NCBI GenBank assembly: GCA_037176885.1
Contig: JAWWNJ010000023.1
Location: 1,984,001-2,048,000 of the forward strand
Reading direction: 5' to 3'
DNA: 64,000 nucleotides
Origin: Favolaschia claudopus
Lineage: Eukaryota; Basidiomycota; Agaricomycetes; Agaricales; Mycenaceae
A program made the position numbers and the translations under genes. The notes beneath the pieces were generated by a model, which was given only the letters and a program-made list of their open reading frames with translations, did not search any database and was not told where the DNA came from. Shown in pieces: positions 1 to 64,000 of this stretch; the first letter of the stretch is position 1, and each line of letters opens with the position of its first letter.

Positions 1-379
1 AGCGTTGTATGTTGAATTGTAGTGTAAGATTTTGAATCGTAAATATCCCATCTCATCAAATACCACTCAGTTTCCCGTGATGTCAGGATATAAGTGTCGC
101 TGAGCCTGAGGCAGATCAAAAGCCTGAATAAGCATGGGTCTAACGAGCATGGTGGTAGAGGTTGTAATGAAATATCGAGTTTGAGTCTGTGCAAGAGACT
201 GTGGTAGAGGGTAAGAAGCAGCAAACTAAGACTATGTGAGTTTCCGTCTCTGCCGTCCAAACAAAACACCGCAGTGAGTTCCCCAAGCACTGTGAAGCAC
301 AGTAAACGCTGGTGCTCTTTCTTCCTGCATGCTGTGGAAAATAGACATGAATTCTGTATTCATAATACTTACTAACTTA

Positions 380-620
380 GGGGCGGTCAGAGTATGGTTT
401 TCGAGGCGGTGATCTTGGCGGTGATGAGGGCGGTTATCAAGGCGGTTCTGAATGCCGGAATCCACTCGGAGCAGGCAATTTGCCCGATTTTGGAAGATTT
501 ATGTGTCAAATGACTGTAACCGATTCGATTTTCAACGGTTCTCCCAAGGCTTGCAAAATCAAGAACCGACCTCAATAACCGACTCCAGAACCGCCTCGAA
601 AACCATACTCTGACCGCCCC
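380..620. mobile_element. MITE with 31-bp perfect TIRs and TA flanks
   Basis: Positions 380-410 and 590-620 are perfect inverted copies of each other. The terminus begins GGGGCGGTCAGAGTATGG. Both outer borders carry TA (378-379 and 621-622), as expected for a Tc1/mariner-type target duplication. The inside holds several GGCGGT/ACCGCC units and no coding frame, so this is a non-autonomous element of 241 bp. Confidence 0.8.
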
Positions 621-1247
621 TACTAAAGGTGCGCAGAACATAGCCTCACAGTTACACTATGGTCAAATTCATTCTGCGTTTTCCGCTCTCCCTTTGCGCA
701 TTTGAGGGCATCTATATGCTTCAAGCGCCTGTTATACACTTCTAATCAGCAGGAGCTGTGGGAAAATCAAGTAGAACGTCCCAAATTGACAATTTATCCC
801 ATTTGCCCACCTCGCCCAGTCCACAATTGGTTAAAATATTGCGCCAATATGATAGAAGTAGCAACTGCTTTATCCCTAGATGTGTGGGTGCACACTCACA
901 ATATTCTTAGACAGCAAGACAACAGAAGAATGCAGTACAGTTCATTTCTTGGGATATTTTGAGGGCTACTAGCACGAGCATGATGATAAAACAATTGAAA
1001 GTGTATTTATTCTGTAAATTACGCGCGGTGGAAGCCCTATGTCGCGTCGAAACACGCCAGAAGGACTCGCATTGTCGACGCGTCGTGTTTGTTTACACGT
1101 ATTGTCTGGCAATTACCAATCACGTCACATAGGTATGCCGATCGCCGCCGCCGGACGTGATGCCAGACATTTTGGCGGACTTTCCAAATCCCATTCTTTC
1201 TGAGTGATCCTATAGCCTCTCTTATTTTTCGAAGCGGGTGGACGGAC

Positions 1248-1410
1248 TAGTGTTGGAAAAGTTCGGTTCGAACGCCGAACCGAACTGGACCGAACGCAGG
1301 TTCAGCAAAGCCCCGAACCTGAACGCAGAGTTCGGTTCGGGGTTCGGGGCACTAGGTGCGCGTTTGAACGCCGAACGCGAAACCGAACGCGAAACTGTTC
1401 TGGCGAGTGG
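1248..1410. repeat. CCGAAC/GTTCGG-rich palindromic repeat block
   Basis: The stretch is built from interleaved GTTCGG and CCGAAC units, so it is strongly self-complementary. It opens with TAGTGTTGGAAAA, resembling the TAGTGTTT terminus of the hAT-like MITE at 34129. I found no matching right end, so it may be a 5'-truncated MITE or a simple repeat. Confidence 0.5.
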
Positions 1411-2508
1411 TTCCGACGAGTTTTGTAACGAAATTTCTCGCCTAATGATGGAAAGCCTGCCAGTGGGAAACTAACGTGTGGCAGCGTGTGGCGAAGGATA
1501 TGCCACAATATGTCATACAGTTTGACATGACTTGAGCACACCGGGAGTTGCCGACCGACGTTCGCATAGAGCTAGCTGGGAATCTCTTCGTGTTTCCCCT
1601 TCAAAACCTATATCATTTATTTATCCCTCTACTTGAGACATCGTCCAGAGGCGTCTAGAAAGTTAAGAGCAATTCAGAAATCATTTTCATGCTACAGTCC
1701 ACACTTTGCAGGCGGTCTTGACGTTGTTGACCCCTGATCAATACCTCTTATTACCAGTTGTGGCACGAGATCCAAATCGTCATAAAGCCTGGTTATCGCC
1801 ACCTGGCAAGGCGATATAGCGATATAAATTGACATCGCCAACAGCTCTAGCTAATGGACATTTATAGTGCTATAGATACCGCGTGTCAGCACTTGGACCA
1901 CTTCTCTATACACTATTCTTTTGGGGTGAGACCACTTGCCAACCTACAGATATCATCTTCAGGCCAGGTGAACTGCTTTCTGGCACCTCAGATAAGTAAT
2001 GCCTAAATTGCCTTAGCCAAACAGGACAACTTAAACCAGCCAGCAGGAGAACTTTTAACTTTATAGCTGTTCTCCTCGTTGTTCATGTCAGCTCTCTCTG
2101 CGAATGCTATAGGCCTTACAGTGGAAACCAGAAAAGAACAGAAAACAAGCAACAGGCGGTTCTGAGCTAGAGAGTGGGGAATCTAGCCCAGACGAACTCC
2201 TGGACATGAAATAAAAGTAGGTGACATTACTATATATGGGAAATAGACATTCTTTTCAGAAGTTCATCTGAGCCAAACCACCTACTCTCCGGACAACTTG
2301 AAGTACCACCTGTTGTAGTTTTTTTGGCAGCCACTGTATACATGGACGATCATAGCCTTTCGGACGATCACTGCGGAGTTTACAGCAGTAGCTGCAGCAG
2401 CACTGTGGAGACGAATTCCTAATCTGTTGATTAAAATTCCCATGGTGGTTCTTATGAACAGTGTTATCACTGAGTTCACTGTTTCTGCTCCTCTCTCCTT
2501 CATCCCTC

Positions 2509-2990
2509 ATGCAGCCATTAGCTCGCCAGCCCTCACGCATAAGCCTCCTTAGTTGGTGGTCAGACAGCAATCCAAACCTCCAAAGCCCAGCAACAATCAA
2601 CCTGCATGCTGTTGCCAAACCACTCATGAAATTTCTTTATCATCGTCAAGCATTGGATATTATCAAGCACAATCACAACTGTCGCCTCACTGCCGAAACC
2701 TTGGACATCTATGCCTCTTATCTTCCGTACGTGGTTACGTACCTCATTTGAAATTCACTGCATGATGCCTAGATGGAAGTTTGTTGCATGGTCAACAAAA
2801 GCGGCAGTTCTGTTGGAGATAAACCACCACTGCCTGCGTGGGTTTCCAGATGAACTTGCAGAGCATTCAGCAATCTATTCATCTGTCTTACCTCAAGCCA
2901 GGAAAATGCTTGCAGCACCCAATGTGCAAGTGCGACTTGCATCTTGTGAAGTGTTAGGAAGCCTGGCGAGATATAAAGACAAGTTTTTTT
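2509..2990 (+). pseudogene. WWSDSNPNL/ARM-like family gene A, 5' half (split by KDZ element)
   Basis: Exon 1 (2509-2726, 218 bp) encodes the family N-terminus with SWWSDSNPNL, ATINLHAVAKPL and FLYHRQA motifs, ending SYLP. A 46-bp phase-2 intron (2727-2772) follows. Exon 2 starts with the typical WKFVAWSTKA and is cut at 2990, where the inserted transposon immediately supplies a TGA (2990-2992). The exon resumes at 8587. Across the element (counting one copy of the 8-bp duplication) exon 2 would total 267 bp, a multiple of three as in intact relatives. The insertion therefore looks recent and is the main lesion. Function is unknown; the fold is inferred to be alpha-helical, armadillo-like. Confidence 0.85.
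2983..2990. repeat. Left target-site duplication GTTTTTTT
   Basis: This is identical to 8579-8586. Its 8-bp length fits hAT and Zisupton/KDZ-type transposition. Confidence 0.8.
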
Positions 2991-2999
2991 GAGTAATAT

Positions 3000-3260
3000 G
3001 CCCGCCGGTGGAAAGTTCATTGGCGGCCACCATTGGCCGCTGTTGCATCTTGGTGGACGTTGTCGGACGTCAAGAGATGTTGTTGGACAACGGCTCCCAC
3101 AGTACGGCAAGATAAGATACTGATATCCGTTGACATCCGGCAATCTCCACTGGCGATCATCGGCCCATAATTCTCTTGTCATCCACCAACATCCACCATT
3201 ATCCACTGGCTTTCATTGAACTTTACTGGCGGCCAAGCTACACGTTTTCTATAATTCCAT
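3000..3260. repeat. Left subterminal repeat region of the KDZ element
   Basis: Short words recur: ATCCACCA or TCCACTGG, CATTGG and GTTGG/TCGGACG. The same TCCACTGG and CCATTG words recur in the right subterminal region (8380-8560). Repeated subterminal motifs are typical transposase docking sites; that role is inferred here. Confidence 0.55.
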
Positions 3261-3389
3261 CCAGGCTAGTCATCTGAGGTACTGCCCATATGGCCAACGG
3301 GCTTCAATGGCCGTCGCTGGCGCCCATAAAATCCCAGCCATCTTCGAGCGAAAACTCAGTTACTTCACCACTTTCCCCCCACTTCTGCT

Positions 3390-5395
3390 ATGTCTCAAGA
3401 CGTCCCCGCAATCACCAGCGCACCTTTTCATAAGAAGCTTAAGGCTGAGCTTCAGATCATTGCATCTGAGATGGGCTTGAATTCTAATGCTACCGTCCCG
3501 AACCTTCGCAAAGCAATTCAAGAGCACCCGCGCACGCATGCGGAATTGGCCGACAACCCGAAGTATCTCACTCTCTTCGCACAGCGCACTGGCGCGGCTC
3601 CTCCTGCTCGAACCTCTGCGGACAAAGCCAATGAAGAGGCATTGCAGGAGCCTATTGTTCCCGAGACGGTCACCGGGTGCGCAAATTTATTCCTTATATC
3701 TCTCTTTCATGAACGGGGGCTGATGGCACGAATGAAGCGCTAATCGCACTCTGATCGAGCGCAAGATCAAGACCGATCCGCCAGCCCAATTTTCGAGACT
3801 CTCTCTCGAGGACGGCGCGGCTCATCAGCGCAAATCGGTAGATGAAACGCTCGAGCAGGGTGCGTGAGGGGTCTCCTCCATTTTCCTATTTAACTGTCTG
3901 TCAGATTCCGAGTCGGGATCGGATTCCGAGTCTGTTGCGAGTCGTCCCGCAACTCCCGTTCGCCAGGAACAAGACAAGAAGGCTCCGGCGCATGAGCAGA
4001 AGAAAGCAGTTCATGCTGCTCTTCCTGGTGCGAGGTGTCTCCTCTCATTTAACTTGATGATCGCTGAATATATTCAAGAGGTCATTCGAGTCAATTTTTT
4101 TGACATGAATCGACCTCAGGCACGGCCGCATGAGGTCCCCGTTCTTAGTCGCGACGTGAATATCGCGACACTTGCAGCCCAAACGGGCGGCGTTGAGTAC
4201 GTCGCCTCCCTCAAGGAACTCCTTCCCGTGGCGTTTGCGAATGATTCCCCCGTGAAAGGTATGTAAGCTTTTTGACTGTTATCTGTCATATACTGACCGT
4301 GCTGTTATACAGAGCGCGCGGGGAGAATCTATCGTCCCAATGTTCGCCGCGACGCCTCCCCACACAATGTTGGGAAGGTGGAAGCTATTCTCGACGGGGT
4401 CTCTCGCCCACTCAACATTCCCGAGCTTAATGCTTATACCCTTCGCGACGAGGGCGGGAGTCTTTTCTGTGACCTTTATATGTCCACCTCTGACGGTGTA
4501 GAACATTCTGATGAGACTGCGCCGGTCGGCGGTAATGAGACTCCCGCGGTATGAATATCATTGACTACACCATTCATCTCGTTTACGCTTGCTCAGGATC
4601 AACGTCTCACGTTCACTGGGGCAGGCAGCGATATTCCTCTTGCAATCGCGAGGGATCGCGCCGTCCACAATCCCAGTGTCGGTGACACTTTAGACGCTTT
4701 CGTCGTGTTCCTCCATGCGTTCCTGAAGGAATCTATTCCCGAACTCCCCGACGCGCGTCATGTGTGGCCTCGTGCAAAGTATATTAGCACGATGCTTCTG
4801 CGCCACTTACTTGAGGTAAAGGTTATGACGGTTTTGACTGCTTGGAGTCGTCCAACTGGCGGGTACCTTGTTCCGCACGGTAAGTTCTTTTTCTTGTGAT
4901 TCACTACGTCGACTTATATTCCTATACATAGGTCATGGTGAATTCTCCGGGATGAGATTCACCAAGGACGAAGTTCTGCTTACCATCAACATCAAGAGCT
5001 CGAGCTCGAGCAACGATAACCTTCTTTTTGCTCCAGACAACCTCGCGCCGTGGCCGAGAGCGAAGGAATGGTACGAGAGCGGCGGTAAAACTCACAAGGA
5101 TTCGTTTGACAGAATGACGACGTCCAAGTTCAAGAAGGGCCTCAAGCAGCGCCTCGATGGTTCGGATCATCCTCAGTCCAGCGCCAGCAGGAACCGTCGC
5201 CGCAGCCCTTCGCCGTCTGCCGCCGAGGGCTCCTCGCGTAAACATAGGCGCTCAGTCAGTGTTTCTAGTGACGATTCGGTGGACTTGAAGCGTCGCTCCA
5301 AGAAGAAGGGGGCTTCGAAGAAGCGGCGGGGGCGCTCCATCACTTCGGAGAATTTGGACGACAATGTCCCTTTGCACTTGGGGTATAGCTATTAG
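3390..5395 (+). CDS. KDZ-element companion gene, unknown function (564 aa)
   Basis: Seven exons are supported by phase: 3390-3676, 3738-3859, 3905-4027, 4079-4258, 4313-4548, 4597-4879 and 4932-5395. The N-terminal ~80 residues look like a small SAP-like helical domain (LKAELQIIASEMGL...TVPNLRKAIQEHP). The middle is acidic and Ser-rich. Two folded-looking blocks follow (NVNIATLAAQTGG region; LTFTGAGSDIPLAIARD to the GHGEFSGMRFTKDE region). The C-terminus is very basic and Ser/Arg-rich with KRRSKKKGASKKRRGR, a likely nuclear signal. It lies within the transposon termini, on the same strand and 155 bp upstream of the KDZ gene, so it is probably element-encoded. I do not recognise a known transposase fold. 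A DNA-binding accessory role is inference. Confidence 0.7.
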
Positions 5396-5550
5396 TTTAC
5401 ATGTTGTTTGCATTCATAAATTCGAGTACTTGCCATTTGCGCGCACATAATGTTTACGCGGCTCAGTCTAAGAATCAAAAAACGGTACACACAGCACTGC
5501 AAACAAAGACACAGCCCTTAGGCATCTTGTTCTTAACCTTCACCACGAAG

Positions 5551-7755
5551 ATGCCGCCAACTGTGAGCGATCTGGTTCTTGTCCTCCAATTGTTTCTTCC
5601 TGCCGGACTCTCAATCGAGAAAGCCTTCTACCTAATCGGTGTCATCATATCGATTTATCCTTTGCTTCGTCTCCACATCAATCAAAGGCGACAGCCTCAC
5701 CAGCCGGCACGTACTGCGTGGACGAAAACAATTCTGACGCTTCTCAAGGCCGCGTTCAAATCTGACAGTGACGAGGATGACTTGGTGTGGGCTACAGGAA
5801 TGGATTTCACGCCAGACGACTTCGCACAACGTATCTGCGACGACCTCGAGCCTCTGTATAACATGCTCGGTCTCAACCCGCAGAACCTGGCTGCACAATC
5901 TCCTGGCCTGCTATTTCCAACTCCACGACGTATCCTCTGTACCTCCAGACTTTCCTGCGCATTCTGCCCAGTCGCAGACTTGAATATCATCCCGACGCTT
6001 CGCCGACGTGTTGATAATCAGACAGTTTGGATTCTCGACGAATCCTTTGGCTGGGTCCAAGCAGATCTTGTAATCGCCCACTGCGCAACATGTCGCGCGG
6101 ATTATTTCCCCGATCGCATTACCTACAAGGATGCGAACGGGCGGCGCCGCCAGAAATTGGAGTTATCTACCGATTTTCTGCGCATCTCGAAACACGGGAT
6201 CTGGGCCCACAAAAAAATCGCCCTTTTCCAAGAACACGCTGTTCATCGATTGCATGCCGGGTGGTCAAATTTGGCAGAATTGATCAACGACTTCACGGGA
6301 ACGCAGAGAAAGCTCACCTATCGGCAATCGCAACGGCTCTTTGTTGAACATTTTTCCCGCCGTCTCCTTCATTTCCACAAACGGGACAACTTCTCCTGCG
6401 ATGCACACCCCAGTACAAAATTGCTGGCAGAGGCAGTTCGGAGAGAGATCGGGGTCAATGGCGGTTTTTTAGAATCCGCGATGGCACATGGCTGCACGAA
6501 TTGTACACATCTCAAACGCTATCGATCCGATCTTGCTGCTGAAGGAGCGAATTTCGGAGATGCACAGGGCGTGGCAGGAGTGGAAGCGGATGGTGGATCT
6601 GTACGCCCTTTGATTTCATTTTAGCCCGTACAAACTAACTTCCCCGATGAAAGAACGCCAACGCACCTGATGTAGGTGAAAATCCTTTCGATCCGCCTGC
6701 ACAACAAGATGCGCCGCCGGCCGGGCAGCCGCGAGGATATGTTCGGTTAGCGGTCATGGACGGAAAAAACATACCGCATCAGGTGCGTTAAGATCGAGGC
6801 TAGTGCACGGTCGCTGATTTTGTTTTGTTGTGCTAAATAGAAATGTGCACTTGACCAATGCGAGAGACCTCTCGTCAATTACAAAAATGGTCGTTTTTGT
6901 GAAGCGCATCTCAATTTGCAAGATGTTTGCGGTATCGTTCCTTGCGGGCTCCCCGTTCAGAGTCCTGGTGCTCTCACTTGTGCGACGGAATCTCACATTC
7001 AATGGCACCGGGATTACAGCTCCCGTTTTGCTCGCCTGTCATTTCCAGGAGTGCGTCGGGTCATTCGCCGACAACAGGAGCATAGCGCGAGCAACGGACA
7101 ACACGGACCCACACTTGAAGTCGCCCTTCCCCCCCTCGGCGACACTCCGGGAAATCAGGTGGTACACACCTTCAAAGCAAAGTCAACATATTGCTTGCAG
7201 ACGGTTCAGTGGGCTTGCGGTTATCCAGTGGGATGGGGCAAATGTTACCGCTCGGAGAGCTCACCTCAGGTCTTGGGCATTCTCAACCGCATCTGGGCAA
7301 ATTTCCCGAACTTCAAACCAAGCTTCGTTGCATACGACGACGCCTGCAATCTGCTGCGCCACATTATCACTCAGAATCCCAACGATCCGTGGATTGTCAC
7401 GACCAAGTTCATCGTAGACGCCTGGCATTACATCAACCATCGCGCTACCGACGTTCTTTGCCGTTTGTGGTGCAATCCCGCACCCAAGAACGGCTCTCAA
7501 CCAGATCTCGTGCTAGTTGAAGAGGATTCTAATGGGATTCAGCATGAAACCCGGGCGTTTAATACGGAGACAGCGGAGCAGCTGAACTCGTGGCTCAGTG
7601 GCTTTGAGTCGCAACTTCGACACATGTCCGACGTCAACTATGACTTCTATGTTCACGTTCTACTGATGATTTACGCCGAGCGGGTCGATAAACATGTCGC
7701 AGCCAAGAATTTGCAGTTGAGCGAGGAATTCTGGGCGGAGGCTACTGGGGAATAG
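5551..7755 (+). CDS. KDZ-type transposase-associated protein with CxC5 and CxC6 cysteine clusters (687 aa)
   Basis: Exons are 5551-6592, 6676-6782 and 6841-7755. The introns of 83 and 58 bp restore frame exactly. The N-terminal half carries a CxC5-type cluster (LSCAFCPVADL, then CATCRADY) and ends with AHGCTNCTHLKRYRSDL. Exon 3 opens with the CxC6-type cluster (KCALDQCERPLVNYKNGRFC, then CGIVPCG and GALTC). The C-terminal part has the pattern YDDACNLLRHI, FIVDAWHYINHRATDVLC, CNPAP and NTETAEQLNSWL, matching the end of RNase-H-fold KDZ transposases, with candidate acidic catalytic residues. KDZ (Kyakuja-Dileera-Zisupton) is known from basidiomycetes. The reading frame is intact, so the element may still be active. 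An upstream in-frame extension to 5401 exists, but the ATG at 5551 gives the better start. Confidence 0.85.
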
Positions 7756-8570
7756 TAGATATTTCACAACTAGTTAGATCTCGATTGTAAGCATCGACAG
7801 ATTGTTTGGATGATTAGGACTGAATATTAGGAGTATATTTAGGCGGACAGTCATTTTCCTTTTTTGCATTCTGGACATACAGAGAACATATGATGAGTCT
7901 AAGAAGCCGTATATATCTGGCATTCTCTCATGATGGACGCGACACAGAAACAAAACATGTGACCGTATCGACCTTTTCGTCCCTCTAAAACTCTGGTGAT
8001 GAACCGAGACAAAAACTTTTGAATGTCTAGTCTAAGCGTACCTCGATGGTATTCCCAACTTCTGGCTTCCCTGATCGAGCAGTTCACAATATACAACGAA
8101 AAATAAACATCTCTTTCCTAATTGGGGAACTGGTTGAAACACCGGGTGTTTATCGAGATTCTGATGATAATTCTCCTCAAGAGCTCGAGGATAGTAATAT
8201 TGTGCTTATAACAGTCTACATTGCAAGTGTACGCTTCCCTGAAGTCGTACTTTGCATGTTACTGAGCAAATGATCCGCATTGATATTACTTGATCATGAA
8301 CTTAATATTATTAGTATACAAGCAAACACTTTGCTAGATCCCATTGGCAGCCGTACAGTTTTCCTTTTTTCAAACCCATTGAAGTTCATTGTACTCCAGT
8401 GATATCCACTGGAACAACTTACGAGCCAGTGAACTCCACTGGAGAACGTCGACTTCCACTGGCTGCATTCAGTCCATTGTAGTCCATTGAACTCCATTGA
8501 TTCGGCAAATGCGGTCCAGTGGTAAACAGTGCCGAACGGTGCCGAACAATGCCGTTTCCACTGCCGCGTG
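7756..8570. other. KDZ element 3' non-coding and subterminal region
   Basis: No convincing gene is seen. From about 8380 to 8560 the sequence is a string of TCCACTGG, CCATTG(AA/TA) and GTGCCGAAC words matching the left subterminal region in inverted orientation. This is the right terminus of the transposon. Confidence 0.6.
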
Positions 8571-8578
8571 TATTACTG

Positions 8579-8586
8579 GTTTTTTT
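8579..8586. repeat. Right target-site duplication GTTTTTTT
   Basis: This is identical to 2983-2990. It directly follows the TATTACTG right end of the KDZ element. Confidence 0.8.
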
Positions 8587-8938
8587 CAGCTGTTTTGGAG
8601 CAGGATCCCTGTGGATCGCTGGTTGCTCTGTTGCAGTGAGCATCTTTATTTAGGTTTCACTATATTGTTGAATCAAGATCAGGGATCGCGACCGGAAAGT
8701 TATTCAATGGGCAGTATATGCATTATGCTGCATCACAGCATTTATAGAGGGTGCAAAGGCTGTTGTCACAGCTAATGCTCTGGACCATGTTCCCCAGTTA
8801 GTCGGGCCCAGTAGTAGCCCAGACATCCGAAGCCGTACACGCCAGTTGGTGAGAAATATTGAAAACTTGTCAAAACATCTGCAGATATCTATCCGAGGAT
8901 TGGAGCACTGCTTGGATTTGGTGTCGACAATAACGTGA
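8587..8938 (+). pseudogene. WWSDSNPNL/ARM-like family gene A, 3' half
   Basis: This continues the frame of 2773-2990 after the transposon. The remainder of exon 2 (8587-8635) ends with the family motif LEQDPCGSLVALLQ. It is followed by a 47-bp phase-2 intron (8636-8682) and the terminal armadillo-like exon from 8683, with VIQWAVYALCCIT, EGAKAVVTANALDHVPQLV and RSRTRQLV. A stop lies at 8936-8938. A strong donor (GTGAGT at 8935) could extend the gene by another exon. Without its 5' half this fragment is unlikely to make a normal product. Confidence 0.8.
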
Positions 8939-9458
8939 GTCTCATTTGACCCACCAGTGGTCCTGGAAATAATTGTCAATTCTGGATATTCAGCAAAGAC
9001 GGCGAGCTGCCTCCTTTCCAAATCCACATCACAGTCGCAAGAGAGGTCTCCACAGTGTTTTGACACTGACATTCCGTCACACATCTGTACATTTTCCCTT
9101 AGTGTTTGTTCGACCTTTTAGGTGTCCCAGCACTGGATTGATACCTACTGTTTAACAAACTCAAATTCAGAGTTCAATTTCAAGCATTGATGGTATCTCT
9201 CCCCTCTAGCTTTGCTCCCCGATAGACTCGGAGACCATTGAAAAGCATGCACAAGTCCTGATTCCCCGATTTATCGCCCCGATCAGTTAGTTTGTAAGTG
9301 CTAAAAGTTTCTTGAAGATCTCCCAGAATCAAAAGTGTTCTCTTGAACCCTTGCAAGTATTGTCTGTTAAAGTGGTTTTATTGATGATTGGTGAAGGACT
9401 TGAGAGCAGCAGTAAGGGGATTTCAACCAAGAGCACCGGGTAGTCACCTAACTTCAAG
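8939..9458. other. Intergenic, no supported gene
   Basis: Short open frames only. It may contain a further 3' exon or UTR of the split gene A. Confidence 0.5.
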
Positions 9459-9738
9459 TCATATTGTAACTTCCGTAGATGGCAACATTCCGTTCGATGA
9501 GATGGATACCCCAGTCAATTGAGCATTGTGTAGCGCAAGGTTTGCCATGAGCTTCCAAGCGAGAATCTGTATCCGTTGGGTTGAGTCAAATAACCGCGGA
9601 TGTGACCAATGAAACGCTGCTGTGGAATCGCCCCCGAAGGCTTTGGCTACAATGATAGATTTTGCTCCGTCCAAAAAGGCAATTTGCGATAAAGCGAATA
9701 GGGCTTGTTCGATGACGAGGTTCGAGTCGTCGTTGACG
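9459..9738 (-). pseudogene. Orphan terminal exon of an ARM-like family gene
   Basis: One continuous frame reads DDSNLVIEQALFALSQIAF, LDGAKSIIVAKAF, then FDSTQRIQILAWKLMANLALHNAQLTG and VSISSNG, ending at a stop at 9459. This matches the last exons of the family members at 19054-19390 and 23028-23355. No N-terminal or internal exon lies upstream on this strand. The expected splice acceptor AG just before the exon is AA. It also lacks one residue in the conserved IALSLDGAK stretch. It is probably a relic left by rearrangement. Confidence 0.75.
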
Positions 9739-10471
9739 ATGGCGTAATTTATGAAATCTGTGTCGTTAGCAGGAGAAGTGAGTATGCTGAGACGGGACGG
9801 CTGGCGCGACTTGGGCGCGACAAGGGGTTCATGGATGGGAGCTTCTCAACCTAAAAAAAACTAGTGGCGACTCCCAGTCTGAGTGAGCAGCGACAAGAAA
9901 ATGAGAGCGAGGGATGGCTTGGATATTTCTTGTTGAGTCGTATAACATAACAGAAAGAGTTGGACGAAGTCGCTGGAAAATTTGAAGAGGCTGAGACCAG
10001 ACGTCTACTTAGACTCAGAGACGAAGGACCTAAGGAAGGAACAATGGATCAGTGAGAACTGATCGACATCGTGATCGGAACAACAAATCACAAAACAGAA
10101 ATCAAATTATTCTTTCAGTGTCGCAACTACTGACGACTCGGAGCTGGGGATTCAGAGCAATGCGACCACCACAGACGCTCTGGCGCCGGCCTCAGTCGAC
10201 ACAGACAATGGGCTAACCCAACCTGTGTTTAGAATTGATTGTCCCGAGAGTAGGGGCTACTTTCCCAAGCTCTCCGCAGTTTGAGCCTGGAATCGTTTGA
10301 GATACTTCAAGTTATTGACGACTCGGAGGGCTGAGCACGACTTCTAAGCTCGTTGGATAAGCGGTAAGCTCGTCCCGGATGCTTCAATCTACTAATCAGA
10401 GTGTTAACGATCTAGATAATCTAGTGCCACGAAGTATTTTGCAGCGCTCTTTCGTTTGCCTCTAAGTACGC
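9739..10471. other. Intergenic, nothing recognised
   Basis: No gene, strong repeat or RNA was identified. The end of the stretch is the promoter and 5' leader of ARM-like gene B. Confidence 0.5.
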
Positions 10472-11260
10472 ATGAACCCACTGTCACGCCAGCCCTCCCA
10501 TGTCAGCGTACTTAGTTGGTGGTCCGACAGCAACCCAAGCCTTCAGAATCCCGCTACTATCAATCTTCACGCCGCAGCGAAACCTCTTCTCAAATTTCTT
10601 TACCGGCGGCAGGCTTTGCAGATCATCGAAAAAAATCGACGGTTGCCTCTCACCACCGAACTTCTGGACATTTATGGCTCATATCTACCGTACGTTTTCA
10701 CTGAAAGCCGACCTAGGCAAACTGGAAAAATCTCGCTATATAGATGGAACTACGTTTTGTGGTCAACCAAGGCAGCCATTCTTTCCAATATAACCCTGCG
10801 TGTCCGATTTGGATCCCGAAGTGACGCGTATTCCGTGGTTGAATCACCTGTCTTTTTGTTTATACCCGAAATGCTGGATTCACCCGACATTCCGACCCGC
10901 GCCCGCGCATCTGAGCTGTTGGGATGTTTGATACTGCACACTGGGGTCGGGGTCGTCCTAAAATTAGGCATGTGCTCAAGACTCGTTTCCCTCCTAAGGT
11001 CTCTTCCATTCAGACGTGTACGCCAGTGCTTGCTCATACTCAATCTCCAGCGACAAATCGGAGGTGGTCGTCGAACAGGCTGCATTTGCCTTGTCCGGAA
11101 TTGCGCAATCGTTGGACGGTGCAAAGGAGATAGCTCAAGCCAGTGGCTGGACTCTCGCTCCGCCCCTTTCTGGCTCTACTCTCCCTCGTATCCGAGAACT
11201 AATGGCCACCTTAGTGTTAAACCTCGAAAAACACTTGTACAGCGAGTCTGAGGTCATCAA
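10472..11260 (+). CDS. WWSDSNPNL/ARM-like family gene B
   Basis: Exon 1 is 10472-10689 (218 bp) with MNPLSRQPS, VLSWWSDSNPSL, ATINLHAAAKPL and FLYRRQA. A phase-2 intron (10690-10743) follows. Exon 2 (10744-10998, 255 bp) runs from WNYVLWSTKAAIL through VVESPVFLFIPEMLDSPDI to LVSLLR. After another phase-2 intron, exon 3 from 11051 carries SDKSEVVVEQAAFALSGIAQSLDGAKEI and ends in [15 protein letters not shown]. It is a minimal member with one internal exon. The usual C-terminal TGVSI segment and a stop codon are missing: the frame stays open into the trehalase coding sequence (to 11411). The 3' limit given is therefore approximate. The family's function is unknown. Confidence 0.75.
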
Positions 11261-13935
11261 AACTTGTGCTCATGGTCCCAACCAGAAGCTCCTCATCCTA
11301 CACGAAGCAATAGGTCCTCCTCTACCCATCACATTCATTGAAGATGACGCCGTGACCATTGATACGACCGATGGAGCCGAATCTTTCACTCGCCCTCGTG
11401 CATATAGTGACGTATGGTTGCTCTGCTCCTCCCCCAAGTCACCCTCAACTCACGACATTTCCATATAGCCCTGCTTACCCGGTTATACCCTCAGAACAGC
11501 ACGCGCTGGCCATCATCGTAAACGACGTATGTCCAATGATGAAAAAGCCGTCACTGCACCGCGACGTTTCCTCGTAGACGTCGAAGAGACCATCCGCGCC
11601 GTTCTGGAGCAAGAGGACACCCACGGCGACCTGCAGATCACTGTCGCTGACGCGAGACCAAAGTTGGTGACCATGAGAACAGCCACCAGCGACGGATTCA
11701 AGAGCTTTGACATTCGCGGCACATACATGCTGTCCAGCCTTGTACATGAGCTCGTGCTTGCTCGCGATAATCACCTCAAGCGCATTGTGCTTGACGAGCC
11801 TCTCCTCACAGAGAACCCCGTCGACCGCCTCTCACGGATGATCAAAATCTCGTTTTGGGACTCCCTGACACGCCGCATCGATGGGGATGGCTTGGAGACC
11901 ATTTCCGCAGACCCGAAAACCCGTACGGGGGGAGTCAACCCCCGCATCTATGTACCCCACGGGGAGCCCGCTATGGCGGAATATTACAGGCAAGTTGCCA
12001 GGAAGAAACCCCACGCGAATCTCGACGTGCAAGTCTTGCCCCACAAACCGGATGATCCGGGTTTTGTCAGGAGTCTCGATAACAAGCCGGGTATCTTGGC
12101 GTTGGCTATGAAAGAGGTCGACGGGACTCTGAAGGGTATTCCGTTCGTTGCCCCAGGCGCACGTTCCAATGAGGTATGTGTTTCTTGGTGTTTGTATCCC
12201 TCCCGTCTGATGGCTCCCGCAGCTCTACAATTGGGATTCGTACTTCATCACGCTCGGGTTACTGGTAGATGGTCAGGTGTCGTTGGCGCGGGGACTGGTC
12301 GACCACTTCATCTTCGAGATCAAGCATTATGGCAAAATTCTCAAGAGCTCGCGCTCTTCCGACCTCTGTCTCACTCAACCACCGTTCCTCACCGACATGG
12401 CTCTGCAAGTTTACAATCGGCTCGATCACTCGGATCTTGCTGCGAACCGCGCATGGCTGAAACGCGCCATCGAAGCAGCGATCAAGGAATACCACACCAT
12501 TTGGGTCGCCGAGCCTCGTATGGATCCTAAGACTGGCCTGTCACGTTTCCGTCCAGACGGCCTCGGTATTCCACCGGAGACGGAGGCGACACAGTTCGCG
12601 CACATCTTCGAGCCATACGCCCTCAAGCATGGGCTCTCCATCCCCGAGTTCGGCCAGAAGTACACCGACGGTTTGCTCAAGGAGCCCGAGCTGGACCAGT
12701 ACTTCCTGCACCATCGCGCCATGCAAGAGAGCGGGCATGATGACATTGTCAGCACGTCTCGGTTTGATGAACGCTGCGCAGATATGGGCACGATCGATCT
12801 ACAGGCGTTGCTGTACAAGTACGAGGTGGACATCGCGACGGTGATACGGGAAGTGTTTGATGATGAGCTGGAGATGGAGGAGGACTTTGCGTTGGCGCCG
12901 TTCCCGCCGTCGGTCGAGTCATATGCAAGGCCGCTTAGCACGCGCGAGCGCAGCAAGGCAAGGGCGCAGACGAGTGAGGAGTGGTTTGCGCGTGCGGAGT
13001 GGCGGAAGGGGGTGATTGATGAGTATTTGTGGGATAAGAGCAAGAGTATGTATTTCGACTATGATACGGTGAGGGAGGAGCAGAGCTCGTATGAGAGTGT
13101 TACGGTCTTCTGGGCGCTTTGGGCTGGATGTGCGAGTGAGGAACAGGCGTGGCTTCTTGTGTGCGTTACCTCTCTTTTTTGCTGTTCATCTCCTGAATGG
13201 TGTAAAGGACCAAATCGCTGAAGAAGTTCGAGGTCCTGGGAGGGTTGGTTCCCGGAACGGAGCAGTCCTGGCGTAAGATGTCGCGCAGGTCCACATCGAA
13301 TGTGCCGAGGGATCATCCGTACGGTTTTCATTGGTTGAATTTGATGTGCGCTCTATTCTGATCCTGTCCTCCAGTTACGCTTGGTGTGTTGCTCGTCCGT
13401 CTCCGGCCATCCGTTGCTAACGTTCTCGTAGGCCACCGCACCAAATAATGGCTTGGGTCGGACTGGAACGATATGGGTATCTCGAGGAGGCTCAGCGGCT
13501 TGCGTACCGATTCCTCTACATGTCTGTGTCGTCGTCGTCGTCATGGCCGTCATCTAAGCTGACATTGGTCTTAGGATGACAACCGCATTCGTTGACTACA
13601 ACGACGTCCTCCCTGCAAAGGTAACCAAATCAATCATCATTATCGCCATGAAGTCCAACCAACCCTACCTCTGTCAGTTTGACGCCATGAGGCACTCCCA
13701 TCTTGTCGATACCGAGTACAAAACCGAAGATATCGATTCGAAAATGGTCTCCCGTGTAGGCTTTGGGTGGACGAATGGTATTTCTGTCCCCACTCGTAGA
13801 CATCGACATTGACACCCGTCTCTCTTCTTAGCTGCGTATCAAGTCGGGCTCTCATTCCTTACGACGTACATGCGACGAGCGGTGTCTCTGTGCGCCCCGC
13901 CGGAAGTAGTGTTCCGTAGTGACGCGCGACAATGA
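11202..13935 (+). CDS. Neutral trehalase, GH37
   Basis: Predicted to hydrolyse trehalose to two glucoses in the cytosol. Exons: (11202)-11411, 11469-12173, 12223-13160, 13208-13333, 13432-13521, 13575-13620, 13678-13777 and 13832-13935. Recognisable blocks in order: [14 protein letters not shown] (a possible PKA site, as in fungal neutral trehalases), [12 protein letters not shown] (Ca-binding-like), [47 protein letters not shown]...[77 protein letters not shown]. The usual PGGRF and QWDYPYGWAP signatures are altered (PGARS; a [14 protein letters not shown] sequence). The start is uncertain: the only in-frame ATG (11202) lies inside sequence that resembles the ARM-like gene upstream. Confidence 0.85.
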
Positions 13936-14445
13936 TAGTAGGTTTGGTGCACGAATTCCATTGCGTTCCATGAAGACATTTCTTTGGGTGCGAGACGACG
14001 TACTAGTATGCGACGGACGATACGAGCGAGCTATGCCATGGTGTTCGTCCATTACTGCCTGAAAGGTTTGAGAGGGTTCCATGCAGGGAGCAGCGACGAC
14101 GGGCTCGAGATACTAGGAGGTCTGGCATCTGAAATGGAGAAGTCGCTGCCGTTGGGGCAAATACAATGGGATCTAGTAAGCACTTCACCGAAGAGGTATG
14201 AGCCTAGTTGCCGATTGTGCAGTAAACAAGCTCTGAGGCACAGCGGATTGTCGACAGTGGTTTGTTCTGATTGTGGCCCAAACGAACCGCACCCCTCTTT
14301 TTCAAGTCGCATGTGGTGCATCCTTTCCTTGGAATCTTTCCGTATGTCCTGTATGCTACACCCACGCTAATTATAGTCTATGGCATCTCGCTGTGCAACA
14401 GCCCATGTTAGCACCACAGCCTCGACGCTCTCTTCTGCCCCCACC
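13936..14445. other. Intergenic, nothing recognised
   Basis: This is the trehalase 3' region plus the promoter of ARM-like gene C. Open frames here have no conserved features. Confidence 0.5.
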
Positions 14446-16284
14446 ATGTATCCCTTAGTACGCCAGCCCTCAAGCTTTAGTGTTCACAGCTGGTGGTCCG
14501 ACAGCAACCCGAACCTCAAAGATTCTGCCACTATCAACCTCCATACTGTAGCGAAGCCGCTCGAGAAATATTTCTACCATCGGCAGGCGGTGAATATGAT
14601 GAAGAAGAAGAGGCATCAACCACTCGATAACGAATTATTGGAGGACTACGCCTCGTATCTGCCGTGCGCCCCCGCCTTCTAATTGATGGTCAATCGCTTC
14701 AACGAGCGGATGCGCTAGATGGAATTTTGTCTCAACGACGACCAAGAGCATGGTTTTGGACGAGCTAGGCAGTCGAGTCTCACGCAACCCTAGTGAAGCA
14801 GAGACAGTGTTCAAATCACGTCTTTTCGTTCGCCTCCAGCAACTTGAGGAACTCTTTGGTCGGGCGGACGAAACGCTTCGTCCAAGCAGCCTTCAGGAAG
14901 CGGCCGATGCTCTTGTCCAACGTGTCTATGTCATGACTTTGGCACGAATAAGTCGTGGCCAGCCGCTTTCATCGGAAGTAATGGAGGCATTTGCTTCACT
15001 GAATCTACCGTGAGTCTTGCATAAACGGCTCTTGCTCATTCACTGAAGGCTAGAATGCAGATGGAACTTTACCTCTTTGGAAATGATTCTTGATTGTATC
15101 GAACAGCAAATCCGGGATGACTCAGAAAGAGAGCCGCCTTCTGTCTTGTACCCAGAAATTGGGGACAAACCAGCATTGGAGGGCGATTTGGAGCCGCCTT
15201 CTGTCTTGTGCCCAGAAATTGGGGACAAACCAGAATTGGAGCCGCCTTCTGTGTTGTGCCCAGAAAACCAGCACAAATCAGATTCAGAGCTGCCTGCTGG
15301 CTTGGACCCTCTTCCCATGATCTCTCTAGCCCGCCAGCACTCCCGAGACACTGACAGTGTTTACAGCTGGTGGTCTGACAGCAACCCAAACTTGAGCGCG
15401 CCCACTGTCTATATATTCAAACCTCTCAAGTTTCTTTACCATCGCCAGGCTACAAGGATGATCAGAGAGCACCGTGGACAGCCACTCTCCGCTGAAGTGC
15501 TAGAAGTATACAGCTCGTATCTGGGGTTCGTATTTTGACTACAATGCGCGCCGGAATAGTTCACCCAGAGTTTACAGATACAAATATATCTTGGATTCTA
15601 CCAAGACAATGCTTTTATCGGATTTATATTTTCGTGCAATGAAATCGCAGAGTGAAGCCCTCACAATGGTCGATTCCTCCGTGTTCCTAGTAGATCTCCC
15701 ATACATGCAGCCGAAGGAATCGGACAGTCATCTCGAAAGTTCTGAGCTTGGTCCCGAGGAACAAGTCATGCAGACTGCCGCAAAACGACTCGTGAAACCT
15801 CTTTATCACAGTCTGGTTTGCACTTTTCTCGAACAAAATAGCGGTCAGCCCCTCTCCGCCGATATATTAGTGAAATATGTGTCTTACTTGCAGTACGTGT
15901 GATATATCTTCTAATTGTCATCATTGTATTGAAAGAGTTGACAGAGAATGCTGTGTTCCACAGTCGACCAAATTCACAATTGTGAATGACCTCTACCATC
16001 GCGCTAAACAAGTTCGGGGTGATGCGCAGGCAATAATCGACTCGCCTGTTGTCCTGCATCTGAAACAGATGCTTCACACGTTAGATGGCCAGGAGGGCAC
16101 GGTCACTCTCCAGACTATTATTCGCTTTCTGATGCAGGAATTATATCATTACCAGCAGACTTCAAACCTTTCTACCATGGTTCGAGAGGTCCTGGAAGGG
16201 TGGACAGAGTCCGAGTCCTCGAATTCCGATGCAAACTTAAAGCAGCTGTTCCACGCCATGTTGGGAGGCCGAATAGCGGCATGA
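14446..16284 (+). CDS. WWSDSNPNL/ARM-like family gene C, apparent fusion of two paralogs (542 aa)
   Basis: Exons: 14446-14663 (218 bp), 14719-15009 (291), 15061-15525 (465), 15578-15892 (315) and 15945-16284. All introns are phase 2. Exon 1 has VHSWWSDSNPNLKD and ATINLHTVAKPL. Exon 2 is a typical internal module (WNFVSTTTKSMVL to AFASLNLP). Exon 3 begins as an internal module (WNFTSLEMIL), passes through three in-frame tandem repeats with EPPSVL/PEIGDKP, then holds a second N-terminal-type segment (MISLARQHS, VYSWWSDSNPNL, FLYHRQA). Exons 4 and 5 are further modules. The final armadillo-like exon is replaced by a short ESESSNSDANLKQLFHAMLGG tail. The alternative is two genes, the second starting at the ATG at 15317, but the open frame and splice phases favour one. 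Confidence 0.7.
15132..15285 (+). repeat. Three in-frame tandem repeats inside ARM-like gene C
   Basis: Three copies of a unit starting GAGCCGCCTTCTGT, spaced 57 and then 48 bp, encode (L)EPPSVL(Y/C)PE(I/N) followed by GDKP or a diverged form. They lie between a truncated internal module and a second N-terminal-type segment. The first two units are nearly identical, which suggests recent duplication. Confidence 0.8.
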
Positions 16285-17276
16285 TTCCAAGGTGGGCCAC
16301 TCTCTCTGAGTCTGACGGTTCTGGAAATCAAACTGAAGGATGAATGTGGTGTGACAGGTCTTACAAGACAAAAAGAAAGTTGTAACCAAATGCATACGGA
16401 GTTCAGCCTCGGGTAACCACGAACATTCATATCAGTACTGACATTCAAAGCCTAGGACGGTTGTTCAGTGGTCATGTATTTCAGTGCAGAGATTCCGTTC
16501 ATTGTCATGAGCTTGATAGTGCAGACATAGTGCAGACATTACCAGATGAATAAGAACTTCTACTAGCAGAGAGCACGCGTCAAAAAATCAGGGACCGTCA
16601 GAGTAGGGTTTTTGAAACAGTTCACAAGGCGTACCGCAACAAGTACACTCACTACTAAGAGGTAGTGCCCACGAGGCAATAATAATGGCGGAGAAAGACC
16701 AGGGAAAATCGTCTGTGGTTGGTAGATTCAAGTGTGGATTTGCGGGGTATATATATAGTGGCAGATGCATCTAGCATCGAGCCATAGAGCATAAAGAAAC
16801 AAGCTATCTACATACTCAGAAAGAAAAGGAAAGAGAAGAAGCCGCGCGGGTGTCGGGGAGGAGGGTGAGGAGTATATGGTCATTGACAAGAAAGTCAAGA
16901 AATTTATCGTCTCGCAAAACCGCCTCTGGAGGCGATTCTGCATCGGGTTTCAAGTCGTAATGGTTATTCGACGTGGCAAGGAGTACAAGTACAGACAGTA
17001 TGGTAGGAATTATCGTCCGTATAGATACACGTATTCATTGGCATGGCGAGTAGACTACAACAGTACAAGGAGGGGAGGGAACGGAGTGTCGAGCATAGAA
17101 AGCAAAACATTTACGTAGAAAACCGGAGGAAAGGGATTCGGGATTCAATCAAGAGGAAGAGATGGGTAGGGGCTGATTCCAGGAAGAAGGGACGAAGGAG
17201 AGCGGAGATATATGGTATGGTATTAATAATCCAGGGAGGTATCGTAGAGAGGGATAAGGGGAAGGGGAGCAGCGAA
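16285..17276. other. Intergenic, no supported gene
   Basis: Open frames are short and basic, without conserved motifs. At 16588-16622 a segment (GGGACCGTCAGAGTAGGGTT) resembles one terminus of the MITE at 380-620, without a visible partner end. A purine-rich stretch covers about 16800-17200. Confidence 0.5.
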
Positions 17277-17952
17277 TCACTCCCCGTGTCTGCCCAAAGA
17301 GCGAGCATCGCGGCCCACGATGCGGGCAATAGCATTTTTCGCTTTCGCGCGTTGCGTTCTACACCATCGTCAGCTTCAGACTCTCACAGAAGAAAAAGCA
17401 AAACACTCACTCTCCAGCAGCCTCGCCCTCCAACTCTTTCACACTGTCCAACGCATCCTTTACCCTCGCCCGCGCATGCAGCACCGCCCGATCCGCCTCG
17501 GCTTCTGCCTCCGCAGCATCAGCGATCTTCTTCCGGGCGCTAATGACGGTGGGGTCCTGCGAAGCGATACGGCGCTTGAGGGCGGTAGTAAGCAAGGATG
17601 TGCCGCCGTTAGACTTGACTGAGCCCGTCCCGGATTTCACAGACATGGCTTTCGAGTTGACGGAGGCCGGAGACGTCGGCGGCGTCGACGCCGAGACGGA
17701 GCGACGCGACGACGCGAGTGATTCTGCGCTTCGTCGTCGGCCGAAGAAGAAACCGCTCCTGACGGAAGCAGCGTCGGACGCCGTGTCGGCCGTGGTTTCG
17801 GTGCGGTGGGAGGCGGCGGAGTGGTAGGAGGAGTTACCGGCTGTGGTGGTTGAGGGTGAGCGGAGGGAGCTCCATTTGAATCCGGTTTTTGGTGGGGGTG
17901 TTGGGGGTGCGGGTGGAGGTTGTTCAGCTGGACGAGACTGGAAGAGCGGCAT
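17277..17952 (-). CDS. Ser-rich protein of unknown function (207 aa)
   Basis: Two exons: 17952-17411 and 17358-17277, joined by a 52-bp intron that restores frame. The N-terminus is Pro-rich (AEQPPPAPPTPPPKTGFKW). The middle is Ser/Thr-rich with SVRSGFFFGRRRSAESLASS and SVKSGTGSVKSNGG. The second half is a charged helix (ARKKIADAAEAEAEADRAVL, VKDALDSVKELEGEA) continuing into exon 2 as RAKAKNAIARIVGRDARSLGRHG. I do not recognise the family. The conserved-looking helical tail suggests a coiled-coil scaffold or phosphoregulated protein; this is inference. Confidence 0.65.
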
Positions 17953-18253
17953 TGGTTTTGGTGGAGACGACTTGTTGGAGAAGTTGGGGTATAAAAGGTG
18001 GATTTTTGCGATGAGGTCATAGCGCCAACAAACCGCAAGGCAACAAAAGGTGGAGTTGACGCGTTGTCGAGTTAACTGCTTTCACGTGAACTTATTATGG
18101 ATGGCAGGGCTACGTTGAGGAGGCCGAGCTTGGCTTGAGCAGCAAGAGAAGAAAACGACGAAGAAAAGGAAGAGAGACGGTCATCAGAAAGCTGGAGTAA
18201 ACAGACCGGAGTTTGCCGCGTTCACGCACCAGCATCTGAAGATGAGGAATGGT

Positions 18254-18863
18254 CAAAAGGATGGGAGTGGGACTCGGGTAAACCCCGGATAAAGGCTGAT
18301 AGTGGGACTCGGATGCTCGGAAAGGGAGATTTAAGGTCTGATAGTGGGACTCGGCTTTCCGGCACATCAGAAGAAATGATTGAGATCAATGGCACGTAAT
18401 TAGGAGAAAAAACACGCCCCGACCCTTTAAAATATTCCTGGCCCCACGCAGTGGGCCTCCGCGGCGAGCGGTAGCACCACGCAGTGGGCCCAGCGGCGAG
18501 CGACAGCACCACGCAGTGGGCCTAGCGGCGAGCGTCAAGGGGGGTCCGCGGGGGTCTCCCCCGCTACATGAATCAAATTTTCACAATAAACAATAAAAAT
18601 AACTCGAGATACTGAATATAACTCATAAAATATGCCGTCAGGCTCAAGGAGGGGGGTCTGGGGGGAACTACGTTCCGACCAGAATTTTTTCAGCTTAGAA
18701 ATACACCCAGAAAGTGATTAAACACATTAAATACACGTTTCGGCTCTAAATGCCGAGGATTGATGCAATGTTGATGTGTTGATCCAGCGTTGATTGCTTG
18801 TGATGCAAAAGACATCAACAGTGGGACTCGCTTAAATAGCCGAGTCCCACTCCCATCCTTTTG
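18254..18863. mobile_element. Non-autonomous TIR element with internal tandem repeats
   Basis: Positions 18254-18277 (CAAAAGGATGGGAGTGGGAC...) recur inverted at 18840-18863 with no mismatch over 24 bp. The interior carries repeated GTGGGACTCGG words (18266, 18301, 18344 regions) and a three-copy tandem repeat (18444-18536). It has no open frame of note and no clear target duplication. MITE-like; superfamily not assigned. Confidence 0.65.
18444..18536. repeat. Three-copy tandem repeat, unit about 31-33 bp
   Basis: The unit CACGCAGTGGGCC plus AGCGGCGAGCG occurs at about 18445, 18478 and 18509. It is GC-rich, with partial dyads, and lies inside the TIR element. Confidence 0.75.
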
Positions 18864-19053
18864 GCATATACTCTCTGAAGATCTGAAGTTGAACATCTAG
18901 CCAAATGATAAATCGGATTCGACATTCAATGTTTGATACAAACTCTGGCACTAGCATTCGCCGTCTGTTGGTCCGCAGCTCCTTCCAGCCCAGATCTGCA
19001 ACCCACGATGACATATACTTAGTATCAACCAAGGGCAGTCCAGCGACTCGGAG

Positions 19054-21037
19054 TCAGAGCCGCCGGTTCAATAGTCTCAACTTCCAAACAACATCTCCAG
19101 ACGGAGTCTCCTCCCGCGAGACACATGCACCAGTCAATTCACTGCCATGTGTCGCAAGTTGTCCCATCAGCTCTGAGGTTAAATCTTGGGTTATAGCGGT
19201 TTCGCAGAGACTGTCCGTCCCACTAGTGATCGAGACAAATCTCACCGGCCGCCAGAGCGGCCATATGTAAGTCATTGTGTCGCTTACGTCTGAAAAGATG
19301 GCATGGACGATGGCTTGTGCTCCGTCCAGGGATATGGCAATTTTTGATAATGAGAATGTTGCTTGTTCGACAGCGAAATCCGCGTCGTTGCTGGAGATGA
19401 ACTTCATGTCAACGAAAATCAGCAAATGATTCACCATAAAACTGACCGGAAGATATTGACTAGCTTCGGGCACGGATTCAACTCCAAGACGCTGGCGTGC
19501 GATGCCAGATGCCCGAGCAGCTTGCAAGTCAATGCTCGAGTCCCTATATGTGGTGAGTCGAGCAATTCTCCTAGAAGGGCGAAGACAGGAGAGACGACTA
19601 CTGCCTGTGCGTTACTCGGTAGTTGCTGAGCTCGGAAATCCAGCTGCGATAGGAGAATCATCTTGGTTTCCCATGAAATACAAGTTGATCTACTCGCGAG
19701 ATCCTTCTTAGTGAAAGATCGGGGCTGTATACAAGGCGACACATACGATAAAGACAAATACGACGCATAGGCCTGCAATATCGTAGCGCTCAGACGTTTG
19801 TCGCGGGTCTTGGCTTCATGCGACAAAACCTGTTGGTGGTACAAAGCCGACAGTAGAGCTTGAGCAGCAGCTGTCAAAATGCTTGTCTGCTGCTTTTCTC
19901 GAGATTCGAGAACGTGCTGGACACGCGAGAACACAGGGGAATCGACCACTGCTTGAGCTTCACTATCATCTGTACAAGCTCGGCTTTTCAAGTCGTCGAA
20001 TATCGTCGCCTTGGTCGAGTCTGAGATCGACGGCAATCTACATGAGTTAGAGCTCAGGCTCATCATTCACCGACCCAGCATAAATAGTAACGGAAACGTA
20101 CGTCAGATATGCTGCATATTTGTCTAACAAATTAGCAGAAAGAGGCACGTCTTGGCTCTTGTGGATCAACGCCGAGACTATGGTATGATGCAAACATTGA
20201 ATGACATATTTCGCGGCGGCAGCCAGGGCGAGTGCTTCTCTATCTTGATTCTCAGGCTTAATTTCAGGGAATTCGACCATTTGCTGGAGGATACATAGAA
20301 CGGGAGAATTGAGCACCGCCTGGGTGTCGCTCTCAACGGAAGCCCGGGATTTCAGCGTGGACAGCAACAATCCTTTTGTTGACCATGAAAGAAGATTCCA
20401 ACTATCCACATTACTTAGCGTCGTATATCCTTAGACGAAGTAAGCCAAGGCTTACGACAAATATGCGGCATATCCGTCCAATATTCCTGTTGATAAAGGC
20501 TGCTGGGAATTCTTTTGAATGAAGCTCAAGGCCTCTTTATGATGAAGAGATTCCATGAGAGGTCTGCCGGCGATTTGCAAAGTGATCGCTTCCCGGTCCC
20601 GATTCTGGTCATCCAGCGTCCATTCGAGCATCTGTTGGAGTTGAATAAAAATGGGAGAGTCCACTATGACCTGTGCATTGCTGGGAACGCGTGCTCGTTC
20701 TTCCAGCTCGGACAATATGAGTGCTTTGGTCGATGTGGAGACGAAGTTCCATCTGGTAATTCCATCGGAGGCTTGTCAAGAAAGCCAACGAGGAGGCAAG
20801 CATGAAAACATACGGTAGGTAAGACGCATAAATATCCAGCAATTCGTCTGTAAGAGGCCCGAAGCGGTTTTTCTTGATGATATCCACAGCTTGTCGATGA
20901 TGAAGAAACCGCATGAGAGGCTTGGCTGCTGAGTGAAGGTTGATGGTTGCAGGACCCTGCAGGTTTGGATTGCTGTCGGACCACCAGCTGTGGATGCTTG
21001 AGCGCGTTGTCCGCCGAGTCAAGGGCTGCTGCTGCAT
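19054..21037 (-). CDS. WWSDSNPNL/ARM-like family gene E, four internal exons (563 aa)
   Basis: Exons: 21037-20814 (224 bp), 20752-20456 (297), 20401-20102 (300), 20037-19747 (291), 19689-19447 (243) and 19390-19054. Every intron is phase 2, and every internal exon is a multiple of three long. Exon 1 has IHSWWSDSNPNLQG, ATINLHSAAKPL and FLHHRQA. Internal modules start WNFVSTSTKALIL, WNLLSWSTKGLLL, LPSISDSTKATIF and CISWETKMIL. Most end LSA..LD.YAAYL. The fifth exon ends LELNPCPKLVNIFR. The last carries NDADFAVEQATFSLSKIAISLDGAQAI. This is the longest intact member and the best template for the family. Helical, armadillo-like repeats are inferred from the pattern; function is unknown. Confidence 0.85.
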
Positions 21038-22095
21038 CGTGCGTGGCGACGGAGAAGTCAGACTGTTAATCGGGTACAGCGCAGCCAAACCCTGGAGGGA
21101 AAAGGAACAGCTACTGATCTGAATCTGGATGAGAATCATTGGGTGTCAGTGAGCCAGACATCAATCGTTCGGCCCTAAGACGAGATGCATATGCCAGTCT
21201 TGCTGTGCGTGTCCGTTGTCCAACGAAATCTGCTGAGTGTCTTGATGCCCTAGTGGCAGTGCCCGCGCAATGCTAGACTATGACTAGAGTGGCTCGACTG
21301 TTAGCCTGTTCGATGCGAGAAGTTGAACTAAGCTGGCTGTAGTATTATTGACTCGGAGGCTGCGAGGGTTTATTTGGGATTTATTTGTTCGTGTTTCCGG
21401 TTTTGATCTGATTTACACTTTTGCTTTGCTCCTGCGACATTAAAATTTGGCACATATGCGTTGACTGTCTGACTCCCACCACACGGCTCTAACACTTTCG
21501 CCATGAAATCAAACACCATCTCTATAGCCACGGAAAAGAAACGACTTTGTTCGCCAACACCGCGACACGTTTGCCAAGGCCCAAAACTCGGTTTTCTTGT
21601 ATGGGTCCTTCTAGTTGGCTCGGAGAACGACTGCCTGCCAGAGTCCTGTCGTCACCTGGTATAAAGACTCGTTAAAGAGACTAGTTTTTTCGTACCTTTC
21701 GGCGCATTCGGACTTTCCAACCTGGTTTCTGCTATTACACATTTACAGTACTCCAATGAGGAGTCGGCGACGTCGTGGCCCGTCAAAAACTGGACACCAA
21801 TGGTGAAACTGAACATTAATGGCGGAACGAGTCAAATCCCGCACTTTCAGTGTACCAATGCTGATTGGAGCTCACCTCTTTAGCTTGGGCACGAGCGATG
21901 TCCTTAGTCCTAGGTCAAGGCCGTATTCACTCAAATTCGGTTCACCAGTCGTTCTCTGAAATCCCTCGACTCCACAACATGAGCCGACACACCTTTTGAA
22001 CTGGGAGGATCGGATCGCCGAACTTGGAGGTCAGCTGAATGGAAAACAGAAAATTGCACCGCCCTCATCAACAGCAATTCTTCCCTTCTCCCACC
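21038..22095. other. Divergent intergenic region between ARM-like genes E and F
   Basis: The two family genes are transcribed away from each other across about 1.06 kb. No gene, RNA or clear repeat is seen. Confidence 0.55.
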
Positions 22096-23355
22096 ATGAA
22101 CCCCTTGTCGCGCCAGCCGTCGCGCCTCAGCGTACTGAGCTGGTGGTCTAACAGCAACCCAAATCTCGAAAATTCCGCCACTATCAACCTCCACGCAGCA
22201 GCAAAGCCGCTTATGAGGTTTCTTTACCATCGCCAAGCTATCACTACGGTTCGAAAGAATTCGGGGAAGCCTCTCACATCTGAAATGCTGGAAATTTATG
22301 CATCTTATCTACCGTATGTGCTCAATTACTTATGCCTTGTGGACGGCTGTTTCGCTGATCAACACTACTCGAGACAGATGGGACTATGTTTCAGTGTCAA
22401 CCAAGACAATGATTTTGTCGGTGCTAAATTCTCATATTGAACACGATTTCAAGGCCGCAGAATCGGTGCTCAATTCCCCTGTTATCCCGCATCTGAAGCC
22501 AATGCTCGAATTACCCGGAGTTAGGTTTCGAGCCCTGCTCGGTGAACAAGTCAGACACCTCATACAAGGCATATATCTCAAGGACGCGGCTGCCTTGATT
22601 GAACAGAACTGTAGCCGTCGCTTATCGCCTGATTTATTGACAACGTATGCGTTGTACTTGCAATTACCTGGGCCGTACGTGTTGCATCTACTCAAGTGTC
22701 TTTCTCGTTTTTTACCACGATTCGCAGAGCGGACCATATAATCGAAATGGTTTTATCCGATTTGAATCTTCGAGTTTGGGTTCGGCCGGTTGAAGCCCAA
22801 ACGATCGTTGATTCACCTGTGTTCTCCCTCATACCGCAGCTGCTAGAATCTTCTATCAGCTCTATTCGAGCTGCTTCAACCGAGCTGCTGGAAAAGCTGG
22901 TGGCAAATATCGGCGTGCTAGCCGTACTGGAACTAGATGTGTGTTCAAAACTCGTCGCTCTCCTGCGGTCAGTTTCTTAGTAACTCACAAATCAATTGCT
23001 TCATTCACTTACATCCAACGTCTGTAGCGACGACTCCAAACTTGTCGTCGAACCAGCCATATCCGTTTTATCGCACATTGCAACATCTTTGGAAGGAGCA
23101 AAGATCATCATACCTGCCGTCTACTCGGATATCGAGGTATCTGGCGGGGATCTGAATTATCCCTTCTGTTGGCCGGATCAGCAATTATTCAAGTCTCGCC
23201 CGAAAATCCGTACTCAGGCTCGGAAGCTCATGAAACGCCTCGCAGCGCATGATGTAAACTCGACTGGTGTGTCGATTCGACGGAATCCGGCCATCCCGGA
23301 GGCTACGATTTGGACGTGGCATCGTCACGGTCAGGGAATATCTGTTCCCTTGTGA
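22096..23355 (+). CDS. WWSDSNPNL/ARM-like family gene F (360 aa)
   Basis: Exons: 22096-22313 (218 bp), 22378-22674 (297), 22728-22967 (240) and 23028-23355. All introns are phase 2. Exon 1 has MNPLSRQPS, VLSWWSNSNPNLEN (D to N change in the signature), ATINLHAAAKPL and FLYHRQA. Exon 2 starts WDYVSVSTKTMIL and contains VLNSPVIPHLKPMLELP. Exon 3 has IIEMVLSDLNLR, TIVDSPVFSLIPQLLES and LDVCSKLVALLR. The last exon has DDSKLVVEPAISVLSHIATSL, RTQARKLMKRLAAHD and STGVSIRRNP. It is an intact two-internal-exon member. Confidence 0.85.
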
Positions 23356-24181
23356 TTGTTATCGTCTGCTTTGCTCATTTATTCACTAGACCCTTGGCTG
23401 ACGGCGATGTAGCTATGAGCTGAAAGGGACAGACGATAATTTAAAGCAAGAAGCATGATATACGATCGCTTCCTCAGACGTTGCGAATTGATGGAAATTC
23501 CAGCCTGAGTGATCACGAACTTCGTCCTGCAAGTCTTCTTGTCCACCTGATTGCGTGCCTCCCTCTGTAATGTAATGCAGGGAAGCCCGAGCGTCCATTT
23601 CATGTTCAGCTGCTCAAGAGCTTCGTCACTCTCCCTGCAGCATGTTGAACGGAAGTTCGTTCCGTCCAATGATCACTCAGGCATTTGTTTGAAACACTCC
23701 CGCATTTCGCTTCCATCCGCTTCCGTTCTGGCGGGTGCTGAATTTTGACAGAAATCGCGCGTCTTTCCGACGGTGAAGGTTTCAAAATACGACGTGGTCA
23801 ATGGTCATGCCACACTGCTGACGATTGCGGCGGAGTACATAGAGGTAAGTAGTCCGGTAACCGACTCCGGTTTCTCATTCAAAATATTTGCGAAACCTAA
23901 CCCATCATAGGCTCCAGAGCGACATGGCAGCCCTATTTTCAGGAGAAATAAGTTAAGTATGAAGTGCTCGTTCTGCAGCTTCCGATTCATTATCGCCTCA
24001 GAACGCGCAATGACGTCACGCGCCGGTTTTCCTTGAAAGCGTGGGACCCCGTTATATCGCACCCATAGGGTCACGGCGGATCCCGCATGGAAGAGCGAAA
24101 CGAAGAAACAAGCCGGAATTATTAAGAGGGTTGTCAGGCTTCTTCGTTCGTTCGTCATCTCTCTCCATTTTCACCCCAGCG
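23356..24181. other. Intergenic, nothing recognised
   Basis: This contains the 3' end of gene F and the promoter of the quinoprotein dehydrogenase gene. Open frames have no conserved motifs. Confidence 0.5.
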
Positions 24182-25753
24182 ATGAAGCTTTCAGTCCCTC
24201 TCGCCGTTGCAGCCCTTGCGCTCGCAGGTGCGCCTTTCTTTCAAACGTCTCTCGCCGTATTGACACTATGTACCCCTCAGCGAACGCTGCGTGGACGACA
24301 CCCAAATTTGCACTGAACGCGGCTTCGGGCTGGACTGCTCATGGGTTCGCAGCGGGTCTCACTTCCCCTCGCGGCGTAATTTTCGACAAGCTTGGTCACC
24401 TCCTCGTGGTTCAGCAAGGAGTTGGGATCGTCGCTTTCACGCTCAACTCCGATGGTAGCGCCGCGTCGCAAAAAACGCTATTAAGCTATCGGTTCTTGAA
24501 CCACGGCATCGCCCTCAGCGCTGACGAAACTGTGCTCTTTGCATCGGTGCGTCGCCGATAATTTGTAGTTAGGAGTTTTCGTTGTCTAACATCGTCCAGT
24601 CCTCGAACACGACGTGGAAATGGACGTACGATTCCGCTGCGCTCGCGCTCAAGGATGAGAAGAAGGTGGTAACGGTGAGTATCTGGATTCTACTTTATTC
24701 TTTTATTAAACTCCCTGCAGGGCATGGTCAATGCCGACCACACCAGCCGCACTCTCTTCGTTTCCAAGAAGCACCCGAACCTCTTGGTCGTGTCCCGTGG
24801 CTCTGGCGACAACGTCGACCTCGGAGCTGACCTCGGCAGCGGCCGCGCCCAGGTCCGCGTCTTCGACTGGACAAAGCTCCCCGCAGGCGATGTCGGTATC
24901 CCATTCACCAAGGGCGCCACTCTGGCGTATGGCGTGCGCAACGAAGTCGGCATTGCGGAAGACGCGTCCGGGCAGATTTGGGGCGTCGAGAACTCGGCGG
25001 ACGACCTCGTCCGTGTCCGCCAGGGTGTCTCCTACGATGTGCATCAGAATAACCCGGGCGAGAAGCTGCATAATCGTGAGCATAATATGCCCTGACTTCA
25101 TATCTTCACGACTGATCGATACCGGTGCAGTTGGGGATGCTGCTGCAGCGTCCAGCAAGTTTTATGGCTACCCGTATTGCTTCAGCGTGGTCAGTTTGTT
25201 ACTCAACACCCATACTTCCCTCCCCGATGCTGACCTTCTCCCGCAGTGGGACCCCTCACTCTTCCCGTCTTCGGATTCATTCTCTGTTGGAGATTGGTTC
25301 GTTCAGCGCCCCAACAGCACCGGCATTGACAGCGCATGGTGCAACAAGAATGCCATCAAGCCACAGCTTACGTTCCAGGTCAGTTTTTTCCCCTCAACTT
25401 CACCCATTGTTCCTGACACCGATGCTGCGTAGCCGCACTCCGCCCCTCTCGACATCAAATTCTCGCCTTCCGACTCGAACGCGTACGTTTCCTTCCACGG
25501 CTCTTGGGACCGCCAGCCCCCGACCGGGTACAAAGTCGTCGTGGTCCCCGGAAGCGTTTCGAGCGCCGGTGCGTGGGCGGCGCGCGCAGGCATCAGCAGT
25601 ACGACGGGGTACACTGACCTCCTGTGGAATACGGATGTCACCAAGTGCGATAGCGGGTGCTTCCGCCCTGTGGGCCTGGCGTGGTCGGCGGCGGGGAGGC
25701 TGTATGTGACGAGCGACGTTACGGGGGAGATTTTCGTTTTGGAGAAGAATTAG
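24182..25753 (+). CDS. Secreted quinoprotein glucose/sorbosone dehydrogenase-like, AA12 type (417 aa)
   Basis: Exons: 24182-24227, 24281-24546, 24600-24674, 24721-25075, 25131-25189, 25247-25378 and 25433-25753. Exon 1 is a signal peptide (MKLSVPLAVAALALA). The mature part shows the beta-propeller hallmarks of PQQ-dependent soluble glucose/sorbosone dehydrogenases: GLTSPRGVIFDKLGHLLVVQ, NHGIALSADE, GDNVDLGADLGSGRAQVRVFD, YGVRNEVGIAEDASGQIWGVEN, NNPGEKLHN, YGYPYCF, SFHGSWDRQPPTGYKVV and PVGLAWSAAGRLYVTSD. Basidiomycete relatives include AA12 pyranose dehydrogenases that also carry a cytochrome and a CBM domain. Only the dehydrogenase domain is encoded here. Expected role: extracellular sugar oxidation feeding oxidative enzymes. 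Confidence 0.85.
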
Positions 25754-26166
25754 GCCGGGGTGGGATGAAGTTGGTGTTGTTTCCGTTTTGGATGATACCC
25801 TTGTGATACCGGCCTGATCTTAGGCAACGACGATTTGAAGTGTGGATTAATATACGTTTGCTCCCGCGGAACCAACTGGAGTTTACTCCTATTCTCAAGA
25901 CGTTCGCAAATATTCGATATCTCAAAATCAGCCAAACTGCGGACTCAAGCAATTGATAGGCGTGCATGATACATGAAGCAGCCGAAGAAATCGAAGACAA
26001 TAAGATAATCGCAGCGCCAAGCCTGCCAAAAAACAAAACCGCCAACTCTGCTTCCCATTCCGATCGAAAGGTAAACCACACACATTCTCTATTGTGCGCG
26101 AGTGAGCAGGATGAAACTGGAGCAGAGAAACTGACTTGCCATTGATGTTAGCACAACACCAGTCGC
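25754..26166. other. Intergenic, convergent 3' region
   Basis: This lies between the dehydrogenase (+) and the pheromone-like gene (-). It may hold the pheromone gene 3' UTR. Nothing else is seen. Confidence 0.5.
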
Positions 26167-26343
26167 TCAGGCGATGACGCATTGACCGCTAGACCCGGTC
26201 CCGCTGTCCTCATTGACGGTGGGGAGGGAGGTATCCTCTTTGCAGACGACGCAGCTGCCGTCGGCGCCCGTGCCGCTATCCTCGCTGGTGGGGGGGAGGA
26301 CGACGTCCTCGACTTTCTTGGGGATGGTGGTGAAAGAGTCCAT
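26167..26343 (-). CDS. CaaX pheromone-precursor-like small protein (58 aa)
   Basis: A small open frame runs from an ATG at 26343 to a stop at 26167-26169. It encodes a 58-residue protein ending CVIA, a farnesylation/CaaX box of the type used by basidiomycete lipopeptide mating pheromones. The last part reads NEDSGTGSSGQCVIA. A closely similar unit, SEDSGTGADGSCVVC, lies 24 residues upstream, so the precursor has an internal duplication. Basidiomycete precursors are usually 40-100 aa with a charged pair 10-15 residues before the CaaX; ED fits that place. A TATAAAA box lies about 98 nt upstream of the ATG (26447-26441 on this strand). No STE3-type receptor is in the window, so it could be a non-mating-type pheromone-like gene. 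Confidence 0.7.
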   Translation of the reverse strand: MDSFTTIPKKVEDVVLPPTSEDSGTGADGSCVVCKEDTSLPTVNEDSGTGSSGQCVIA

Positions 26344-26440
26344 GGATGTGGATGATGGGAGGATGGGATACGGGAGGGAGAGAATGGACGCAAGGGAAGA
26401 GCTTAGCTTAGGCTGGGGAATAGCTCGAACTCTCCTCAGC

Positions 26441-26447
26441 TTTTATA
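26441..26447 (-). promoter_or_regulatory. TATA box of the pheromone-like gene
   Basis: TATAAAA on the minus strand, about 98 nt upstream of the ATG at 26343 and followed by a pyrimidine-rich leader. This spacing suits a short-leader, highly expressed fungal gene. Confidence 0.55.
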
Positions 26448-26743
26448 CTCTTGACGCCACCGCTGCGTTATTGTGAGTAAGAAAATGGGTACGCCGAGCC
26501 GATCGTTTAGTTCACCAACAATAGCGAGAGCCGAATGAAACAAAAGAAGGGATCGATAGCCTGATCGAGCCGCAGCGAGGAATCCGAGACTTGATGATTC
26601 GCGTGCGTTGTCTTAGAACGTTCTGACTCGTTGGGAAAGTCTGATCAACGGATGCCGAGACCGAGTTGGACGAGAAATCTGCCGTTCACAATGAATCCTT
26701 GGTAAAGATTGCTTCTATTTTTCACTTATCTATGATTTAAACA

Positions 26744-28030
26744 TTATACTCGCAAATTGTCCGCGCTAGATCCCGATATCATATACCTCTCATATGTATC
26801 CTCCCAAGACTCATACAAGCACGATATCTCGGCCTTCAATCGCTTCGAATCGTTCTCTCGAAGCAAAATTGAACTCTCGTGAACGCGAAGACATCGCAGG
26901 AGGCCTATGACACTTTCCCGGAGATAAACGTCTTGAACAAAGCTCTCTGCCAGTGCCTGAAGACTTTGTTTACAATGCAGGAAAATGGTAGACGCTTGAG
27001 TCCCATCTCGCTCAACCTGGCGACGAAGTTCTGAAAAAATCATTGCTTTCGTCGACGCCGAGACGAAGGTCCACCTGGTCCCATTCACTTGAGTGATCCT
27101 GCTTCATGAGATAGATCGGGGCACGTACGTCAAACACGAGGCATACACCTCCAATAGTTCAGCGGTCAAGGGTTGGCCACGTTTCTTCTCGATCAGACTT
27201 GAAACCTGGTGAGCGCAAAGCGACTGCAAGAGGCCGGATGTAGCCTCCTGAAGTGCTAGATCTTGCATGAAGTTGGCATCCGGGGACTCGAGAATTTGTT
27301 CAATGCAATGCCGGAAAATGCTAGAGACTTGACTCTTGTCTCGTTGAACTCTGCAACGGAGCTCCGATACAATCATCGTTTTGGCTTCCGCTGAGACGAG
27401 TCTGTAACTGTTTACGGACAATTCAACAATCCTGCCTATAAGGCAGGTAGTTCACAACACATACGACAAATATGGAGCATACAGCTCCAGGATTTCGGTG
27501 GTCAAGGGCAGGCCGGTGGTCCTTTCAATCAAGTACGAAACCTGGTGGTCATACAGAGATTGCATGAGCTGTAGAGCGAGCTTCTGAAGACCGGGGTCCC
27601 GCAATGACCTGTCCGATGACTCGAGGATGTGTTTGAGATGCGAGAAATGGCAGAACTGATCAAGGCTTGTGCTTGGCTCTCGTCACGTTGAAGACCGAGA
27701 GTGACCTCCGATAAAATCATTGCTTTGGTTGACGCCGAGATAAATCTCCACCTGAGTCTAAATTGAGCAAGCTATGTTTGGACGCGGAAGATGAGTGACT
27801 CGGAACACGCACGGTAGATACGATGCATACAACTCCAGGATCTCAGCAGTGAGTGCCTGTCCATGATAGGTTTGGATGATTTCCATGGCTTGTCGATGAT
27901 ACAGATATCTCGTGAGAGGTTTCGCCATAGTGTGAAGATTGATAGTTGCTGGGCTCTGTAAGTTTGGGTTGCTGTCGGACCACCAGCTGAGGAGGCTGAC
28001 ACGAGAGAGCTGGCGAGCTAATGGATTCAT
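26744..28030 (-). pseudogene. WWSDSNPNL/ARM-like family gene G, frameshifted in exon 2
   Basis: Exons: 28030-27813 (218 bp), 27751-27465 (287), 27407-27129 (279) and 27074-26744. Exon 1 has MNPLARQLS, LLSWWSDSNPNLQS, ATINLHTMAKPL and YLYHRQA. Exon 2 starts WRFISASTKAMIL but changes frame near 27643-27648. Its second half is coding in another frame (HLKHILESSDRSL, LTTEILELYAPYL). Its length of 287 is one short of a multiple of three, unlike every sister exon, so a single base is missing (biologically or by sequencing error). Exon 3 starts YRLVSAEAKTMIV and exon 4 WTFVSASTKAMIF. The last exon has a diverged tail without the armadillo-like terminal exon, as in gene C. Confidence 0.75.
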
Positions 28031-29070
28031 ACTGAGGGAAGGAGGCAAGGGGTAAGGGAGAAAAAAAAGCTGTCAGTCTCTGAAACAGCTTTTCCTGGAT
28101 ATAATTGGAACTTTTGACGTTCGAGACGAAAGTCAATAGTTCTGTTACTGTAGCGACGACTTGAAGAAGATTGATGGGTAGGATTCAATAGCGGGATCTT
28201 TGATACGCAGGCTGCCGCAAGTATGAGGATTCTTGTGTTGTCGTCTGCTGAGAAGAGACGCCGGCCCGGGGAACCAGCATTTCAGGCTCGTCGACCATAG
28301 CGCCAGGGTTGAGGGCCGCCGGCAAGAAAAGGAAGGGAGGTTTTGCAGGAGGAAGGGGACCGCTTGCGGCAGATTCGCTGTACCGGACGGGAATTTGAGG
28401 TTGTGGATAGCGAGCGACTCATCTGGCAAAAACTTGAAGAAGCTCTTAGCTCAGAAACCGCTGGTGGGAACCGGTTTCTTGCGGGCCATGCGGAAACAGG
28501 GGATCAAGACAAGGGGGCGATTTCAAATAGAGAGCAGCACTGTTCACCAAGTCCTCGCGAAAGACTGGGGTGGCTGGTTGGCGGCTGGCTAAGTGGGAGA
28601 TAAGGGCAGATTAGATAGCACGCTGTGACGCGGGACCGACTCACGTCACGTAATAGGTTTGATCTCTCGACCGTCACCACATTCAACCAACGTTCAACGC
28701 TGCATCGCGCATTCTCCAAGTCTACATCGTAGCCATATTCAAGCTGCTGGTTTTGGCTCCTTTCATTCAAGTTCATCCCTTTTCTCCTTTTCTTCACGTT
28801 CAGTGGCTTCGATTGATCCCTTTGAGACACAAGCAGAACTTGCTGCCAATGTGCGCGGCGAATGGCTCGCTCCACAGCCCCTCGGTGATTTTCTTGCAAA
28901 TGAGCCGTTCCTCATCGGTTTCTCTTCGACTTTCGGCTCGCCGATCACCTTTCAAGACGCGACCCCAATTCAATAAAATAGCAGATTTCACGAATGTATC
29001 GGTGATCGCTCAATTTAGCCTGCCGATATAAGCAGCGAGAGCTTGTTCAAAGATCCTCATAAACTGTCCC
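28031..29070. other. Intergenic, two weak small open frames
   Basis: A minus-strand frame (28429-28145, 94 codons) and a plus-strand frame (28659-28976, 105 codons) are open. Neither has a recognised domain, splice support or typical start context. I do not call them genes. The rest is promoter sequence of ARM-like gene G and of the beta-lactamase-like gene. Confidence 0.45.
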
Positions 29071-30835
29071 ATGTCTGAGTCAAGAGACCTCTCCAGTGCG
29101 CAGAAAGACGCCTTGGACAAAATTCTGGTATGCTTCATCATCATCTTGTCAATTGCCAGTGGGGCTTCATGCAATACTCAGACCGGCGCTGTGTCCAGCA
29201 AATCCACCCCAGCGCTATTCTTTGGGGTGACAAATGCAGAGGGTCTGAGTTATCTTCGTGCCGAAGGCACCCGGATTGTAGATGATCCATCGAGTGGTGC
29301 AATTGACGAAGATACGCTGTTCTGGCTTTGCAGTCAGACGAAGCTAATTACGACGGTACGTTTACTTCACCTCTTCGAGACATTATTCAGGACAGTTCCC
29401 TCCAGATTGCAGCCCTGCAACTCGTCGAACAAGGCAAGATTGCACTTGACACTCCAGTAGAAACCGTGCTTCCGGAACTCGCCAATCCGGTGGTGGTCAC
29501 TGCCCAAGATGAGACCTCCCGGAAAATCCTGACGACGACGCCGGCGAAGGGGAAGATCTTGTTCAGGCATCTCTTAAATCACACTAGCGGATTGGATTAT
29601 ACTCTTGACGAGACCGCCAATTCAACGGGTCCCTCGCAGGGTGCGCATCCAACTCTGATGTGTGAGTTCCTTGACGAGAAGATTTCCAGGTGCGCCGAGT
29701 GCGTATGTACACCACTACAAGGACGGTGAAGGTGCATCAAAGTTTCTTGATATTGTCAAGGTTGGCTTCGAGGCGTACGATGAAACCAAACTGACTTTTC
29801 ACCTGCAGGGTTCTCTCTCTCACGTTCCTCTTCGCTTTGAGCCCGGGACAAACTGTGCGTGTTTCTTGTCTGATTCCTTCCAATGTAGCACAGTTGAGGC
29901 ATCCTAGTTGCTTACGGCGTCTCAATCGGATGTGCTGGCTTCGTGATCGAGCGACTTTCCGGGAAAACACTCGGGCAATATTTGTGAGTTCAAAATTATC
30001 CTAATAGTCATCTCAATCTTATCTTTTCCCGATTTCCCAGCCAGGATCACATCTTTTCGCCACTCGGAATCACAAACATGACGTTTTCCCTCACCCCCAC
30101 CCAGCTCAAAGAAAGACTTCTGCCCCTCTCCTATCGCAATAAGCGCGGCGGTGTCGAGTCGTGGAAAGGGCCAGATGTCATCGAGCAAGATCGTACCGCG
30201 GGCAAGTATTTTCCTCCCTGTATTCGAAGAAAAAGATTCACGCGAAATCAGTGACCCTGCATCAAGGCGGAGGCGGGATATACGCCTCTCTCAAGGACTA
30301 CCTCGCTATCTTGCGGCATCTGCTTCAAATTTCAGGTCAGTCATTCTCCTCATAAACCGCCGCTGAACAACAAGCACTGACCGAACAACACCAAATTCAG
30401 CCGGAAACGCACCAGCCAACGCAATACTCGGTCGCGCCTCAGTTGATAGCATGTTCACGCCGACGCTCCCACCTGCCGTCGCCGCGCAGCAGCTCTCCCC
30501 GCTGATAGATGCTTTCCAGCCACACCTCGGTATACCAAACGGGTCGGCTCAATTTGGGTACGGGCTTTGCGTCAATATGGTTGACATTCCGGGGAAGCGG
30601 AGGAAGGGTACTGGGACGTGTGAGTGTTGATTTGAGCTCTTGGGGTTGACTTTCTCACCGATGAATGGGATACGCAGGGAGTGGGTGGGCAGGTACTTGT
30701 TTCTTTGTGGACCGCACTGCGGGTTTAGCAGCGGTCCTTGGCACGCAGTTGTTGCCGACGTGCGACGATATAATGTATAGAACGCTTGATGCCCTCGAGA
30801 AGGTGATATACGCAGGCTTGGAGAATGATTCGTGA
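29071..30835 (+). CDS. Beta-lactamase-like serine hydrolase, copy 1 (426 aa)
   Basis: Ten exons: 29071-29127, 29182-29355, 29406-29640, 29690-29760, 29809-29854, 29908-29983, 30041-30201, 30252-30335, 30401-30619 and 30678-30835. Class C beta-lactamase/esterase fold: the SxxK active-site motif is SQTK in CSQTKLITT (exon 2). Then come LLNHTSGLDY, PLRFEPGT, AYGVSIGCAGFVIERLSGKTL, IFSPLGITNMTFSL and GGGGIYASLKDYLAIL. The family includes LACTB-like and EstB-like hydrolases acting on esters or lactones; the substrate cannot be told. No signal peptide is seen. Intron 7 starts with GC rather than GT (30202-30203). Its - strand paralog is at 43912-45700 and a third copy is at 54972-56735. All three share the same exon plan. 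Confidence 0.85.
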
Positions 30836-31345
30836 AGGGAGAGTTGTTTCCGGACCAAATTCCGGTATGCATGTACGTTCCGTATGTAGTGCGGACCCGG
30901 AGAAGTTACAGCTGCAGTGAAATATAGCGCTACTAGTCATCAATATGTCCGAGCTCTTTGTTCGGTAAATTCGTACCCAAGAAACAGTGATTCGGGTTCT
31001 CAAACGGTCAAACCATGCTTTTCCGTTGCTTTTCCGTGTTGTTTCCGTTAACCCTTGAAGTTCATTCTGACGTCATCCTCTTCAAACTGGCGAAGTCGGC
31101 AACCCGGTTATCTTCTCCGACGCTGATTGGCTGCTTCCTCCGCTAAGCTGCCCCGATCAACCATTGCTCGGAAGTCCGAGTTGTCTTTGCACCATGACTA
31201 ACTTTAATTTTTTTAATCCGTCGATTTTGTGTCAAATCCCTTGCTTGATTTCGATGGCTTACGCGTTCGAAGAAATATAAAAGCCACGCTCTCGATCCTC
31301 TCAATTACCTATTCACTGGAACTGACCCAATCGACTCAACCTACT
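30836..31345. other. Intergenic, promoter of the SDR gene
   Basis: No gene or repeat recognised. Confidence 0.5.
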
Positions 31346-32745
31346 ATGTCTTACCCCGAGTTTTCGTTCCACACCACAGCCGACGAGGTAGCCACTGCGT
31401 TTGCAGATATAATTCGAGGGAAGAATGGTGTGTCTTCGACTTCGGAGCGAGTGGTGATCAGAGCTGAAGGTTTTTCGGCAGTCTTGATCACTGGTACATC
31501 CTTGAACGGAATAGGCTTCGACACGGCTCGAGTTATCGCAAAATACGCCAACCTTGTCATCATTACGGGGTATAATGCGGAGAGGTGGCTCTATACTTTT
31601 CTCAAGCGGTTCTCAGTTTTCTAACGGAAAGATTCATAGACTGAAACTCACCGAGGAAGCGATCAAGAAAGAGTCTCCTTCCGCCAACATTCGCCGACTC
31701 ACCTTGGATCTCTCATCCCTCGCCGCAGTTCGTTCCGCTGCAGCTGAGGTGAACTCTTGGCCCGAGCCACTCCACGTACGCGCACTCGGAACTATTCTCT
31801 CCTTCGTCGCAGCTTGGATTTATTTTGCCTACAGGTTCTCATCAACAATGCAGCGGCTCAGATCACACCATTCTCACTCACCGTCGACAAGCTCGAGAGC
31901 CAGATGGCAACCGGTCACATCGGTCCCTTCCTCTTCACCAAGCTCATTGCTCCGAAGATACTCGCCGCCGGTTCATCGACTTACACCCCACGCGTCGTGT
32001 TCGTCTCGAGTATCGGCCATGGATTCGGGAACCCGGGCGTGGATTTCGCCAACATGAAGAAACCTGATGCGTTGATATTCAAGCCGATGCAGGCGTATTT
32101 TGAGACGAAGGCGTCGAATGTGCTCGCTGCGAAGGAATTGTCGAAACGCTCGAAGGGGAAGATCAATGCATACAGTTTGCATCCTGGAGGTGCGTGTTTG
32201 TTTGGGAATTACGATTGAAGTGGGATTGATTTGGCGCAGGAATATTCACGAATATCATGCAGAAAGGTGATGGGCCGGCGGAGATGCACCGACTTGGTAA
32301 GAGTCTTGTTCTCGCGCAAACTAGGTCATTAACTTTGAAATTGCCAGGTATGCTCGACGAGAAGTTTCAGCCACGTCCCGAGAGTAACATGAAGACCATA
32401 CCTCAGGGTGCAGCAACGTGAGGTCGGCATGATCGAGATTGAACAGAAGCTAATGATTTCAATTCCAGCACCGTGGTCGCAGCATTCGATCCTAGAATTC
32501 AGAGTGAGTTTAAGATAAATACATGGGCCGACTTGAATCTCAATTTGAGAAATCAGACGCTCCGGGGAGCTACTTGAACGACTGCGTGGCTGCCAACGAG
32601 CTTGTATCTGCATTTTGCACCGATCCGGTGCGTTTTTCGATAGGCTACAGCGATATTGCGAGAAATCTGATTTAATTGACAGGCAAACGCAGAGAAGGTT
32701 TGGGCCACCACTGAAGAAATTATCGGCGAGAAGTTCGAATTCTAG
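31346..32745 (+). CDS. Short-chain dehydrogenase/reductase (retinol-dehydrogenase-like)
   Basis: Nine exons: 31346-31427, 31482-31584, 31640-31775, 31835-32189, 32240-32296, 32348-32417, 32469-32503, 32557-32627 and 32683-32745. All phases close. Rossmann-fold SDR motifs: the cofactor loop TGTSLNGIG, LINNAA, the catalytic Ser region VVFVSSIGHG, the catalytic YxxxK as YFETK, then HPGGIFTNI. This order and spacing fit the classical family close to fungal RDH/WW-oxidoreductase-like enzymes, about 340 aa. The substrate cannot be told. It sits between the beta-lactamase-like and TPR genes in the left arm of the duplication, with no counterpart in the right arm. Confidence 0.85.
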
Positions 32746-32838
32746 AGTCACGGTTCCCCAGTGTAGAGATTGGAGAGAAGCGTTCAATGAACAATGCAAA
32801 ATAACGAGCCCCAGCCAGATTCGTTAGTCTAGTGTTTA

Positions 32839-33282
32839 CCGCGGGGGTCTGACCGTGTACCTGAAGTATTATGTAATATCATGTAAGCAGAGTTCGAGTC
32901 GCGTCGTTCTCCTCTCAAAAACGCGATTTCTGTGAGGTTTTGGTGGGAGACTCACCTCATGTGCTCCAAACTATGATTCTGTCCCCTCAGAATCTTTGAA
33001 AGAGTGTCGCGAGGCTTGCGCACAATACGCGCGTGTTCGGCCTTGTGCTTTCGGCCGAAACGGATCCGACGGCGCAAGAAGACGCTAAGAACTTGCGTTT
33101 CACCGAACCGTGCTATAGAGATCCTAGAAATTGTTTCTAAACACTATCTCAATGCTCTTTAGAGTATAGAACCTTGTAATCATGCTTGTATTGGGAAGAG
33201 GGAAGCGTTCAAACGAAAGTCGGAAATTGCCGGCTTACATGATATTAGATAATACTCCGGCTACACGATCGGACCCCCGCGG
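32839..33282. mobile_element. MITE with about 35-bp imperfect TIRs and TA flanks (444 bp)
   Basis: The left end starts CCGCGGGGGTCTGACCGTGT. The right end, inverted, starts CCGCGGGGGTCCGATCGTGT. Similarity continues through GAGTATT-like sequence. TA lies immediately outside both ends (32837-32838 and 33283-33284). There is no coding capacity. Confidence 0.75.
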
Positions 33283-33349
33283 TAAGGAACAGACTCTATG
33301 TAGCGAGGGCACCGAGCTCAAATACATAGAGCGTCTGTCTAGGAGAGAC

Positions 33350-33985
33350 TACAGATTCGTAGGATTGTTTGATTGGGATCAGGGTGCCAAGTTCGTAGGA
33401 TATGATGGGTACGCTACAAAGTTCGTAGGATTGCCTTATATTACAGCATCCTTTGCCATACTGGGCACCAGTACCACATGGAACAAAGACAAAGAGCCAA
33501 CCTGAATTTATAGAATTGCCGGAGGCCGAATCATATGCCATCAGGAGTACAGGACAGTGCCGACACGGAACAGGGACTGCCGAAGGCCAAAATAACCTCA
33601 TGCCGAGGAGTTAGGGCAAGCGGAGCGCGCCCTAACTCCGGCAATCCAGCAAAATAACCCCGCCCCGACGGGTTAGAGTTAGGGTGAAGACAGAGTGATC
33701 CGCGCGAACGTGGCTTTAGTGTGCCGACCTGAGCGGCCCCGGTTCGGGGGACCCCCCGAGCGCAGCGAGGGAGGGGAGGGGACGGGAATGGTCGGTCCCC
33801 TTCGCGCAAACTACGGCGAAGGGTACCAACAGTGCCGAATCCTTGCCGAGGAGCTCAATTTCCCGCTAATCAATGTGCTTCATATTCTCAATTAGGCTAT
33901 CCTACGAACTTTCACAGTTTTACCATCAAATCCTACGAGCTTGGCACGTCGCTCCCAATCCTACTATCATACGAACTTGACATAT
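33350..33985. mobile_element. Long-TIR non-autonomous element with TTCGTAGGAT repeats
   Basis: About 90 bp at 33350-33440 is an imperfect inverted copy of 33895-33985. Both contain GTGCCAAG(T/C)TCGTAGGAT, TGATGG and AAGTTCGTAGGAT blocks in the same order. Each arm holds three TTCGTAGGAT-like units. The interior includes a perfect-stem hairpin (GAGTTAGGGC paired with GCCCTAACTC, about 33608-33638). It has no coding frame. Exact ends and target duplication are not resolved. Confidence 0.6.
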
Positions 33986-34128
33986 ACTCAAAAATAACCA
34001 GCCTTGTTTGTTTCATGCAATTTTCAAACCTAATTTAACGCGATCTACTATTGAAATCTGTTCATTCGTTATCTTGAGCCAGGTTGCACTAATCACGGTT
34101 ATTCTTCCGCTGGGTTAGAAATTGAACC

Positions 34129-34630
34129 TAGTGTTTCTCCGGCTTTGGCCTCAGGCCAAAAAGCCAGGGCTTTTTGGCTTTGGTACCAAGGCCAAAGCCA
34201 AGCCAAACTTTTGGCTTTTGACGGCTTTTGGCCCGGCTCGCTGGTCTTGCGAGCCAAAGCCAAGCCAAAAAGCCGTGGCTTTGTGGACCCCCCAGGAACC
34301 CCCTCTGGGAAACCAGTGTGGACCAGTTTTCAAGCTGTGTATACCCAATACAGAAGATGGGGACTCACAATGAAGTATGCAGAGCATACTGGAGGTCAGA
34401 TAAGCTTCTACACCATATTGATACCCCTTTGAGAGCGACTTATAATTTTTTTTCAACGTACAGAAAGCAGTCGGATGCGGCAGCCGAAAGCCATGGCTTA
34501 AGCCAAAGCCAGGCCGGGCCAAGCCAAAGCCATGGGGTTTGGCCCAGCCTGGGGTTTGAGGAAGCCAAAGCCACCTGAAAGCGGGCCAAAGCCCCGGCTT
34601 TCAGGCCAAGCCAAGGCCGGAAAAACACTA
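34129..34630. mobile_element. hAT-like MITE with 8-bp TSD (502 bp)
   Basis: It starts TAGTGTTTCTCCGGCTTTGG and ends with the inverted copy (TAGTGTTTTTCCGGCCTTGG on the other strand). It is flanked by ATTGAACC at 34121-34128 and 34631-34638. An 8-bp duplication and TAGTG-type ends are typical of hAT elements. The interior is packed with GGCTTTGGC/GCCAAAGCC words, so it is highly self-complementary. It lies in the promoter of the TPR gene. The paralogous TPR promoter carries the empty site once (43796-43803, inverted). Confidence 0.85.
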
Positions 34631-34715
34631 ATTGAACCAGTGATGAACCTTGGAAAATCATTGATGGGAACTATCGTAGTCACAGCGTGACATCCCTTTG
34701 TTTCTTGCTTTCAAC

Positions 34716-36974
34716 ATGGCCAGCGTCGCAGCTCTGAAGGCGGAAGGGAACAGTCTTTTTGGTGCAAAAAACTTTGTGGATGCAGAGAAAAAGTATACTG
34801 GAGCCATCGAGGCCAGCGCCTCGGCCGACTCGAAAGGGTTGGCGGTGCTCTACGCAAATCGTTCAGCGTGTCGATTGTCTTTGAAAAGGTCAGTTCGTCA
34901 GCCGAATTGATACTTGCATTGAATGTACTTGCTTACGGCTCCCAGGTATTTAGATGCCAACGCAGATGCCACTAAGGTCCGCGCTCAGATATTTTCCGAG
35001 AAAATTCATTGTTTTTGACGCGACGAGACAGGCAACAGACCTGGATCCTACTTACGCGAAAGCCCATGCGCGACTGGCTACTTCAGAGGACGTCAGCCTC
35101 CCCCTGTACTATAATCCTTTCCATCTCACATCTTTCTTTGCACAGCAATTGGGGGCTCCCCACAAGAGCAAAGAAAGTTGGCAGAAAGCGCTGGATGCGC
35201 TGCCCAAGACAAACCTCACTCCGGCTGAGGAGACGCAAAAGACCCAGTACACCGCTGGCCTGAGAGCCGCGATATCTGCGCTGGCTCAACTTAACAACAC
35301 CAAGCATTATATTCCGAATGCCAATCCCCGTCAACCCGGAGGGACGCCATTCATATGGCAAGGTAACGGTCGGATGCCTTGGGACCTGGCTGCACCCATT
35401 GTTGCACGCCTGAGAAACGAACCAAAGACACCTGATAATCTACGTAGTAGCGTGCGTGGTTCGATCGCTATGGTTCTACAGTTACTGATAGCTTCGCAGG
35501 CTTGGGTAATCCATCACGCCTATGAGGTTGTTTTTGTTCGACTTGCCTGCTTCGCATTCCATGTTTTGACTGTTTGTTAAGGATTGGACGAATGGGCTCA
35601 ACATGATTCGTCAAGTGAAGGTTCTCGATGAGAGGACTGGAGCCATGACGGGCATGATCGGTGTATGTTCATTGCCCGTTCGCTCTCTGACTCTGTTTGT
35701 TCACGCAGCGTAATTTCAGGCTATCGCACATATAACCAACGGCATCATGCGTGATCCCCGCGTTATGCACATTCCCGATAACGAGTTCATTGGCCAGTAC
35801 AACAAACAAAGTCCGTTGTTAGCTCCCCCTCCCATTATGACTGCTCAACTACATTCTCCTGCGTATCAGTCACTTTAGAAGCCTTCCAAACGAAAGCATG
35901 GACGGAAGCTGGCCCCGAGATCATAATCAAAGAGGCTCTCGAAAGGCAGCGTACCCAGGGATGGGACGCTACACGTCCTGCTCTTTCGATTACCATCCGG
36001 TATGCCTCTGCACCGCTGCGTCTCTGAGGCCTGCCTAAATTATCATTCTCAGCGCGTGGATCATGCGGAGCATGATGTCGCTTGGTTTGTATCAGCAACA
36101 CCAGGTCGCAGTCGAATTTTACAGGAACTGCCTGACGGTCATTCGGACTCTACGTGATCATTGGATTCTCGAGTCCAAAGATGACCGGGGAGTTATTTTC
36201 GAGAAGTCTTTTATTTTCGGGATCCAGGGTCTCTATCTCGACGCTCTCATGCAGGTATGTACACGCGATTTCTCATTGGCTGTGCACTCACTTGGTTCAG
36301 TCATATCACAGCTCGAATGGGGCAGAGTCCCTAGAAGTGCTTTCGAACCTTTTCAAAGAGGCGAAGGTTCTCATTCGGGAAATAAACGAGACGTCGGGGC
36401 AGCCCCGAGAACATGATCCCGCGGATCCAGGCTTTCTCAGCTCGTTCTTCCTCTATCCCAAAGGCGAAGCATACGCGTAAGCACGTTGGCTTTTACTTGG
36501 TTGATTGATTTGAGAGTCTTATTTGGACCAGCATGAAGGGCTTTTATTACAATAAAATGGCCCTCAAAAGCGGGAACGACCCGAAAGAGTTTTTCCGCAA
36601 AGCAGCGCAGGAGTACCTGACGGCAGCTAGTGCATACCCGGAAGACGACGAACACCATCCCTGTATGTATATCCACGAATACGTCGCGTGTTGTTCTCTC
36701 GGATTAACGATGGTATTAAGCATTCTTGAATGCCGCGCTGGGCCATATGTTCAGCGCTGGCACGTTCCCACTTCGAGAGATAATGGACGTCATGAAACGA
36801 ATTCGATTGTCCGTGCCCAAGGCCAAAGCGATATGGGAGCGCTCTTCGCTAGGGGCCGGGGGTGTTTGGGACATCTTTGCTGGTGTCGAGAAGGAAGAGC
36901 AGAAGTTGCGTACTAGTATCGCAGAGGGGCAGTGCACGTTGGACTCGTGTGTTGGGATTGCAGGAGAAAACTAG
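34716..36974 (+). CDS. TPR co-chaperone-like protein, copy 1 (553 aa)
   Basis: Twelve exons: 34716-34888, 34946-34976, 35032-35091, 35146-35451, 35500-35526, 35582-35662, 35720-35810, 35870-35999, 36053-36254, 36301-36476, 36532-36662 and 36721-36974. The N-terminus is a three-TPR block of the STI1/SGT type (ALKAEGNSLFGAKNFVDAEKKYT, VLYANRSACRLSLKRY, ATDLDPTYAKAHARLA), a likely chaperone tail-binding clamp. After a linker (NPRQPGGTPFIWQGNGRMPWDLA) comes a long helical domain with AIAHITNGIMRDPRVMHIPDNE, WIMRSMMSLGLYQQHQVAVEFYRN and RIRLSVPKAKAIWERSSLG. I do not recognise that domain, but it is strongly conserved in the paralog at 41409-43716. No signal peptide; probably cytosolic. Confidence 0.8.
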
Positions 36975-37424
36975 TACTCAATAGCACTCAAGGTCTTGTT
37001 GGTATTGTACGTCTGAATAATCTGATGCCGAGTCTCGTTGCTTTCTTTAGAACTTGAGGACCACTCACATATATTAATTACTAGTATTGCCAGCTTGTTC
37101 TGTCTGGTTTCACCTGCTTACGCGTCGCTTTCTCCAGCAGCTCCGTATGATCTCTGCTAAAGTTACCACATCCGCTGAAGCATATGCGCCGTCGATATCT
37201 TTCTCATTTACAATCTCTCTTGTTCGGAAATGGGCTCACGCGACCTTGGCGTGACCGCGTTAAATTCTCGTGACCGCCAGCAAAAGCCTGACTCTCTTCA
37301 GCGCTCTCTTCCAACTCTCTTCCACTACTAGACTCTTCTCTTGCGTTCACTGGACTCACGCGATATGAATACAACTTGAATACACCGGTCGCATTGCAAA
37401 TATACAGCCCAAAAACTACACCCT
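36975..37424. other. Intergenic, convergent 3' region
   Basis: This separates the TPR gene (+) from the FAD oxidase (-). Nothing recognised. Confidence 0.5.
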
Positions 37425-39199
37425 TCAAAAGCCCAAGTCGGCGAGTTCCTGAAGATCCGCCACGATATCTTTCGTCTCATACACTTCCCACTGTTTTCCA
37501 GCCAGAGAATCTGTCAAGTCTTCATCGTCCCCCTGATCGAGTGCGCCTTGGCCTTCATCTTTGCCCTTATCCTTGTCACCCTTACCCTTGTCGCCCTTCC
37601 CATTGTCGCCCTCGTCCTTGTCACCTTTGCCTCCTTCTTTGGAGCCAGGAAGACGAACACCCTGGTCAGATTGGAAGAAATTCTCTTTGTCCCATTTTTG
37701 CTTGATGCGGCGCAGCTCCTCTTCGTTGTCTCCCCAATACATACGCTCCGAAATGGATCCTGGCAGCGCGCCATCTGGGAAGTTGACAAACGCGGCCATG
37801 CCGTTGAGCGAGAGCGGTCGCAATTCCGCCTTGGCGTCACGCAGGAATGCGCGCATGTCGCGCTCCATCCATTTGTCCTCCCACTCGAGAGTGAGGTACA
37901 TGTGGTAAATTGCTTTGCGCCAGAAGAATGCCGAGTTGACGGGGGGAGAGGGATTGCTCATCTTACCACCAGAGTGGATGAAGGTGGCGAGGAATTCGAC
38001 GCGCTCGCCGGGGAAGGCTTTTCGGAATGCGGCGGCTTTCTCACGGATCAAGGTTGTGACGCGCTCGATGGTGGGGCGGTCGTTGGAGAAGACGAAGGAG
38101 CTATAGATGCTGTAGCTCTTGTTGGTGGGGAATGCTTTGACGGTTTCCTCGGACCATTGCGCGACGAGCGTCTCGTGCAGGAACCGTGTCGTCTTCTCGG
38201 GGAGGGAGCGCCGTTTGAGTTGTGTGACGAGTGTGGTGTGCTTGATGTACTTGTCGATGGTGGCATCGAAGTCCTCTTTGTCACCGTCAAAGTAGGTGAG
38301 GAACCGTACGCCATTACCTGACGGCAAGCGAAGATCGCAGATCCAGGTACTGTCAATGGTCATCCGCTCGGGCCAGTCGGTGGTGTAGAAGTCGTGCATC
38401 GTCGACATGAAATCGTCCTGGTCGAAAAGATCGGGCTCATCTTTCCCTGCGAACCACTGATACCGCCCAGCGACGACGACACCCCCGGGAGCACGTAACT
38501 GTTTCACGGCCAGCTTCATCTCGACCACCACACCGAAATTACCGCCCCCTGCGCCGCAGAGCGCCCAGAAAAGGCGGCCCTTGTCGGACTGGCGGTCATC
38601 GGTGTCCTTGACGGTGACGAGCTTACCATCGGCCGTCACAATCGATATTTCTTGAACGGTGTCACTGCCCATGCCGATGCTGCGTGAGAATGGGCCAAGT
38701 CCTCCGCCCAAGATGAACCCGCCGACGCCTACAAACGGACAGCGACCTTCGGCGCCGTTTTAGCTGAGTCGACATTCCGACGGATTATTCATTCACCTCC
38801 GTTGATCACATATCCATCCTCGCGATCGTTGATCAGAGTCTTATACACGTTACCCCACTGGCAGCCGCCACCGAACGTTATCGTCTTCTTCCTCATATCG
38901 AGCTTGGTCCAGTTCATTCGCCGCAGGTCGAGCGATACGCCCTCGAACGCCGTCGAGTGTCCCGCATACGAATGTCCTCCGCACTTGATCGTGAGCTGCA
39001 ACTTCAGCCTGCGCGCCTGCTGAATGATGGCCACTACGTGCTCCTGTGTTTCGGGCTGCAGCACGAACTCGGGACGCGCGAAGCGATAGAGGAGATTGGG
39101 TGTCGCGACCGAGCGTTCGTATTCCTCTTCTCCGCGCTCAAACACCGGGATTTTGTCTGCTTTGAACGCCTGAATGGCTGCGGTGAACTTCGGTGGCAT
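37425..39199 (-). CDS. FAD-linked oxidase, berberine-bridge-enzyme type (574 aa)
   Basis: Two exons: 39199-38797 and 38746-37425, joined by a 50-bp phase-1 intron. A PCMH-type FAD domain covers about residues 35-215. It has CGGHSYAGHS, whose His is the expected 8-alpha-histidyl flavin link, and across the splice junction GGRCPFVGVGGFILGGGLG, whose Cys would give the second covalent link. The substrate domain (LPEKTTRFLHETLVAQWSEE, FFWRKAIYHMYLTLEW) and the C-terminal BBE motif (MYWGDNEEELRRIKQKWDKENFF) follow. After the motif an extra charged tail of about 90 residues begins with GDKDEGDNGKGDKGKGDKDK-like repeats, absent from typical members. No signal peptide is visible, unlike many secreted BBE-like oxidases. 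Likely oxidises a carbohydrate or secondary metabolite. Confidence 0.85.
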
Positions 39200-39485
39200 G
39201 GTATCCCGATGGACGAAGAGACGTGTTCACCTCACAAACGTACAGACGCGCCAAACAACGGGCATTTATGGAATCCGGTGACAACACTTGACCGGTTTTC
39301 GTGCAAGCTGTCTGCGAACTCCAATTTTGTCTGTCATACTGTGTGCCAATCTGCTCGGCAGTGGCCCAGTGGGACAGAAACTCAATTCTTACTCGCCTTC
39401 CGCCTTGTGCCCTGACGTTCAGGAATATGGGCCGCGGTGTGTATAAAACCGGGTCTCTTGATCTCCCGCAGCATTCGCACTTGCT

Positions 39486-41230
39486 ATGGGTATTCACGCA
39501 GACGCGCAGCAAGGAGTGCTCGACAAGGCGGCGCTCACGCGTTACCTCCAGTCCAACCCCGACATCCTCAGCGAATTGGATGCAAGCACAGGCCGCACAC
39601 CTCTAGCCACCGCAACGGTAGCTGGCTTCGCAGATGAGGTCGACCTGCTTCTCAAGAGGGGCGCCAAACCCGAAGCGCTTTCTCGAGCTGGCGAAACAGT
39701 CCTCCTGCTCGCTAACCGCGAGACGAAGAAGAACCGGCCCAGAATCGTGCAGCTCCTCTTGGACAAAATGCCAGCTACTTCTATCGACGCTACCACCGCC
39801 GCTGACGCCAACAACACGCCGCTCATGTTCGCCGTGCTCAACGGCGACGTCGAATCCGTCCGACTGCTCGTCAAGGCTGGTGCTAGTCGGACCGTAACCA
39901 ACAGCAGAGGAGTGTCCGCTCAACAAATGGCCGATGGCGCGAGCGACAAAGCCGTCAAACGTGCAATCAACCCGAATGAGCAATCGAGTATAGCGAAGCT
40001 TACCGCTGTCGTCGGCTCTTTCCTGCAGTACATCGTCGCCTGGGTCAACAAGACTGCCAAAGGGGTCGCGCAGCGGTTGTTTGGATACAATCCAAAATTT
40101 GACAAGGGCATCGATGAGGTCAGTCACGTCGTCCTCCCATTGACTCCCAAATTGCGGCTGAACAAACACACAGGCGGTCAACTATGGGGAGACCCCTAAC
40201 AAGGCAGAGTTCCTCGAGAACGTCGATGACTTCGTCCAAAAGAACCCGGTGCTGGAACGTTTCTTCAAAGGCAACCCGAATTACATCCAGGAACTCGCGA
40301 AGAAGGCCACTGAATTGAAGGATGACCCCAGCACACCGCTCGGACAACCGGACCTCCTGCCAAAGACAATTAAGGTTACCTTGCACCAGCAAGTTATCTA
40401 CTGTGGTATGTCGCCGCCATGCATGCTTAATCTCCTCTGACTTCTTCCGCAGACGACAGCTCCTCGATGAAGCGTGACGGTCGCTGGGAAGCTCAGGTGC
40501 GCATGGTCAAGAAAATCGCCCAGATCACGACGCGTGTCCTCCCCGAGGGTGACGGCGTCGCCTTGCGCTTCATCAACCAGGACGTCGACAACTCTGAGAA
40601 ACTCAGTCTTCAGGACATTGGGCGAATCATCGACGGCATGTCATGGCAGCGTAACGGTGACACTGCGATTGGGACATTCTTGAAATCAAAGATCCTGGAG
40701 CCGCTGGTGTATAGCCAATTGAAAGCGAAGCCCCCTACGTTCAAAAGACCGCTGCTTATCTCCGTTATAACGGATGGGATGCCTTCGCAGGAAAGCGACG
40801 ACACTTTCGTCGACGCTATCAAAGAGTGCGGTGATGAGTTGTCGAAGGCCGGGTACCCTCGTGAGAGTGAGTTGCAACTCTGTCCTGCTATCGTTAGCTC
40901 TGACTCCGCTGTATAGGTGTGAAGTTCATGATCGGCCAAATTGGAACGGCAAAGTCAGCGGCTGCATTCCTCAAAGGCGTAGGCGAGAACCCGGCAATTT
41001 CCGATATGGTATACGTGACCTCGGGTAAGTATACTGTCTAAATTCTGAGGCTCAAACCCTGGCTTGAACACCAAACAGATCAGTTGGATGAAAGACTGTC
41101 CCAGTTCAAGGAAAAGGAGGGCGATATCGATCGCTGGGTGAGTTCTTTTGCGACTCGTAATAGCTTCTCTGCATGTTGACTTCGCTTTCTTCAGCTGATA
41201 GAAACGCTGTTCTCGCCCATCAAAAATTGA
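39486..41230 (+). CDS. Ankyrin-repeat plus VWA-domain protein
   Basis: Six exons: 39486-40118, 40174-40405, 40453-40866, 40917-41024, 41079-41137 and 41195-41230. The N-terminal half has ankyrin repeats (TGRTPLATATVAGFADEVDLL, NNTPLMFAVLNGDVESVRLL). A central helical linker (EFLENVDDFVQKNPVLERFF) leads to a von Willebrand A domain. The domain has a MIDAS DxSxS (DDSSS at the start of exon 3), GDTAIGTFL and LLISVITDGMPSQESDD, ending with KFMIGQIGTAKSAAAFLKGV. An intracellular metal-dependent binding or scaffolding role is expected; the partner is unknown. The gene is divergent from the FAD oxidase (287 bp apart). Confidence 0.85.
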
Positions 41231-41408
41231 GAGGGCGCAGAGTGAACTCTCAGGATTTCAGGCTCACCCATGGACATTGTTAGCGTAGCGTGTTTTTTGA
41301 GATTTATGCAACATTTTCTAGTCTAATTAGTGCATGCTTCGAATGCGAGTTGGTGATCCCATTCCGATTTCCGACTGCCAGCCATTTTGATATCTAGTTT
41401 GACTTTGC

Positions 41409-43716
41409 CTACGTTGACCCAGAATCTTCAGCTTCGACTTCCATCCCAACGCAGGCATCCAACGTAAATCGTCCCGCCGTTATTGCGTCACGCAACTCCT
41501 GCTCCTGGCGTGCAACACGATCGCACCTATCCCAGACACCTGCAGCACCAAGTGCCGAACGCTCCCATATCTTTTTGGCCTTGGGGACTGACAATCGAAT
41601 TTTTTTCATAACCTCCAACGTCTCACTGAGCGGAAACGTCCGCGCACTCAGCATTTTTTCAAGCGCGACGTTCAAAAAACCTGAGTAGAGTATCATTCAA
41701 TTGAGATGATACTGAGCATAAGGGAAAACATACCGGGATGGTGTTCGTCATCTTCAGGATAAGATTCAGCCGCGATCAAGTATTGTTGCGCCGATTTACG
41801 GAAAAGGATCCCAGATTCGGGGTCGTCTGCGCTGCATCTCAGAGCCAATGCATTATAGTAAAACCCCTGCATGCTGACTCCGAATGTTGCTTAGCTTGGG
41901 CAAAGAGAGTAAGTGGCCGATAAATACGTACGCAAAAGCCTTAGCCTTGGGATATATGAAGAATGAGCTAACGAAGCCCGGATCGACAGTTTTCGGAGGG
42001 CGGGGCTGACGAAGAGCTTCCTCTATATCACGAACGAGATCTTGAGCCTCCTTGAAAAGGTCCCCCAAAACTGCTTGCGGGGATGTGACATCGGATTTGT
42101 CAAAAGACTAACGGAATAATCGAATCAGCGAAGCCAATATCAGGCTGTCAGGACACACCTGCATCATAGCATTAAGGTAAAGCCCTTGTATCCCAAAAAC
42201 AAAGGATTGGTCAAAAATGACTCCTCGATTCTGCGAGGACTCCAGAATCCAATGGTCACGGAGAGTTCTAATCGCGGTCAGACAGTTCCTATAGAATTCG
42301 ACTGCAACCTTGTGCTGCTGATGTATGCCGGAAGAAAGCATGGCCCGCATAATCCACGCGCTGAAGAAATGTTTGAGCCGGGGTCGAGGGACCAGGGAGA
42401 GGACAATATACCGGATTGTGACCGAAAGGGCGGGACGAGTAGTGTCCCAGCCTTCTGTGCGCTGTCGCGCGAGGGCTTCTCGCACGATGACCTCGGGGCC
42501 GCCATCCGTCCAGGCTCTTCTTGCAGTGGCTTCGAATGTAACTGGGGACCAATGTGTGTGAGATGCATGAACCTGATGCAACAGACTCACTCTGTTTGTT
42601 GTACTTGCTTATGAAGTCTCCGTCGGGAAGATGCATCACGCGTGGGTCGCGCATGACGCCGTTGGTGAGGTCCACCACAGCCTGTAAGTATGAGGTGTCA
42701 TCGGCGCGACAAAAAAAAACAGACTGGGAGAGGAACAAGGACTCAGAGTATGATACGTACACCCAGAATACCTCCCATCGCTCCCGGGGTCGACTGAATG
42801 GGTGTCAGTTGATTCATTTTGTTTATTCCGTTCATGAAATTCTGAAATCCGGTCAGCAGACAGGATATACCAACGAAGTGGCGCAACAACTAAAACCTCA
42901 TAGGCAGCATGGATGACGCAGGCCTGGCACGTATTAGGAGATGAAAATGTAAAGTCAAATTTCAATCCACCCACACTGCTACGAATATCATCGGGTGTCG
43001 CCCCTTGAGTTCTGAAGCGTGCAACGATTGGAGCAGCAAGCTCCCAAGGCATCCGGCCATGACCTTGCCAGATAAACGGGGTGCCACCGCGTCCACGGGG
43101 GTCAGCTTGTGGAATGTAGTGTGCCGTGTTTTCCATTCTGGCGTTCGCAGACATGGCGGCTTTTAAGCCCGCAGCGTACTGAGTCTTCTGAGTCTCCTCA
43201 GCTGCGGTAAGATTCGTTTTGGGCAGGGCATCAAGCGCATTCTGCCAACTTGCTTTGCTCTTCTGGGGACATCCCAGTTGCTATCAGAGTCGAAGATAAG
43301 CAGTTTGAAAGATGAATAAGGAGAAGATACATCTTGAGCGGTCGCCAGCCTTGCATGAGCCTTTGCGTAATTGGGGTCGAGCTCTGTTGCCTGTTTCATA
43401 TAGGTCAAAGTCTGGGAACAATGTCGAGGGAACAACTTGGAAGCAAACCTTGGTGGCATCGACCTTAGCATCCAGATACCTCATAGATACAGTCAGTAGA
43501 GACGTTCCAAGCGTTCACGTATCAGATTCTGGTGGTGGTCAACCTTTTCAACGATAATCGACATGCTGAGCGATTTGCATGAAGCACGGCCAACCCTCTC
43601 AAATCGACGGCGTCGCTAGCTTCGATGGCCGCTGTATACTTTTTCTCGGCCTCCAAATAGTTTTTAGCTAGAAATAGGGTGTTCCCTTCTGCCTTGAGGG
43701 CTGCGACGCTGGTCAT
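41409..43716 (-). CDS. TPR co-chaperone-like protein, copy 2
   Basis: Paralog of the gene at 34716-36974 in inverted orientation, with the same exon plan. The N-terminal TPR block reads ALKAEGNTLFLAKNYLEAEK, VLHANRSACRLSLKR and ATELDPNYAKAHARLATAQD. The conserved domain follows: RGRGGTPFIWQGHGRMPWELA, WIMRAMLSSGIHQQHKVAVEF, HWILESSQNRGVIFDQSFVF and KKIRLSVPKAKKIWERSALGAAG. The stop is at 41409-41411. The upstream 100 bp still resembles the promoter of copy 1 (shared ATTGAACC, CACAGCG and CTTTCAACATG), which supports a segmental duplication. The gene starts 196 bp downstream of the beta-lactamase-like copy 2. Confidence 0.8.
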
Positions 43717-43795
43717 GTTGAAAGTGGGAGACAAAGAGAACGGTGACCGCTGTGACTCGTCACGGTGACATTCAGCATCATTGATGGATTTCCAC

Positions 43796-43803
43796 GGTTC
43801 AAT
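43796..43803 (-). other. Empty target site of the hAT-like MITE
   Basis: On the minus strand this reads ATTGAACC once, in the same promoter context as the duplicated ATTGAACC flanking the MITE at 34129-34630. It is a paralogous empty site confirming the element borders. Confidence 0.7.
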
Positions 43804-43911
43804 TTTTGGTTCAACTTCAGGAAACGAGTTGAAATTCAGTTTGGAGTATCTCGACGAGAAATTCGGAGCCCATTATCCGTGCAGTGACAGCCCACCACTG
43901 CTAAGTGCTAA

Positions 43912-45700
43912 CTAATACCATCCAGCATACAATGCTCGTTCGAGCGCAGTATAAGTTTTGCTATACATTTCATCGGCCATTGGCGCTATCTGAGTGCCAA
44001 GCACAGCAGCGACTCCGGCATCTGGGTCAATGAAGAAACTCGTGGAAGCCCAGCCACCCCCTATATTAAATCGACGAGTTCAATCGTGAGCGCCGAGCCT
44101 TCTGGGATGAACAACTACTAAGAACTCACAAACACCAGAACCATTCCGCCGCATTCCCGGAATATCAGCTGTGTTCAGGCAGAGTCCTGCTCCAAATTGT
44201 GTCGCGCCGCTTTGGAAGTTGAAATGCGGCTGAAAGGCCTTTAGAATGCCAAACAACTGGGCCTCGGCGGTATGCGGTATAGAAGGTTCAAACAGCTTAT
44301 TTACAGACGCACGAGAGAGTATGGGTGTGGTCGCGCTGCCCGCTAGAGATTTTTTCAGTGCCTTATTCGAGTGAAGGATGCCAAATGGCGAACGAATATT
44401 ACCGTTTATCTGGAGGAGATGACGTAGAATCGTAAGATAGTCTTTTTGCGATCCGTAGAGTCCAACTCCGCCTAGATTCACGGTCACTTGTGGAGGATTA
44501 GATTCTGTGGTTGGCTGGGAGCTCGGAGTTGAGAACACACACCCTTAGTACGATCTTGGTTGATAACATCGGGCCCATTCCATTCCTCGAGAGTGCCTTT
44601 CTTGCTACGATAGGTGAGCGGCAAAAGTCGCGCCTCCATGTCCGGCCGAAGAGAGAACGACATGGAAGTGATGTTAAGCGGCGCAAATATGTGGTCCTGG
44701 CTGCATTTGGGACCAGGGTGAAGCGTAATTCGAAGTTAAGAAAAGACACACGCACAAATATTGTTCGAGAGATTTCCCTGAAAGCCGTTCGACAATGAAG
44801 CCAACACAATCAGTGGAAAGCCCGTAAGCAACTTATAAAGCAGTAATTCAACAATATTAGCAAGTGCTGGTCCAGATAAATTATAAGAATCACGAACAGC
44901 TAGTTCCAGGTTCGAAGCGGAGGGGAACTCCCGGCAGACCACCCTGACCCACCCTGTGTGAAATTCCACGAAGACACCAAAAAGCGCAAGATCGCGAACC
45001 TTCAACATTTCAAAGAACTTTGAAACACCTTCGCCCTCATAATTGTGCTGATATGCAGCCGCCAACCCTGGTAACAATTAGCTGAAAGAAGAAAGAAATT
45101 ATGAATGAAGTACCCGCTCCAGGCCCTGTCAGTGGTGTTGTCCCGTCAAGCACATAGTCGAGGCCGCTAGTATGATTCAACAATTGCCCCAATGTGATCT
45201 TCCCCTTTGCGGGCCTGGTGTCTTTAATGTGGCCATTCTCGTCGTGCGCCGTCACAACCACTGGGTTCGCAAGTTCTGACAAAACTGTCTCAGCCGGCGT
45301 GTCCAGAGAAATTTTGCCTTGTTCAATAAGCTGTAAAGCTGCGATCTGGGAAGTAGCACTTCAGTTATAATTATCAATGTGTCTGTAGTGGTTGAAGAAG
45401 AAAGCGCACCGAGGTAATAAGCTTGGTCTGGCTGCAAAACCACATCACCGTATCTTCGTCGACAGCATCGCTTGAGCGGTCATCGACCAATTTCGTGCCC
45501 TCCCCACGCATGTAGATTGGCCCGTCAACATTCGTCACGCCGAAAAAAAGTGCCGGGCTGGATTTGCTTGCCACTGCGTCTATCTGCATGGGTAGTGCCT
45601 TTCAATATCGAAAATTCAACAACGTGTCGGAGACTCGGCGGCGTACCAGAATTCGGTTTAAAGCATCCTTCTGGGACGCTGAGAGCGTTTTGGGGGACAT
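43912..45700 (-). CDS. Beta-lactamase-like serine hydrolase, copy 2
   Basis: Paralog of copies at 29071 and 54972 with matching exon order. Exon 1 starts at 45700 (MSPKTLSASQKDALNRIL). Exon 2 has ASKSSPALFFGVTNVDGP and the SxxK motif in CSQTKLITS. Later exons have LLNHTSGLDYVLDG, PGVPLRFEPGTS, VGFIVERLSGKSL, NITSMSFSL, GGVGLYGSQKDYLTILRHLL and AQLFGILKAFQPHFNFQSGA. The last exon has GGGWASTSFFIDPDAGVAAV and YTALERALYAGWY. The stop is at 43912-43914. It lies just upstream of TPR copy 2, mirroring the left arm. Confidence 0.8.
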
Positions 45701-46464
45701 TGCGTGAATGCAAGCCTGAGGAAAGACGCGCAGCGATTGAGGACCTAAATCGGTTCATTAAGTACCTGCACGCGCAACAACCCACCCACCCTCGCGCCGA
45801 GGAACATGCCTGATCTGCAAGTATGTAATGAATCAGCACTGTCTGTCACGCATAATCTGCCCACAATGGTGAATACCGGCCAAATGCTCTTCAATTGCTC
45901 TGTAAGAGCTTTCCTGCATTTGTGTCAGCCAATTATCGAACCTTTAGTCATTGGTTTCCGAGGCAGCCGGGAATTTGAGTAGACTGCCCCATGTATTTTT
46001 CAGCAGAGTGTTGTTGCCCGCTCCATCGAAACCAAGTATACCGGTTCGGCGTTTCGCACAATCAAAAATGAGCTATAATTGTCAAGTTGAACTTGGACAG
46101 TGCTTCCATTCTCACGGTTGAGTTATGGGATAAACGCACCTTGGGTCTCGATATAGAGGTCGTACGTCCCGCTAAAAATCATCCATACGAGTAGTTCTCG
46201 AAAGAGTTGACTTTTCCGAAAAAAGACTGGGCTGATACATTACATATGGTGCTTCAAGGACAGGACGAATACAATGGTGTAGTAGATGGCAGGTGTATAG
46301 ATGGGTGGTAGCCAGGAAGGTGTACATGTTACAAATGGGAAAGGTGACTCGATTGGTTAATAGACTGAATGCGATGCTAAAGTGGTGTTACGGCCGATGT
46401 GAAGAAATTGTGCATGAAGATGGGCGTGAACCCTGCTGGGTGATAGGACGATGCTTGAATTGAG
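45701..46464. other. Intergenic, nothing recognised
   Basis: Between the beta-lactamase-like copy 2 promoter and the TFIIA gene 3' end. No gene, RNA or repeat recognised. Confidence 0.5.
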
Positions 46465-47504
46465 TTACCACTCAAATTCACTGTTTAAGATTGTTAATCA
46501 AAACCAAAGAAAAATTGAGCATAAAGGAAACATCGGAAACGACGACAGGGAAAATGTCCAAGAACTCAAGTAATGAAAGGAAAGAAAGACGCACCCGGTA
46601 CAACGCTGGAAGAGGTAGTCCTTGCCACCGGCGTGAATCATCCCGTCCTTGAGAACACACTTCCACTTGTTCTTCACGCGAGCGACCTATCAACGGCGTC
46701 AGGCATCGGGTTTCAAAGAGAAACAAAGACGAAGGAAATATTCACCTTGTCATACGTGCAAAATACCATATCTATCTCAGCCTGCGCCTCTTCCCCATCT
46801 TCCGCGTCGTTCTCCGAGTCGTCCGAGTCATCGTCAAGATCACTGCCTATTTGCTCTGCGTCTTTGGCTGGATCCTTTCCCGCTGCAAATTCGCCTTTCC
46901 CGACCGGGGCTCCCGACGGTTGCCCGATCCGCGTCGGTACAGGGACTGGCTCCAAGTCGTCGTCCTCGGACACAGAGGGTCCATCGGTTTGCGGAAGAGT
47001 AGAAAGCGCTGCTGTAACGGGCGCCACAGGCGTGGAAGTGTTCTTGTTCTGGGCGGGGAGAGTGGGACCCGGGAGCGGCGGGAAAGCGTACTGCGCAGTA
47101 GCGAGGGCGTAGCGCGCATCGATGCCCCCCGACTTGGAGCGCTGTTGCGCGGCGGACGGTGGAACATAGGCGGGGACATTGCGGGTGGCATGCGGGAGGG
47201 TGGGGTAAGGATACGTCGGCTGCGAAGGCGAAGGTTCAACTGGAAAGTCGGCAACGCGAGAGGCGACTATCTTCATTTCCCATTTCTGCAAGATAAGTGT
47301 GAGTATCAGTTCTGGAAGGCCCTGAAACCGGAAAATTTACGTCTCGAAGTTTTTCGACGAGGTCGGCGGAGACACCGAACTCTTCAAACTCGGGTCTGAT
47401 GGCGTCTATAACGTCGTCGATCACTGCCCTGTATATAGACGGCTACGAGGGTGAGCATGACGCCGAGCCTCGTACAGTGTACTTACAACGATTTTGTTGG
47501 ACAT
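46465..47504 (-). CDS. TOA1: Transcription initiation factor TFIIA large (alpha/beta) subunit (255 aa)
   Basis: Five exons: 47504-47487, 47442-47341, 47285-46746, 46686-46595 and 46480-46465. The N-terminal four-helix region reads PSIYRAVIDDVIDAIRPEFE and WEMKIVASRVADF. The middle is a Pro/Gln-rich, poorly conserved linker. An acidic block (EQIGSDLDDDSDDSENDAED) precedes the C-terminal beta-barrel: VFCTYDKVARVKNKWKCVLK, DGMIHAGGKDYLFQRCTG and the universal terminal GEFEW. This order and the split first and last mini-exons are as expected for fungal TOA1, which stabilises TBP on the TATA box in the nucleus. Confidence 0.93.
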
Positions 47505-47940
47505 GGAGGGCAGAAGTAGGAGGTAGTGGCTCTCAAAGAGCTGAAAGAGCCCATATTAGCCGAGTCATCAAAGCGCGATTTGTCAATGTCGGAGTTTGAA
47601 AACGACAAAGGAGCAAGACAAAGAATGCGACGGTAAAAGATATCCACGGCCTAACAGATGATTTACGGAAGTTGCAGAAGAGCAAGCGACGCGTTGAGCG
47701 CGGTCACGTTGCGCCGAGCACGGCTGGCGCGATAAGTACATCATTGAGGCTTATATCGGAGGCTACTACCTTTTGCACTTTTGTTTGCAGGCGTAGGTGG
47801 CATCTTTGAGCTATGCGACCGGAAACGTCTGCACGAATTCGGAGGAACCCAAGCAACGCAGGAGACGGTATCCAGCACTGGCAGGTTGCTAGCAGGTGCT
47901 AGTTGACACCACTCCTTCGTGCTCATAGCACTCCCCAACA
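47505..47940. other. Intergenic, TFIIA promoter
   Basis: No gene recognised. Confidence 0.5.
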
Positions 47941-49608
47941 TCAAAGCCTCCCAAAAACATCCAACACCCACCCATCCTTCCCAACATCATAATCCAGCCG
48001 ATAAATAAGCTTCTCCTGCACCGCCTTCACATGCATCTTCTTCATCGAGGTCTTCACCACCTTGTCCGTGTCCAACAACGCCCCGATATCCTTCGCGCAG
48101 CTGAACACCAAAATCGCCGCCACGCGTTGGTCGTCTTCCGCGTGTGCGATGTAGTCGTCCAGCCTCAGCGGACCATCCGAGGCAGTATCATCATCATCCT
48201 CATCCGACTCGCCGTCGTCTGAATCCGCCCTCGCAGCCCTGATGTCCCGGAGAATGTTCTGCCGCTGCAGCCAATTCACATCGAACAGCGAGGTGAAATT
48301 CGACCTGGAATGGTTCTTATGATTCCGCCACTCATCCTCCACATCCATCAGCGTCTTCTGTATGCTCTCCATCCGCCTCGCCTTCTTCTCCTCCATCTCC
48401 TTCTCCTTCTCCTTCTGCGACTCCCCATCCGCCTCCGCCTCCGCTCCGTCCGCCTGAGGCTCTGCTCCCGGCTGGGTATCGCAGCACCCACCACACAACC
48501 TCTCGTCCACCCGAATAAACCCATTGAACCCAATACAATGCGCACAAACACTCAAGCTCAGATCCACATGCCACCGACACGGCGCGCAGTAGATATAGAG
48601 CCGCCACCGTGACTCCCAGCTCTCATTAGGGCGGATGGGAATCGAATGCGCTACACGCGAGCTGAGGCTCGATGCGCCGGGGACGGTGGAGCGGATGCGT
48701 TGGCTGAGACCTTTGTAGCCGCACAGAAACATGTCGTCGATTATGGCTTGGGTGAGACAGTCCTCGTCCGTGGTAGCCGTAGCGGACGAGGATGAGGCGG
48801 AGGGAGATTCGAGGGGAGATCCTGAAGCAGCGTCGGAGAGTGTGTACGCCGGGCCCCCAACGCAGAACTCCGTGGGTATGAGGAAGATAGAGTATTCGGG
48901 ACGCTTGACGGGCGCCATGGCGGGAGCGCGTCGCGGCTGTTGCGCAGCAGCGAGCGCATCACGGTAGACGCGAGAGTTGACTATCTCGTCGTCGAAGTCG
49001 AATTCCCGGTCGTCTGAGAGAATAGAGCCCGGCTTGGGTACGCGGCGCCGATTGTCCTCTTGGTCGATACCGTAACGAATGCTTACTGAATTTGCTACAG
49101 TCTTCAGCTTGTTCTGCTGCGGTCCGGGTCTGACGAAACCCTCGTGAGACTCCAAGGACGTGACTTGAAGACAGGGAAACACCTACAGATGAAGGGCTGA
49201 CAAGAGTAGGTGCAGCGCATTCGACTGCCATCGCACTTCCTCCAGCAGCATCTTGAGCTTCTGGTCGCTTAGCACAAAGCGCAGACGTGCGCGGAGACTG
49301 TTTTTGATAGCCTCTAGATCCGCAGACAATGCTGCGAGCGCAGCATGTAGCAGATCCACCGCCAACTTGAGCTGCTGGACTTGCAGAACGACCTCGGGAC
49401 TACGCTCCTTGCGCGTCGCTTCCTCCCAGACCTTGATGCTCAAAACAGCGGATTGAATCGTGCTGCACTCGGTCTGGATCGATTGGATGGTCCCGCGGGC
49501 GCTATTCGACTTGTCTTTGAGTTCGTTGGTGAGGGAGATGAGTGTGGATGCGATATCGGCTAGCTGGAGAATGGAGGCAGCTACGCCGAGTAGCTCGATA
49601 CCGGACAT
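47941..49608 (-). CDS. Fungal STAND N-terminal domain protein with Cys cluster, no NTPase (537 aa)
   Basis: Two exons: 49608-49237 and 49182-47941, joined by a 54-bp intron (phase 0). The first ~125 residues (MSGIELLGVAASILQLADIA, STLISLTNELKDKSNSARG, IQTECSTIQSAVLSI) match the helical N-terminal domain found on fungal STAND/NLR-like and HeLo-like proteins. No P-loop or NACHT/NB-ARC motif follows. Instead there is a Pro/Ser-rich region and a Cys-rich block (CAPCRWHV, SVCAHCIGF, CGGCC) that looks metal-binding. Then comes a long Glu/Lys coiled coil (EKEKEMEEKKARRMESIQKTL) and a helical C-terminal domain (HVKAVQEKLIYRLDYDVGKDGWVLDVFG). The architecture suggests an effector or adaptor-like signalling protein. 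I do not recognise the C-terminal part. Confidence 0.75.
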
Positions 49609-51985
49609 GATTGCGACGTGCAGGGAATGGTGGACAGTACACCAGGGCGAGAGCAGCTATTTATCGCATGTAGCGCAACTTCCGGGCTGTGTGTCGAGTC
49701 TTGATACAGTGCCATCACTGTCAATGTCCAACCCCGGGGTGGAGTACAAGGTAGAGCCTCGTGGCGCAAGACCCTCCACGCAAATCGCTATTGTCACAAG
49801 CACAGCGTAGAGTCAAACTCGGGGCTTTCAGACAACTTTCAGAAAGCAAGCACAAGAGACACAAGTCTAGAGAAAGCTCAAGTGTCACTGGGCGGGCAAA
49901 ACGCCACCAAGAAAGAACAACTGCAAAGCCAGTGTAGATTGTGGGATTTGACAGCTGTCGGCCGCTGCTGTACAGCTGAGGAAGTGTAAGCCGATAAAAA
50001 CATTTGTATGGGAGGACTCCGTGACTGCACAGTGTGAAGTGTTGACCATGATCGTTTCTCGACGAAGAAAGAACGGACGTCGCAACACGCCTAGGCATTA
50101 CGCAGTTCCAAACCAGCTCTTCCGAGCGCGAAAGAGACGTGGGCCCGTGGTCGTCTATGTGCGAGGTGACCGTGCTCTACAGAGTCCGACTCCGCCTGGC
50201 CCGGGTGCGTTTCATGCGCTGGCAGTGAAGACGGAGATGTTCAAGTGACTGGAGGTAGGGCTCGAAGACCCTGTGAAAGGGTGGCGACGATTCTGGAGCA
50301 ATAGGCACTTGCTGAAGCTAAAGCTTTGAGATGAGTTGAAGGGAAGGTGCGAAGAATCAGAACGTGTGAATTTCAAATGCAAAACCTGATGAGGACTCGC
50401 AGATAATATATTACCAGGTAGCAGAAGACGAAAACGAATAAAAATTATTGGCTGAACCTTTAGGTTTAGCTATTTACGTGTGGGGGAAGATGGGTTCTGG
50501 GCCAAAATCGTCTACAAGGACAAACAACATTTAGTCATTTTAGATCTGTCATATCTATGGATCCAAGAACCTTGTCCGAGTTCAATAGTTTCTGTTGTTA
50601 CCTGCAGTGGTGTCTAAAGTCTGTTAAAAAAGCTCCTCTGTCCGCGAGGTTCTGTGAACCTTGTTTCTCATTCTTTGTTTTTTTTCTTCCTTGGTGGGTT
50701 TGTCATTATTGCTTTGTCCGCTCTTGTCGCATCTGATTCTGATCCCATCATCGGACTGTGATCCGCAATAGACTGTAAATGTTTTCCTCTTGCCTTCGCG
50801 CCGTCATGTTCTCTTCTGCGAGCTCATGCAGTGGCATGATGCACCCTCTCCGTCTCAGTCAGTCTTCACACCGGTACCAAGCCTCCGGCTTCTCGTCTTT
50901 ATCCGGACTATGTCGTCAACACCATCAACGCTCGTCTGTCTGCTTGTCACATTGTGCATAAAAATCTACGGTCCTCTGGTCGTTGAATGGGAAGAGGGCT
51001 CAAAGAGGGCTGCGTTTCTGTGTCGCTACAGTCTGTCTCTGTCGCTGCTTCACCACCTTTCGACCGCTTTTCGGCTCGAACTGGCTGTAACTTTCTAGCA
51101 TAACTTCCCTCAGCTTTCAGTTCTGGCCCCTGGGTTCGAGACCCTTTCCATTCATCACTGCGTCGTCGACCTTTCGGAGCGGTATCTTTGATACAACCTT
51201 TGCTTTCTGGAGCAGGGTCTGGCAGACGAGGTATTGCTTTCCCCCTTCCATCAGACATATTCGCGTCGGGTCGGCCATTTGCGGCTGGGTCGAGCAATAG
51301 ATTCAACAGTAGCCAGGCTTCGGCCCTCCGTTTAGTTTACCAGCAAATACATCTTGCTCAGCCTCTACCTTGCTTTCCAAATGCACCTGTTTCTTCCCTT
51401 CACACCGACTGCCGAGCACCACACCAATGATGGTTTTGTTTGAGCTGAGCCTCCCCTTTCTTTTCAAACCATTGCTCGGATTTCAGTCTATGAACTCGGA
51501 TGGAATTTATTTGGATGAGAATACAGGTAACATATGTACTATAGTACCATGAAGTCTAGACGACCGGCGATAGGGAAATACCTAGACTATGCACTGAGCT
51601 GAGACAAGAATTCAACGAGCATCGCCGTCCTTGAGCATGTCGTTTAGTTGGCATAGGGTTGGACTCTCTTTCCCACAGGTTCAGCCACCCGCCTTGGAGA
51701 GGCCTAATCCAAGTCATTATAACGCCTATGCAAATCACGACAATCGTCTCAGCCACAACTAAAACGGTACATCGCATGTACATATCTTCGTCCTCATTCA
51801 TGAGTTCAGATGAGATTCGACATTCGAACATCTGAATCGTAAATGCAATTATTATCACAAAGCGAAGCTAAAAGATATGCTAGTAGTTATTGATACAAAG
51901 AGAGGGGGCGCGCTGCATAGTGGCAGTAGCAAATACAATACATAAATTCCATTTCATTCTTCGTTGAGACGTCGTTACGGTTTCA
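49609..51985. other. Long intergenic region without supported gene
   Basis: About 2.4 kb. Several short frames are open, including a minus-strand frame at 51858-51556 with one hydrophobic stretch (VLVVAETIVVICIGVIMTWI), but none has splice support or recognisable domains. The GGTTCGAGACC-like word at about 51131 lacks an A box and is not a tRNA. Confidence 0.5.
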
Positions 51986-52568
51986 TTAAACTGCTGTGCG
52001 AGCTTGCATCTCGGGGGCGGGACGCGGGTCGCTGCTGCGTCGGGTCCTCCATAGGTGGAGAACAGACATGACCGTAGTGACCATGAATAAAACCCTATCG
52101 CGAGTATCAGCATCTCGTCACCCCAGAAACAGAAAGAGCAAACACACCATTCGATAGCACCCAAAGCCGTCGCAGCCTGTGCAGCCTGACACACCGGTGC
52201 GCTGCATCCCAGGAAATTCGTGGTATATACCGCAAGCGCGATGAAGCCTCCAAACCAGAAGACCATGGTGACGAATTCCGCTGCGAATATGCCGAATTTG
52301 TGCGCGGTTTCCGGTACGACTCGGTATGAGAACACGAGGTAAGGCAGAGCGAGGACGAGGGTCCAGACGCTACAGAAGAGGAGGAAGTTAACCTCCGAGG
52401 GCGATCCGCCACGCCATGTTGAGTCGTATTGGTTGGCAACTGCACCGAAAAATATTAGCATTACTTGCTAAGGAAAGAAAGCGCACAGTGAAACGTACCA
52501 AAAGCGGTGGATATGAGAACCCCGAGAGCCAAAAGGGCTTGGGCTACGCGCAGAAGGAGCATGAACAT
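51986..52568 (-). CDS. MARVEL-domain membrane protein (156 aa)
   Basis: Three exons: 52568-52499, 52439-52148 and 52094-51986. The phases close exactly, with a split Trp codon at the second junction. Four predicted membrane segments: LLLRVAQALLALGVLISTAF; FLLFCSVWTLVLALPYLVFS; EFVTMVFWFGGFIALAVYTT; and ALGAIEW continuing in exon 3 as VLFMVTTVMSVLHLW. Between segments 3 and 4 lies the NFLGCSAPVCQAAQAA loop with two Cys. Size and topology fit fungal membrane-associating (MARVEL) proteins, which act in plasma-membrane microdomains or vesicle membranes. Confidence 0.85.
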
Positions 52569-53444
52569 GGTCGTTTACTTTTTTCGTAGGTGAATGGGTG
52601 GGTGGAGTTGGTGCTTTTAGTTTGGCGCCAACACATATGTCGCTGTTTTATACCGCTGCGCCAAATGACGTCAGCCTGGGCTGCATAGGCGAGGCTCTCC
52701 ACAGATTGCATAGCCAGCTCCAGTTGAGCCGAGCCGGCGGATACAGAGAACTGCTGCCGGAGCCAGAGAAAATCTTAGAGCAGAAGGAACGCAGAAAACG
52801 GAAGAGCAGACATGGTGGTTCGGGTTAGAGCGCAAGCATGTGCCAACTGATCGTTCTGATACCATCATCATCACGATGTGGCTGTGTTTGAACCTTGTCT
52901 TTCAACATCTTGTTTTTCTCGACTCTCGGACGAATGGGTCGTTGGGGACCAAATAACACTCTAGATCTGCTCATCATTAGCGGGGGATTTTTTCTAGCCG
53001 TTCTCGATGTTCGACTCTTCTTCGTTTGTATCTGGATAGAGTCTGACAGTTTTCTGACTTAAAAATATTGCAGTTTATTCACCTCAACGCGATCATAGCT
53101 CGCTGGAGGAGGATGGAACGAAAGCTATGACTCTCTCTGCATTCAAAATGTGGTTATAAACTCCAAACCTCCACATGGCCATTGAAAAGGCGAATTTTCG
53201 GGCGACCAATCGCATGTCGGATTCTCGACAGAGACTCGCATAAAAGTTGTCTGCTAGAGACAGAGAAGATCGCTGCATATGAACCACACCCGTTTCGTGC
53301 CCTCCGAAGTCGCAGTGTGGTTCCGTCTGCTTTCGTTGAAAACAGAACGCGTCCGTCACAGATCACGAGTGGCGTGACCTTAGCTGACTCATTGCGTTTC
53401 CGTCAAATACGGCTCATTTGCCGAAAACTCCTTAGAACTCGACC
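52569..53444. other. Shared divergent promoter region
   Basis: Lies between the MARVEL gene (-) and the TIP30-like gene (+). No gene recognised. Confidence 0.5.
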
Positions 53445-54281
53445 ATGAAGCTCATTGTCACCGGCGCAACAGGACTCGTCGCGCAGGAAGTCCTTCGTCA
53501 GGGTCTACGCAATCCAGCTATTCAAAAGATAGTCGCCGTCGCCCGCAAACCTGTTACAATCCCTGCTCTTGAGGGTGGAGTTGACGCCAGCAAGCTGAGA
53601 AGTGTAGTCGTCCCGGATTATGACAACTATCCACCGGGGGTCAAGGAAGAATTTTCCGGAGCGGACGCCTGTATCTGGTGAGCTCCTCCCCTCCAATGAT
53701 GCCTTACCTCGAAGCGGAAGCGATCTGAACGTTGTCTAGGACCGTCGCGATTACGCCTACCAAATCGAAGGATTACCCGTTTGCAGAGGTTCAGCGTATC
53801 TGCCAAACTTCAACCCTTGTTGGGATAAACGCCATGAGAGAAGCTGGCCTTGGTAGCCCCTTCCGATTCATCTACATGAGCGGCATTGCGGCGGAGCGCG
53901 ACCAAAGCAAAACACCCCCGATGCTGCCTGAATATAGCTTGATGAGGGCAAGTCTTTTCTTTACTTAAGTAAGTCGAGTGGATTACTGACATTAAGATAC
54001 TCCAGGGCGAGACGGAGAACCGTGTCCTTGCATTCGCATCTGAACACAAAGTCGCCGAGGGATTCGAGGCTTGCGTTGTCAAACCAGGGTTGATCACTCA
54101 CGATGCCGCTAGCGTAGCGAGGGCGGAGGATTTGCAGCGCACTATGGGCATACCAAATATCACTGTGGAGGAGGTTGCGGCCGCTATGTTGCATCAAGTC
54201 ATTCACGGATTTGAAAAGGAACCTCTTGTGAACGAAGATCTAGTTCGGATCGGGCGGAAAGCGCTGGAGGATGGACTCTGA
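53445..54281 (+). CDS. HTATIP2/TIP30-like NAD(P)-binding protein (238 aa)
   Basis: Three exons: 53445-53677, 53740-53947 and 54006-54281. The N-terminal Rossmann motif TGATGLVAQEVLRQGL, then IVAVARKP, SGADACIWTVAITP, FIYMSGIAAERD and VVKPGLI, identify an atypical short-chain dehydrogenase of the TIP30/NAD(P)H-binding group. The second intron uses a GC donor (53948-53949, after ATGAGG). The GT further downstream lies past an in-frame TAA, so GC-AG splicing is the only reading that keeps LMRGETEN in frame. Confidence 0.85.
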
Positions 54282-54971
54282 TTCATGCAAGATCTGGAAG
54301 TGGCTTGCTCTGATTTTCTGAACACCGTGTGGAACTTTTATGGTTGTGATTCAATTGCAAAGAAGTTCATTTATCTCGCTCTTCGCAGATCTACTTCTTT
54401 TGAACCGCCGACTCAGAATCGTGGGGCTCAACACGTCTTTGCGACGTCGGTGACCTGTGCCAATCGTCGCCAAACGACTCGCGCTGACTCACTATTCTAA
54501 CTATTCGCCACCACGTCGGACTACGTGTCAAACCTATGCGTCACGTAAAAGTATACGCAACATGGATTCGTTCGAACGTGGCGCAGTTTTTGTCAGACAA
54601 ACGGGTAAAAGCTGAGCTCGTTTGTATTGAAAATTGGCCAAGCGTCCCAAAAGAACTCAGCTCGCCGGGTGTGTATTGTGATCACGGAGTACTCGTAGTA
54701 TTTGCTCCCTGCAACGGCGATGCTCTTTATCTTCCTGAACTCTTCGTTAATACGCTCAGTGAAAATAGCAGAACGTAGTGCATTCGAAACGCCACGTCTT
54801 CAAAAACAAGAAATAGGCTCGGAAAAACTCGGCATCACGATCATTTCACGAATTCGTGCGAAAGTGCGATTGCAGAATCGGTCGGTTCAAAACCTTAGTC
54901 AAATCTCATTATGAGGGCTAATTTCAAATGGTTATAAGTCTGCCACGGGTCCAACTGACTGGGCAACAACA
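54282..54971. other. Intergenic, nothing recognised
   Basis: TIP30-like 3' region and promoter of the third beta-lactamase-like gene. Confidence 0.5.
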
Positions 54972-56735
54972 ATGGCTACCCCGACGCTCCCTACTGCAAC
55001 AAAAGATGCCCTGGACAAGATTCTTGTGAGTCTCCGGCTCGTTCAAGTTCAATATCGCACTAGGACTTCCTTGACATGGTTGTAACTCAGACCGACGCAG
55101 TCACTAGCAAATCTACGCCTGCGCTTTTGCTGTCTGTGACGAATCTGGATGGTCCAATTTACACGAAGACTGTCGGAAACAAAATTGTCGACGATCCCGC
55201 CAGTCCGCCTATCGGCGAAGACCCCATCTTTGCGATGTTCAGCCAAACTAAATTGATCACTACAGTAAGTTATACCGACGATCTGTGCAGATCGCTTAAA
55301 TATACGTGCTAGATCGCCATCCTGCAACTTCTGGAGCAGGGTAAAGTCACGCTGGACACGCTGGTGGAGACTATACTCCCTGAGGTCGCGAACGCCGTCG
55401 TAATTACATCTCGGGACGAGGCAGGTCGCCCGACTGCCACAGCGCCTTCCAAGACGAAGATGCTTGTGAAGCATCTTCTCAATCACACTAGCGGGCTCCA
55501 CTACTTGTACGCCGGGTTCCCTCCGCTTGATGGTGCGTCACTCTAGATTCATTCATGTCGGTAAGGTTTTGACGGAAATTTGATAGTGGTTTCTGAGCCT
55601 TATAAGCACAATTACACCGAGAGCGAGGGCATTTCGACATTCTTTGAGATTATGAAGGTAAATGTTACCTGAGTGTTTTCAACATGTTCCAGCTCAGCGA
55701 GATTTGCAGGGCACCCATCCCGGTGTACCTTTAGCCTGTGAACCCGGAACAGATTGTAAGCCTCGTCGAATTTCTCTATGCTCCTGTCCAAACTGATTGC
55801 TACTCTAGTCGCATACGGCTTCTCCATCGACGCCCTGGGATTCATCGTTGAACGAGTTTCGGGAAAGCCTCTCGAACAATACTTGTACGTGTTCCTGCGG
55901 AAAATGTTCAGGAATTCAGGAATCTCACATCAATATTGTAGCCAAGAGCACATCTTCATACCTCTCGGAATTACCAGCATCTCTTTCAATCTCACCCCGG
56001 AAATGAAGAGCAGGCTCTTGCCTCTCTCGTATCGTCCCAAGGACGGGCAAGTTGAGCGCTGGAATCGGCCGGCAGTGTTCGACCGAGATCCTGCTAACGG
56101 TAATTTGCTTATCGAGTTTCGAATCTTGAACTGCGCTAATTAATTATATGCAGTCCGTGTGGCTCTCGGAGGTGTTGGTATCTACGGCTCGCAGAAGGAT
56201 TATCTCAGCCTGCTCCGCCATCTTCTCCAAATCAAAGGCAAATATAATTCTCGTTCCTTCTTTCGGCAACTAAGTTTGACACAAAACACACAGCCGGTCG
56301 CGCAAGTAATCCCATCCTCTCCCGTGGCTCCGTCAACAGCATGTTCACGCCCTCACTCCCTACCGAGGCTGCTAAAAACAACCTGAACCTCCTGGTACCT
56401 TTCCTCCATCCCTATCTCGGTGTCACCGCTGGCGGTGCGGATTTTGGCTCGGGGCTCATGGTGAACACGGTTGAAGCCCCGGGAAAGAGGCGCAAGGGGT
56501 CTGGTTGCTGTGAGTATTGCCGTTTATAAAAATTCAACGAAATCTGACCAGAAAACGACGTATTTATATAGGGAGCGGAATGGCGATGACGAGCTATTTC
56601 CTGGATCCGACTACTGGCGTGGCGGTGGTTTTTGCGACGCAGCTATTGCCTGCCATGGATAATGCACATGAAAAGCTGTACGGTATTTTGGAGGAAGAAA
56701 TTTATAAGGGATTGGGAAAGGCGGCGGCGCTGTAG
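54972..56735 (+). CDS. Beta-lactamase-like serine hydrolase, copy 3 (420 aa)
   Basis: Ten exons: 54972-55025, 55091-55264, 55313-55532, 55587-55657, 55710-55755, 55809-55884, 55942-56099, 56154-56237, 56294-56509 and 56572-56735. Exons 2, 4, 5, 6 and 8 have the same lengths as in copy 1 (174, 71, 46, 76 and 84 bp). The SxxK motif is in FSQTKLITT. Other blocks: LLNHTSGLHYLY, EPGTD, ALGFIVERVSGKPLEQYL, IFIPLGITSISFNL, GGVGIYGSQKDYLSLLRHLL and YFLDPTTGVAVVFATQLLP. Intron 8 starts GC (56238-56239) where copy 1 has GT. It is not part of the inverted duplication, so it is an older dispersed copy or a separate duplication. Confidence 0.85.
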
Positions 56736-57108
56736 TGATTAGTAGTAGTAGTACGGATTACGCTTAATGTTCAACTTCAGACTTGGTTCGAAATCGAACA
56801 GTGATGAAACGTGGGAAATCGTTGATGAGAACAAATGGTGTGTTGAATTTACAGCGAAGACTTGGCTGAAGTTGGCTGTTTTAGTCTCAGCAAGGAGCAG
56901 TGTGCTATCCAACGTTCCGCTATGGCAGACGCAGCAACTGCCACACCCACGTTGAATGAGTAGGTGAATTTCAACCATTATTTCGTTCCAGCTAGACGTC
57001 CTGCAACTGGTAATATACTTCCTCAATCCAGGACGAAGGTGATCTAAAATCTATCATGAATATATGTAGATATGTACTGTAAACTGTGTCCGTGTCAATA
57101 ATCATTAG
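56736..57108. other. Intergenic, convergent 3' region
   Basis: Between the beta-lactamase-like copy 3 (+) and the GH79 gene (-). Nothing recognised. Confidence 0.5.
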
Positions 57109-59645
57109 TTACATCGTCCGCCATAAAACCGAAATGAGACCAAGCGCCATACAACCAGCCACAGCCAAATGAGGCACAAATCGCGCTGCTCCATTGGGCC
57201 GACCATGGCTTGTCCCCGCTTGCATGAAATTGGCACCTTTCTGGCCGTTCGAAGTCGCCAGCGAAGTGGGGTCGATAGACGCGGTGTTGATGGTCTTCGT
57301 CAATGCGGTGGTAGAAAAGGTCTTGACGTCCCCGAAGGTTTCGGCATCGCCAGGGATATCTGCCAGGAAAACCAGTGCGAATCCGGGGGCGGGGACTTTG
57401 ATGTCGCAGGTGTTGTCGGATTTGCAGGTAATAGTTTGAACGGTTTCCGTTCCGGTCAAACGACCGTCGGACTCGAAGGCTCCGCCAAAGGTCTGGCAGA
57501 TAGGTAGTCAAACAATCAGCATCATGCTTCGAGTCAGAAGAAAGAGCTGCGTTTACCTGGCCTGCCCAAGTAATATTCTCTTTGCTGGAAACGGAAGGCG
57601 CAACAAGATACCTACCCATACCAATCAGCCTTTGAAGGAAAATGAACTCAATATTAATGAAAGACTAACTTGACCTTAACCTGCGGCGGAGTTCCATTCG
57701 GCTGACCAGTATCGCCGCCGCCTATCGCGAATGTAGCGGTATATTCATGCGCGCCGCTTGGATCCGTGATGTAGTTGAACAGCGCAAGGCGAGCCAGGAC
57801 GTCTCCGTCGTAGATGGCGTAGCCGGGTGTATAGATGTTATTGGCGTTCATCTGGAGATCGATGATTCGCGATTTGTTGGAGGTACCGAAAGCCTCCGCC
57901 ACTAGAGGATAATGAAGGTTAGACGGTTAGAAGAAGTGCTAAGGTTCAACGTACCTGCAAGAACGGAGTAGTAGATGGGTCCGATGGTCCATTGATGGAA
58001 AGTCGACTGATTCGTGGGCGGAGCTGCGAGTTGGGATGAGGGTTGAAGACATGGAAATAAACGAAGCCAGCATACGCGTGAATGGCTAGAGGAAAAACGA
58101 TCAGAAGATGAAAGGAACAGAAAGAGGGTCATTCATACATTATAATAAACCCCTTGTCCACCAACGTGAAGCAGAGCCGTCGTGAAATTGGAGTATGCAA
58201 GTTGCAGTCCGTAATCAAGCGCCCACATTGCGCTCCCGAAAGAATTGCTGACGCCAGGGAATCCACCACAAGAAGCGGTGTTGGTCTCCACCATTAGAAA
58301 AGGAAGGTTGTTTTGTTGAGCGAGTGCGGTACTTGAGCACAAGACTGATTAGAAGCGGCGTAAATTGGTCTGCCAGGAAACTCACCTTTCGAGATATTTG
58401 GCAGCGATCTTCTGACCGGCGGTATGATCCAGATAACTGGGAAATATTTGCTGAGGGTCTACGCCCCCTTCTGCGTTAGGTCCACCAAAGACTTTGGCAC
58501 AATTGTTGTTAGGGTAACTGGAGGAAAGAGGTAAGTGATAGAAAATTTGAAATCGAGACATTGAAGGCTACTGACATTGACATCGAAAGCAATCCCAGGC
58601 TTTGTCTATGGTCTTCGATGAAACCTGTGTCCCATACATCTTGGGGCTGCCATACACCTGAGAGACTGGGACCAAAGAGTTTGCCGTTGACGGCAGAAAC
58701 CTTCCCGTCCGCTCTGAGAGCCGCGTCTATCGCACCGAATTCATTGGAATAATCCTGCGGGCTGTAGCCCTCTGGTCGATGTTTATGCCTGAAGACCAGA
58801 GCGGTAATTAGGTCGGTAGGAACATACATTCGAACGAGAGATTCCTACCCTGCATATTGGTCCGGCTCATTACCTATCTGAAAGCCAAGCAGGCGGTCAC
58901 CCAGGATTGCCTCTCCCACTTCGGCGATCCCGAGCCGCAAATTGCTGGTGTCGTTCATAGGTACACCAAGATACCAGTTGACGTTGACCAGACCAGAAAT
59001 GTTGGCGAGCATCTTCAAGACTTCGGAAGTGAACATCGTGCCGGGGGTTTTGGTCTGCGACAGGTGAGGATTGTTTACTGAGAGAGAAAGTCAGACGTAC
59101 TGGATTAGCCGTGTCCTGAGCCTCCTTCTGCATCATTTTGTTTCCGGGCAAGGTGTCCACTAACGTTGCTGAATCCTGCGTATTTCCACCGACACGTACG
59201 CGCACGGATCCGCCACGAGCTTGTATGTTCGACATCAAATTGAGAAACGGAACTTGCAGGTGGGTGCTATTGAGTCCCACTGCCTCATTTCAGAAATGTT
59301 CGGACCTGTATGCGATTCTATCTACTCACAAACTTGGTTGACGACGGAGAATTCCACAGAAAAGCCATAGAAGTATCCTGATTGAGGAATGGAAAGACCA
59401 GGAACAGGCGAGCTGCTGAGTTGTTGGAAAAAAGTGGTCGGGGGAGGGGGATCGGGGACCGGAGGAGGGTTCAGGATGGTGGGGTCGTACGCTGCGGCTC
59501 CGGTGTACGAGGCGGCCGCCGCTGAGCCAGACTGGGAAGCCGTGGTTGTCGTAGTTACACCGAACGGCTGCTGGTGGTAGACAGTAATAGAGGAGCATAC
59601 AATAGGCAAGAAAGGGAGGGCATAGTAGAGGCGTGGTGGGCGCAT
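57109..59645 (-). CDS. GH79-type beta-glucuronidase/heparanase-like glycosidase, membrane-anchored
   Basis: Multi-exon gene. The start at 59645 gives a signal peptide (MRPPRLYYALPFLPIVCSS). A Ser/Thr/Pro-rich stretch precedes the barrel (YFYGFSVEFSVVNQV, GGSVRVRVGGNTQDSA). The acid/base Glu is in LLGFQIGNEPDQYAG and the nucleophile Glu in FLMVETNTASCGGFPGVSNS, followed by GSAMWALDYGLQLA. The C-terminal beta domain (YAIYDGDVLARLALFNYI, PAPGFALVFLADIPGD) ends with a Ser/Thr region and a hydrophobic tail (HLAVAGCMALGLISVLWRTM) suggesting a GPI anchor. Known GH79 enzymes remove glucuronic acid from arabinogalactan or similar glycans. I place about nine exons but did not resolve every border. Confidence 0.82.
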
Positions 59646-59992
59646 TGGCCGCAGAAGGAGGTGAGGGCGTGGGACAAGCGCGGAATGAGAACACCGCGAA
59701 AACGGAATCAAAAGTGGCAATCATATTACACCGCATTAGGCGCCGATAAGGCCGCGTTTCAATCGACCGCAAGTTAGAGGGCGGAGAACAGCAGCGCACT
59801 CGCCTAGACCATCGACATTCGACCGAATTTCACCAGATCCAGTGGAAATCATGGCGGGGGAATATAAAAAGTTTGACTCACAATGAACGCGTAAACACGT
59901 GACCGGGATAATGTGACAGTCACAACTCCGCGTTTTGCCCATAACCTTCACCTCGAAAATCCATATAAGGCTCCGGCCTCGGCGTACACAGG
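59646..59992. other. Short divergent promoter region
   Basis: Only about 350 bp separates GH79 (-) from MIC60 (+). No element recognised. Confidence 0.5.
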
Positions 59993-62070
59993 ATGTATCG
60001 CACGCTAGGTGGGCGTGTAGTACCATCTACCGCTAGAGGGGGTGTTCGAGTTATACGGAGGGTCAGTCTATTCGCCTCGATTTTTTTTTTCGAATTTTCT
60101 CAGTCCAGAATAAAGCGTTTAGCCACGGAAACTCCGACTACAGAGCCGCTACCTCAGAAGAAGCGCCATATCGTTCGCACAATTCTATTGACCACGACGG
60201 GCTTGGTTGGAACGTTTTACATCGGGAGCCCGTTTCTCGCCTTCAAGAATGAGCCGTACCACGAGTTTTTCACGGAGCAGGTTCCTCTCGGTTATTCGAT
60301 GATGCAGTATGCGGAGGACAATAACTGGGAGACGATGACTTTGGACTCCATCCTCACTTCGTCCCAGCAAACCTTCGCATCCGCGCAACGCTACGTCACC
60401 GACACTCTCAGCGGCAAGTCGGGGACAGCTGAAGAAGCAAAGACTGCAGTCAAAAACACCAAGGATGCCGCTGTGAAGGCCATTCAAGACTCGAAAGACC
60501 GTGCTACCTCTGCTGCAGCTCGGATAAAAACGGGAATCAAAAAAGAGACCTCCACTGCGACCGCCATCGTGAAGCACCAGTCGGAACAGTTCTCTCGTGG
60601 TGTCCAGGAACTCATTCGTGAAGCTGAGGCAGCTCTCACAAATGGAACTGGGCCAGATTCCGCATCCACTCCTGATGCTCCCGCTTCATCGTCTCAATCA
60701 CCACCAACAGACGCTGCTGATCGCAGTGTCTACAACGCTCCCTTACCAGTCGGTTTCGAACTTCCACCCGGTTATTCTCGTCCTACTCCGCCGCCTAAAA
60801 AACCCGAGCCCGAACCCGAGACACCACCACTCCCCCGTCTTTCGCCGACCCTAGACTCCATCACCGCCTCCGAGCCCATCATCGCCCACCTTGCCGGGAC
60901 GATAGACAATCTCACGTCCTATCTTGAGAAGAACCCAGCTGCCAACGCACAAGCCGCACCGGTACTCGAGAACGCTAAGGAGGACCTGACCGCACTGGCC
61001 GCCCGCATCGAGAAGGTCCGCGACGATGAACGGGCCGAGCTCGAGGCGAAGCTGGATGAGCAGACGAGGGAATACACAGTCAAGCTGATGGATTTGGAGA
61101 TGGAGGCGCAGGACAGACTTGATGGCCAAGAGCAGGAGTTCAGGCGTTATTTTGATGAGGAGAGGGCAAGGCTGACGCACGCTTACCGGGAAAAACTCGA
61201 GAACGAGCTGCACACTCAGACAGAGCTCATCAACGAGAGGTCGCTCCTTCATATCTCTCCGATACTCAACGACTGACTGTCATCGTGCAGGCTCAAAGAA
61301 GAGGTCATTGCTCAAGGCATCGAGCTCCAGCGCCGCTGGATACGTGAAATCAAAGTCCGCGTCGAAGAGGAGCGCGGGGGACGGCTGGCCAAAATCGACG
61401 AGCTGTCCGCCAACCTCAAACGCCTCGAACGCGTCGCCCTCGACAATTCGACGTATCTCGACGAGAACATCCGTATCCACGCCCTCTGGTCTGCCCTCCG
61501 CGCACTCTCCTCCTCCGCCCTCTCTTCACCCGTGCGCAAGCCCTTCCGCGAAGAGCTCCGCGTCTTGCGACACGTCGCCGCCGCTCGGGAAGATCCTGTC
61601 GCGGTCGCCGCGCTCGAATCGCTGGAGGGCTCGGACGTCCCTGACGTCGGCGTCGAGCCCTTCGCGGACCTCGCGACGTGGTTCACGGCTGAGGTCGCGC
61701 CGAAGGTATCGCACGTCGCGCTCGTGCCGGACGAGAACGCCGGGCTTTTATCTCACCTCGCTAGCCGAGCTTTTGCGGGACTGCGGTTCAAGAGGCAGGG
61801 GCTGGTGAATGGGGACGACGTTCTAAGCGTCCTTGCAAGGGCGGAGTATCATCTCAATGAGAAGGATCTGGATAGTGCGGCGAGGGAGCTTAATCAGTTG
61901 AAGGGGACTGCGAGGCTGCTGCTGCATGATTGGCTGGAGGCGGCGAGGCGGCGGCTTGAGGTGCAGCAGGCACTGGAGGTGTGTATTTTGGCTTGCTTCT
62001 GACAGAGACACTCACGATGAGATAGGTCGTACAAGCCCAGGCAACGCTGGCGTCTCTGTTGGTGGTGTAA
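59993..62070 (+). CDS. MIC60: MICOS complex subunit MIC60 (mitofilin), 645 aa
   Basis: Four exons: 59993-60061, 60104-61239, 61291-61978 and 62026-62070. The N-terminus is a basic mitochondrial presequence, followed by one inner-membrane segment (TILLTTTGLVGTFYIGSPFL). A Pro-rich linker (about residues 245-275) and a long coiled coil (NAKEDLTALAARIEKVRDDE, AQDRLDGQEQEFRRYFDEER) lead to the conserved mitofilin domain: HALWSALRALSSSAL, LFADLATWF-like FADLATWFTAEVAPKVSHVAL, and VLARAEYHLNEKDLDSAARE with LNQLKGTARLLLHDWLEAAR. It shapes cristae junctions. It ends 27 bp from the stop of the convergent gene on the other strand. Confidence 0.92.
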
Positions 62071-62096
62071 TATCCATATACACAATAGACTTCGAA

Positions 62097-63248
62097 CTAA
62101 ACCGTTAGAATCATCGCGCATTGGCAAATCACCTGCGCCCGTCTCACTACGGTCTAAGCCAAGCTTTTAGTTGCCGGAAGGGATGGGCAGTGGAATACGT
62201 ACTCACATGGTCATTATCCAGCGCCACCTTGACGAGCCCGGGGAACATTGTGCACCCTACGCAGTCCATCTCCCCGCGCTCGTTCTTCAGACACCGTTTG
62301 ACAAGCTCAATTTGCTGCGGGTACAGCGCACCGCCGATTTCGGGCACGAACGCGCGGTAGAAGGCGTCACCCGAGCCCGCGGCGCCGTGCAGCATGCGAG
62401 AGAAATGGTACGCTGACTCGGTGATCGTTGGGGGTAAGACATCATGCAAAAGATGAGTTAGCTCAGGTATGTGTTCTGTGAGGATGCTATGCGCCATATC
62501 GGGCGTGCATGTCTCGACTGCGGCGGAGAATGTCTGTCTCCGCCAAACGGCCGCAACGGTCGGGTTTCCTGTTGTCGGGTGGTAAGACAGTTATCGGCAT
62601 TGAGCCATGAAGGTACTTACGGGCGAAAATATGCTCGTGGATGCGTGTGAGCTGGATGTTAGCTTCTTTGGAGTTTGTGACGATGAGGCAGTTGATGAAG
62701 CCTTCCGAGATGGTTTCTGCTAGAGCATGGCGAACGAGGCATTGTATCTGCATGGGTGTACCGGTGAATCGGGCTTCGCTGGCTGAGACGATGTCGTTAA
62801 AGGCTGCTTCGTATACGAGGTGGATAGGGACTGGTGATAGGCGGATGGTTTCTGAGGCAAATCGGTTGATGAGCTTGTCGAGCTGCGAGGCGCCGTTCTG
62901 CGAGCCAGGGTTCATAAGATCCACGGCTATGGGCATTCCACTGGTGAAGGTGACCAACTTTTATTGAGAAATCATCGACGGAGTTTCCCCCGCGATTTTG
63001 AAGCGCAGAATGCCCTTCCAACAGCTCTATTCGCGCTCTGAGCTGTGCAACCTGCTGCTCTTGCTCCTCGAGTTGGGCGCGCTGCTCTTCGACTTTCTCG
63101 TGTGCTATTCGCTGACCGAGATGAAGCTCAGTGGCGGAGGTCCTCGACTATACCTAACGCTCACAAAGTTTTGTAGCACATACTGATATTGTTCTGTCTC
63201 TTCGACCGAAATATACGAGCGAATACTGGAGGCCTTGCTGGGAGCCAT
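62097..63248 (-). CDS. Coiled-coil protein of unknown family
   Basis: It begins at 63248 (MAPSKASSIRSYISVEETEQ) with a 51-bp intron after 63165. From 63111 a coiled coil follows (IAHEKVEEQRAQLEEQEQQ, VAQLRARIELLEGH). Near 62955 the coding frame changes, and I could not find a convincing intron, so either a small intron, a frameshift or a second start is present. The remainder is well-formed: SQLDKLINRFASETIRLSPV, VYEAAFNDIVSASEARFTGT, TISEGFINCLIVTNSKEANI. An intron then leads to NPTVAAVWRRQTFSAAVETC and HLLHDVLPPTITESAYHFSR, and a last exon ends QVICQCAMILTV (stop 62097-62099). No known domain recognised; basidiomycete-specific regulators of similar shape exist. Confidence 0.6.
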
Positions 63249-63837
63249 ACTGTTTGGTGAGACTGCAAAGCTAGTAGACCGACATGACAGGAAGCTGAGA
63301 GAGCGGAGGCAAGGCACATCGGATGATCGGTCCGATCCAGGTGTATAGCTGACATGGGCGCCCACCGGCCACGGCTTCAAGTTGGCAACATTTTTTCGAG
63401 ACAGAAAACTTGAAGACCACAACGCGCCTCGTCCGGCTTTCAGACCCAAATAGCGGTGTATGTTGGATGCTCAGTGCACCACGGTGAGATTCTCGACCAC
63501 GATTTTCAACGGTTTTTCAACGGTTTTTGACAAGATCCAAACAAGATCCCCCAAAAAAGTCTAGGCAAAGTTGGGTACGAGTTGGGTAAAGCCTTTCGCG
63601 CGAATTGCCTGCAGCTACAAATGTCTGCACATTATATGGCCCAGAGTCCATAAGACCAAGACCGTTTCCCGAAACGCGAAAGATGGAGGAAGAAGACAAG
63701 GCGCGTCATAAATACGTTAACTCCATTCAACGGCCCCCGTCCGGCGCGCGCGGTCGCTGCTTCGAAATGATGTCTGTCTCGATAAGAAACGCGGTAGCGC
63801 CACACGCGGGTCGTCGTGCCTCTTGACCCGCTCTCCC
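63249..63837. other. Divergent promoter region
   Basis: Between the coiled-coil gene (-) and the Atg22-like gene (+). No gene called. A TTTTTCAACGG direct repeat occurs at about 63509-63530. Confidence 0.5.
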
Positions 63838-64000
63838 ATGTCCCTGGAAAGCAGCAAAGCAGAAAAATCAGAGGTCGTCGGAGCGCAGTCCGTTCAGGAC
63901 GGTGGCCAAGCTAATGTCGACCTCTCCGAGACGAAATGGACGACGACGCGGTGGGAGTTGTGGTCGTATTACCTCTATTATATCGGAAACAACGGTTTAT
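63838..64000 (+). CDS. Atg22-like vacuolar transporter, 5' end only
   Basis: It starts at the ATG at 63838 and is open to the end of the window. After a hydrophilic lead (MSLESSKAEKSEVVGAQSVQ) it reads TRWELWSYYLYYIGNNGL, the first conserved block of the Atg22/vacuole-effluxer (MFS) family, where this motif opens the first transmembrane helix. Atg22 proteins export amino acids from the vacuole after autophagy. The family call rests on this one block. Confidence 0.6.
   Translation, partial: MSLESSKAEKSEVVGAQSVQDGGQANVDLSETKWTTTRWELWSYYLYYIGNNGL

Follow-up and report, generated by a model that had tools for sequence, protein, structure and literature searches.

Tandem phase-2 exon arrays at one locus of Favolaschia claudopus (Mycenaceae) and their possible origin from a family N-terminal domain

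Introduction

Two reports (PMC1805685, PMC2873952) describe the het-d, het-e and het-r genes of the Podospora hnwd family as a polymorphic fungal family of repeat proteins; these are STAND NTPases whose WD repeats are highly conserved and evolve in concert. In Tetrahymena-type arrays, a repeat protein is built from tandem symmetrical phase-2 exons that have expanded lineage-wise, the units being LRR encoded by exons of exactly 90 bp in thousands of genes. Within the Mycenaceae, 'armadillo-type protein' genes (for example F. claudopus P0018 and Mycena galopus P0020) start with a WWSDSNP motif followed by ARM repeats, and have a phase-2 first intron in the three F. claudopus loci modeled (L047-L049). 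A further set, P0045-P0055 (named 'putative G protein alpha chain' or the like), shares this N-terminal domain; the first intron of the loci read is in phase 2, and the C-terminal part is a G-alpha-like GTPase. M. leptocephala P0006 and M. latifolia P0056, P0059, P0065 and P0066 contain more than one N-terminal unit or part-unit per protein. Among open-licence PMC articles, none was found on armadillo or heterotrimeric G proteins in Mycena, and no title listed for Favolaschia claudopus (a single genome note) or for expansions concerned this family.

Here we describe a cluster of six related genes (A, B, C, E, F and G) of F. claudopus, located in a window of 64,000 nucleotides. Like hnwd, the locus is polymorphic and encodes repeat proteins; unlike hnwd, it has no NTPase match in the four genes scanned (B, C, E and F), and its repeats group by gene and position and are not homogenised, since identity within arrays is only 22-53%. 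It shares tandem symmetrical phase-2 exons with the Tetrahymena-type arrays but has helical units of about 97 residues and of variable length (273-315 bp) at a single locus. The armadillo-type genes of the family combine one N-terminal unit with many ARM repeats, whereas in the window the ARM part is reduced to one or two exons and it is the N-terminal unit that is arrayed; compared with the G-alpha proteins, a predicted solenoid takes the place of the GTPase. The locus may capture a fungal repeat protein at the stage when a new repeat unit was forming: duplicated units and exons of matching phase lie next to what is probably the scar of a fusion, and three versions can be compared.

Exon organization of the locus

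Gene models rebuilt from the sequence contained 18 introns (one in A, two in B, four in C, five in E and three each in F and G), all with GT/AG ends and all in phase 2, as an earlier note on this DNA had claimed when it described the internal exons as 2-2 symmetrical; its sizes for exon 1, 224 bp in E and 218 bp in the five other genes, were likewise reproduced. Internal exons number one to four per gene and stand in tandem, each symmetrical unit comprising about 97 residues. Module exons measure 273-315 bp (C2 291, C4 315, E2 297, E3 300, E4 291, F2 297, and G3 273 or 279 depending on which of two acceptors is taken) and the pre-terminal exons F3, E5 and B2 240-255 bp; the ranges given before were 279-315 and 240-267 bp. 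The 465-bp fusion exon of C and the frame-broken exon of about 287 bp in G were both found.

Gene A, on the plus strand, has exon 1 at 2509-2726 and the beginning of exon 2 at 2773-2990, where it is cut by a 5.6-kb KDZ-associated DNA transposon (2991-8578) with inverted ends GAGTAATA/CAGTAATA, CxC5 and CxC6 domains and an 8-bp target duplication, GTTTTTTT, at 2983-2990 and 8579-8586; no match to this element was found in the C51 and C140 stretches, which carry the other versions of the locus. The displaced remainder of the gene (8579-9050, plus strand) contains a weak HMM match (E 7.5e-5) to a terminal ARM-type exon at 8699-8896; this corrects the earlier description of A, the last exon of which lies beyond the element. 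A single orphan exon had been reported, and either of two could be meant, as the exon HMMs revealed a second orphan, a relic terminal ARM-type exon on the minus strand (9468-9731) which is also present in C140.

Gene B (10472-11468, plus strand) has exons at 10472-10689, 10744-10998 and 11051-11468, and gene C (14446-16284, plus strand) has exons at 14446-14663, 14719-15009, 15061-15525 (the fusion exon), 15578-15892 and 15945-16284. A MITE-like repeat (18260-18873, left boundary approximate; 40 of 629 candidates scored genome-wide) adjoins gene E (19054-21037, minus strand; exons 20814-21037, 20456-20752, 20102-20401, 19747-20037, 19447-19689 and 19054-19390). Gene F (22096-23355, plus strand) has exons at 22096-22313, 22378-22674, 22728-22967 and 23028-23355, and gene G (26744-28030, minus strand) at 27813-28030, 27465-27751, 27129-27407 and 26744-27074, the second of these being frame-broken. 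The frame break is limited to the window version, the exon being open in the C51, C140 and C88 copies.

The model of gene E is identical to the deposited F. claudopus protein P0001 over its 563 aa, the whole of gene F is contained in P0015 and the C51 copy of gene C reads like P0004; thus, the deposited annotation has the same junctions. Searches with exon HMMs, which were built from the window's own exons and therefore match inside the window by construction, showed the exon series of B, C, F and G recurring unchanged in C51 and C140. With this recurrence and the agreement of the deposited proteins, a chance origin of the exon pattern was ruled out.

The N-terminal domain and its family

Exon 1 of all six genes encodes a WWSDSNP tail plus a helical unit with the motifs YHRQ/STK, and a phase-2 intron follows SYLP in each. 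The homologues found, 99 in number, were all from Mycena, Favolaschia or Roridomyces, which are genera of the Mycenaceae. Exactly one unit is present in 83 of them, mostly ahead of ARM repeats or a G-alpha-like GTPase, and unit-to-unit joins within 25 residues occur in five (in four proteins of F. claudopus and, as a single join, in M. leptocephala P0006). Such joins are therefore not unique to Favolaschia; the other copies in P0006 and in the M. latifolia proteins are at least 62 residues apart. In this genome, arrays of the unit are confined to the window locus and an unlinked copy of gene G on C88, and near-full-length unit matches come from these same places, the remainder being two weak matches on C22 with a stop.

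A script reading the 16 plus-strand exon-1 loci (a further 14 lie on the minus strand) placed the first intron in phase 2 in 14 of them, including all six outside the window locus; of the two misses, one picked an earlier GT and the other had no donor fitting the pattern. A consensus query of the domain gave no match in Pfam, and among the 60 of 228 PDB sequence matches listed, the best stretch of the A2 profile starts at position 106 or later, past the N-terminal domain. The locus points to a domain, lacking a Pfam match, that proteins with ARM repeats and G-alpha-like proteins have in common within one mushroom family.

Predicted fold and relationships of the modules

Regarding structure, gene E was modeled as a helical solenoid with five helices per module, at a mean pLDDT of 80 that rises to around 90 in most of the module blocks. 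The internal exons are predicted to form a helical solenoid that is ARM-like toward the C-terminal end, the likeness being clear for that part only. In a Pfam Arm scan of B, C, E and F, gene F scored 20.8 bits (cut-off 20.6) and B 17.7 bits, below it, with no match in E and C. The model of a G-alpha-type protein (mean pLDDT 61) was used solely for helix order.

In the module tree, which left out the frame-broken window G2, each module clusters with its positional counterpart from the same gene in the other haplotypes; the G modules fall together (support 88/89) and E2 pairs with E3 (90/82). The signature of exon duplication and shuffling reported in the earlier note is therefore borne out for duplication inside genes and not for shuffling: the module and exon-1 trees ruled out both shuffling among genes and repeat homogenisation, and rapid exon shuffling is not shown because the exon series of B, C, F and G are equal in all versions and the repeats are not homogenised. 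Ongoing gain and loss of exons likewise found no support in these unchanged series. The active turnover proposed earlier holds for the presence and absence of genes, for relics between haplotypes and for the fusion exon in C, but exon number is constant between haplotypes.

A proposed origin of the repeat unit

The account favored here, which we consider more likely than not, is of a WWSDSNP family restricted, so far, to the Mycenaceae, in which a local fusion made a 2-2 exon of about 97 residues that was then duplicated in place, yielding scaffold products. The family domain would comprise a disordered tail and a helical unit split by the phase-2 intron, and would normally cap ARM repeats or a G-alpha-like GTPase. 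At this locus neighboring copies would have fused, the second half of one unit joining the first half of the next within an exon, and the resulting exon would have been duplicated; we infer this order of events, fusion before duplication. As all junctions are in phase 2 and at or near predicted inter-helix loops, an added unit would lengthen the alpha-solenoid with frame and fold intact. The products are most likely cytosolic, rod-like binding scaffolds, in which a constant N-terminal part would be combined with a variable superhelix touching fast-changing partners.

Divergence between three versions of the locus

The assembly holds three versions of the locus, namely the window, C51 and C140. 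Genes A, C and G of the window differ from the other versions by 14-17%, compared with 5-8% in flanking stretches; divergence at A, C, G and exon 2 of F is about twice that of the flanking stretches and is not raised in B. At C, F and G there are two allele classes, that of the window and one common to C51 and C140, and gene E occurs in the window version only. A mosaic structure of gene G (exon 1 against modules, relative to the C88 copy) was considered and dropped, the distances fitting one tree.

Relative to C51, modules have 150 replacement and 72 silent changes, compared with 27 and 42 in exon 1 (Fisher p 3.6e-5) and with 46 and 72 in flanking genes (p 5.7e-7), replacement change in modules being over three times that of exon 1. 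The dN/dS comparison of modules that had been suggested across strains was made between haplotypes, with three haplotypes too few for site tests and the C51 and C140 comparisons not independent: the excess of replacement change stands, but the pooled value is below 1 (0.52-0.57). C2 approaches 1 (0.93-0.97). The pool excludes the partial module in C5 (0.19-0.20), the fusion exon C3 (0.51-0.57), A1 and A2, which are broken in C51, and tre1, which has a frame break there. It also excludes G2 and G4 because of stops in the pieces, B1 as near identical, bl2 with its 23 codons and, for the C51 pair, B2 and B3; gene E has no counterpart. A pooled value of this size does not demonstrate positive selection, and the contrast could also arise from relaxed constraint.

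The strongest alternative, to which substantial but lesser weight is given, is that the tandem family simply undergoes birth and death while constraint is relaxed: copies would arise, drift and be lost, and the many replacements in internal exons would stem from purifying selection being weak on solenoid units that act as spacers and play no part in recognition. The pooled dN/dS, close to 1 only in C2, would agree with it, as would the transposon in A, the broken frame of G, the absence of E from two haplotypes and the orphan exon at 9468-9731. However, C and F are open in all three haplotypes except for one in-frame stop in the last exon of C in C140, though C exons vary in length by whole codons, and module replacements are rarer on hydrophobic columns (38 of 182 cells vs. 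119 of 343). Moreover, dS is raised in exon 1 and modules (0.34-0.38, compared with 0.17-0.18 in flanking genes), a rise that relaxed constraint by itself does not produce, though the ARM exons (0.15-0.19) do not share it.

The fusion exon of gene C

The fusion in the favored account rests on a single gene, C, whose exon 3 contains an embedded exon-1 copy (15317-15525, plus strand; motif M..LARQ..SWWSDSNPNL). This may be the scar of a gene fusion and could reveal the origin of the unit. It is unlikely that C is two genes, with the embedded copy starting a second gene C': the copy retains its start codon and WWSDS motif in all three haplotypes, which would fit such a start, but exon 3 is open across the junction in 3/3 haplotypes despite an in-frame length difference of 102 bp, and the junction is read through in P0004, the deposited protein of the C51 copy. 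Over the 60 bases preceding the embedded start, no clear likeness to the upstream regions of other genes was seen (in the most favorable comparison, 13 of 300 shuffles scored at least as high). In a weak tree, the window's embedded exon 1 groups apart from its C51 and C140 counterparts.

The question of recognition

A recognition role of the locus is plausible but conjectural, the partner and the part that the arrays would play in recognition being speculative; as a compact, highly allelic locus it is a testable candidate for non-self recognition in basidiomycetes. A broader proposal, to which little credence is given, is that the Mycenaceae might have an intracellular recognition or signaling system founded on the N-terminal domain, which would be new to description, instead of on an NLR, with NTD-ARM sensors, NTD-G-alpha switches and multivalent NTD arrays binding like domains, the variable units being kept as old allele classes and presence/absence variants for self/non-self or parasites. 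Slightly more doubtful still is a het-like allorecognition locus, at which strains differing at C, F or G or carrying E would be incompatible after hyphal fusion, preserving old allele classes. The two classes at C, F and G would be expected, and of 109 informative sites, 106 place window G with the copy on C88, which is unlinked, as they should if the classes predate the duplication, but ectopic gene conversion accounts for this pattern too. Furthermore, no NACHT or NB-ARC match was found by Pfam scan in the four genes B, C, E and F, the repeats are not homogenised as in het-d/het-e, and differing allele classes coexist in one strain, though perhaps in separate nuclei.

The raised allele divergence (in A, C, G and exon 2 of F) and the excess of module replacements would favor recognition, while the pooled dN/dS below 1 and the unraised divergence of B would speak against it.

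Regarding the status of the three versions, the assembly report gives 86.8% of BUSCO genes as duplicated (PMC10905254). That figure would suit a reading of C51 and C140 as segmental duplicates, whereby the divergence would compare paralogues, but this is the least probable of the readings, as the two genes with which contig pairing was examined each have exactly three copies: a mitofilin-like gene some 32 kb from the locus, whose copies lie on these three contigs, and an unlinked WD-repeat gene, whose copies are of high identity. The unlinked WD-repeat gene is presumably Tup1-like.

Gene models and exon phases

Rebuilding the models of the six related modular genes (A, B, C, E, F and G) from reading frames and splice sites upheld the construction described in the earlier note: exon 1 measures 224 bp in E and 218 bp in each of the other five genes, the plan is symmetrical with all 18 introns of the rebuilt models in phase 2, and the internal exons comprise modules of 273-315 bp (units of about 97 residues), pre-terminal exons of 240-255 bp and the fusion exon of C of 465 bp. 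The 563-aa model of gene E is identical to the deposited F. claudopus protein P0001, which is longer by 34 N-terminal residues, while the deposited P0015 contains all of F and the deposited P0004 reads like the copy of C on contig C51. The modular family is real and well supported, its local unit being new and the divergence of its alleles unusual.

Three versions of the locus

The window, on contig C23, is colinear with contig C140 and, in inverted orientation, with C51. Exactly three high-identity copies of the mitofilin-like gene (59993-61276) exist, on C23, C51 and C140. An unlinked WD-repeat gene (C66:1027100-1029202), which we take to be Tup1-like, likewise has exactly three high-identity copies; because both genes are present in three copies, the assembly is read as three haplotypes. 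The 265-Mb assembly may represent three haplotypes of about 88 Mb and not one large haploid genome. The genome note for this strain puts the size at 265 Mb and the share of BUSCO genes that are duplicated at 86.8% (PMC10905254).

Divergence of the window from C51 and C140 was 4.7-5.2% for the trehalase, 4.9% for the TrAA12-like gene, 6.2-6.4% for the presumably beta-lactamase-like gene at 29071-30800, 6.0-6.7% for 25754-26640, 5.1-5.2% for 31000-32000, 7.4-7.7% for 16900-17450 and 8.3% for the ORF at 17451-17954. Within the family it was 13.8-14.1% in gene A, 16.0-16.8% in C, 15.9-16.3% in G and 13.5-14.5% in F exon 2, and was little raised or not raised in F exon 1 (8.7%), F exons 3-4 (6.7-8.0%) and gene B (1.6% and 8.6%). 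C51 and C140 differ from each other by 4.4% overall; the difference is as low as 2.1-4.2% at C, F and G but reaches 7.6% at B. The allele classes of B therefore split otherwise than those of C, F and G.

Replacement and silent change

In two non-independent comparisons (NG86, pooled), dN/dS of the window against C51 was 0.15 for exon 1 (C, F, G), 0.57 for the modules (C exons 2 and 4, F exon 2, G exon 3), 0.31 for the armadillo-type (ARM) exons (F exons 3 and 4) and 0.18 for flanking genes, and against C140 it was 0.16, 0.52, 0.25 (B exons 2 and 3 added) and 0.16, respectively. The modules differed from exon 1 (p 3.6e-5 for C51, 2.9e-4 for C140), from the ARM exons (p 0.026 and 5e-4) and from the flanking genes (p 5.7e-7 and 8.6e-7). 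Single modules ranged from 0.33 (G exon 3) to 0.97 (C exon 2); the partial module in C exon 5, kept out of the pool, gave 0.19-0.20. Silent divergence was 0.34-0.38 for exon 1 and modules, 0.15-0.19 for ARM exons and 0.17-0.18 for the pooled flanking genes, among which tre2 had the highest value (0.27). Replacements fell on 38 of 182 cells in hydrophobic columns versus 119 of 343 in other columns. This pattern is consistent with a head that is conserved and a solenoid that varies yet remains under constraint, and is no proof of positive selection.

Turnover

No counterpart of gene E was found in C51 or C140, and elsewhere in the assembly no near-full-length match to its second exon exceeds 45% identity (short partial matches reach 55%). 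Gene E adjoins a multicopy MITE-like repeat (18260-18873) that shows an inverted terminal match. Gene A is interrupted by a 5.6-kb element (2991-8578) whose inverted ends are clear and which is flanked by an 8-bp target duplication. It bears CxC5 and CxC6 cysteine clusters, which are associated with KDZ transposases, and was found on one haplotype only, with no match in the C51 and C140 versions of the locus. An unlinked 1.4-kb copy of gene G (86%) lies at C88:156086-157467 (L039), in a 10-kb stretch that, apart from the family exons, resembles the first 40 kb of the window nowhere else. The window G sides with this copy rather than with its own alleles at 106 of 109 informative sites; therefore either the allele classes predate the C88 duplication or sequence has been exchanged.

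Two results speak against rapid exon shuffling: the exon series of each of B, C, F and G is unchanged from haplotype to haplotype, and modules cluster according to gene and position. The claims of recognition and exon shuffling in the earlier note exceed the evidence.

Distribution in the assembly and comparison with known systems

Match counts being lower bounds, the 264-Mb assembly holds at least 121 matches to exon 1, a few of them internal modules, and at least 69 to the E exon-2 unit. Near-whole-unit matches to the latter are confined to this locus (on C23, C51 and C140) and the gene G copy on C88, apart from two weak matches on C22 (12-97 and 12-92 of 98), each containing a stop. An exon HMM scan of twelve further 10-kb stretches found modules in that of C88, and in the other eleven no modules, with exon 1 and pre-terminal/terminal-type exons only. 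Automatic models of loci outside the window, unreliable near their ends, gave phase-2 exons over most of the length of two of the three ARM-type loci on C66 (L047, L048) and mixed phases past exon 2 in the third (L049). Of 16 plus-strand exon-1 loci (ten copies of this locus and six lying elsewhere), 14 were found to have a first intron in phase 2, among them all six of the latter. From these models, loci and whole-unit matches it follows that the phase-2 first join is general among the loci read and that the arrayed unit is, within this assembly, local to this locus.

Tetrahymena LRR genes are described as having phase-2 exon arrays by the thousand, the authors stating that exons and introns as uniform as these were not known to them from any other eukaryote (PMC6564038). 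Compared with that description, the F. claudopus locus likewise has arrayed phase-2 exons, but lacks uniform exon length and LRRs. The Podospora hnwd genes are described as STAND NTPases diversifying via concerted evolution of highly conserved repeats (PMC1805685, PMC2873952); unlike in those accounts, neither such concerted evolution nor, in B, C, E and F, a STAND NTPase domain was seen here. The word "armadillo" is absent from the main text of a review of fungal immunity (PMC10197012).

Homologues, possible origin of the module and domain partners

Protein searches returned at least 26 homologues of spliced E (best 8000 candidates scored), 22 of P0015 residues 20-190 and 61 of the first 140 residues of a G-alpha-type paralogue, together 99 different proteins, all Mycena, Favolaschia or Roridomyces by name, genera placed in the Mycenaceae by taxonomy (one species per genus checked). 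Exactly one two-part N-terminal unit, made up of a YHRQ and an STK half, is present in 83 of the 99. An STK half followed within 25 residues by the next YHRQ half occurs in five, namely P0001, P0004, P0015 and P0017 of F. claudopus and, with one such join, P0006 of M. leptocephala; unit copies are at least 62 residues apart in M. latifolia P0056, P0059, P0065 and P0066 and among the other copies of P0006.

Exon 3 of C contains the STK half of one unit and, continuing in frame, a complete exon-1 copy that has its own start codon; the exon is open in all three haplotypes despite a 102-bp length difference. We infer a series of steps in which two tandem genes would have fused inside an exon, giving the arrangement seen in C exon 3, shortening of the WWSDSNP linker would have produced the regular module of about 97 aa, and the phase-2 ends would have permitted duplication of its exon. 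The sequence upstream of the embedded exon 1 added no support for the fusion steps, and in a weak tree the window's embedded copy did not group with its C51 and C140 counterparts.

A consensus of the N-terminal domain had no Pfam match. Its partners, from listed domains and names, are mostly ARM repeats; a G-alpha domain (PF00503) is the partner in 11 of the 61 proteins found with the G-alpha-type query (E 1.6e-65 in P0048), and solved G-alpha chains align with P0045. Locus L044 is of this type, and L041 appears so by likeness. Fusions to G-alpha-like GTPases were noted in both Favolaschia and Mycena (L041 and L044 on C26 and C101; proteins P0045-P0055), and the usual switch residues of P0045 look altered by eye. 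Another partner is seen in P0027 of Mycena venus, where the N-terminal domain is joined to a C-terminal part without a Pfam match.
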